A stretch of 34,902 nucleotides of DNA. It comes from a virus. Shown here piece by piece: positions 1 through 34,902 of this stretch. A model generated the notes under the pieces. The model was not told the DNA's origin, searched no databases, and was given only the letters and a program-made list of their open reading frames with translations. Each line of letters begins with the position of its first letter. The first letter of the stretch is position 1. A program made the position numbers and the translations under genes. The stretch is taken from positions 1 to 34,902 of the IMG/VR virus record IMGVR_UViG_3300006101_000032; one strand, 5' to 3'.

Positions 1-189
1 ATGATTTCCCCTTTTCGCGCTTGCCGAAACCTGGTGCGAACTAAGTGCCAAGAAGCAGGAATCAAGTTCATTGAAGTCTTGGTCAAGTGCCCGGAAGAGA
101 ACTACCGAACATACGATCAAGAAGTTGGGTACGAAGACCCTCTCACGCCTGAGATTGTATCTGAGAACCGTCAAAACCTTCTTGCCTAG
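1..189 (+). CDS. Hypothetical small protein, possibly cut by the window edge
   Basis: The frame is open from the first base, which is an ATG, to a TAG at 187-189, giving 62 residues. Because it begins exactly at the edge, the true start may lie upstream and this may be only the C-terminal part. The sequence is of mixed charge with two cysteines and no membrane segment, and I recognise no family. It is followed by about 55 bases holding the first TAATAACC promoter, so it looks like the last gene of an upstream transcription unit. Its function cannot be inferred. Confidence 0.45.
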   Translation: MISPFRACRNLVRTKCQEAGIKFIEVLVKCPEENYRTYDQEVGYEDPLTPEIVSENRQNLLA

Positions 190-214
190 AAAACAATTTG
201 CAGGTGTAATAACC
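182..214 (+). promoter_or_regulatory. Candidate promoter of the lysis cassette
   Basis: GTGTAATAACC lies at 204-214, with -10-like TAATAA at 207-212. A TTGCCT box at 182-187 could be the -35, but the 19 bp spacer is long. An expected start point near 219 would lie three bases before the ATG at 222 (a five-codon ORF) and about 27 before the first real gene at 246. Confidence 0.5.
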
Positions 215-221
215 ACACACT

Positions 222-239
222 ATGAATCACGCATCATAA
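222..239 (+). CDS. Possible five-codon leader ORF (MNHAS)
   Basis: ATG at 222 lies seven bases after the TAATAACC motif and reads five codons to TAA at 237-239, six bases before the ATG of the first lysis-cassette gene. A transcript starting near 219 would be almost leaderless at this ATG. Re-initiation could then pass ribosomes to 246. A similar mini-ORF follows the same motif at 8579. It may also be chance. Confidence 0.25.
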   Translation: MNHAS

Positions 240-245
240 GTCCTC

Positions 246-530
246 ATGGATACCCCAGAGAAACCAAACTTCATAATGAGACATCTTCCTCTTTTGGGAG
301 GGCTCTCCGGTGTCGCCGCATTTGGGGCAATTTTTTGGTCTTACGCACTATTACCGACCAGGGTGACCATGATTGAAGAGATCAACAAACAACATGAAAC
401 CCGTCTTTCCGCTATCGAGTTAGATAACTCCCAACGCCGTGAGGCACTTGCAACGGCTCTAGCACTAATACAGCAAATTGATTCCCGAACACGAAGGATT
501 GAAGATCACTTGATCGCCCCTAGCAAATGA
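246..530 (+). CDS. Small membrane coiled-coil protein, inner-membrane spanin candidate
   Basis: The protein has 94 residues. A short polar N-terminus is followed by one hydrophobic segment at about residues 13-36 (LPLLGGLSGVAAFGAIFWSY...), then a heptad-like charged helix to the end. One N-terminal anchor plus a periplasmic helix is the architecture of inner-membrane spanin subunits. The next gene, overlapping by ATGA, encodes a small lipoprotein, the usual outer-membrane partner. Both sit at the head of a cassette ending in an endolysin. No sequence family is recognised, so the spanin call rests on topology and context. It could instead be a holin accessory protein. Confidence 0.5.
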   Translation: MDTPEKPNFIMRHLPLLGGLSGVAAFGAIFWSYALLPTRVTMIEEINKQHETRLSAIELDNSQRREALATALALIQQIDSRTRRIEDHLIAPSK

Positions 531-739
531 CACCGTTAGCAAAAGAAGCTGTTGCCGCGTTTCTTATGACGAGTTTCTTACTTGGACTGATTACGATTGC
601 TCTTTCTATCCTAGTGGGGTGTTCCTCTGATCCACTTTCCAAGCGGCATACCTCATCCCCCGACACATACATACAAGGGGCCACTTCAATCAACGATCAG
701 ATTGACCAGAAGGTCATCATTCTCGAACACTCTCGATGA
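527..739 (+). CDS. Small lipoprotein, outer-membrane spanin candidate
   Basis: This 70-residue protein has a hydrophobic N-terminal segment ending in a lipobox (SILVGCSSD, acylated Cys about residue 32), followed by a short polar tail. The lipobox predicts cleavage by signal peptidase II and membrane anchoring. The start overlaps the preceding stop as ATGA at 527-530, implying translational coupling. A small lipoprotein beside a single-span coiled-coil protein in a lysis cassette matches a two-component spanin. The mature chain of about 39 residues is short, and its signal region of about 31 residues is longer than usual. Confidence 0.5.
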   Translation: MTPLAKEAVAAFLMTSFLLGLITIALSILVGCSSDPLSKRHTSSPDTYIQGATSINDQIDQKVIILEHSR

Positions 740-1215
740 AAAGTATATTTTTCTTTTTTGTGCTTTCCGCCGGTCTATTGGCAAGCCCACTTTCCAAACA
801 GCAAATAAACCTGCTCAATCAAATAGAAGTTCTATCAGCGCAGGAAAAAACGGATCTTTTGCACGCCCAACAAGACTATTTGAAAGTTGAAGGGCAGTTA
901 AACTGGTATGTCGAAGACGATACCAAGCAGGCACAGCGCGGAGATCTATGGGAGCATCGTACTGAAGTAGTGGTAGAGATAGGTGCTTTCTTTTTTGCTC
1001 TTTATGTGGGGACAGTGATTGCAGGACTCATCATCAGAAACTTCCCAGCCGTCGAGGGTTGGATTGCAAGTGCGGTAGCCTACGCTCTTTGTTTCTTTGC
1101 TAGTATGTACGTTCTAAATCATTTTATCGATGAAATCGGGAAGCTTATACCTACTGTTCCTTCTTGGGACGAGGCAACTAGGTGGTTTCATCACGCTAAA
1201 CAATCTCTTCGGTGA
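736..1215 (+). CDS. Membrane protein with signal peptide and two transmembrane segments
   Basis: There are 159 residues. The N-terminus (MKSIFFFFVLSAGLLAS) looks like a signal peptide or first membrane helix. A polar helical stretch rich in Gln and Lys follows at about residues 20-75. Two hydrophobic segments lie at about 83-106 (VEIGAFFFALYVGTVIAGLI) and 112-134 (ASAVAYALCFFASMYVL), and then an amphipathic tail. The start overlaps the upstream stop as ATGA and the stop overlaps the next GTG start as GTGA. Position between spanin-like genes and the endolysin suggests a role in membrane disruption or its control. I do not recognise a family. Confidence 0.6.
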   Translation: MKSIFFFFVLSAGLLASPLSKQQINLLNQIEVLSAQEKTDLLHAQQDYLKVEGQLNWYVEDDTKQAQRGDLWEHRTEVVVEIGAFFFALYVGTVIAGLIIRNFPAVEGWIASAVAYALCFFASMYVLNHFIDEIGKLIPTVPSWDEATRWFHHAKQSLR

Positions 1216-1511
1216 ACTTCTCCGGTATCGTAGACTGGATTCGCAGGGCGTTATCCGAGTCCGACGGAACACCCTCTAGCCTTCGACCTCCTTTTTGGTT
1301 TCACGATTTCATCCTAGGGCTGTGCATTGTCTCCGTCGTGGTTTTTACACTTTGGTCGCATTACCACGACCCCAAGAATCCCTTTAATCCTACTGCGATT
1401 GGTGCTGTTTTGGCCGGATGGTTCACTATCAATAGAGGTAGCAAGATTGTTCAAAAGGGTGTTGAAGCAACTCCGGCTCAAGAAACTTCATCGCTCCCCT
1501 CAAAATTATGA
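1212..1511 (+). CDS. Holin-like small membrane protein (GTG start)
   Basis: The gene starts at GTG 1212 inside a GTGA overlap with the previous stop; no better ATG exists in frame. The 99 residues carry one clear membrane segment at about 33-48 (ILGLCIVSVVVFTLW) and a shorter one at about 60-73 (TAIGAVLAGWFTI), with charged ends. It lies immediately upstream of the endolysin gene and overlaps it by ATGA at 1508-1511. Size, predicted two-span topology and coupling to the endolysin make it the best holin candidate here, but this is inferred without recognisable homology. Confidence 0.5.
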   Translation: MNFSGIVDWIRRALSESDGTPSSLRPPFWFHDFILGLCIVSVVVFTLWSHYHDPKNPFNPTAIGAVLAGWFTINRGSKIVQKGVEATPAQETSSLPSKL

Positions 1512-2089
1512 CAATCCAAGAGATCTTGAATTACGCCGCAGAAGGGCAGTCTCCTAGGTTTGTTAAGTGGCTAGGTTTTGTCCTAGGGTGGGAGTGTGCT
1601 TACGAGTCGGATGGTGTGACTATTCGGATTGAAAATGTGCCAGGTGATAGTGGAGGAAGGACTGTTTGCGGCATTGATGAAGCCAGCCATCCGACGTTTC
1701 CTTTCGATAGCTGGACGGCGGAAGACGTTGTCCAGGCGTATTTGAAAGATGCTTGGAACTTTCTCTCTTCTTTGCAGTTTCCCGTTTGTGAAGTAGCCGC
1801 AAACTTTGCTGTCAACATGGGGCTAGGCAATTCAGTTAGGCTCCTTCAAGAAGCTATAGAGGCTCAAACTACAATCACCATCGATGGAAAACTTGGCCCC
1901 GATACCCTAGGATCCGCCAATCAAGTAAACCCTTATCGCCTAGCCGAGGACATAGAGTCAGCCGCAGACGCACGATATCGGAGAATTGCGTATAAGAATC
2001 CGGTAGACCGAAAGTTCCTTGCTGGGTGGCTGGCAAGGGATGTTTCACTTGATCACTGGTGGAAAAAACTTTCTGATTTAGAAAAGTAA
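1508..2089 (+). CDS. Endolysin, GH108-type lysozyme with peptidoglycan-binding domain
   Basis: The 193 residues fit the glycoside hydrolase 108 (secretion activator/phage lysozyme) family, which cuts peptidoglycan glycan strands. The N-terminal motif is W28-E29 followed by P45-G-D-S-G-G-R-T and G55-I, matching the family pattern of a Glu near residue 25-30 and a PxDxGGxTxxGI signature. E29 is the likely catalytic acid. The C-terminal half (FAVNMGLGNSVRLLQ, then DGKLGPDTLG) matches the predicted peptidoglycan-binding domain paired with GH108. No signal peptide is seen, so export would need the holin-like gene just upstream. ATGA overlap implies coupling. Family length (about 170-200) agrees. 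Confidence 0.85.
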   Translation: MTIQEILNYAAEGQSPRFVKWLGFVLGWECAYESDGVTIRIENVPGDSGGRTVCGIDEASHPTFPFDSWTAEDVVQAYLKDAWNFLSSLQFPVCEVAANFAVNMGLGNSVRLLQEAIEAQTTITIDGKLGPDTLGSANQVNPYRLAEDIESAADARYRRIAYKNPVDRKFLAGWLARDVSLDHWWKKLSDLEK

Positions 2090-2120
2090 TACTTGCATAA
2101 AAGGTTATTACATCCATATT
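2086..2120 (+). promoter_or_regulatory. Candidate promoter with inverted GTAATA/TATTAC arms
   Basis: TTGCAT (2093-2098) and CATATT (2115-2120) with a 16 bp spacer make a sigma70-like promoter for the gene at 2134, giving a leader of about seven bases. The arms GTAATA (2086-2091) and TATTAC (2106-2111) form an inverted repeat around the -35. The right arm, GGTTATTAC at 2103-2111, is the reverse complement of the TAATAACC motif used at other unit starts, so an operator is possible. Confidence 0.35.
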
Positions 2121-2133
2121 CCCTGCGACTCTC

Positions 2134-2970
2134 ATGGCAAAGAAAACCAAAGCAGTTAAACTGCCGCCAGTAAATCCTAGGATCGGAGGAGCCGTCGTTG
2201 TTTCCGATCTTCACTGCGGTTCTTCCGTGGGGCTATGGCCTGATGGTTTTGAAACTGAGACCGGAAATCAGATTAAGCTGGGTAACAATCTTCATCAGCA
2301 ATGGCTTTGGAAGTGCTGGCTTGATGCGGTCAATAAAGCTGTAAATCACTTTAAGGGCAGGCCGTTTGTCGTAATCGTCAACGGAGATTGTATCGAAGGC
2401 CGGCATCATGGGACTACCGAGATTGTAGTGGCAAAGAACATTGATCATGCCGCCGCCGCAACCGAATGTTTGCGCCCTCTTGTGGAGTCTTGTTTCAAGA
2501 CTTATTTTACCGCTGGTACTGAGTGCCATGTGGGAGACTTCGAGAAAGTCATCTGCAAAGAACTTGGCGGTGAGTGGTGTGGAGACAAGGGACTTATTGA
2601 GATTAACGGAACACTTCTTGACGTAGCTCATCATATGCCCACCGCAGGTCGTGCTTACCTTGAGGCCGGAGCCATGTCGATTACGATGGGCAACGCCAGA
2701 CTGAACTACGCTAGGGTAGGCCAGCGTGTCCCTAGGGTGTATCTACGAGGTCATCGCCACACAGGAGGATATTACTCGGATGGACACGCGCTGTTCCTAG
2801 TCACGCCAGCGTGGCAACTTCTTACCAGATACGGACACAAAGTAGTCGGAGACTCAATTTGCCGACCTGGCATTGCCATTCTGGATTGGGACGCCACTCC
2901 AGATGGAGGTCTTCCATCCACGCAACTATTGACTTATGACCCAGAAGAAAGTGAATCCACCCGAGCATGA
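2134..2970 (+). CDS. Calcineurin-like metallophosphoesterase
   Basis: This 278-residue protein carries the metal-binding signature of the calcineurin-like phosphoesterase superfamily in order: D25-x-H27 (VSDLHCGS), G84-D85 (VNGDCIEG), H166-H167 and G-H207-R-H209 (RGHRHTGG). The usual GNHE block is replaced by AGTECH ending at H132, so the metal-bridging Asn is not obvious. Such enzymes hydrolyse phosphodiesters or phosphomonoesters, and phage members may process nucleic acid or nucleotides. The substrate cannot be told. The start follows a promoter-like region, and the 3' end overlaps the next gene by 35 bases. It is soluble with no signal peptide. Confidence 0.75.
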   Translation: MAKKTKAVKLPPVNPRIGGAVVVSDLHCGSSVGLWPDGFETETGNQIKLGNNLHQQWLWKCWLDAVNKAVNHFKGRPFVVIVNGDCIEGRHHGTTEIVVAKNIDHAAAATECLRPLVESCFKTYFTAGTECHVGDFEKVICKELGGEWCGDKGLIEINGTLLDVAHHMPTAGRAYLEAGAMSITMGNARLNYARVGQRVPRVYLRGHRHTGGYYSDGHALFLVTPAWQLLTRYGHKVVGDSICRPGIAILDWDATPDGGLPSTQLLTYDPEESESTRA

Positions 2971-3235
2971 CCTCCTAGCATCTGCATGGGATGCTATAAA
3001 AACAGAACTAATAACGGCTTCTGTAGATACCTACAGAGAGCAGGGTTGGAAGAGCTTATACGATCTCAAAGCTGAGGCAGATCTTCCTCAGTCTACGATG
3101 AACAATCGCCTCAACAAGCTGGTAGAGGAAGGAAAGATGGAAAAGATACAGGTCAGCGTAGTCGGAAATAATGGAGTTCGCAGACCTATAAACTTTTATC
3201 GTCCAACACTCATCCAGCGTTTGACTAAAAAGTAA
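2936..3235 (+). CDS. Winged-helix DNA-binding protein
   Basis: The 99 residues contain a helix-turn-helix core at about 40-65 (SLYDLKAEADLPQSTMNNRLNKLVEEGKM) followed by a beta wing (KIQVSVVGNNGVRRPINFYRP), the pattern of MarR/ArsR-like winged helices. It probably binds DNA and could regulate transcription. The upstream gene overlaps its start by 35 bases, so the two are probably co-translated. It sits next to an inverted-repeat promoter region at 2086-2120, a plausible target, though that is inference. A packaging-related (small terminase-like) role cannot be excluded because no small terminase is seen in the window. Confidence 0.6.
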   Translation: MTQKKVNPPEHDLLASAWDAIKTELITASVDTYREQGWKSLYDLKAEADLPQSTMNNRLNKLVEEGKMEKIQVSVVGNNGVRRPINFYRPTLIQRLTKK

Positions 3236-3249
3236 TAACCGCTTAACCT
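3221..3249 (+). promoter_or_regulatory. Candidate promoter of the glycosyltransferase-portal unit
   Basis: GTAATAACC lies at 3232-3240. No -35 fits TAATAA at 3233-3238. An alternative pair is TTGACT at 3221-3226 and TAACCT at 3244-3249 with a 17 bp spacer, which would start transcription near 3256, two bases before the ATG at 3258. The preceding gene's stop lies inside the element. Confidence 0.45.
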
Positions 3250-3257
3250 CTTTATTC

Positions 3258-4037
3258 ATGCTTCTCATTCTTCCCATTAGCCGAATCGATTCTGGGTTGG
3301 CTTTACGACTAGCAAACTGGATTTCTACCCTAGGAGGCGGAGCTAACCATCATTTATTGGTTTCTTGCCCACTCAACCAGAAAAGCGTAGCTGAAGAAAT
3401 CCAGAACATCCTTAAAGGAACTTTTGCTTCTGCTGGAATTTACGTCCTTGATCAGGATCATGAGCTGGGTTGGCCTTCTTCCGCAAATTTCATGTTCAAG
3501 AAAACCGCGGGGTATGTCTACGCGAGAGGAAACCGTCTCCCTTTTTATTGGTTTGAAGCCGACAACGTACCCATGAAGTCTTCTTGGCTGGACGATCTCC
3601 AGACTGAGTACAACCTGGCACAGAAACCCTTTATGGGCGTCGTAGAAGATTCCATCGTAAGGAAGCCGGATACCAAAGAGTTCATTAGGAAGGACGGACA
3701 ACATATGAATGGAAGTGGAATCTACCCTGCAAATTTTGTTCGTGCCTCACAGCTATTTGATTCGATTCATACTCATAAGGAAGCACAGCCTTGGGATATC
3801 TATCTGCGCTGGGAAATGAAGGGTTGTATCCACAACAGCAAGCAGATGATCAACAACTGGAAGAGCAAGGAATACGTTCGCACTTCCGACGGAATGATCG
3901 CCTGCACGGCTATGGATCCCAATCACCCACCCAAGTATGTTACCGACGCTATTGCCGTTGTGCATGGGTGTAAGGACGAGTCTCTTATCGATCTTTTGGA
4001 GAACAAATCAGCCAAGCCCTCTAAGAAATCAAAGTAA
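3258..4037 (+). CDS. Putative GT-A fold glycosyltransferase-like protein
   Basis: The 259 residues open with a hydrophobic strand (MLLILPISRID) and contain a nucleotide-sugar-transferase-like core: PFYWFEADNVPM, in which E100-A-D102 resembles the DxD-type metal site, followed by a long acceptor region and PWDIYLRWEM. The C-terminus is Lys-rich. GT-A enzymes transfer sugars from nucleotide donors; in a phage the target could be phage DNA, a virion protein or host surface glycan. The stop overlaps the portal start as TAATG, so it is made with the portal. The family assignment is tentative and no donor can be named. Confidence 0.45.
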   Translation: MLLILPISRIDSGLALRLANWISTLGGGANHHLLVSCPLNQKSVAEEIQNILKGTFASAGIYVLDQDHELGWPSSANFMFKKTAGYVYARGNRLPFYWFEADNVPMKSSWLDDLQTEYNLAQKPFMGVVEDSIVRKPDTKEFIRKDGQHMNGSGIYPANFVRASQLFDSIHTHKEAQPWDIYLRWEMKGCIHNSKQMINNWKSKEYVRTSDGMIACTAMDPNHPPKYVTDAIAVVHGCKDESLIDLLENKSAKPSKKSK

Positions 4038-6397
4038 TGGAGATCTCGACTGCCCCTTTAGATATTGCTGGACTCGATCCAGTAACAGGAGAAGTTCCTG
4101 AACGTAGAGTTGCTGATGTAGATGCGGCTCGTAGCATCTACGACACCATTTGGACAAGCGATCTTGGTAGCTCAAAAAACCGTTCTTTGGTGGATGCCAT
4201 GTTTGGAGGTGCCCCTCCTTTCAATCCCGATGACCTAGTCGAAATCGGACAATCAGAAAGAACCAACATTGATTTCGGAATTGCCGCCGCAGTCAAAGAT
4301 CAGGCTTTAGCTCAGTATTACGATCTGACTTCGAGTGTTCCTCGCCTAGCCTCGGTTCATGTTGACTACGGAACGGATGAACAGCGGGTCGAATGGGAAG
4401 GGATTATCGCCGAAGAGTTCCATCATACGCTGATGAACTGGACGGAGTTTGAGTTCAACCATCAGCTTCTTTCAGACCAGTTTGTTTCACATGGAGTGGG
4501 AGTTGCTTACTTCGAGGATGAGACCGACTGGCGTTATCGTGTAACCGGACTCAATGAGTTCAAGATGCCCCGCGGAACAAAAGCCAGCGAGGCTGAGATT
4601 GAAGTTGCAACCGTGGAGCGTGAATACCTAGCCCATCAGCTTTATGCTTTTATCCGAAATCCTGAAGTAGCCGAGGAACTAGGATGGAATGTAGATATGG
4701 TAAAGCAGGCACTTATGCACGCCTGCCTCGCCACTCCTACCCCATATCTTGCTGACTGGGAAAAACTCGAAATCGAACTCAAGAACAACGATCTACTCTA
4801 TGGCAATTCCAAGGCCAAGAGGGTCAAGGTTGTCCATATGTGGGTTCAAGAGTTTTCAGGCAAAGTCTCTCACATGATTTTCCTTAAAGACCCGCTTCCG
4901 GCAGACACCGGATTCGGTGAGGCAAACGAGCAGTTCTTGTACGAGAAGTTCGAGCGTTTTGATGCCCCAACTCGTTGCTTTGTTACTTTCACCTACGGAA
5001 TTGGAAATGGTTGCTACCACGGAATTCGAGGACTTGGGTACAAGATTTACCCTCACATCCAGCTCATCAATCGTATGCGGTGTGGCATGAGTGATGGGGC
5101 TCTTCTGTCTTCCGCACTCATCGTCCAGCCCAGTGATGCCAGCACTCGTTCCCTAGAGGATCTGACGCTGAACTACTTTGGGCCTTACGCCCTTTTCCCT
5201 GCCGGCCTTAAAATCGTTGAAAAAGCGGTTCCTGATTTCCGCGCCAACATGATGCCGGTATTGGCAGACATGACGCAGACTCTTCAGAACAATACGATCG
5301 GGTTTCAGAGCCGTGCCATTACTCCCGAAGGACAAGCTCGCACCGCTTTTGAAGTCCGCGCCCAACTTCAACAAGAAGCAACTCTTACCAGTGCATCCAT
5401 CAACCTGTTCTACCATCCTTGGAAGCGTCTTCTTTGGGAGGTTTTTCGTAGACTCAGCCGCAGGGACTCTTCTCCTTTCGAGCCGGGTGGCAAGGAAGCG
5501 GTAGCGTTTAAGAAGCGTTGCATGGAGCGCGGTGTTCCTGCCGAGGCTATCTACCACGTTACTGCTGTTTGGCCTGTCCGTGCCGTCGGTAACGGGAGCC
5601 CCGCCATGCGTAGTCAGGTGCTTTCCCAGATGATGTCCATGTATGGTGCTCTCGATCAGGAAGGTCAGGCACATCTTCTACGAGACAACATTGCCGCACT
5701 TGTAGGTCAAGAAGCGGTTAATCGGTACGCCAAACCTATTGATCAACCTCTTCGTCCCCCTATTGACGATAAGATTGCTATTCTGGAAAACGCCACCATG
5801 AGCCACGGAACCACCATTCCCGTATCTCCTGGTGAAGATGACTTTATTCATGCCGGTCGTCACTTGCAGGCCCTTGACGAACTCGATCAAGCCCTAGGGC
5901 AGGGTCAAGCAGATCCCAAGGCTTCCCTTATGGCGATGGAAGCATTTTTGCCGCATACAGCACAACACGTTCAGAGACTAGGGCAAGACAAGCTACGAGG
6001 ACAGCAGGTAGGTTTGATGCGCCAGCGACTTCAGCAACTCAATGCAACTGCAAAGCGTTTGCAAGATCAGCTACAAGCCCAGCAGATCAACGCTCAGAAA
6101 GCCCAGCAGGCACAGGCTCAACGTAATGCAGAGCAACAACAGGCTCAGATAAAGATGCTTCAGCAGAAGGCCGCGGAAGCCGATGCGATGTCGCCAAAAC
6201 TGAAACAGCAGATTTTGGAAAGCCAAGCCAAGATGCAGATGGAAGCACAACGTCATCAGCAGGAGATGGCTTTGAAGCAAGCCGAAGTTTCTCAGAAGCT
6301 CGCTCTGCGAGATGCTGAAACCGCCGCTAAAGTTAAAGCCGCCGGTATGCCGGCAGTACCTACGACCGTCCCGATGGCTCAACCCGATCAGGAATAG
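4037..6397 (+). CDS. Portal (head-tail connector) protein
   Basis: The protein has 786 residues, the size of podovirus portals with a long C-terminal extension. The N-terminal two thirds is a mixed alpha/beta region with conserved-looking segments (FNHQLLSDQFVSHGVGVAYFED, then ITPEGQARTAFEVRAQLQQEA) typical of the portal wing and stem. From about residue 620 the chain is Gln/Ala-rich with heptad character, suggesting a long helical barrel or crown. Portals form the dodecameric ring through which DNA is packaged and ejected. Support is positional too: it precedes a scaffold-like and a capsid gene. No terminase gene lies beside it within the window. Its TAATG start overlaps the upstream stop. 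Confidence 0.7.
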   Translation: MEISTAPLDIAGLDPVTGEVPERRVADVDAARSIYDTIWTSDLGSSKNRSLVDAMFGGAPPFNPDDLVEIGQSERTNIDFGIAAAVKDQALAQYYDLTSSVPRLASVHVDYGTDEQRVEWEGIIAEEFHHTLMNWTEFEFNHQLLSDQFVSHGVGVAYFEDETDWRYRVTGLNEFKMPRGTKASEAEIEVATVEREYLAHQLYAFIRNPEVAEELGWNVDMVKQALMHACLATPTPYLADWEKLEIELKNNDLLYGNSKAKRVKVVHMWVQEFSGKVSHMIFLKDPLPADTGFGEANEQFLYEKFERFDAPTRCFVTFTYGIGNGCYHGIRGLGYKIYPHIQLINRMRCGMSDGALLSSALIVQPSDASTRSLEDLTLNYFGPYALFPAGLKIVEKAVPDFRANMMPVLADMTQTLQNNTIGFQSRAITPEGQARTAFEVRAQLQQEATLTSASINLFYHPWKRLLWEVFRRLSRRDSSPFEPGGKEAVAFKKRCMERGVPAEAIYHVTAVWPVRAVGNGSPAMRSQVLSQMMSMYGALDQEGQAHLLRDNIAALVGQEAVNRYAKPIDQPLRPPIDDKIAILENATMSHGTTIPVSPGEDDFIHAGRHLQALDELDQALGQGQADPKASLMAMEAFLPHTAQHVQRLGQDKLRGQQVGLMRQRLQQLNATAKRLQDQLQAQQINAQKAQQAQAQRNAEQQQAQIKMLQQKAAEADAMSPKLKQQILESQAKMQMEAQRHQQEMALKQAEVSQKLALRDAETAAKVKAAGMPAVPTTVPMAQPDQE

Positions 6398-6411
6398 TAA
6401 TAACCACATAT
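6397..6411 (+). promoter_or_regulatory. TAATAACC start motif before the small gene at 6412
   Basis: GTAATAACC at 6397-6405 overlaps the portal stop region and ends six bases before the ATG at 6412. With TAATAA at 6398-6403 as -10, transcription would start at about 6410, so the mRNA would be leaderless. No good -35 is seen (best is TGGCTC at 6375-6380). Confidence 0.4.
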
Positions 6412-6663
6412 ATGACCACCATTAAAAAGCGATTCACTAAAGTCATAAAGAACGCCACAACAGGACGTACTAGAACCGTTCACTACGGACAGGCTGGAAA
6501 AGCTAAAGATGGCGGTGATCGCATTCGCCCAGGAACTAAAAAGGGCGATGCCTATTGCGCTCGATCCAACAAGATCAAAGGAGATTGGAGAAAAGACCCC
6601 AACTCCCCCAACAGCCTTTCTCGCAAGAAGTGGAAATGCCACGGAAACAAGTCCATGCGATAA
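6412..6663 (+). CDS. Small basic conserved phage protein
   Basis: The 83 residues are strongly basic. The C-terminal half (RPGTKKGDAYCARS, then NSPNSLSRKKWKCHG) resembles a family of small phage proteins of unknown function often found near packaging and head genes, with GTxKGDxYCARS and SPxxLSRxxWKC as hallmarks. Two cysteines (in YCARS and KWKC) could bind a metal, and the charge suggests nucleic-acid contact. It follows a TAATAACC motif by six bases and lies between portal and an HNH-type gene. Function is unknown; my family recall is from memory. Confidence 0.6.
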   Translation: MTTIKKRFTKVIKNATTGRTRTVHYGQAGKAKDGGDRIRPGTKKGDAYCARSNKIKGDWRKDPNSPNSLSRKKWKCHGNKSMR

Positions 6664-6666
6664 TTT

Positions 6667-6894
6667 ATGCCAAGAGTCAGAGACTACGCCAAGGAGTATA
6701 GGGATTACCACGGTAAGCCCGAACAAATCAAACGTCGAGCCGAGCGCAATGCTGCTCGTGCAAAGATGGAAAAAGCAGGCCGAGTCCGAAAGGGCGACGG
6801 AAAGGATGTTGATCATAAAGATCACCGAACCAGCAATAACCGCCGTTCCAACCTTCGGGTTATGTCGGCATCTAAAAATAGGTCTCGCCAATAA
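6667..6894 (+). CDS. HNH-type endonuclease-like small protein
   Basis: This 75-residue basic protein has an Arg/Lys-rich helix followed by KDVDHKDHRTSNNRRSNLRV, where D49-H50, N58 and N62 fit the DH...N...N pattern of compact HNH (beta-beta-alpha metal) nucleases. Phage HNH proteins near portal and head genes often help terminase make ends during packaging. It lacks the cysteine pairs of zinc-ribbon HNH enzymes. It starts three bases after the previous stop and its stop overlaps the next start as TAATG. The fold call is reasonable; the packaging role is inference. Confidence 0.65.
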   Translation: MPRVRDYAKEYRDYHGKPEQIKRRAERNAARAKMEKAGRVRKGDGKDVDHKDHRTSNNRRSNLRVMSASKNRSRQ

Positions 6895-7202
6895 TGACGA
6901 TCCTCGATTTTAGATCGAACGAGGCTTTGGTGACTGTGTTTTCACAGCTTATCAAAGCTCCCGAATTCGAGTTGGCGATTAACACAATCAAAGACGCCTA
7001 CCTGCCCATCTCTTCGGAGCCTCCTAAAGGGGTTTCTTTTGAGACATGGAATAGTCATCAGAATACCCGCCGTGAGGGGTTTTATGAGGCCATTCGTCTT
7101 ATCGAACTCATGGCAAAGCCAGTCTCAAAACAAAAAGAAATTTCAACCCGTGGCCTTATGCCATCGCTCGTAAACGAAGATACTTATGAACCCGCAAACT
7201 GA
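6894..7202 (+). CDS. Small helical protein of unknown function
   Basis: There are 102 residues, predicted mostly helical. A motif NSHQNTRREGFYEAIRLIELMA at about 56-77 resembles a recurring phage signature in which His, Arg-Arg and Gly-Phe sit in one helix. It has no membrane segment or catalytic motif. TAATG overlap with the upstream gene and a 17-base overlap with the downstream scaffold-like gene place it in the head-assembly operon. Function is not recognised. Confidence 0.55.
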   Translation: MTILDFRSNEALVTVFSQLIKAPEFELAINTIKDAYLPISSEPPKGVSFETWNSHQNTRREGFYEAIRLIELMAKPVSKQKEISTRGLMPSLVNEDTYEPAN

Positions 7203-8499
7203 CGCAAACCCCGAAACTAGCACCATGATTCCTCCTCCGCCTGATTTGGCAGAGTTCTCCAGCAAAGGAGATACCGGAGGAACACAATCGTTCGAGGCCG
7301 CCACCGCATTTGGTGCCGCCTTCGATAAACTAAAAGACGAGGGTAAGCTGACTTTTGACGAACCCGCTCCATCAACTCCGGCATCGGAAGCCAAAGCCCC
7401 TAGGGTGGACGATGATCCAGGTTTCAAACCCTCCGAGATTGTCAAAGAGGAGAAAGCTCCCGCCAAATCAAAAGTAAAAGAACCTGTAAAGGAAGAGACT
7501 AAATCCCCCGCGGATTCTGTTTTCCCTAGCGCAGAGGATCTCGCAAGCATCATTTCCCCCAAGAAAGATGAGGCTACGACTGCCGAAAGCGATGAGATTC
7601 CAGAGAACTTGAAGGGTGCTACCAAGAAAGCCCAAGAGGCTTGGAAGGAACAGCGTGAGGCCATCAAAGCCGAGAAAAAACGAGCTGATGAGCTTGCCGC
7701 TAGGGTAGCCGAGCTTGAGAAACAGAAGATCGACCCCACGGAACTTGAGCGTATTCGCAAAGTTAACGAAGAGTACGAACGCGAGCTTCAGGTAGTTCGA
7801 GTCGAAGCTACTCAGGAGTATAAAGAAGCCGTCTTGGTTCCTCTTTCTAAGGTTCAAGAGTCAGTCACTGGCCTTGCCACAAAGTACGATATCAGCCCCA
7901 AGGATCTCTTTGAATCACTTGCGGATCCAGAAGGCGATAAAATCACCGACCTAGCGGCTGGAATGAACGATCGTGATCGTTTCCGTCTGTACGAGATGGC
8001 GGATCAATTCTCGAAAGTTCGCACTATCCGTGACCGAGTTGTCAATAATGCCAAACTCGCCCTAGAGAAGATTAACGCCCACCGTGAGGAGCAGGCTAAG
8101 GTTCAGATGGAAGAGGGTAGTAAAGCTTACTCTCAAGCTATCGAAACCATTGGCAAAACAATCACCGAAGCCAGCCCTATCTTTAAGCGGGTCGAAGGAA
8201 ATGATGAGTGGAACAAACAGCTCGACGAGGCTGAAGCATTCGCTAGGAATGCACAGCTTCAAAGCCCTGATCCCGCTATTAGGGCAGGTATTGCTTGGAG
8301 AGCGGCTCTTTCGCCGATGCTCTTTAACCAAGTAACCAAGCTCTACAGCGAACTAAAGGAAGCCCAGTCACAGCTCGCCAAGTACACCAGTGCGAAACCG
8401 AAGGCTGGGGGAGGGGCATCACCTGCTGACGTAGCCGGTGGCGGTAAGCCTCAGTACGACGACTTCCTCGATGCCCTAAAAGGAGAACTCAGGTTTTAG
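7186..8499 (+). CDS. Acidic coiled-coil protein, probable head scaffold
   Basis: The protein has 437 residues. The first ~130 are low-complexity, rich in Pro, Ala, Glu, Lys and Ser. A long charged helix with heptad pattern follows at about 145-220 (AQEAWKEQREAIKAEKKRADELAARVAELEKQKI), then a helical region, and a Gly/Ala-rich linker with a short terminal helix (YDDFLDALKGELRF). Elongated acidic helical proteins with a C-terminal capsid-binding helix, encoded just before the capsid gene, are typical scaffolds. This assignment is by composition and position. I chose the ATG at 7186; M14 is an alternative. A long leader separates it from the capsid gene. Confidence 0.6.
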   Translation: MNPQTDANPETSTMIPPPPDLAEFSSKGDTGGTQSFEAATAFGAAFDKLKDEGKLTFDEPAPSTPASEAKAPRVDDDPGFKPSEIVKEEKAPAKSKVKEPVKEETKSPADSVFPSAEDLASIISPKKDEATTAESDEIPENLKGATKKAQEAWKEQREAIKAEKKRADELAARVAELEKQKIDPTELERIRKVNEEYERELQVVRVEATQEYKEAVLVPLSKVQESVTGLATKYDISPKDLFESLADPEGDKITDLAAGMNDRDRFRLYEMADQFSKVRTIRDRVVNNAKLALEKINAHREEQAKVQMEEGSKAYSQAIETIGKTITEASPIFKRVEGNDEWNKQLDEAEAFARNAQLQSPDPAIRAGIAWRAALSPMLFNQVTKLYSELKEAQSQLAKYTSAKPKAGGGASPADVAGGGKPQYDDFLDALKGELRF

Positions 8500-8520
8500 T
8501 TTTTAAGATCTAAAATAACG

Positions 8521-8556
8521 CCCTAGGGTTGTGACTTTATTGTTGCACCCTAGGGT
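8521..8556. repeat. Two CCCTAGGG palindromes 27 bp apart in the capsid leader
   Basis: Perfect octamers at 8521-8528 and 8548-8555 lie in non-coding DNA just after the scaffold gene. The second forms the start of the spacer between the -35 and -10 of the promoter at 8543-8573. Each copy is self-complementary and the two can pair with each other. Confidence 0.8.
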
Positions 8557-8573
8557 GTTTTGGTGTAATAACC
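8543..8573 (+). promoter_or_regulatory. Upstream capsid-leader promoter (TTGCAC-17-TAATAA)
   Basis: TTGCAC at 8543-8548 and TAATAA at 8566-8571 are separated by exactly 17 bp, and the -10 sits within GTGTAATAACC (8563-8573). A start at about 8578 would be essentially leaderless at the ATG of a six-codon ORF at 8579. CCTAGGG occupies the spacer start, so a protein binding the palindrome would compete with polymerase. Confidence 0.6.
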
Positions 8574-8578
8574 TGACC

Positions 8579-8599
8579 ATGCCGGTTACAGGGCAGTAA
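8579..8599 (+). CDS. Possible six-codon leader ORF (MPVTGQ)
   Basis: ATG at 8579 follows the first TAATAACC motif by five bases and reads six codons to TAA at 8597-8599, inside the left arm of the stem at 8584-8628. Translation of this mini-ORF could melt or set that stem. It parallels the mini-ORF at 222. No direct support for expression exists. Confidence 0.25.
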   Translation: MPVTGQ

Positions 8600-8628
8600 A
8601 TCTGTGGCAACAAAAACTGCGTGTAACC
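8584..8628 (+). ncRNA. Stem-loop in the capsid 5' leader
   Basis: GGTTACA (8584-8590) pairs perfectly with TGTAACC (8622-8628), and inside it GCAG (8593-8596) pairs with CTGC (8617-8620), leaving a 20-base A-rich loop. The element lies in the transcript from the promoter at 8543. It could stabilise capsid mRNA or act as a cis switch. This is a reading of base pairing only. Confidence 0.45.
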
Positions 8629-8663
8629 ACTCTCGACCGCACGAGGGAACAAGAACTACTACT

Positions 8664-8699
8664 CTTTGCCCACCTCAAATGAGGAAAGGGACAACAAAG
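8664..8699 (+). ncRNA. Second imperfect hairpin directly before the proximal capsid promoter
   Basis: CTTTG (8664-8668) pairs with CAAAG (8695-8699), CCC (8669-8671) with GGG (8688-8690), and CCTC (8673-8676) with GAGG (8681-8684), with internal bulges. It ends where GTGTAATAACC begins. As RNA from the upstream promoter it could be a stability element or a processing or attenuation site. Confidence 0.4.
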
Positions 8700-8709
8700 T
8701 GTAATAACC
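8699..8709 (+). promoter_or_regulatory. Proximal TAATAACC motif of the capsid gene
   Basis: GTGTAATAACC at 8699-8709 ends 18 bases before the capsid ATG at 8728. The -10-like TAATAA is at 8702-8707. No convincing -35 is visible at 17 bp, where the hairpin arm lies. A transcript start near 8714 would leave a leader of about 14 bases without a Shine-Dalgarno sequence. Confidence 0.45.
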
Positions 8710-8727
8710 CCATACTTTTCAAAAATC

Positions 8728-10062
8728 ATGGCAGCTCAAACAAATATCGAGCAGTTGTTCGTTGAGTGGTCTGGTCTTATCCGCAACAACGTGGCTAAGA
8801 ACATTGTCACCAGCGACTTCTATCTTAAATATCTTCCCAAGGAGCCTTGGGTCGATGGTCAGGGTACCGCAATCACCTATCCGGTGTACGAGCGTACTCT
8901 TCCTACCAACCCTGTTACCTTCTCCGCTTGGCAGTCGTCCGGTGGCGATGGCGTTATGAATCCTGGTCAGAATGCCGACGGATCTCCGTTTGCTTCCACC
9001 CAGCAGAACGCTGACGGTACTACTTCCATCAATAACCAGGGCGATACCTCAGTATCCGGTGGTGTTGCCGGAATCGTTGGTGGCGGATCCTATAGCGCAG
9101 GTAGCAACATCGATTCTTTCGGTGTTACCCTCCGCACTGCTTCGCTCAAGAAGGCCGCTCTGAACTCACCCAACATCGATCTGAATGACCTTCAGTTCGC
9201 ATGGCAGGTTGAAGATCAGGTCAAAAACGTCATTCGTGTCCTCTCTGAGAACACCAAGTACGTCTGGACAAACGCCTATCAGGACGAGTACATCGCCGCT
9301 ACGGGTGCTAAGATTATCGCCGCCGCTGGTCTTCCAGAGGGCACGACTAGCTTCCCGCTCACGGCTCCTACCAGCCGCCTCACCTGGGGTATTCTGGAGT
9401 ACATCTACGAGCGTCTCGGCTACAATGGTGGTTCCATCAATCCGTTCATGCGTGTTGATGAGACGACCCCCATCTATGCAGTTGTCGGCGAGCGTTGGAC
9501 GTTCCGTGATCTCCTCATGGATGACAACAACGTCCGTCAGGACTTCCGTTTTGCCTACCAGGGCGACAGCAACGAGAAGAGCAATCCTCTCCTTGCCGCT
9601 CCCGGCCTGAACGGTGTCTATCGTGGATTCAAGTTCTTCAACATCGAGCTACCCCCACGGTATGACCTCGTTGCCGGAGCTTGGGTGCGTCGTTTCCCAT
9701 ACAGCCCCCTTGCCACCACTCGTGGTGATGCTTGGGAAGTCCAGCAGGCTTACAAAGCCGCCGCTTACACGGACACGGCTGTGTACCATCAGGATGTTCT
9801 CAAGATCCTCATTCCGAAGCCAAAGGTTTCGGGTGGCGGAATGACCTACAATCCCCAGTATTCATGGACTGGTGAATTTGTATGGCGTAACATACCTGAC
9901 AGGACATCTAACATCGATGGAAGCATCGGTTTCTTTAGGGCTTTATATGGTTATGGCCCTAAAGTTGAGCGTCCTGATCTCGGTTTCGTGGTGCGCCACC
10001 AGCGTGCCCCTCGCGGAATCTCTGATCTGGTTCCCGTCGGCACTCCTGACGCCAGCTACTAA
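8728..10062 (+). CDS. Major capsid protein
   Basis: The 444-residue protein (MAAQTNIEQLFVEWSG...) has the size, mixed alpha/beta composition and context of a HK97-fold podovirus capsid protein. An N-terminal amphipathic helix is followed by a Gly/Ser/Asn-rich loop (about 70-130) that would fit the extended E-loop or an insertion, then helical spine-like segments (WQVEDQVKNVIRVLSENTKYVW) and a beta-rich C-terminus. It has an isolated leader with two start motifs and a strong hairpin terminator after it, so it can be expressed as a separate, abundant mRNA. Codons lean to C-ending forms, also suggesting high expression. It follows the scaffold-like gene. Confidence 0.75.
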   Translation: MAAQTNIEQLFVEWSGLIRNNVAKNIVTSDFYLKYLPKEPWVDGQGTAITYPVYERTLPTNPVTFSAWQSSGGDGVMNPGQNADGSPFASTQQNADGTTSINNQGDTSVSGGVAGIVGGGSYSAGSNIDSFGVTLRTASLKKAALNSPNIDLNDLQFAWQVEDQVKNVIRVLSENTKYVWTNAYQDEYIAATGAKIIAAAGLPEGTTSFPLTAPTSRLTWGILEYIYERLGYNGGSINPFMRVDETTPIYAVVGERWTFRDLLMDDNNVRQDFRFAYQGDSNEKSNPLLAAPGLNGVYRGFKFFNIELPPRYDLVAGAWVRRFPYSPLATTRGDAWEVQQAYKAAAYTDTAVYHQDVLKILIPKPKVSGGGMTYNPQYSWTGEFVWRNIPDRTSNIDGSIGFFRALYGYGPKVERPDLGFVVRHQRAPRGISDLVPVGTPDASY

Positions 10063-10070
10063 TTAGAACA

Positions 10071-10130
10071 GCCCCTCTACCTCAACTGCCCTAGAGCCTA
10101 CAAAGCCCTAGGGTAGCCAGGTGGAGGGGC
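10071..10130 (+). terminator. Strong hairpin terminator after the capsid gene
   Basis: GCCCCTCTACCT (10071-10082) pairs with AGGTGGAGGGGC (10119-10130), a 12-bp stem with one G-U pair, followed by CTTCTACTT. The 36-base loop contains a nested CCCTAG.../CTAGGG pairing and one full CCCTAGGG (10106-10113). The U-tract is weak, so it may act as a leaky terminator or an mRNA 3' stabiliser. Confidence 0.65.
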
Positions 10131-10139
10131 CTTCTACTT

Positions 10140-10544
10140 ATGAAACCTCACAAATCACTTTTGATCATCGGCATCGCCGCAAAAAAACCTATGGAAGACG
10201 ACAATAAGGTCATTGAATTCCCAGCCCCAAAAGGCTTCACCCCTCCCGATAACGCCAAAGAGGGTGATACCTTCGAGGCTCTCGCCACTCTGCGTATGCA
10301 GGCTGACGGGGTTCTTCAGCTTGATGCCATCGATGGTATGCCTGTGATGCACGACGCAAAACAGGAGATGATGGAAGATCAAGACCAGTCCCCTGAAGAA
10401 GATCAGCATGAAGCTGAAATGAACGAGGATCAGGAAAGCGCAACAAGCACCCAGCCTAGTGAAGACGAAGCTGATCAGGGTGAGGATGGCGATTTCTTGA
10501 AAGCCGTCATGGGCGGTCTGAAAAAGAAAGGGATGAATAAATAA
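10140..10544 (+). CDS. Acidic protein of unknown function following the capsid gene
   Basis: There are 134 residues from ATG 10140. A second ATG at 10191 (PMEDDNKVIEFPAPKGFTPPD) follows AACCT as at other starts and may be the true one. The region GDTFEALATLRMQADGVLQLDAIDGMPV looks like a small beta domain. The C-terminal half is strongly acidic and Gln-rich, ending in a Lys-rich helix (FLKAVMGGLKKKG). Acidic tails with a terminal helix occur in head accessory or assembly proteins, but I recognise no family. It begins ten bases after the capsid terminator, so readthrough or its own promoter is needed. Confidence 0.55.
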   Translation: MKPHKSLLIIGIAAKKPMEDDNKVIEFPAPKGFTPPDNAKEGDTFEALATLRMQADGVLQLDAIDGMPVMHDAKQEMMEDQDQSPEEDQHEAEMNEDQESATSTQPSEDEADQGEDGDFLKAVMGGLKKKGMNK

Positions 10545-10557
10545 TCCCCTAGGGGAT
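10544..10557. repeat. 14-bp perfect palindrome overlapping a ribosome-binding region
   Basis: ATCCCCTAGGGGAT is a perfect palindrome centred on CCTAGG, between the stop at 10544 and the ATG at 10562. Its right arm, AGGGGA, is one of the few Shine-Dalgarno-like sequences here (five bases from ATG). Folding of the palindrome in RNA would hide it. Confidence 0.6.
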
Positions 10558-10561
10558 CTCA

Positions 10562-13198
10562 ATGATCACCGATCCGAAGCGTCTTACCGACGGATTCAGG
10601 GGGTTACCAGATGGTATGGATGGCAGTCGCCTTCCGCCTCTGGTGCCTCCTACTTCCGTTTGGTATGCTGAGAACGTCTCTTTCCGAGACGGACTTGGTG
10701 CAAAGACCCGTCCGATTTTCAACGAGATCCCTCCTTCTTTTTGGAGGCCATCTGTTCGTGGAGACAACGGACAGCTAGAATCTACGGTACTTGGAGATCA
10801 AATAACGATTGCCGGATACGGAGTCACCACATCATCGAGCAGATACAACCTGTTCGTCCAACAAGCACTTAATTTTCAAGGAGTATATTTTTACAACGAT
10901 CCTCGTTTTGGAAATCCTGCCCAAGTAATTGTTGTCAGTAGCGGCGTTATTGTGGCTCTTAACTTTGCCGCTAGAAGTTGTTTTGTTCTCAATTTAGATT
11001 CGACCGGGGCTATCAAGTTCCTCAATCCTTCTTTGCCTGTCTATATGTGTCAGGCAGGTAGATTTTTGATTATACAGAATGGATATGATACTCCTCAAAT
11101 CTACGATGGGTATCAGTTAAGACCCTCAACTGCATTTGGGAATGGAGTTAATGTAGTACCAGTAGGAAAGCAGATGGCCTTTGGTCAAGGTCGTCTTTTT
11201 GTTGCAAACTCTGATGGTACACAGATTACCGCAGGGGATCTTATCTACAGCGGAAGTTCTGCTTCGGTAAACATTTCCTCAATTACTCCACCTTCTTTCA
11301 AGGTAACTGCCTCCATAGTACAACCTACAAGCTACCCTGTAACTGCTTCGGTAACTGGAACAACCTGCACATTGACAGGTACAGGGCTCCCGTTCACCGC
11401 CGGTAGCGTATTTTACATCACCAGTAACAATTCAAACGACTCTACGAATGCAGTTTTAGAAGCCAATTTTATTGTGGCATCAACTGCAAACGCCACGACA
11501 ATTACCTATCCTGTACCTAATGGAACAAATGCTCCGGTAGGAAAACTTTCGATAAGCCAACCGATTGCAACGTGCACACTTTCTGGAGTTCAGATGCCTG
11601 TAGTTCCTGGAGCTAGTTTTTTAGTTTCTAGCGATAATACCTTGGATGTTTCAAATGGTGCCCTAGGGACATTTGTTGCAGGAACCCCCACAACTCCTAC
11701 TACCATAACGTATCAAGTGCCGGCAGGCACGACATTACCTGTTGGTAATCTTATGGTGAACTATGGGTTCCCTGGCTATGTCACGGTGTCAACTGCAACA
11801 CCTCATGGGTTTTCTGTGGATAGCGTCGTAACGATTCAGGGAACTACTACAACAGCCGCTTTGAACGGAACTTTTGTGGTTCAGCAGATCTTAAATTCTA
11901 CGGCATTTACGATTGCGGTAGATGGCTATGCTTACGGGTTTGGTACCGGAGGAACTGTAACTCTGACAAACTCCGGTCAAGATACTGATCTTTTGAATTT
12001 TACAGAGACTACGTTCCTAGCCGAAGGGGGAAACCTATCCATCCCTGCTGATCTAGGAACCATTGTCACTATGAACTTTGTCCCCTTGCAGGATACTTCG
12101 ACGGGTCAGGGTGACTTGGTCGTTCTTTGCAATCGAGGCGCGGCTTCCATTGCGGTAGCTGTAGAACGATCTCTTTGGAGTCAAACACCTGGATTTCAAC
12201 GAGTTCTCTATCGAGACATTGGAGCTGTTTCCGATAGCACGGCTATTGTAAACGGGGACTTATTTTTCCGGTCTTTGGATGGAAATGGTATACGGTCATA
12301 TCGAAGCGCACGAGCCGAGTTTACGGGGTATGGTCAGGTACCTATATCAGCAGAAATTGATCCCATTCTAAAACAAGATACTACCTGGTTGCTGGGAAAC
12401 GTTTCTTTCCTTTACCACAACGACAGGCTGTTGATGACTTGCCTGCCTGAACAATTTCCTCCCCAAGCCGGAGACCCGTCGTCCATCAGCACGCTTCCTA
12501 TTTACTATCGAGGAATTGTCGCTTTGGATTTTAGGGCGGTTGCAAACGGGCATCTAAGCGGAACTGCGAAACCGGCGTTCGATGGCGTTTGGACAGGGCA
12601 GAACATTCTTAGGATCTTTGGAGGTAATGATGCTGGTGTTAAGAGAGCATTTTTCCTTTCCTACAATACAACGTCAGTAGGCACACCTGGAGTAGGACTC
12701 TGGGAGATCGTTGAAACTGGTGAGTGCGACTTAGGTACTCAAGGGCCAATTCCAATTACAAGTACCCTGATAACCAGAGCATACAATTTTAACGAAAATA
12801 TGGCTTTGAAAAAGCTGATCCGGCTTGATCTCTGGTTTGACTCCATAGAAGGAGGCCCAAACAGATCGGTAATCGGAAGCGTGTCGTATAGACCTGACGA
12901 TTGGCCTAGTTGGATTCCTTGGGCAACGATTACTAAGACTTCAAATTCTGAGACGGTACCTGGCAATTACGCACTCTATCCCACACTTTCTGACGGATAT
13001 GCACCGCAACTAAGGCTACCAGCTCCTTCCTACCCAACATCTTCAGCAGACGCTACAGCCAATACTTATAGCTCAAAACCTTCTGCCCTAGGGTATGATT
13101 TTAATTTTCAACTTTCTTGGACAGGCCATGCCCGTCTGGGTCGTTTAATGCTCCATGCTCTAGAGATCGTAGAGCCAGTCGGAGGAGGATCGATATGA
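10562..13198 (+). CDS. Tail nozzle / tail tubular protein with triplicated insertion
   Basis: This 878-residue beta-rich protein starts with a segment (VWYAENVSFRDGLGAKTRPIF, about 33-53) that resembles large podovirus nozzle-type tail proteins, which use an N-terminal FRxGxxxTRP-like motif. The second half (FTETTFLAEGG about 478, then GQGDLVVLCNRG, VNGDLFFRSLDGNGIRS and PISAEIDPILKQD) matches the same family, which forms the hexameric tip of the tail through which DNA leaves. Between about residues 260 and 465 lie three related Ig-like units, each with a CTLTG/CTLSG or VTVSTA strand and a TITYPVP/TITYQVP or TAFTIAV strand, an apparent insertion. The assignment is from remembered family motifs. 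Confidence 0.6.
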   Translation: MITDPKRLTDGFRGLPDGMDGSRLPPLVPPTSVWYAENVSFRDGLGAKTRPIFNEIPPSFWRPSVRGDNGQLESTVLGDQITIAGYGVTTSSSRYNLFVQQALNFQGVYFYNDPRFGNPAQVIVVSSGVIVALNFAARSCFVLNLDSTGAIKFLNPSLPVYMCQAGRFLIIQNGYDTPQIYDGYQLRPSTAFGNGVNVVPVGKQMAFGQGRLFVANSDGTQITAGDLIYSGSSASVNISSITPPSFKVTASIVQPTSYPVTASVTGTTCTLTGTGLPFTAGSVFYITSNNSNDSTNAVLEANFIVASTANATTITYPVPNGTNAPVGKLSISQPIATCTLSGVQMPVVPGASFLVSSDNTLDVSNGALGTFVAGTPTTPTTITYQVPAGTTLPVGNLMVNYGFPGYVTVSTATPHGFSVDSVVTIQGTTTTAALNGTFVVQQILNSTAFTIAVDGYAYGFGTGGTVTLTNSGQDTDLLNFTETTFLAEGGNLSIPADLGTIVTMNFVPLQDTSTGQGDLVVLCNRGAASIAVAVERSLWSQTPGFQRVLYRDIGAVSDSTAIVNGDLFFRSLDGNGIRSYRSARAEFTGYGQVPISAEIDPILKQDTTWLLGNVSFLYHNDRLLMTCLPEQFPPQAGDPSSISTLPIYYRGIVALDFRAVANGHLSGTAKPAFDGVWTGQNILRIFGGNDAGVKRAFFLSYNTTSVGTPGVGLWEIVETGECDLGTQGPIPITSTLITRAYNFNENMALKKLIRLDLWFDSIEGGPNRSVIGSVSYRPDDWPSWIPWATITKTSNSETVPGNYALYPTLSDGYAPQLRLPAPSYPTSSADATANTYSSKPSALGYDFNFQLSWTGHARLGRLMLHALEIVEPVGGGSI

Positions 13199-13200
13199 TC

Positions 13201-13231
13201 TTGCTTGTAACTCTACCCTAGTGTAATAACC
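13201..13231 (+). promoter_or_regulatory. Fibre-cassette promoter (TTGCTT-17-TAATAA)
   Basis: TTGCTT (13201-13206) and TAATAA (13224-13229) are 17 bp apart, and the -10 lies in GTGTAATAACC (13221-13231). The expected start near 13236 leaves about five bases before the ATG at 13241. CCCTAG occurs in the spacer. Confidence 0.65.
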
Positions 13232-13240
13232 TCATAACCT

Positions 13241-14194
13241 ATGGCCTTAATCCCCGGAACCTTACCTACTGGAACGAATTTTCCTGGTACTCCACAGGCT
13301 CTCCTTAATCTTCTTTCCTCATACTTATCCGCTCCTCCATCATCTAGGCAGTTGTTTGTTCAGCCTACTTCCGTTGGTGTCCCTACTGATGGAACGGCTC
13401 TTTGGTACAACACCGGAGCCAATACCCTTAACGTATACTCTAACGGGAGCTGGAATACTCCGACGGTTGCCAACGGTGCTATCTCTGCTAGTGCTATTGC
13501 TACTGGTGCGGTAAATACCAATGCGATTGCTACCGGCGCAGTCACCACATCTACGATTGCCCTAGGAGCAGTTACTCCTGGTCTTTTATCGGCTGGAGCA
13601 CCTAGCTGGACTACGCAGGGAGCTTTAACTGTCCCTGGTGCCGTTACCGCTACCAAGTTCTACGGTGATGGTACGTCCTTGACGCTACCGACGGCGGCTC
13701 AAGCCATACCTAGCGGAGCAATACTTCCGTTTGCTTTCAATACTACACCTTCTGGTTGGTTGATCTGCGATGGAACCGCCTATTCTAGGAGCACCTATTC
13801 GGCTCTCTGGACTGCGCTAGGAACTACTGCAAGCCCTTATGGGCAAGGCGACGGATCGACCACATTCAACGTGCCGGATCTCCAAGGGCAATTCATCAGG
13901 GGTTATGGAGGGAATTCTGCCGCTTTTGGAACTAAGCAAACAGATGCTCTGCAAGGTCACTACCATTCCGCCACAACAAACGCGAATCCTGCGCCTGGAA
14001 TAGGAGTAACCTCTTTTAACAATTACGGAATCAATAACAGTCAATACGGAATTAACGGCGTTAATGTAACGTATAATGGAGCGGGTACCGTAACGGTTAC
14101 AAGTCCCACGACTGACGGAACCAATGGCACTCCTAGGACTGCCGCGGAAACACGCCCCTCCAACATTGCGATGCTCTACTGCATCAAAGCATAA
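13241..14194 (+). CDS. Tail fibre with C-terminal Tail Collar domain
   Basis: The protein has 317 residues. Residues about 75-120 are degenerate repeats of the type xxAIATGAV, suggesting a short trimeric beta-helical shaft. The C-terminal 150 residues match the phage Tail Collar domain: SGAILPFAF...GWLICDGTAYSR, SALWTALGTT, TTFNVPDLQGQFIRGYGG and a His-containing segment (QGHYHS). That domain ends many short tail fibres. A 5-base leader follows a promoter. It opens a six-gene fibre cassette and overlaps the next gene as TAATG. Confidence 0.8.
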   Translation: MALIPGTLPTGTNFPGTPQALLNLLSSYLSAPPSSRQLFVQPTSVGVPTDGTALWYNTGANTLNVYSNGSWNTPTVANGAISASAIATGAVNTNAIATGAVTTSTIALGAVTPGLLSAGAPSWTTQGALTVPGAVTATKFYGDGTSLTLPTAAQAIPSGAILPFAFNTTPSGWLICDGTAYSRSTYSALWTALGTTASPYGQGDGSTTFNVPDLQGQFIRGYGGNSAAFGTKQTDALQGHYHSATTNANPAPGIGVTSFNNYGINNSQYGINGVNVTYNGAGTVTVTSPTTDGTNGTPRTAAETRPSNIAMLYCIKA

Positions 14195-14817
14195 TGAGCA
14201 TTTCCATAGGAACAATCACACCTTTAGCTCCTGGCTCTAAGGCAACTGCAAGCCTTACAGGAACAGCACCTAATCAGGTTTTGAATCTTGGGGTTCCCCA
14301 GAACGTAAGCTCTGCCGCCTCTGTTCCTGTAGGCCCAACTCAGATTAACGGAGCATCTGTTCCGATCAGCGTGAACATCCTAGGTGCTAATGCCCTAGGG
14401 CAGATTGTGGATAATTCTTCCATTGTTCTTTCAAACAGCACAACGGGTAATGCCGCTACCGCCTCTGCGCCTCAAGCTGGTTCTACTTTGGCTTCTTTAA
14501 TACCCGCTTCGTGGGGTTCTTTTACTAATCCTCTTGGGGGAGGCGCATTAACTAAAGGAGGTGGATATAACTTTGGATCAATTAGCACAGTACCTATCTC
14601 CTCGCTTCCATATCCTACATATCAAGCCTACAGCATAACATTCACAACTCCTCTAAATAATACAAATTATGCGGTTTTAGTTACGGGTCAAGGGTGGGCA
14701 AACATACAGAGCGTAAGCACTACCGGATTTGTTGTATCTTTTTATACCGCTTCATCCACCGGAGCGCTGTTAATCAGCAAGCCTCTTTTTGGGAACTTTG
14801 TGGTTTATTCTAATTAG
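14194..14817 (+). CDS. Tail fibre-like protein
   Basis: This 207-residue Ser/Thr/Gly-rich protein contains LTGTAPNQVLNLGVPQ near residue 22-37, a motif common in phage fibre shafts (TGTAPN followed by LNxGxP). A Gly-rich linker (LGGGALTKGGGYNFGS) leads to a C-terminal beta domain (YSITFTTPLNNTNYAVLVTGQGW) like receptor-binding heads in which NTxYAVxVT recurs. It is coupled to the preceding Tail Collar gene by a TAATG overlap and probably forms part of the same adhesin. Specific receptor unknown. Confidence 0.6.
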   Translation: MSISIGTITPLAPGSKATASLTGTAPNQVLNLGVPQNVSSAASVPVGPTQINGASVPISVNILGANALGQIVDNSSIVLSNSTTGNAATASAPQAGSTLASLIPASWGSFTNPLGGGALTKGGGYNFGSISTVPISSLPYPTYQAYSITFTTPLNNTNYAVLVTGQGWANIQSVSTTGFVVSFYTASSTGALLISKPLFGNFVVYSN

Positions 14818-14818
14818 T

Positions 14819-15148
14819 ATGCCATCCGCCATCTACAATCTTATCTTTGACAAGGGTGCTGACTACAACTTCGGCCTTGTATTCTCGGATCAGAACGGAA
14901 ATCCGCTTAATCTTACCGGAATAACGATTACTGCGCCTATTTATGCAAAAGAAGGGGATGCGAATCCTATTTCTTCTTTTGCAGTTACTTTGGATTCCTC
15001 AACCGTAGGACGAGCTATCTTCACCCTTTCTGCCACCGCAAGCTCTTCTATTATTTACAGCAAGCCTTACTTTGAAGTCTGGCTTCAGTATCCCTACAAC
15101 GGAGCACATAGCCGCTACCTTAGAGGCATAGTCAACTTAGATAAATAG
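14819..15148 (+). CDS. Small Ig-like fibre or baseplate-type protein
   Basis: I place the start at ATG 14819, two bases after the previous stop, rather than at an upstream in-frame ATG (14789) inside the preceding gene. The 109 residues form a beta domain, FDKGADYNFGLVFSDQNGNPLNLTG..., resembling the small Ig-like domain with a DxGxPxxLTG motif found in phage baseplate or fibre-attachment proteins (BppU-like N-termini). It ends in HSRYLRGIVNLDK. It is a plausible adaptor linking fibres to the tail, but the match is from memory. Confidence 0.5.
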   Translation: MPSAIYNLIFDKGADYNFGLVFSDQNGNPLNLTGITITAPIYAKEGDANPISSFAVTLDSSTVGRAIFTLSATASSSIIYSKPYFEVWLQYPYNGAHSRYLRGIVNLDK

Positions 15149-15149
15149 T

Positions 15150-15380
15150 ATGAGCGGAGCCGTAAACGTCACATTTCAAGATCTAGTAAGCACTGAGACG
15201 ATTGTGGTTGACTCAGGTGTTTTTGTTAACAATTTGCAAAACGCCTCGATAACTCTATTGCCACTTAGTTCTAATCCTACGGTTTCCATAACTGGAAATG
15301 CCCCTAATCAGTCAATTAACTTTGGCATACCCGCAGGTATTACCCAATCACAAGCCATCGCTTTTTCTGTAGCTCTATGA
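15150..15380 (+). CDS. Small fibre-associated protein
   Basis: The 76 residues are mostly beta, ending in VSITGNAPNQSINFGIPAG, the same TGxAPNQxxNxGxP motif as in the gene at 14194. It may be a detached shaft module or attachment collar for the large fibre that follows. The start is two bases after the previous stop; the stop overlaps the next start as ATGA, so all three are likely coupled. Confidence 0.5.
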   Translation: MSGAVNVTFQDLVSTETIVVDSGVFVNNLQNASITLLPLSSNPTVSITGNAPNQSINFGIPAGITQSQAIAFSVAL

Positions 15381-17524
15381 AACAAATCGCAACCTCATAT
15401 TCCGTATCTGGAAACCAAGTAACTCTTACAGGTGTTAATGTACCTTTGTCTCAGGTTACTTTGATATCGGATGTAAGTACCGGAACAGTGCTTTATTCAG
15501 TGGCCGGCCCCGCCGCCACAAGTTACGTCCAAGGAACAAATTCGGTAATCACGTTGGCTACTGCTCCGGGATCGAATGACGGACTTTATATCGCTTATGA
15601 TGATGGAGTAAAGACCACGAATGCCCCGACAACGGTAACCGCCAATGTAACTTTTCCTGCAACCCAGAATGTTTCTTTGGTTAGTTCCAGCGATGCTACT
15701 GCTATTCCGGTAACCGCAAGTAGTTTGCCTCTCCCTACAGGTGCCGCTACCGCAACAAATCAGGCTACTGAAATCAACTATCTCAATACGATTGCGGGAA
15801 ATACAAACTCTGGATCTGCAATCACAGGGCAAAACCTAGGGTCAGGGTCGGGTGTACTAGGGTGGCTATCTTCAATTTACAAACAACTGACAAGCACTCT
15901 TGTCAGTCAGATATCAGATGGAGTCAACACCTCCAATAAGGTAACCGTTTCTGCTTTTCATAACCAAGATAACACCACTACTGGGACGGGTTATGGTATC
16001 TTGACGGGGGGAGTTGCTCAAGTTCTTAACCCTGCTGGCACAATCGATCGTCAGCGGAGTACCGGATTTGATAATATCCCTTCTAGAGGCGTGGCTACTG
16101 GGTCTCAACAGCTTGCCTCCGCCTTAATGTCTACGACAGTCACCAGCGGAGCAATCAATGGAAACAATCTCCCACAGAACGTGACTTTGGCGGCTTTGTC
16201 TTTTACCTTCCGAGGAGCAACCGGAACTATTCAACCTGGGTCTATCCTTTTGGTCGATGGCGGAAACACAAACCAAGAGTATGTTTATGTTAACTCAGTA
16301 AATACCGTAACTAATTCAGTTAACGGTATTTTCTACAATAACCATGCCGCTAATGTCACCGTATCGACTTACTCCTACAATCAAGCCAAAGATGCTACCC
16401 TAACTGATGGGTCTACAACTGCTGGGGTTCCGGCTGGAGTAATGTTTTTCTGGAACGCATCGTTGAATAACGGAGTTGGCGGTCTGGAGATGGAGCGTTC
16501 TTTCTCCGGCGAGCTTACTGGAGCCACGGGTCAAGGTGCCGCCTGTGCCGTTGTTTACGAGGATGCCAGTGGTGGCCCTGTACTAGCAACAGGAATACCT
16601 TCTGGAAAACGACTTTTCCAAGGTCAATCTATGGTCGGTAAAGGATACGCAAGTGCACCAATAACCGCTAGTGTAGCTGGAAATACCAGTCTTGTTTTCT
16701 CTTCGGCATCTGCCGCTCAGACAATTCCTGCGGGTCATGCTATTAGGCTTACCGGCGGCGCAACCGCTGAGACTGTGTTTTCTTCTAGCACATGGGTTCC
16801 AGGGTCAAGTGCCACGGTTCCGTTGCAGTCTGCGGTAGTAAATGCAGGTCAGACCACCGCTTCTTGGGACATCTATAGTGCAAATGGCCCCGGAATTTCA
16901 GGCTTTTTGCCGCACGGAATCGGAATTGAGGAAGAGGCAATTTTTGATCCGGTTACAAACCTTTACTACATCGAGCGTTCCGCAACTCAAGATGGAGTTT
17001 CTTCTCAGAATATCGTCCTAGAGTCACCTGGGCTGTGGAACGGGTCTTCAATGGATCGTGCTCGTGAAGTCATTGGAGATGCACAATCTGCGACAGGTCT
17101 TCCTGCTGAAGTTCCGATGCTGTTTAATGGAACAACATACGACAGGGCTCGTTCGGGGCAAACGGCACCCATTGCCGCGACAGGACTACAAAACGAGATT
17201 ACTATGTCAGTGTATAATAGCACTGCTCCAACTGCCACAAGTGGTCAAGCGGTACCATTACAGGGAGACTCTGCCGGAAGGTTACTCGTAAAAGACCATA
17301 ACGCCGCCGCCTCCGGTAGTGCATTTCTCACAGGAACTGGATCTGCTACGGGCAACTTCTATGCAGTCCAAGTGCTTACCAACACCATATTTGCAACTCT
17401 AACGGATTCAACTCGTACTGGTTCAACTATGACGGGTGTAACGATACCGGCTGGAACTACTTTCTTCGGTAACATTACCTCTATTGCTCTTACCAGCGGA
17501 ACGATTATTGCGTACAACGCTTAA
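15377..17524 (+). CDS. Large tail fibre / receptor-binding protein
   Basis: The 715 residues are rich in Ser, Thr, Gly, Asn and Ala with repeated short beta strands, typical of a trimeric fibre or spike. No catalytic motif or known depolymerase signature is seen. Early residues (SYSVSGNQVTLTGVNVPLSQVTLISDVSTGTVLYSVAG) form a small beta domain of a type that joins fibres to neighbouring proteins. The middle (about 250-560) includes Ala/Thr/Gly stretches. It is the largest of the fibre cassette and overlaps both neighbours (ATGA upstream, TAATG downstream). The role is by composition and context. Confidence 0.6.
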   Translation: MKQIATSYSVSGNQVTLTGVNVPLSQVTLISDVSTGTVLYSVAGPAATSYVQGTNSVITLATAPGSNDGLYIAYDDGVKTTNAPTTVTANVTFPATQNVSLVSSSDATAIPVTASSLPLPTGAATATNQATEINYLNTIAGNTNSGSAITGQNLGSGSGVLGWLSSIYKQLTSTLVSQISDGVNTSNKVTVSAFHNQDNTTTGTGYGILTGGVAQVLNPAGTIDRQRSTGFDNIPSRGVATGSQQLASALMSTTVTSGAINGNNLPQNVTLAALSFTFRGATGTIQPGSILLVDGGNTNQEYVYVNSVNTVTNSVNGIFYNNHAANVTVSTYSYNQAKDATLTDGSTTAGVPAGVMFFWNASLNNGVGGLEMERSFSGELTGATGQGAACAVVYEDASGGPVLATGIPSGKRLFQGQSMVGKGYASAPITASVAGNTSLVFSSASAAQTIPAGHAIRLTGGATAETVFSSSTWVPGSSATVPLQSAVVNAGQTTASWDIYSANGPGISGFLPHGIGIEEEAIFDPVTNLYYIERSATQDGVSSQNIVLESPGLWNGSSMDRAREVIGDAQSATGLPAEVPMLFNGTTYDRARSGQTAPIAATGLQNEITMSVYNSTAPTATSGQAVPLQGDSAGRLLVKDHNAAASGSAFLTGTGSATGNFYAVQVLTNTIFATLTDSTRTGSTMTGVTIPAGTTFFGNITSIALTSGTIIAYNA

Positions 17525-18459
17525 TGCCCTCCCTAAGCCTTAAACTAGCCCTAGGGGCATCGATTGGCGGGATTTACACTTCGCCAGTCACATCAGCCCC
17601 CACTTGGACACCTTACGGGAGTTATACCGCAGGGCAGTATGTTTGGTATTCCGGCAACATCTACCAATGTTCTTTGGCAACTTCTTCGGTTGTTCCTACC
17701 AACCCTTCAAACTGGCTGATCATTGGTAGCGGTTCAGTAATCTTTGATTCTATCTCGACTACTTGGTTTAACGCAGTTTCCGCCGCAGGATCTTCTATTT
17801 CTGCCCAAAACCAGATATCGATTAACACGTTCTTGGTATCGCTGAATAACGCAGGAGTATGGAGTTCAATCCAACAGGCAAACCTGCTTGTCGGGCCAAC
17901 GTCTATTGCGGGTGCGCTAGTTCCATTGGCGGGTACTGTAACCAACAATAACTTTGTTGCGGCAGACTACAATTACCTGACGGGGCTTATGGGCAATGCA
18001 GGAAACAAGTATTTGATTACCGGATACGCTAACAACTCAAACGCAAGCAAGCATATGTACGTCTGTGCTACGTCCATGCCCACAAAAACAACGGCCATGT
18101 TCTTTATGGGGTCTGGAAACACTTCGGGAGACGGTAGGATAGAGATGCCGACTGGCGTGGGTAGCGGAATCTCAATGGGTCTTAGCTGTACCACTACGAA
18201 CTATACAAATACCCTCTCGGCTACCAATGGTTTTGGAATGAACCACAACAGTTCTACTACGACGATTCCGTACATTAACGGTAACCTCACCACAATCACC
18301 GGAACTGCTCCCACCCAAACCACCGCAAACTATGGAGTTTTCTGCGGAAATACGGCAGGTGCGAGTGATGCAAGGATTGCTTTTTATTCCTTGGGGGCTT
18401 CCGCATCTATCCCGATCATCGATACCTGCGTAAAGACTCTTCTAACCGCTCTTGTATGA
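17524..18459 (+). CDS. Fibre protein with CBM5/12-like and sugar-binding-like domains
   Basis: This 311-residue protein contains WTPYGSYTAGQYVWYSGNIYQC at about 28-49, the W...Y.aGd.V.y.g..Y.c pattern of carbohydrate-binding module 5/12 (chitin-binding-like). A beta-rich region follows, with YNYLTGLMGNAGNKYLITGYANNSNASKHMYV at about 147-178, similar to a LamG/concanavalin-like fibre domain with a TGLxGNxxxKY motif. It probably helps attach to surface polysaccharide. TAATG overlap with the large fibre gene. Enzymatic activity is not indicated. Confidence 0.55.
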   Translation: MPSLSLKLALGASIGGIYTSPVTSAPTWTPYGSYTAGQYVWYSGNIYQCSLATSSVVPTNPSNWLIIGSGSVIFDSISTTWFNAVSAAGSSISAQNQISINTFLVSLNNAGVWSSIQQANLLVGPTSIAGALVPLAGTVTNNNFVAADYNYLTGLMGNAGNKYLITGYANNSNASKHMYVCATSMPTKTTAMFFMGSGNTSGDGRIEMPTGVGSGISMGLSCTTTNYTNTLSATNGFGMNHNSSTTTIPYINGNLTTITGTAPTQTTANYGVFCGNTAGASDARIAFYSLGASASIPIIDTCVKTLLTALV

Positions 18460-18482
18460 TAAATGATACCAGAGTAATATCC
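18452..18482 (+). promoter_or_regulatory. Neck-gene promoter (TTGTAT-17-TAATAT)
   Basis: TTGTAT (18452-18457) overlaps the end of the preceding gene. TAATAT (18475-18480) lies 17 bp downstream in GAGTAATATCC, a one-step variant of the shared motif. The sequence from here to the start codon (GCATAACCTATGG) closely matches that at 13241. The leader would be about five bases. Confidence 0.6.
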
Positions 18483-18491
18483 GCATAACCT

Positions 18492-19739
18492 ATGGCAACC
18501 CTGTACACAACTGCTCTTCAGATTCTTGCACCCGTCGTGGACAACGGCGTGTTGCCAGGTGACCCTAGGGTGGCCGCTCGCCTGGATGAAGCCCAGCGGA
18601 GGCTGATCAATCAGTATAACTTTGTTTCTGCCAGGGAAGAATCACTAGAAACCGCCCTAGTGTGGCAAGCCGGTGGAACTAACCCAGGATTTGCGGACTC
18701 CACGTTGATTCTTGATGACATCGATTCAACAAAGTTGATGGTTCTTTGTGCTTTTCGAGAAGAAAACAACCAGATCGATATGGCTGAAGGGCTTGAGAAA
18801 AAAGCTTTTGGTTACGTCGAGCGTGACATTGTTGATAACGTAAGTAGGGCTAGATACGCCCTTTTTTCTTCTTTGGCTTTGTCTGATCAAAACACTTTCG
18901 GTGGTTTGGTGGGGCGTATCGGATTGGAAACCTTTGAAAGTTACAAAGCACCTAAAGCCCGTCTTCAGAGTTTTGTTAATCAGGGATACCAGCAGGCTAT
19001 CGACCACTACAATTTCATCGTTCGTAACGAGCAGGCAGAGCTTGCTGTAATGAGCTACAGCCCACTGGTTAACGATACCGACGCATTTCCCCAGATTCTT
19101 CCGGCGGAGGTTATTCGTGGGTTTGTACTTTCCATGCTGTCGCAGAATGCTGACAGCGAAGTCCAATACACCAGTGGAAAAGAACTTCAAAACTTCAAGG
19201 CGGAGGCACAACAGCTCATCGAGCGTAACGTACAAGCCGCAATCCAACGCCAAAGGTATGAAAATCGTAAGAACAACTTTGAGACCTTGGATCCATCTAC
19301 CTTCGGATATCACTGGGGTCGCATCGGATTGGATCTAGCGAACGGGCTCCAATACTCCGATGATCAAATAAAACGTGCTGTAAATACCGCCGAAGAACTT
19401 CTGATGAACGCCGGCAAGTGGGTTGGCACCATTGATACATACGTTCTTCCGGTTGTTACGAGCGGTGAGGTTTTCCTCCCTAGGGAGGTTGAGACTGTTT
19501 TGTTCGCACAATTTGGAAGCAATCCCCAACCTGTCTACGATCGATTCAACGAATGGATGATGGAAGGAAGCGGATTGAGAACCGACGACCAACCTTGGCG
19601 GTATTCGTTTATCGATCGCGGCGAGGGTATCGATCCTATAGATGGGCATTTGAAGCGAAAATACTTTGTGAGTTATCCAGACGATGCCGGAGCCAGCATG
19701 GCTGACCGATACGGGGGAGAAGCCTTTGCACCTTATTAA
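18492..19739 (+). CDS. Head-tail connector (neck/adaptor) protein with duplicated helical domain
   Basis: The 415-residue protein has two related helical units, about 25-127 and about 155-255. Each starts with a helix ending in YNF and a Glu/Arg-rich strand (RRLINQYNFVSAREESLETALVW against QQAIDHYNFIVRNEQAELAVMSY) and continues with a Met/Leu helix. A third part ends in a beta segment (SGEVFLPREVETVLFAQFG, then DRFNEWMMEGSG), a pattern seen in phage neck adaptors. It would bind below the portal and recruit the nozzle. The role is inferred from fold-level resemblance and location. Confidence 0.5.
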   Translation: MATLYTTALQILAPVVDNGVLPGDPRVAARLDEAQRRLINQYNFVSAREESLETALVWQAGGTNPGFADSTLILDDIDSTKLMVLCAFREENNQIDMAEGLEKKAFGYVERDIVDNVSRARYALFSSLALSDQNTFGGLVGRIGLETFESYKAPKARLQSFVNQGYQQAIDHYNFIVRNEQAELAVMSYSPLVNDTDAFPQILPAEVIRGFVLSMLSQNADSEVQYTSGKELQNFKAEAQQLIERNVQAAIQRQRYENRKNNFETLDPSTFGYHWGRIGLDLANGLQYSDDQIKRAVNTAEELLMNAGKWVGTIDTYVLPVVTSGEVFLPREVETVLFAQFGSNPQPVYDRFNEWMMEGSGLRTDDQPWRYSFIDRGEGIDPIDGHLKRKYFVSYPDDAGASMADRYGGEAFAPY

Positions 19740-19742
19740 ACC

Positions 19743-20213
19743 ATGAGCACTCCTGTAACTGTTAACATCTCTAATCAAGTATATGCGTATATGCCAAACA
19801 CGGCATTTTCCGCTGTCTACTCTACAACACCGGCAAATGTAACTTGCTCGGTAACCTACACTGATGCCCTAGGGAACGTAACGACATCAGCTCCTTCTGC
19901 CATAGGTAACTACACTGTTACGGTTACTCCGACTCAATCTGGGTACACGGGATCTGCCGCAACCGCTATAATGACAATTAGCATTGTTACCATTTTAGCT
20001 AAAAAGCGACCCATAGCCCATGTAGCTGATTCGGAAACCATGATTCTTAGACACTATCGGGCGATCCTTGAGACAGTTCAGTATATTCTCTCTGATGGAA
20101 AAGCCGGAACGCTCGACAGTCCTAAGCAACTTTTGGCGGCTCAAGTTAGCCAAAACTACTTTAAGCAGAACATGAACTCACCTCATAACAAACGAGTTGT
20201 CAGTTTCCGATAA
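19743..20213 (+). CDS. Ig-like N-terminal domain fused to a helical C-terminus
   Basis: This 156-residue protein has an N-terminal beta domain (about 1-80: NQVYAYMPNTAFSAVYST... GNYTVTVTPTQSGYTG) like bacterial or phage Ig/MBG-type repeats, followed by a helical segment (about 95-156: ADSETMILRHYRAILETVQYILSDG... LLAAQVSQNYF). Three bases separate it from the neck gene. It may decorate the neck or mediate assembly. The fusion is unusual and I do not recognise a whole-length family. Confidence 0.5.
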   Translation: MSTPVTVNISNQVYAYMPNTAFSAVYSTTPANVTCSVTYTDALGNVTTSAPSAIGNYTVTVTPTQSGYTGSAATAIMTISIVTILAKKRPIAHVADSETMILRHYRAILETVQYILSDGKAGTLDSPKQLLAAQVSQNYFKQNMNSPHNKRVVSFR

Positions 20214-20227
20214 CTGGTGTAATAACC
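20197..20227 (+). promoter_or_regulatory. Internal-protein unit promoter (TTGTCA-17-TAATAA)
   Basis: TTGTCA (20197-20202) and TAATAA (20220-20225) with a 17 bp spacer lie partly inside the end of the preceding gene, with GTGTAATAACC at 20217-20227. The start would be near 20232, ten bases before the ATG at 20242. This is the best -35 match of the set. Confidence 0.65.
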
Positions 20228-20241
20228 TTGCAACCTTTTTC

Positions 20242-20712
20242 ATGGAAGCCCCTGTACCTACACCAGAACCCGCCCTAGAGTCAGAGTACCTGATTGACCA
20301 GTTGGAGGCAGGCTTGGCTTCTAATCAGGAAAATCTTGTCGATCTTCCTCTGAAGCATCTCTTTACGCCGGGGCTTTACCTGCGTCAAATCTTCATGCCA
20401 GCCGGTTCCGTTGTGGTTTCACGACGCCACCTTACCGAACATCCCTTCATTGTCTTAGAAGGGGTAGCGGAAGTCTTTGACGAAAAAGGTGAGTTTATCC
20501 AGACCCTAGAAGCTCCTTTTGTCGGAGTTACAAAGCCAGGTACCCGCAGGGTTCTCAACATCATCAAGGACTCTGTATGGCTCACGGCTCACGTTACAGA
20601 CCTCACGGATCCTAATGAGATCGTTGCGACCATTACGGAGCACAACAACAAGCTCATGCCTGAAGGGTTCGTGGATCAGGCTTTCGAGAACACAAAGGAG
20701 TTGCCGCTATGA
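20242..20712 (+). CDS. Cupin-domain protein
   Basis: I use ATG 20242 because it follows the promoter motif; an upstream TTG at 20197 belongs to the -35 region. The 156 residues carry a small beta-barrel at about 50-125: FTPGLYLRQIFMPAGSVVVSRRH, HPFIVLEGVAEVFDEKGEF, APFVGVTKPGTRRVLNI. Spacing matches single-domain cupins, but the usual metal ligands (GxHxH) are reduced to RRH, so it is probably structural. Cupins occur in structural operons of several podoviruses. ATGA overlap couples it to the next internal protein. Confidence 0.7.
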   Translation: MEAPVPTPEPALESEYLIDQLEAGLASNQENLVDLPLKHLFTPGLYLRQIFMPAGSVVVSRRHLTEHPFIVLEGVAEVFDEKGEFIQTLEAPFVGVTKPGTRRVLNIIKDSVWLTAHVTDLTDPNEIVATITEHNNKLMPEGFVDQAFENTKELPL

Positions 20713-22034
20713 CAATGGCCGCTATTGGAGCTTCGGTTGCCGTCGGTGCCCTAGGGGCTGGGGCTAACTATTTGATCGGACAGTCAAATAAACCTAGTGC
20801 ATACAACCCAGGAGCAAACAATTTCCTAGCACAGCAACAACAACAGGCACTATCCGATCTTGCGGCTAAGTATCAAGGTCAGGTTGCCGGGTATGGTCAG
20901 AACTTCCTCACCGCAGAACAGGGACTGGCTAACACATACGGAACTCAAGGTGCAGGAGCTTCTACGAACTACCTGACCAACACAGGCAATTACCTTAGCA
21001 ACTACGGCAACGACATCTCGAACCTTGCGATGGGGGCTCCACAGAATGAGCTAAACGCCGCGCAATCAGGGTTGGGCTTTAACGTAAACAACCTAGGGCT
21101 CTACGGGGGCATTGCCAATAACCTCTCTAACCAAGCCCAGAACTCTCAGATTGGCCTGGTAAATAATGCGTTACCCTCGTGGCAACAGCAGTATTCACAA
21201 GGAATGGAGAATGCAGGCCAGATGCAACAGGGTCTCATTGCCTCAGATGTTCAGGGCAACGTGGGTCGCACCGCCGGATTCAACGCTCTTCAGTCAGGTG
21301 TAGGTGGGGGGAGCGGATTGGGTCGCAACCTTACCGCTCGTGATCTGGGGCTGACCTCGATGCAACTGCAACAGCAGGGAACGGCGCAAGCCCAGTCCCT
21401 AGGACAGCAACAGTATGGAATGGAGGTGGCGGGACTGCTTACCAACCCAAATGCCATCTACAACAACTCTGGCGTAAATTCTGGTCAGGCCATGAACGCA
21501 GGTGCCCTAGGGACGAATATCGCCGCTACTGGGCTACAGACCGGACTTCAAGGAGGTCTCTCTACTCAAGGAACAAACTTCGGAGGTTTGATGAACCTCT
21601 ATGGGAACGTCTTCAACACCGGAGTCGGTGCAAACCAAAGCGTGATGAACGCAGAAGCGGCGGCGGCGGCACAGGCGGCGGCACTACAGGCTCAAGGAAT
21701 CACTGGAAACTACGGAACCCAGATGAACGGCAACCTGATGCAGTACCAGTCCAACAACGCACTTTCTGCGTATAACACGCAGATGCAACAGGGGCTTGTC
21801 AACGGCTTGACCTCGGCACTAGGAAGCGGGATCGGGGCGTACAACTTCAACAACGCCCTTTCCAACCTAGGAGGAGGAAATCCATACGCCAACACTTTCA
21901 ACGGAGGGCCACAACCTATGTCCAGCGGATTCTACCCCACTCAACAGGCCGCGCTAACTGCGGCTACAGGAGACAATGGGCTAGTAGGAAACGTAAGCCA
22001 ATACGGCACAGGGCAGTGGTATATCGGAGGATAA
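20709..22034 (+). CDS. Internal virion protein (ejection-protein candidate)
   Basis: The 441-residue protein opens with a Gly/Ala hydrophobic segment (MAAIGASVAVGALGAGANYLIG) and is otherwise very rich in Gln, Asn, Ala and Gly with repeated YG and GQN units. Such composition with an N-terminal membrane-active segment is typical of small internal (pilot) proteins of podoviruses that leave the capsid before DNA. The start has a real Shine-Dalgarno-like AAAGGAG at 20695-20701 and an ATGA overlap. A run of Ala at about 317-326 is notable. Second ATG at 20715 is possible. Confidence 0.6.
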   Translation: MTMAAIGASVAVGALGAGANYLIGQSNKPSAYNPGANNFLAQQQQQALSDLAAKYQGQVAGYGQNFLTAEQGLANTYGTQGAGASTNYLTNTGNYLSNYGNDISNLAMGAPQNELNAAQSGLGFNVNNLGLYGGIANNLSNQAQNSQIGLVNNALPSWQQQYSQGMENAGQMQQGLIASDVQGNVGRTAGFNALQSGVGGGSGLGRNLTARDLGLTSMQLQQQGTAQAQSLGQQQYGMEVAGLLTNPNAIYNNSGVNSGQAMNAGALGTNIAATGLQTGLQGGLSTQGTNFGGLMNLYGNVFNTGVGANQSVMNAEAAAAAQAAALQAQGITGNYGTQMNGNLMQYQSNNALSAYNTQMQQGLVNGLTSALGSGIGAYNFNNALSNLGGGNPYANTFNGGPQPMSSGFYPTQQAALTAATGDNGLVGNVSQYGTGQWYIGG

Positions 22035-22035
22035 T

Positions 22036-24273
22036 ATGGCTGAAGGATATATTGCACCAATAGTACCGAATGACATTCAGACTCCAGGTTGGAACTGGAA
22101 CCCGTCCACTGCGTATCTGAATGCGATTCAGCAGGGAGAAGACGAAGCGGCTAAAACTGCAACCGCCGCCCGTCAGTACCAGCTTCTTCCGATCCAGTTA
22201 GCCTACGAGCAAGCCAGAGCAAAGTATTACGATGCGAGGGCAGATAAGTACGAGAAGGATATAAATACCGAGTCTCCAATCTTGGATCTAAAAGGAGCCG
22301 CAGGTTCGTCCAATGCTATAGACGAAATATCCCCTGATCTTTTGAAGCAAATGAACTTCAAATCGGCTGATGATATGGGAGCCGGAGACACAGGAACTAC
22401 TGCGTCAAATGATTCAAAAACACCCGGCACAACTCCAACTGATTCAGAAATGGATTCAGCGGCGGATAAAAGCAAAAATCCAGCCCCTCCGAGTGGATCA
22501 GGCTACGGATCTCTAACTACAGATGATTTGATCCATCTTGGTATCGACCCTAATACTCCCCTAGGAGCAATCATAACCGCTCCAGGTGCACCTTCTACAG
22601 GAGATGCGCTTGCCACTATCGCGCAAGGACTTCCAATCACTCCTGAGAACCTAGGCGCAAATTCTCCGGCTAGACTAGCAGATCAGACCACGAGTTCTTC
22701 GGGGGATATGCCTACTGCCGCATCTGATGTAGGGATTTCACCTGTTCAATCTGCACAGCTTGCCGCCGCAAATGCAGTACCCGATAGGCTTCAGGCCAAT
22801 AACCCTTTGGCAGATTTTGCTCACGGAACTGATCAAACTCCAAAAACCCTAGGACTTGGAGGCGAACAAATTCTATCAGGAAGCAAAGGGGTTCTAAACA
22901 TCGCTGACGCATTGAAGAGCGACGCAAGCACTACTCCAAAAAACGATGGTTCGATTGGCAACAAGATTTCTGCGTATGACACCGCTATGAATCAACTGGC
23001 TCTAAGAGCCACGATGGCAAAGCAGGATAGTTTGAGGTACGGAGCACTCGCCAGAGCTACCAGCTCCAAGGATCCTAATCGCATACCACTACTTCAAAAG
23101 GCATTCAATGCCTCTGCGGAATCCGATAAGTATGCAAATACGGGTCAAATCCTAGCATTGCACATGACGCAGGAAACCGGACTTGCCCCCCAAAACATCG
23201 AATATCTTCGCACGTTAAAAGATCCCAACAAGATCAATGCGATTCACTCGTATGTTCAGAACGGAAAAGCTCCTGACTACGCATCAGCCGCACAGCTATT
23301 TACCGCCGAAAGAAATGCCGCAAGTAAACAGGTAGACCCAGCGGCACAGCAGGCTCTTCTTACAAAAATGCTCGGAGACCTTAAAAACGTCACCGATGTA
23401 AAAAACTCAGGTAACGTCACCGGAGACAACTATGTCAAACTTCAGGCGCAAGAAAATGCGTTGACCGACCAAATCAACAAATTGACTGGAGTTCAGCCAG
23501 CGCAGTCTTCGCAGTATGTTGATCCGCTAGACAAGTTCAACGGAATCAATACAAAACTCTCCGCGCTGAACGCTTCAGGCGTCAAAACCACGGATCTTGA
23601 TTTAGGAGGAGGGACTAAGCTGACAGGAATTGCTACTGACCCAAACAAGGCGTCAGCGATTATACGGCCTGAAATTATGAAGGCGGCGGCGAACAATAAC
23701 GCCCTTTACGATATTCCTCACTTCAAGCTCGATACGAATACGCCAGAGGTTCAGAGGTTTATTCAGGATTACAATCAAGCTCCGGCAGGTAAGAACTACG
23801 TCATTACAGGGCTACCTGGAATGATTAGGAAAGATCCTTCAATCACAGCCCAGCAGGTATTGGCTGACCATTTTGGTGTGTCTTCAACCCCAGCTAAAAA
23901 AGAATCCGAAAAATCTAGTTCTTCGACAACAGCGAATTCTGCAAACCCACTCTTGGTGGATTACACCAAAGACCTATCCCCCGATAATCCTCTGAAGCAA
24001 CCTACTCAAAACGCAAACGTAGAGGCGGCAAAACAAGAAGCTAGTGCTCAAAAAGCACAGATGGATTTTAAGACATCGCAGGCCAAACAAATGGCGATAT
24101 CAAACGCTAAAGCTCAACTAGCACAAACCCAGCAAAAACTAGCAGAGATTCAAAACTACTCAAAGAGTAGCGACGCGGGTTTTGGCATATTCTCAAATAC
24201 ATTTGCTCATAACTATGAAGCGTTGAAAGCACAGGAAAAACAGCTCTCCGATTACCTAGCTTCCAATAAATAA
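22036..24273 (+). CDS. Internal virion protein (ejection-protein candidate)
   Basis: There are 745 residues of mainly helical, low-complexity, Ala/Ser/Asp/Lys-rich sequence. The N-terminus (EGYIAPIVPNDIQTPGWNWNPS) is followed by a helical region, a disordered Pro/Ser/Thr segment (about 120-260) and long helices. The C-terminus (about 665-745) is a Gln/Lys/Ala-rich coiled coil (QKAQMDFKTSQAKQMAISNAKAQLAQ...). Position between the 441- and 3384-residue genes mirrors the internal core gene trio of short-tailed phages. No catalytic motif is seen. A GGAGG-like sequence precedes the ATG, and the start is two bases from the prior stop. Confidence 0.6.
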   Translation: MAEGYIAPIVPNDIQTPGWNWNPSTAYLNAIQQGEDEAAKTATAARQYQLLPIQLAYEQARAKYYDARADKYEKDINTESPILDLKGAAGSSNAIDEISPDLLKQMNFKSADDMGAGDTGTTASNDSKTPGTTPTDSEMDSAADKSKNPAPPSGSGYGSLTTDDLIHLGIDPNTPLGAIITAPGAPSTGDALATIAQGLPITPENLGANSPARLADQTTSSSGDMPTAASDVGISPVQSAQLAAANAVPDRLQANNPLADFAHGTDQTPKTLGLGGEQILSGSKGVLNIADALKSDASTTPKNDGSIGNKISAYDTAMNQLALRATMAKQDSLRYGALARATSSKDPNRIPLLQKAFNASAESDKYANTGQILALHMTQETGLAPQNIEYLRTLKDPNKINAIHSYVQNGKAPDYASAAQLFTAERNAASKQVDPAAQQALLTKMLGDLKNVTDVKNSGNVTGDNYVKLQAQENALTDQINKLTGVQPAQSSQYVDPLDKFNGINTKLSALNASGVKTTDLDLGGGTKLTGIATDPNKASAIIRPEIMKAAANNNALYDIPHFKLDTNTPEVQRFIQDYNQAPAGKNYVITGLPGMIRKDPSITAQQVLADHFGVSSTPAKKESEKSSSSTTANSANPLLVDYTKDLSPDNPLKQPTQNANVEAAKQEASAQKAQMDFKTSQAKQMAISNAKAQLAQTQQKLAEIQNYSKSSDAGFGIFSNTFAHNYEALKAQEKQLSDYLASNK

Positions 24274-24278
24274 TAGTT

Positions 24279-27200
24279 ATGTCAGACGATACAAATTCTT
24301 TACTACAGGATCCTAATTGGTTGCAGAGTATCGGTCAGGAAATACCTGGTACTTCCGATGCGCCAGAGGATACCGCTCAATTATCTCTAGAGGAGAGGTT
24401 GGCAAGGACATCAGGAGGTATGCTCCCCCCTAAACCAACTTCGTTGGTCGGTGAGATCGGAAAAGGTATTGCCGCAGGAGCCCGTGATCTTTACGGAACA
24501 GCAGGAGGTTTGGTTGGACTGGCTGGAGATGCCCTAGGGAATCAGGACGTTAAAAATTTTGGATTGGGCATTTACCAAGATCAGCAGGAGGCCAATCAGC
24601 AGAACAATGCGCCGGCGGTATCGAGTATCGGAGAGGCAACAAAGAGCTTTGGAAACTTCGCTGACTACGCCGCCTACAATCTTTCAAAGGGACTCACGGA
24701 GATGGTTCCCATGCTTGCCGCCGGTGGAGTCGGTGGAGAAATCGCAGGTAGCCTAGCCGAAGGAGCCGTACAGAAGGCTGTCCAATACGGAGTTGAAAAG
24801 GGGCTTTCGCAAGAGGCCGCCGAGGCCGCAGTAGCCGCTTCTGTTCGTCAAGGCGGAGCAGAAAAAGCCGCTCAGAGTTTCAGCGAAGCCTTAGCCCCGA
24901 CGATGGGTGAAGACGCCGCCTCTAAGTTCGGTGAAGAAGCGTTTAAGGCACAATCCGCCAAGAACACGGCATCTTTTCTAGGGGCACAGGCCGGAAATGC
25001 CGCCACGATTATTCCTCAGTCCGTTGGTGATGAGTATGGGCAGACCAAAGACGCCGAGACTGCCCTAGGATATGGCACGGCAAGCGGAGCATTGAATGCT
25101 GTCGCTATGGGTATTGTTGCCGCTCCTGCTTTCCGATCCATGCTCGGAATCGGAACGGAAGCCGCCGCAAAGTCATCGTTCCTGAAGAGTGCCGCAACCC
25201 GCATCGGTACTGATACCGCTCTCATGGTAGGTCTTGCCTACCCTAGCACCTACCTGAATCAGGAGGCACAGGCATCGGTAGATCCAAGTTTCGATATCAA
25301 TAGCCCTGAAGCCCAGAAACAGCGCATGGAATCAGTAGCAGGCGGGGCTCTTCAAGGTGCCGCTTTTGGTGGACTAGGTTCCCTAGAGTTCCTGCATAAT
25401 ACTGCCCCCCTTACCGCAGACGCCCTTCAGAAGATAACTTTCACATCAAAGGGTGAACAACCTGCACTGACGCCAGAAAAACTACCGGACAACGCAACTC
25501 CTCACACGGTATCGCCGGAAGTTACCATCACGGATCCTCGTACCGGCGAAAGCATCAAGGCTCAGAAAAACAACACGGTCGGAAAATGGACGATCAATCA
25601 TCCAGATGGATCGATGACCATTCTGAATACCGAAGACCCCAATAACACCCATGCGGCTACCCTAGAGTTGCTGGCACAGGAGGAGTTGGACAAGCTCAAC
25701 AACAAATCAGAAGAAGATAACAACGAGAGTTCTGAATCTGAAAAGCTTCCAGTTGCGACTACCTCTGAACTGCCGGCGGACACATCCGAGTTCTACCCTG
25801 CTTCCTTCCCAACCGCATCGGGTCAGGCATTTGCCGGTCAGCCAGCGGAAGAATCAACCGCGGAGCCGGTATCCTCTACGGAAACCCCAACTGAAAAGCA
25901 GAAGTTTGCAGAAGCAGGCCAAGTCCTAGGACAACTTGCGGCTAACAAACAAGATACCAGGACGGAATTTCCTGTAGGAACAATCACTGAGTCAACCAGG
26001 GATCCAAACCTACTATCTTCAGCACTTCAAAAAGTAACAGGAATCGACCTAGGGTCACAGGTATCGGAGAAAAAAGCACAAGCCGATGCGGCTGTTGCCG
26101 CTTCTAAAACACCAGAAAACTTCACCCAAAACCTTCAGGTGGGTGATCCCGTATCCTTCGATCACCCAGAGCTAGGTAAAGTCGATGCAGTGGTCACACA
26201 GGCCGAAACCCCAAGCGAGCACGGACTGCCCGAAGCAGATTCAATAAAAGTTCAATATAATAACCCTGTAACCGGACGTAAAAAAACACAGGTTATTCCT
26301 CGCTCAAGCTGGAGTCGCATAGAGGCACCAAAGCCAGAGGTTCCGACAACGGATGAAATCGTAAATACCGCCCTAGGGGATAATCCAACACCTCAGAAAC
26401 TCCAGCAGTCAGGGATGTCCAACATCCGTGTTGAGGGCGATCAGCAAAGCCCAACGGCAGTATCGGGAGATATTGTTCTTAAAGATGGATTGCTTCCGTT
26501 CAATGAGAACAAGAATCGAGAGAATGACCCGATCCATGCACTGCTTGATGAAGCCGGAAAGACGGGAGATTACTCCAAGGTGGTCGCAACCGGAGCCCTG
26601 CCTGCTCGTTACGAATCAAAATCAAAAAAAACCCACGGAATTTGGACGGGCGGTGAGCTTTCTTCTGCAGATCGGATTGCCCTACTTAACGCGGAAGATG
26701 GCGTTACAGACGGAGGAAGATCAGCTTCAAAGGCGCAAGAAATAAAGAACAGATTAGAAAAAGTAAAAGAAACCACGGTTCGGCAGATGAACCAAGGTCT
26801 ACGGGTTCTTGCTCCGAAAGGATCGATTGCGCCTCCTGGATTTGAATTTACCAAGCTACCAAATGGCTTGATGCAAGTTACCGCTGTTCACGATTACCTT
26901 GGAACATCATGGAGAATGCGAGGAGCTTTGGATCCGGTAATGACCAAAGCTAATGGTCATCCTACCTACTTTCCAGGAAAGCCAGACACGTTCAGCGTGG
27001 ACGTTCCAGTTGGGATCAAAGGCAAATACAGCCAGAAGCGAGGGCCGGACATACTTACAACTAGGTTCAATACGCCAGGTCTTCGTGCAGAGCGGTCTGA
27101 TATTGCCCGTGAAGGTCACATTACCCGCAGGGAGAATCAGGAAAATTCTGAAAACTCGGAGATCCAAAAGAACCCTCTGAACCATACCGAGTCGCAACTG

Positions 27201-30200
27201 TTAAACACGGTGGCGGGTCGTGCCCTAGAGCATATCGATAACAGCACTTTCCGAGATTCAGTTAAGGAAGAAGCCAAGTCTGGGGTCGTGCCACGCCTTG
27301 CTCGTGATATCCGCAAGAGCGGAAGAAAAGCACCTGAACCTAAAAACGATACCCAGAAGTCTTTGACTTCAATGCTGTTCTCAAACATAGCGAGGATCGC
27401 ACGAGCCAAGATTGAAGGTGCATCCGACAAGGCTGATGAGGCGGTTGTCCGTGCCGAACAACGAGGTGTAGGTCGTGCAGGTAAAAGCGAAAAAGGCGAA
27501 AAGGGAGTTCCGCTTATGCGGAAGGTCAATGGATCCGTGCAAGAAGACGATCTCGCAACCGCAAAGAACCTTTCTTCAGGTCTTCTAGAAAAAGGGATCA
27601 AGGTACAAGACTCAGACTACACAAGCGAAGGTCTAAGGAAAATTGAACAGCACTTTAAGGATACGCTAAACAAGGGTGCCGAAGAAACAGACTATACCAC
27701 CAAGCAGTTGATGGGCATGGAAGCCCTCCTAGAGAAAATAAAAAACAGAACTTTCAACAGGGATGACTTTAGATCTGCCGTAGAGCAAAAGCTGATAGAC
27801 GCACCAAAGTCATATACTGTAGCCAGAGGAGATGTAGAATCTTCAATCGCAGGGAAAACAATACCAGGATCATCTGGAACACCTGGCGGTGGAACACTTT
27901 CCGGTAGCGACGCTTCAAAAATAGAAGAACGTATCCGTAATAATGCAGGCCGTAAGTTGACCGATAAGGAATACTCGCAGGCAGTTCAGTCTACCCTAGA
28001 ACAGGCCAAACAGCGTCAAATGAAACTGACCAAGGCCGACAAGACTCATCTCACTTCGGTGATGGAATATCACAAGGTGGCGGCTCCTAGGTTGTCGGAA
28101 AACAATGTTTACGCCGCATCAAAACAGGCACTTCTCAAGGCTAATGAGAAAACTAAAACTGCCGGCGCACGATCACGGACGTTCTTATCCATTGACGACC
28201 CAAACACAGGGTTGTCAGACCTTCACGATGAAGGGGATACCCGCATCGAAGGCGATAATTTTTCAGAGCAAACTACCGACACACAGCCTAAGCCTGTAAG
28301 CGACGCAAATCAGGGAGACACAGTTCTAAAAAGTCTTTCTGATCTTCCAGATGGTGTGGGTAGCGACACTCATCCAGCATTCCAAGGTCTACCAAAAGCA
28401 AGTAGTGACTTTATCGATAAAGTCGGAATGGATGCACTAGAGCTTCACGAAGCCTTGATTGCGTCGAACAAAAAGTCAAATCTCACCAAGGCTCAACGCA
28501 ACACTTGGAACAAAATTAAGAAAGAAATTTATGATAACGAAACCAACAGAAGAAACGGAGGAGCCAGAGGTTCCGATGTCCAAGTCGGCGAGGGTTCAAC
28601 TCCTGTCTCTGGCGATGGCGAAAGCACATCCGACGGATTGGAAAGCCCTGCCAGATCAAGTGAAAATGAAGCTACAGCAGGGGGATCAGTCGGGTCTGGC
28701 GGATCTACTGAAGACACAGCCGGAAGCGTTTCAGCATCCGATGCTACAGCACCACGAGGATTCAGCTTGGGAGCATCTCCTGAGCAATCCAGAGCCCTCT
28801 CAGCCGCAGTAAAGAGCCGACTCGTTCAGTCGGCAGGGCGACTCTCCGATGCGGAGATCGCAAAGATGTCGCCTGAAGAGATCGACAAAGCGCATACCGC
28901 GCTAACCACGCAGGCCGACTCAAGCTCGGCCCATGCTAATGAGCGCATTGAAAGTGCCGCTCCTAGGGTGGAGGATGTGGTCAACAAAACCCTAGGAGAA
29001 CTTGTAGCCGGTGCCAGGGAGGAAAGTATCAGGAGAACGCCTGCCGAAAGGGCACAGATCATCCGTAAAAACTACGCAGACCTGATTCGCTCTGGTGCTT
29101 TCCGTTCCCCTGCCGAATTCCTCACTAGGGTGGCTTCCGGTAAACTAGAAGGAGTTCCTAGCGATCTCGCCCTTGTAGCTCGAACCATGTTGTCGGGAAC
29201 CAAGGTTGACTGGAACAAAGTTGCCACGCAGATCGGTCGCTTCACCGACAAGACCAGCCCCACAGGAGAAGCTCCTTGGAGCGGACTGGCGACAAAGCAG
29301 GGCAAAGGACACAACGTAGCCCTTAACCTGAACGCCCAAGCCGATAGGGGAATCATCGGAACGTATATCCACGAACTCCTCCATACGGTAGAGCGAGACA
29401 AGATCACGGGTAAAACAAAGCTAAACCCAACCGAATCCAAGGCACTTGATGAAATCAAGTCAGCCTACAAAGCTTTTTTGGATCGTGCGGGGATTGCCGG
29501 AACTCCCGCCGAGATCGAAGCCAAAGCCCGTGAAATGTCTCAGGGCAAAGGCGAGAACGATTACGGATATACTTTCCTGCGTAGCCCGGAAGAATTTGTC
29601 CGGGGAATCCAGGAGAGCCCGGATCTCCATGCCCTAGGGCAGTCCCTGGGATTGGATTACGGAGACGGCAAAGGCCCTCTGAAAGGTACCGCACGCAAGG
29701 TTTACGGAGCACTTACAGAGCTGGTCTCTGGGCGCAAAGCAGATCAAAACTCCCCTCTGGTTCGTGCTTTCAGTTCTGCATTTGACCTGACGCATAGCAA
29801 TCCTAGGGAGAACAAAGCATCTCCGTTGCACGCAGAGATGAAGGGCTACGAGCGTCGTGAATCATGGATCAGGGATCAGATCGAACAACGCAACCTACGC
29901 GGAACGACCAATGATAGGACGGCTCTGATCAAGGAGTGGAACTCCAAGGAAGGAATTAAAGACGTAGAGCCGGCCAAGGAGAATTCAAGTGGAGAAACAT
30001 CTCCCAAGGAAACACCAACTCCGACGGACACAAAGAAGCCGGATGAGGAGGAGCCGCCTGCGCCACCAGCCGGATCAGATAAGGGGCCTGAACCAGAGCC
30101 TCCTACTCCTGAACCCCCGAAGCCAAAACGAGGAAGGCCAAAGAAAGAAAGCACTCCGGTAGAGCGTAAGCAGGTGGCTGAAATAGCACCGGCACCTGAA

Positions 30201-33200
30201 CCCCCTAGGGTGGAGCAGAAAACCGAAAAGCCGGCTGTCCAGGCAAAGAATGAGGAGGAGCCTGGAGAAACTTACTCGCAAGCAGATCTCCAACGACTTG
30301 CCGCTACTGCATCTTATGAGGAGTGGAAGAAAGCCGCTCAATCGGACGCTTCGGAGTGGGGTGGGGCTCCTACAAAAGAAGCGTACAGTGCAATGAAAAA
30401 GGTGGGGGCTCGTATGCTTGCCGGCAAGGAAACTCCTTTGGAGTCACCAGCTCGCGAGTCCCTAGGGGAATCGATGTTGCGCCTAGGGCGCGAGAAGGGT
30501 CAGGACATGTTCCGTCTCCCCCAAGAACTCTCAAAGAGTGATGACCTGACGGAGGTTCTGAATTCCACGGGTAGCAAATTCTCTTCATTCGATGCCTATG
30601 GCATGAAGCTGATTTCTGAAACCCCGATCAAAGGAGATATGGTTCTTTTCCCTGCTACCGACGGAAAGAGAAACGATGGATACTCTGACGGAAAAGTAAT
30701 CAAAGCCGAGAACGGCGTCCTTACGATTCGCCCAACAGACAAAAGCCCAGACTTTCAACTGCCAGAAACACAGGCGGTTGCCGCAAAGGGATCAGTTCGT
30801 CTGTACGATGATTCAGTACCTCACAGCGAAAAAGATAGCCTGACAATCGATTCTTCCGACGGAGCCAACGGAACAATCCGTAAGGCTTCCAGCATTTATC
30901 AAGCGATCTACCAATGGGCTCACAACACCGGACAGAAGGTAGTTCCTGACACGACGACCTCATGGGCGGGTCATTTCCGTAGGAACGCACAACAGATCTC
31001 ATCTGCAATACGAAACCAAGATGCAGAGCATTTCCGGCCTACCATCGATCAGCGTAGCCGGATGTTCCCAAACCTCGACAAGGATGGATCCCTGCGTAAA
31101 TGGGAGAGCCTAGATACCGCAGGAAAAGTCTCCGCTTTAATGCGTGCCGAGAAGAGTTATATTGAACAAGCCGCACCCGAACTTGTCTCACATAGCTATG
31201 ACCCAGCCACAGGAAACTTTACCGACGAGAACGGAGCATCAGTATCCATTCACGACATCCGAAGCAGAATTACTGAGGGACTTGCAGAGACGAAAAATGA
31301 CGGGACTCCTGACCCTTTCCGAGTCGGAGAGGCAAGTCTTAGGAGATATCTGGGTGCGACGAGACCCGCGCTTGAAAACGCTGACGGACTCACAGCTTAC
31401 AGCGCAGATAATAGCGGACATCTAGACAAAGCCCTTTATTCGGAGGAACGCCCTAGTGTCGTCAGGGACACATTAAGGAAGGTCGGTTCGATCATCCCAG
31501 AGGGGGCAAAGGAAACGCTATTTGGTAAAGACATCTCCTCCTACAACGGAGTGAAAACTAGGTTGGCCGGACTCTTTACCGGCCCAGACAAGGGCGTAAA
31601 CAAAAACGTATCGTTCAGTCACCAAGTGGCTCAGGGCATCAAGCTGAAGGCCGAGAACCACATCAAGTACGCAAATAGGTTGTGGTCTGAAGCCCTGAAG
31701 AACGATTACGGCAATAAGATATCCGAAGCGCAGTTGCTTGAAGCACGAACCGCCCTAGGAAACTACGGGAATCCCCTGACCGACCTTGACGTAAAACGTG
31801 TCAACGAGGAGCAGGCAAAGAACGGGAGCGAGGCGGCAATCAAACTCGCCAGGGAACTTACGCAAAAGAATCGTGAAACTTACCGGGACGAACAACAAAA
31901 AGCTCTGGATTCGCTACCCCCTAGGGCACGGGCGGCTATCGTTTCTTTCCGTGATGGCATTGACTCGTTGCAACAGGAGTTAATCCGGCAGGGCGTGGTC
32001 AGTGGTGATCTCAAGGCTACCCTAGAGGAGAATCATGGAATCTATATTACCCGATCCTACGACCATCTGGATGCCGGTTTGACCCATGACGACATGGTCA
32101 AGAAGAACCCAGAGCTGGCACGCCGTATGGAGACCAGCACCCGTAACTTTTTGGCAAAGGAAAGGGCGCCGGAGATTCTTAACGAGAACCGCAAGGCCGG
32201 CGGAACAATGACAAAAGAGGAGGCACTTCAAGTTGCCAAGGATCAGGTTACAGAGGAAGAGGTTCACGATTCGTTGAACAGGCTTCTAAACCCTAGGGAG
32301 AATTCTTTGGATCGCCGGTTCACGATTGGACAGTTCCCTGGTCAAAAAGACCTGAGCACTTTCCTGAAACGCGGAAACCTAGAGGATGACCTCAAGCAGT
32401 ACCTAGGGGAGCGAAAGGATCCTGCAACTATCGCCGCAGACACAATGGGCAGGCAGGCCGCAGTTCTGGCAAATCATAAGTTCCTTTCAGACCTTCGGGA
32501 GTCCGGCCTCAAGGATGGTTCGCTATATGATCCGGCAGATCCAAAGAACAAAGGTAGGTCAATCCCTCACAAGTACGTTCCTATCGCTTCGATCAATAAC
32601 GAATCATTGGCTCCGCTCAACGGCCTCTTTATCCAAAAAGAAATCGGTGATGGACTGCTTCGGATGCTCCCTAGGATGGGCGCAAGCGACACGCCTTGGT
32701 TGCTCGATCTCTTCAAGAAAGTCACGGGTTACTCGATGGGCGCAAAGACCCAGTTCTCGCCGGCGGCGCAGGTTCGTCACAATGTATCCAACCTCCTAGG
32801 GTTGGTGACCACCGCCAACTGGCATGGTGGCCTAGTTCCAAAAAACCTGAAGGAAGCGTATGGTAAGATCAATCCGTTCAGCTCCCTAGAGGACGCACGC
32901 AACAATCTTCCAGAGATCCAAAGGCTAACCGAGCTAGGTCTGCTCCACCAGTCAGAGGCAAACCGCCTGCTACATGAACTCATCGATGGTAATGAGAACG
33001 GAAAACAGACTCCCCTAGGGGACTTCCTACGCAAGATTGCCTCCCCGCTGAACAAGATCGGGGATACCGATATCCGTGGCGTGAAGCTAAAGCATCTCCC
33101 TGAAACCCTGTACGGAGTTTCGGATGCGGCTTACAAGGTTGCCATCTTCTACGGCGAGCGTCAGAAATACGCAAACGCCCACCCAGAATGGACGCCGGAG

Positions 33201-34433
33201 CAGGTAGATCAGAAGGCGGCTCAGATCGCCCTAGATTGTCACTGGAGCTATGACCGATCGCCGGCGATCGTAAAGGAACTCTCCAAGGTTCCTATCGTTG
33301 CCCCGTTCGTTCGTTTCAGCTCCGAGGTTTATCGTACCAGCTACAACCTGCTGAAGTTGGCACATGACGAGATCAAGGAAGGCAATGCCACCGGAAACGC
33401 GGAGCTTACCAAGATGGGCTGGGATCGTATGCGTGGTATCGCAACGGTCGCCCTAGGGCCGTCCGCCCTGATTGCCATGACTCAGGCCGCAAGTGGCATG
33501 ACCGACGAGGATCAGGAGGCTCTCCGTAAATTCCTACCTGAATGGCAGAAGAATGCTCAGATCATTCCTTTCCAGAAGGCCGATGGAAAGGTCGGGTACT
33601 TCGATCTCTCATGGTGGGATCACTATAAGATTCTTCGCACCCCGATCAAGGCGGTGATCCGTGCGTTCTCCAACGATGAGGGCGACTTTGGAAAAGGACT
33701 CCACGACGCAATGATCGACGGAATGGGAGAACTCTTTCAGCCCTTCGATAAGGAACAGCTTACGACCAGTGCGATCATGGACATTGCTCGTAACAAAAAC
33801 TCAGCCAATGGAGCACCGCTTTACAACCCGCAGGACTCGGCGGCAAACATCGGTCTTGCAGTCACCAACCGCTTGTGGACTGCCCTAAGCCCAGGTGCTA
33901 TCGACAGCATAAATCGTATTTACAAGGGTGCTACTGGCTATGTTTCAGACAGCGGACGCTCCTACGATGCCGGTCAGGAAATTGCCAACATGGTTGGATG
34001 GCGTGCGGCTGACATGAACCTTGCAAACTCGTTGCATTTCACGGGATCCCAGTTCATGCAACAGAGTGCAAACGCTTCACAGCTATTGTCGCACGCCGCA
34101 ACAAGCATCGGCTCTAGGACGGAACCGCAGGTTACCCAAGGGTACAAGCAAGCGAATGAGGCTCACCAAGCCCTAGTGCAGGATCTACGCACAAAGTACG
34201 AGGCGGCAATCCAGCTCGGCATGAGCCCAGAGCAGATACAGACCGCCCTCAAGGGAGCTAGAGTATCTCAGGATGTCATCGACCAAGTTACCAGTGCGAC
34301 TTACAAGAGATTCCAACCTAGTGCGGCATCGATCAAGCTACTCCAGAGCAGGGGTCAAGACGACCGAGTGCAGTGGTTGCAGAACGCAATCAACGCCACG
34401 CCGGAAACAGTAAACCTCAACCTAGGGCACTAG
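24279..34433 (+). CDS. Giant polyvalent virion protein with metallopeptidase, AT-hook and LPD38-like domain
   Basis: The gene encodes 3384 residues. About 70-330 is Ala/Gly-rich with hydrophobic helices, like membrane-inserting ejection proteins. About 620-670 is a small SH3-like beta unit (VGDPVSFDHPELGKVDAVV). H1698-E-L-L-H1702 (IHELLHTVE) with a downstream SPEEF segment matches the zinc metallopeptidase of phage polyvalent proteins. An AT-hook core R1951-G-R-P follows in a Pro/Lys-rich linker. From about 2824 (TQFSPAAQVRHNVSN) to 3015 (P3009-FVRF) it fits the LPD38 large polyvalent-protein-associated region. Such proteins are carried in the capsid and injected to counter or take over the host. 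No RNA polymerase motifs of the N4 type were seen. Confidence 0.75.
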   Translation: MSDDTNSLLQDPNWLQSIGQEIPGTSDAPEDTAQLSLEERLARTSGGMLPPKPTSLVGEIGKGIAAGARDLYGTAGGLVGLAGDALGNQDVKNFGLGIYQDQQEANQQNNAPAVSSIGEATKSFGNFADYAAYNLSKGLTEMVPMLAAGGVGGEIAGSLAEGAVQKAVQYGVEKGLSQEAAEAAVAASVRQGGAEKAAQSFSEALAPTMGEDAASKFGEEAFKAQSAKNTASFLGAQAGNAATIIPQSVGDEYGQTKDAETALGYGTASGALNAVAMGIVAAPAFRSMLGIGTEAAAKSSFLKSAATRIGTDTALMVGLAYPSTYLNQEAQASVDPSFDINSPEAQKQRMESVAGGALQGAAFGGLGSLEFLHNTAPLTADALQKITFTSKGEQPALTPEKLPDNATPHTVSPEVTITDPRTGESIKAQKNNTVGKWTINHPDGSMTILNTEDPNNTHAATLELLAQEELDKLNNKSEEDNNESSESEKLPVATTSELPADTSEFYPASFPTASGQAFAGQPAEESTAEPVSSTETPTEKQKFAEAGQVLGQLAANKQDTRTEFPVGTITESTRDPNLLSSALQKVTGIDLGSQVSEKKAQADAAVAASKTPENFTQNLQVGDPVSFDHPELGKVDAVVTQAETPSEHGLPEADSIKVQYNNPVTGRKKTQVIPRSSWSRIEAPKPEVPTTDEIVNTALGDNPTPQKLQQSGMSNIRVEGDQQSPTAVSGDIVLKDGLLPFNENKNRENDPIHALLDEAGKTGDYSKVVATGALPARYESKSKKTHGIWTGGELSSADRIALLNAEDGVTDGGRSASKAQEIKNRLEKVKETTVRQMNQGLRVLAPKGSIAPPGFEFTKLPNGLMQVTAVHDYLGTSWRMRGALDPVMTKANGHPTYFPGKPDTFSVDVPVGIKGKYSQKRGPDILTTRFNTPGLRAERSDIAREGHITRRENQENSENSEIQKNPLNHTESQLLNTVAGRALEHIDNSTFRDSVKEEAKSGVVPRLARDIRKSGRKAPEPKNDTQKSLTSMLFSNIARIARAKIEGASDKADEAVVRAEQRGVGRAGKSEKGEKGVPLMRKVNGSVQEDDLATAKNLSSGLLEKGIKVQDSDYTSEGLRKIEQHFKDTLNKGAEETDYTTKQLMGMEALLEKIKNRTFNRDDFRSAVEQKLIDAPKSYTVARGDVESSIAGKTIPGSSGTPGGGTLSGSDASKIEERIRNNAGRKLTDKEYSQAVQSTLEQAKQRQMKLTKADKTHLTSVMEYHKVAAPRLSENNVYAASKQALLKANEKTKTAGARSRTFLSIDDPNTGLSDLHDEGDTRIEGDNFSEQTTDTQPKPVSDANQGDTVLKSLSDLPDGVGSDTHPAFQGLPKASSDFIDKVGMDALELHEALIASNKKSNLTKAQRNTWNKIKKEIYDNETNRRNGGARGSDVQVGEGSTPVSGDGESTSDGLESPARSSENEATAGGSVGSGGSTEDTAGSVSASDATAPRGFSLGASPEQSRALSAAVKSRLVQSAGRLSDAEIAKMSPEEIDKAHTALTTQADSSSAHANERIESAAPRVEDVVNKTLGELVAGAREESIRRTPAERAQIIRKNYADLIRSGAFRSPAEFLTRVASGKLEGVPSDLALVARTMLSGTKVDWNKVATQIGRFTDKTSPTGEAPWSGLATKQGKGHNVALNLNAQADRGIIGTYIHELLHTVERDKITGKTKLNPTESKALDEIKSAYKAFLDRAGIAGTPAEIEAKAREMSQGKGENDYGYTFLRSPEEFVRGIQESPDLHALGQSLGLDYGDGKGPLKGTARKVYGALTELVSGRKADQNSPLVRAFSSAFDLTHSNPRENKASPLHAEMKGYERRESWIRDQIEQRNLRGTTNDRTALIKEWNSKEGIKDVEPAKENSSGETSPKETPTPTDTKKPDEEEPPAPPAGSDKGPEPEPPTPEPPKPKRGRPKKESTPVERKQVAEIAPAPEPPRVEQKTEKPAVQAKNEEEPGETYSQADLQRLAATASYEEWKKAAQSDASEWGGAPTKEAYSAMKKVGARMLAGKETPLESPARESLGESMLRLGREKGQDMFRLPQELSKSDDLTEVLNSTGSKFSSFDAYGMKLISETPIKGDMVLFPATDGKRNDGYSDGKVIKAENGVLTIRPTDKSPDFQLPETQAVAAKGSVRLYDDSVPHSEKDSLTIDSSDGANGTIRKASSIYQAIYQWAHNTGQKVVPDTTTSWAGHFRRNAQQISSAIRNQDAEHFRPTIDQRSRMFPNLDKDGSLRKWESLDTAGKVSALMRAEKSYIEQAAPELVSHSYDPATGNFTDENGASVSIHDIRSRITEGLAETKNDGTPDPFRVGEASLRRYLGATRPALENADGLTAYSADNSGHLDKALYSEERPSVVRDTLRKVGSIIPEGAKETLFGKDISSYNGVKTRLAGLFTGPDKGVNKNVSFSHQVAQGIKLKAENHIKYANRLWSEALKNDYGNKISEAQLLEARTALGNYGNPLTDLDVKRVNEEQAKNGSEAAIKLARELTQKNRETYRDEQQKALDSLPPRARAAIVSFRDGIDSLQQELIRQGVVSGDLKATLEENHGIYITRSYDHLDAGLTHDDMVKKNPELARRMETSTRNFLAKERAPEILNENRKAGGTMTKEEALQVAKDQVTEEEVHDSLNRLLNPRENSLDRRFTIGQFPGQKDLSTFLKRGNLEDDLKQYLGERKDPATIAADTMGRQAAVLANHKFLSDLRESGLKDGSLYDPADPKNKGRSIPHKYVPIASINNESLAPLNGLFIQKEIGDGLLRMLPRMGASDTPWLLDLFKKVTGYSMGAKTQFSPAAQVRHNVSNLLGLVTTANWHGGLVPKNLKEAYGKINPFSSLEDARNNLPEIQRLTELGLLHQSEANRLLHELIDGNENGKQTPLGDFLRKIASPLNKIGDTDIRGVKLKHLPETLYGVSDAAYKVAIFYGERQKYANAHPEWTPEQVDQKAAQIALDCHWSYDRSPAIVKELSKVPIVAPFVRFSSEVYRTSYNLLKLAHDEIKEGNATGNAELTKMGWDRMRGIATVALGPSALIAMTQAASGMTDEDQEALRKFLPEWQKNAQIIPFQKADGKVGYFDLSWWDHYKILRTPIKAVIRAFSNDEGDFGKGLHDAMIDGMGELFQPFDKEQLTTSAIMDIARNKNSANGAPLYNPQDSAANIGLAVTNRLWTALSPGAIDSINRIYKGATGYVSDSGRSYDAGQEIANMVGWRAADMNLANSLHFTGSQFMQQSANASQLLSHAATSIGSRTEPQVTQGYKQANEAHQALVQDLRTKYEAAIQLGMSPEQIQTALKGARVSQDVIDQVTSATYKRFQPSAASIKLLQSRGQDDRVQWLQNAINATPETVNLNLGH

Positions 34434-34436
34434 GGC

Positions 34437-34652
34437 ATGAGTCTCTGGGGCGAGGATAGTTCCATCACTCCTCCCGGAGGGTGGTACTACATTCAACCGG
34501 GAACCCGGTTCAGGTTCGAGGCTAATACCCTAGGGCAACTGGAGGATAAGGTTTCGGCCCACCGGCGGGGAAATAACATCACCCTAGGGCACCCTAGGGA
34601 GGATATCCTGGCGTGGACGCGTTCCCGCCTGGGTGGTGAAGAAGTGCTCTAG
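34437..34652 (+). CDS. Small conserved-looking phage protein
   Basis: The 71 residues (PPGGWYYIQPGTRFRFEA, then LEDKVSAHRRGNNI) resemble a class of small phage proteins of unknown function with a GGWxYxxPxxG strand and an HRxxN helix. It starts three bases after the giant gene. Three CCTAGG copies lie within it (34529, 34583, 34593). The frame ends at TAG 34650-34652, but an alternative frame beyond it looks coding (see 34653-34902), so its true C-terminus is uncertain. Confidence 0.6.
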   Translation: MSLWGEDSSITPPGGWYYIQPGTRFRFEANTLGQLEDKVSAHRRGNNITLGHPREDILAWTRSRLGGEEVL

Positions 34653-34902
34653 GACGCCCTAGAGAGAAAACGAAAGAGGCAAAGCCAAAGACCGGCGAGG
34701 TTCAGGCAAAGAAAGAACAGCCTGACCAAGAGGGAAAACCAAAGCTCCTGATCGACTCCGCCTCCCAGTCTTCGCTCATTATGGATCTCCTCGGCGTACC
34801 CTAGTGCCCGTTCTAGGAGGTACAACGCATTGAGAAGCAAGATGCCAAAGACTGAGAGGGTGAAGTCCATCCCTAGTGGATGTTGGGAACGACGATGTTG
34901 CT
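34653..34902. other. Ambiguous 250 bases: frame-shifted coding tail or intergenic
   Basis: No gene with a normal start is supported on the + strand. One + frame is open from a TGA near 34637 to TAG at 34801-34803 and reads a Lys/Glu/Gln-rich chain (EVQAKKEQPDQEGKPKLLID, then LLGVP) without an ATG, as if it continued the 71-residue gene after a frameshift. The - strand holds a 73-residue frame (34870 down to 34649) with two hydrophobic segments, which may simply be the antisense of that charged chain. Hairpins at 34796-34823 and 34868-34882 lie at the end. Confidence 0.4.
34796..34823 (+). repeat. Hairpin built from CTAG arms
   Basis: GTACC-CTAG (34796-34804) faces CTAG-GA-GGTAC (34813-34823) around an eight-base loop, with one two-base bulge. 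It overlaps the TAG of the frame that is open upstream. It may be a terminator-like or regulatory hairpin, but has no U-tract. Confidence 0.4.

Follow-up and report, generated by a model that had tools for sequence, protein, structure and literature searches.

DNA uptake sequences of the Neisseriaceae and Pasteurellaceae are short words, found in genes and hairpins alike, that recur roughly every kb. They are asymmetric and serve transformation. The stoperators of L5-like mycobacteriophages, short sites dispersed across the phage genome, are also asymmetric; they are mostly intergenic and oriented with transcription. A third iterated word, the octameric palindrome HIP1 (GCGATCGC, core CGATCG), was described in 1995, according to a citation in a later paper (Robinson et al., cited in PMC1939737). 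Its function has been unsettled since then, and it has been regarded as peculiar to cyanobacteria. HIPs reach densities of 500-2500 per Mb, and the near-misses of HIP1 are biased to its outer positions (Elhai 2015, PMC4390886). The same study, from which CCTAGG is absent, describes alternate cyanobacterial HIPs, for each of which there is a methyltransferase that may be cognate, and proposes that methyl-directed repair works as a ratchet. Some host phages share HIP1. Nostoc phage N1, which encodes cytosine methyltransferase genes (PMC4916379), has 33 GCGATCGC in 50 kb, compared to 0.2 expected, and Nostoc phage A1 has 23 in 40 kb. The stretches read of Anabaena phage A-4L, Microcystis phage LMM01 and Phormidium phage WMP4 carry 0 or 1. 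The phages of HIP1-rich cyanobacteria fall into those that share HIP1 strongly, such as N1 and A1, and those without any CGATCG, such as A-4L (0 sites).

Here we analysed a linear, incomplete virus record of 34,902 bases without end repeats, termed the window. It contains many copies of the 8-letter palindrome CCCTAGGG (core CCTAGG), for which the best reading is a HIP-class element of new sequence, apparently outside cyanobacteria. The original prediction named HIP1 as the nearest parallel; this was the right comparison, and HIP1 is the only close parallel. Both are octameric palindromes dispersed within genes in both stop-free codon phases. Typical of the HIP class are also the excess of CCCTAGGG over composition, Markov and codon expectations, and its dispersal in genes without shared flanks. 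At 802 octamers per Mb the window falls within the density range of HIPs, a likeness confined to the window's lineage (240-390 per Mb in most other members of its clade). Differences from HIP1 are the sequence itself, relatives that point to Verrucomicrobiota rather than cyanobacteria, the lack of a cognate methyltransferase among the families searched (see below) and a centre variant, CCCTGGGG, in part of the clade. Loci belonging to the window's lineage contain no GCGATCGC, and other relatives contain 0-3 copies. DNA uptake sequences are likewise short iterated words, but CCCTAGGG is palindromic and found in phages. It is dispersed across a phage genome as stoperators are, yet palindromic, and 53 of the 57 CCTAGG sites (counting ORF 34437-34652) lie inside ORFs. 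In the open-access literature we found neither CCCTAGGG nor CCTAGG described as an iterated palindrome; GCCTAGGC is named merely as an under-represented palindrome (PMC1939737).

Excess of the palindrome in the window

The exact counts in the window, 57 CCTAGG (spanning 1313 to 34593) and 28 CCCTAGGG (spanning 2730 to 34592), agree with the original prediction, and base composition leads one to expect 8.3 and 0.5, respectively. An order-2 Markov model expects 9.1 and 0.4, and an order-3 model 20 and about 1.3-1.4. With orders 4-5 the expectation rises to as many as 51.6 hexamers and 18.3 octamers, values that are partly circular because these fits already include the inflated words. Under the order-3 model, CCCTAGGG is the top over-represented 8-mer of the window (z 32). 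That the sites saturate the genome, as had been claimed, is too strong a wording for an incomplete linear contig.

Codon or composition bias of the ordinary kind can hardly account for these numbers, and neither can the spread of a small mobile repeat. CTA-Leu codons are frequent in the window (171), but when synonymous codons were shuffled 300 times over its 24 ORFs, coding DNA never had more than 4 octamers (0.61 +/- 0.78), compared to the 21 observed, or more than 14 hexamers (6.5 +/- 2.7), compared to 50. Codon bias is thus excluded as the cause of the excess, and the predicted over-representation stands against both backgrounds. A mobile repeat family was rejected, since the flanks outside the octamer share no sequence and the sites of the window differ in flanks and in reading phase. 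We also rejected an extended palindrome as the real unit: the flanking bases, judged by eye, are complementary no more than expected.

As predicted, both stop-free codon phases of CCTAGG are in use (Leu-Gly about 2:1 over Pro-Arg), and four sites are non-coding (8522, 8549, 10107 and 10548). All four are octamers (p about 0.05). The sites at 34529, 34583 and 34593 fall within the small conserved ORF 34437-34652, and a pair similar to the last two of them is found in the relative G238 at 46013-46024, 3' of its giant gene. Spacing of the sites in the window is near random (CV 0.8). Leu-Gly and Pro-Arg dipeptides are not consistently enriched in octamer-rich proteomes, and the sites therefore enter proteins by synonymous codon choice. 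Together with the shuffles, this supports the earlier view that selection or bias acts on DNA and not on protein. The accompanying statement that CTAG is normally rare applies to the palindrome-free relatives of the window, in which CTAG is depleted (133, compared to 222 expected) and CCTAGG depleted further (3, compared to 11.7). It does not apply to the window, where CTAG is not depleted (167, compared to about 118-135 expected).

A GTAATAACCnCATAAC-like motif lies shortly upstream of genes of the window (206, 3232, 6397, 8701, 13223, 18474 and others). It has 14 matches with at most 3 mismatches, compared to 5.9 expected, recurs in relatives and is possibly a promoter or leader motif.

Table 1. 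Palindrome sites, genes and structures of the window, numbered from its first letter.
Feature	Position	Strand	Remark
Field of 57 CCTAGG, 28 within CCCTAGGG octamers	1313..34598		
CCCTAGGG	2730..2737		coding, Pro-Arg phase
Portal-like gene, 786 aa, conserved	4037..6397	+	by size and position
CCCTAGGG	5892..5899		coding, Leu-Gly phase
CCCTAGGG	7398..7405		coding, Pro-Arg phase
CCCTAGGG	8521..8528		non-coding; hairpin arm upstream of capsid-like gene, pairs with 8548..8555
CCCTAGGG	8548..8555		non-coding; second arm of the hairpin with 8521..8528
Capsid-like gene, 444 aa, conserved	8728..10062	+	query for relatives
Strong two-part stem-loop 3' of capsid-like gene	10070..10130	+	predicted fold, -44.9 kcal/mol for an 80-nt stretch
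CCCTAGGG	10106..10113		non-coding; within the stem-loop
CCCTAGGG	10547..10554		non-coding; directly before start codon at 10562
CCCTAGGG	11661..11668		coding
CCCTAGGG	13086..13093		coding
CCCTAGGG	14393..14400		coding
CCCTAGGG	17549..17556		coding
CCCTAGGG	18563..18570		coding
CCCTAGGG	19478..19485		coding
CCCTAGGG	19867..19874		coding
CCCTAGGG	20749..20756		coding
CCCTAGGG	21505..21512		coding
Polyvalent protein, 3,384 aa, LPD37 domain	24279..34433	+	many CCCTAGGG sites inside
CCCTAGGG	24532..24539		coding (polyvalent protein)
CCCTAGGG	26371..26378		coding (polyvalent protein)
CCCTAGGG	29632..29639		coding (polyvalent protein)
CCCTAGGG	30203..30210		coding (polyvalent protein)
CCCTAGGG	30460..30467		coding (polyvalent protein)
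CCCTAGGG	31919..31926		coding (polyvalent protein)
CCCTAGGG	32291..32298		coding (polyvalent protein)
CCCTAGGG	33013..33020		coding (polyvalent protein)
CCCTAGGG	33451..33458		coding (polyvalent protein)
CCCTAGGG	34528..34535		in small conserved ORF 34437-34652
CCCTAGGG x2	34582..34599		10 bp apart, in ORF 34437-34652

Distribution and maintenance in one phage clade

No relatives of the window were found among named phage records, at the DNA and protein level, or among plasmid records, and an Rfam search gave no match. Relatives were sought with the conserved gene at 8728-10062, whose product has no match in Pfam or PHROG and which we infer, from its position and conservation alone, to be a capsid protein; the 786-aa product of 4037-6397 would be portal-like. 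Homologues of the capsid-like gene were recovered at 48 loci in viral contigs. Three loci represent the same phage at 100% identity (contigs from the metagenomes IMG 3300003813, 3300025379 and 3300025783), and together with G012 they extend its genome to about 47 kb. G012 has 34 CCCTAGGG in 41.9 kb, and the added part is as rich in the octamer as the window. Of 34 tested records, 17 carry 2-34 CCCTAGGG and G238 carries 6; the 16 palindrome-free sister records have 0 in 945 kb. Throughout the clade CCCTAGGG recurs about every 1,200 to 4,000 letters, which exceeds chance by a factor of tens. In a tree of 31 distinct homologues of the capsid-like gene (11 with and 20 without the octamer) the octamer label changes once, on a branch with 100/100 support, compared to a mean of 9.3 changes with shuffled labels. 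Thus, among the homologues of this gene, CCCTAGGG is restricted to one well-supported phage clade. The branch of the window is long, and its membership of the clade is surer than its exact place inside. Because gene order is the same in the clade as in its palindrome-free sister, the two make up a comparative system for gain and loss of the element.

In G238, 35 CCTAGG are confined to 33-66 kb. Only 5 of its hexamers lie in the 39 kb that can be aligned to sister phages, compared to 30 in the other 32 kb, which shows that G238 is either recombinant or was assembled as a chimera. In a scan of viral contigs for two copies of CCCTAGGG, local repeats predominate among the matches listed. Two low-GC viral contigs, L007 and L042, contain several CCCTAGGG pairs about 20 bp apart, which suggests operator-like paired sites unrelated to the clade of the window.

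The sites are maintained within the clade. In pairwise alignments, which offer few sites per pair (7-23), G013 and G014 (86% nucleotide identity) retain octamers at a rate of 0.70, compared to 0.42 for 8-mers of equal GC, 0.43 for 8-mers 16-40 nt away and 0.20 for other CTAG sites. Clade pairs at about 72% identity retain 0.20-0.50 of their octamers, compared to 0.00-0.13 for controls. Retention of the octamer was better in 10 of 10 pairs in one analysis and in 14 of 15 in another, the exception being L131/L162. The comparison of related phages left the original prediction unrefuted.

Near-miss variants differ between lineages. In the window, variants with one change at the outer positions 1-2 and an intact CTAG are frequent (42, compared to 5.4 expected), and those with a change at the inner positions 3-4 are rare (1, compared to 5.2). 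G015-G017 broadly follow the window, with CTCTAGGG, CGCTAGGG, TCCTAGGG and C[TG]CTAGGG; the bias in the window resembles that of HIP1. In G013/G014 it is the centre that varies instead (50 CCCTGGGG/CCCCAGGG, compared to 4.3 expected), and G238 prefers CCCTAGGA and TCCTAGGA, in its 33-66 kb region only.

Finally, the stem-loop 3' of the capsid-like gene is found in all relatives examined. Most sister records have TTCG as its apical loop, a C(UUCG)G tetraloop, or else a loop of 7 bases. In G013-G017 the apex is CC(CTAG)GG, that is CCCTAGGG, on top of unrelated stem sequences, whereas the inner arms of the window's stem-loop hold the octamer together with a near-copy. By comparison of these predicted folds, the octamer replaces the UUCG loop in most of the clade, L135 being a member without it, and it occupies a position where a palindrome leaves the stem intact.

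Bacterial genomes and the probable host

When 84,980 species genomes were scanned for three close octamers, most matches were local repeats, and dispersed sites occurred in one genome, that of Hymenobacter polaris (G001), which has 3,302 CCCTAGGG in 5.6 Mb and 0 copies of the reversed control word. Among 204 Hymenobacteraceae genomes, G101 and G117 come next, at 902 to 916 octamers each; a few others range from 50 to 180, and about 10 is usual in the remainder. H. polaris has 31 times, and G101 10 times, the expected number of octamers. The core CCTAGG, which is that of the window, is iterated genome-wide in H. polaris and its two relatives. The differences are that their iterated unit is the hexamer, with variable, species-specific flanks (ACCTAGGG, GCCTAGGG), and that it resides in bacterial chromosomes of another phylum, in a family whose 204 genomes yielded no relative of the phage. 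The three genomes thus hold a HIP-like element in Bacteroidota that is missing from most of their relatives.

The original prediction suggested that shared enrichment could identify the host. An iterated palindrome does exist in Hymenobacter, but the portal-like profile had no match in the 204 Hymenobacteraceae genomes and translation-start signals differ, and Hymenobacter was rejected as the host. The profile clearly matches the Verrucomicrobiota genome G440 (E 8e-39). There, at about 96-132 kb of contig 3, a prophage-like region of about 35 kb carries distant homologues of the window's phage family, including helicase/exonuclease, terminase-like, portal-like and other phage proteins. This makes Verrucomicrobiota the probable host phylum. 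This nearest prophage carrier lacks the shared enrichment, having only 14 CCCTAGGG. None of 388 sampled Verrucomicrobiota genomes is enriched (maximum 48), nor is any of 398 sampled Pseudomonadota (maximum 60, with the control word equally frequent there). A host whose octamer density equalled that of the window would very likely have been caught by the three-copy scan, and the host is thus either unsampled or less dense in CCCTAGGG than its phage.

Candidate recognising proteins and explanations

A matching methyltransferase had been anticipated, and the search for one was negative: no member of PF00145, PF01555, PF02384 or PF07669 is common to the three enriched Hymenobacter or separates them from ordinary ones. 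Neither is any m5C methyltransferase common to the phage clade, in which G014 alone has one. A methyltransferase-like protein of 1,118-1,143 aa is present in G001, G101 and G136 and has no match in G117.

The explanation we favour, tentatively and at somewhat less than an even chance, is that CCCTAGGG is a HIP-class element of one tailed-phage clade which is made and protected by a sequence-specific process, likeliest a host modification or repair process. The octamer would then be the recognition site of a process in the infected cell that creates and protects sites on phage DNA. The likeliest candidate would be host DNA modification or methyl-directed repair, as proposed for HIP1. Such a regime would act on all resident DNA, and the phage lineage would bear the signature of its host, as N1 and A1 bear HIP1. 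Three observations count against a host regime: the lack of a palindrome-rich host among the Verrucomicrobiota and Pseudomonadota sampled, the avoidance of HIP1 by some phages of HIP1-rich hosts, such as A-4L, and the absence of a methyltransferase common to the clade or distinguishing the enriched Hymenobacter. Moreover, the lineage-specific tolerated variants (CCCTGGGG as opposed to C[TG]CTAGGG) count against a fixed palindromic methyltransferase.

The same variants resemble the drifting specificity of a protein, as would be expected if the octamer were bound by a protein that the phage itself encodes, of a genome-organising, partition or repressor-like kind, and had spread through the phage genome and drifted along with that protein. 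Consistent with this unlikely but serious alternative, non-coding octamer density is about 2 to 7 times the genic one (individually significant in 4 of 8 records; 2.4 and 0.7 per kb in G012, 1.4 and 0.3 in G013), and the palindrome-free sister G246 has a different iterated word, CTCTGGGA/TCCCAGAG (20, compared to 2.9 after codon shuffling). Most octamers, however, are intragenic and spaced almost at random, and a search for conserved DNA-binding genes confined to the clade was negative, with the genome of the window's lineage partly missing. The CCTAGG core in Hymenobacter chromosomes would also be left unexplained. A role as recombination or repair signal for the phage's own module, for example a clade-specific Hjc/RusA-like resolvase, appears more doubtful. 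It draws on a PDDEXK_15/Hjc-like nuclease (6607-6954 in G013) that is 86-94% identical within G013-G017 and 38-40% identical to that of octamer-free relatives, a sharper break than for the polymerase or the terminase-like protein. G013 also encodes a tyrosine recombinase, at 8006-9211. All 28 loci with this nuclease at at least 77% identity carry CCCTAGGG, and two at 48% carry none. The association is suggestive but confounded, since the nuclease tracks the clade by descent and is not independent of it. Furthermore, the available sequence of the window's own lineage does not extend to the nuclease-bearing part, and Chi-like signals are usually asymmetric, whereas CCCTAGGG is a perfect palindrome. 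It is quite improbable that the sites are kept as a protection or disguise against host restriction, modified CCTAGG being a mark of self. CCTAGG is the AvrII/BlnI/XmaJI site (PMC1939737), CTAG is avoided in the octamer-free relatives, and one third of all CTAG in G013/G014 sits within CCCTAGGG. Protection only lifts a cost, though, which alone would not drive a 20- to 70-fold excess, and no restriction-modification gene common to the clade was found.

If a host modification or repair process is indeed responsible, CCCTAGGG should be frequent in the chromosome of the host and may then serve as a host marker. A second HIP-like element of different sequence offers small phage genomes with sharp contrasts of presence and absence for finding the recogniser. 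We give close to an even chance to a broader proposition, namely that HIP-type palindromes are general and arise outside cyanobacteria with other sequences, CCTAGG having done so separately in a few Hymenobacter and in the hosts, probably verrucomicrobial, of the phage clade. The H. polaris loci L362-L381 also contain another over-represented word, which is GCATCTCTAC-like (60, compared to 3) and probably an interspersed repeat.
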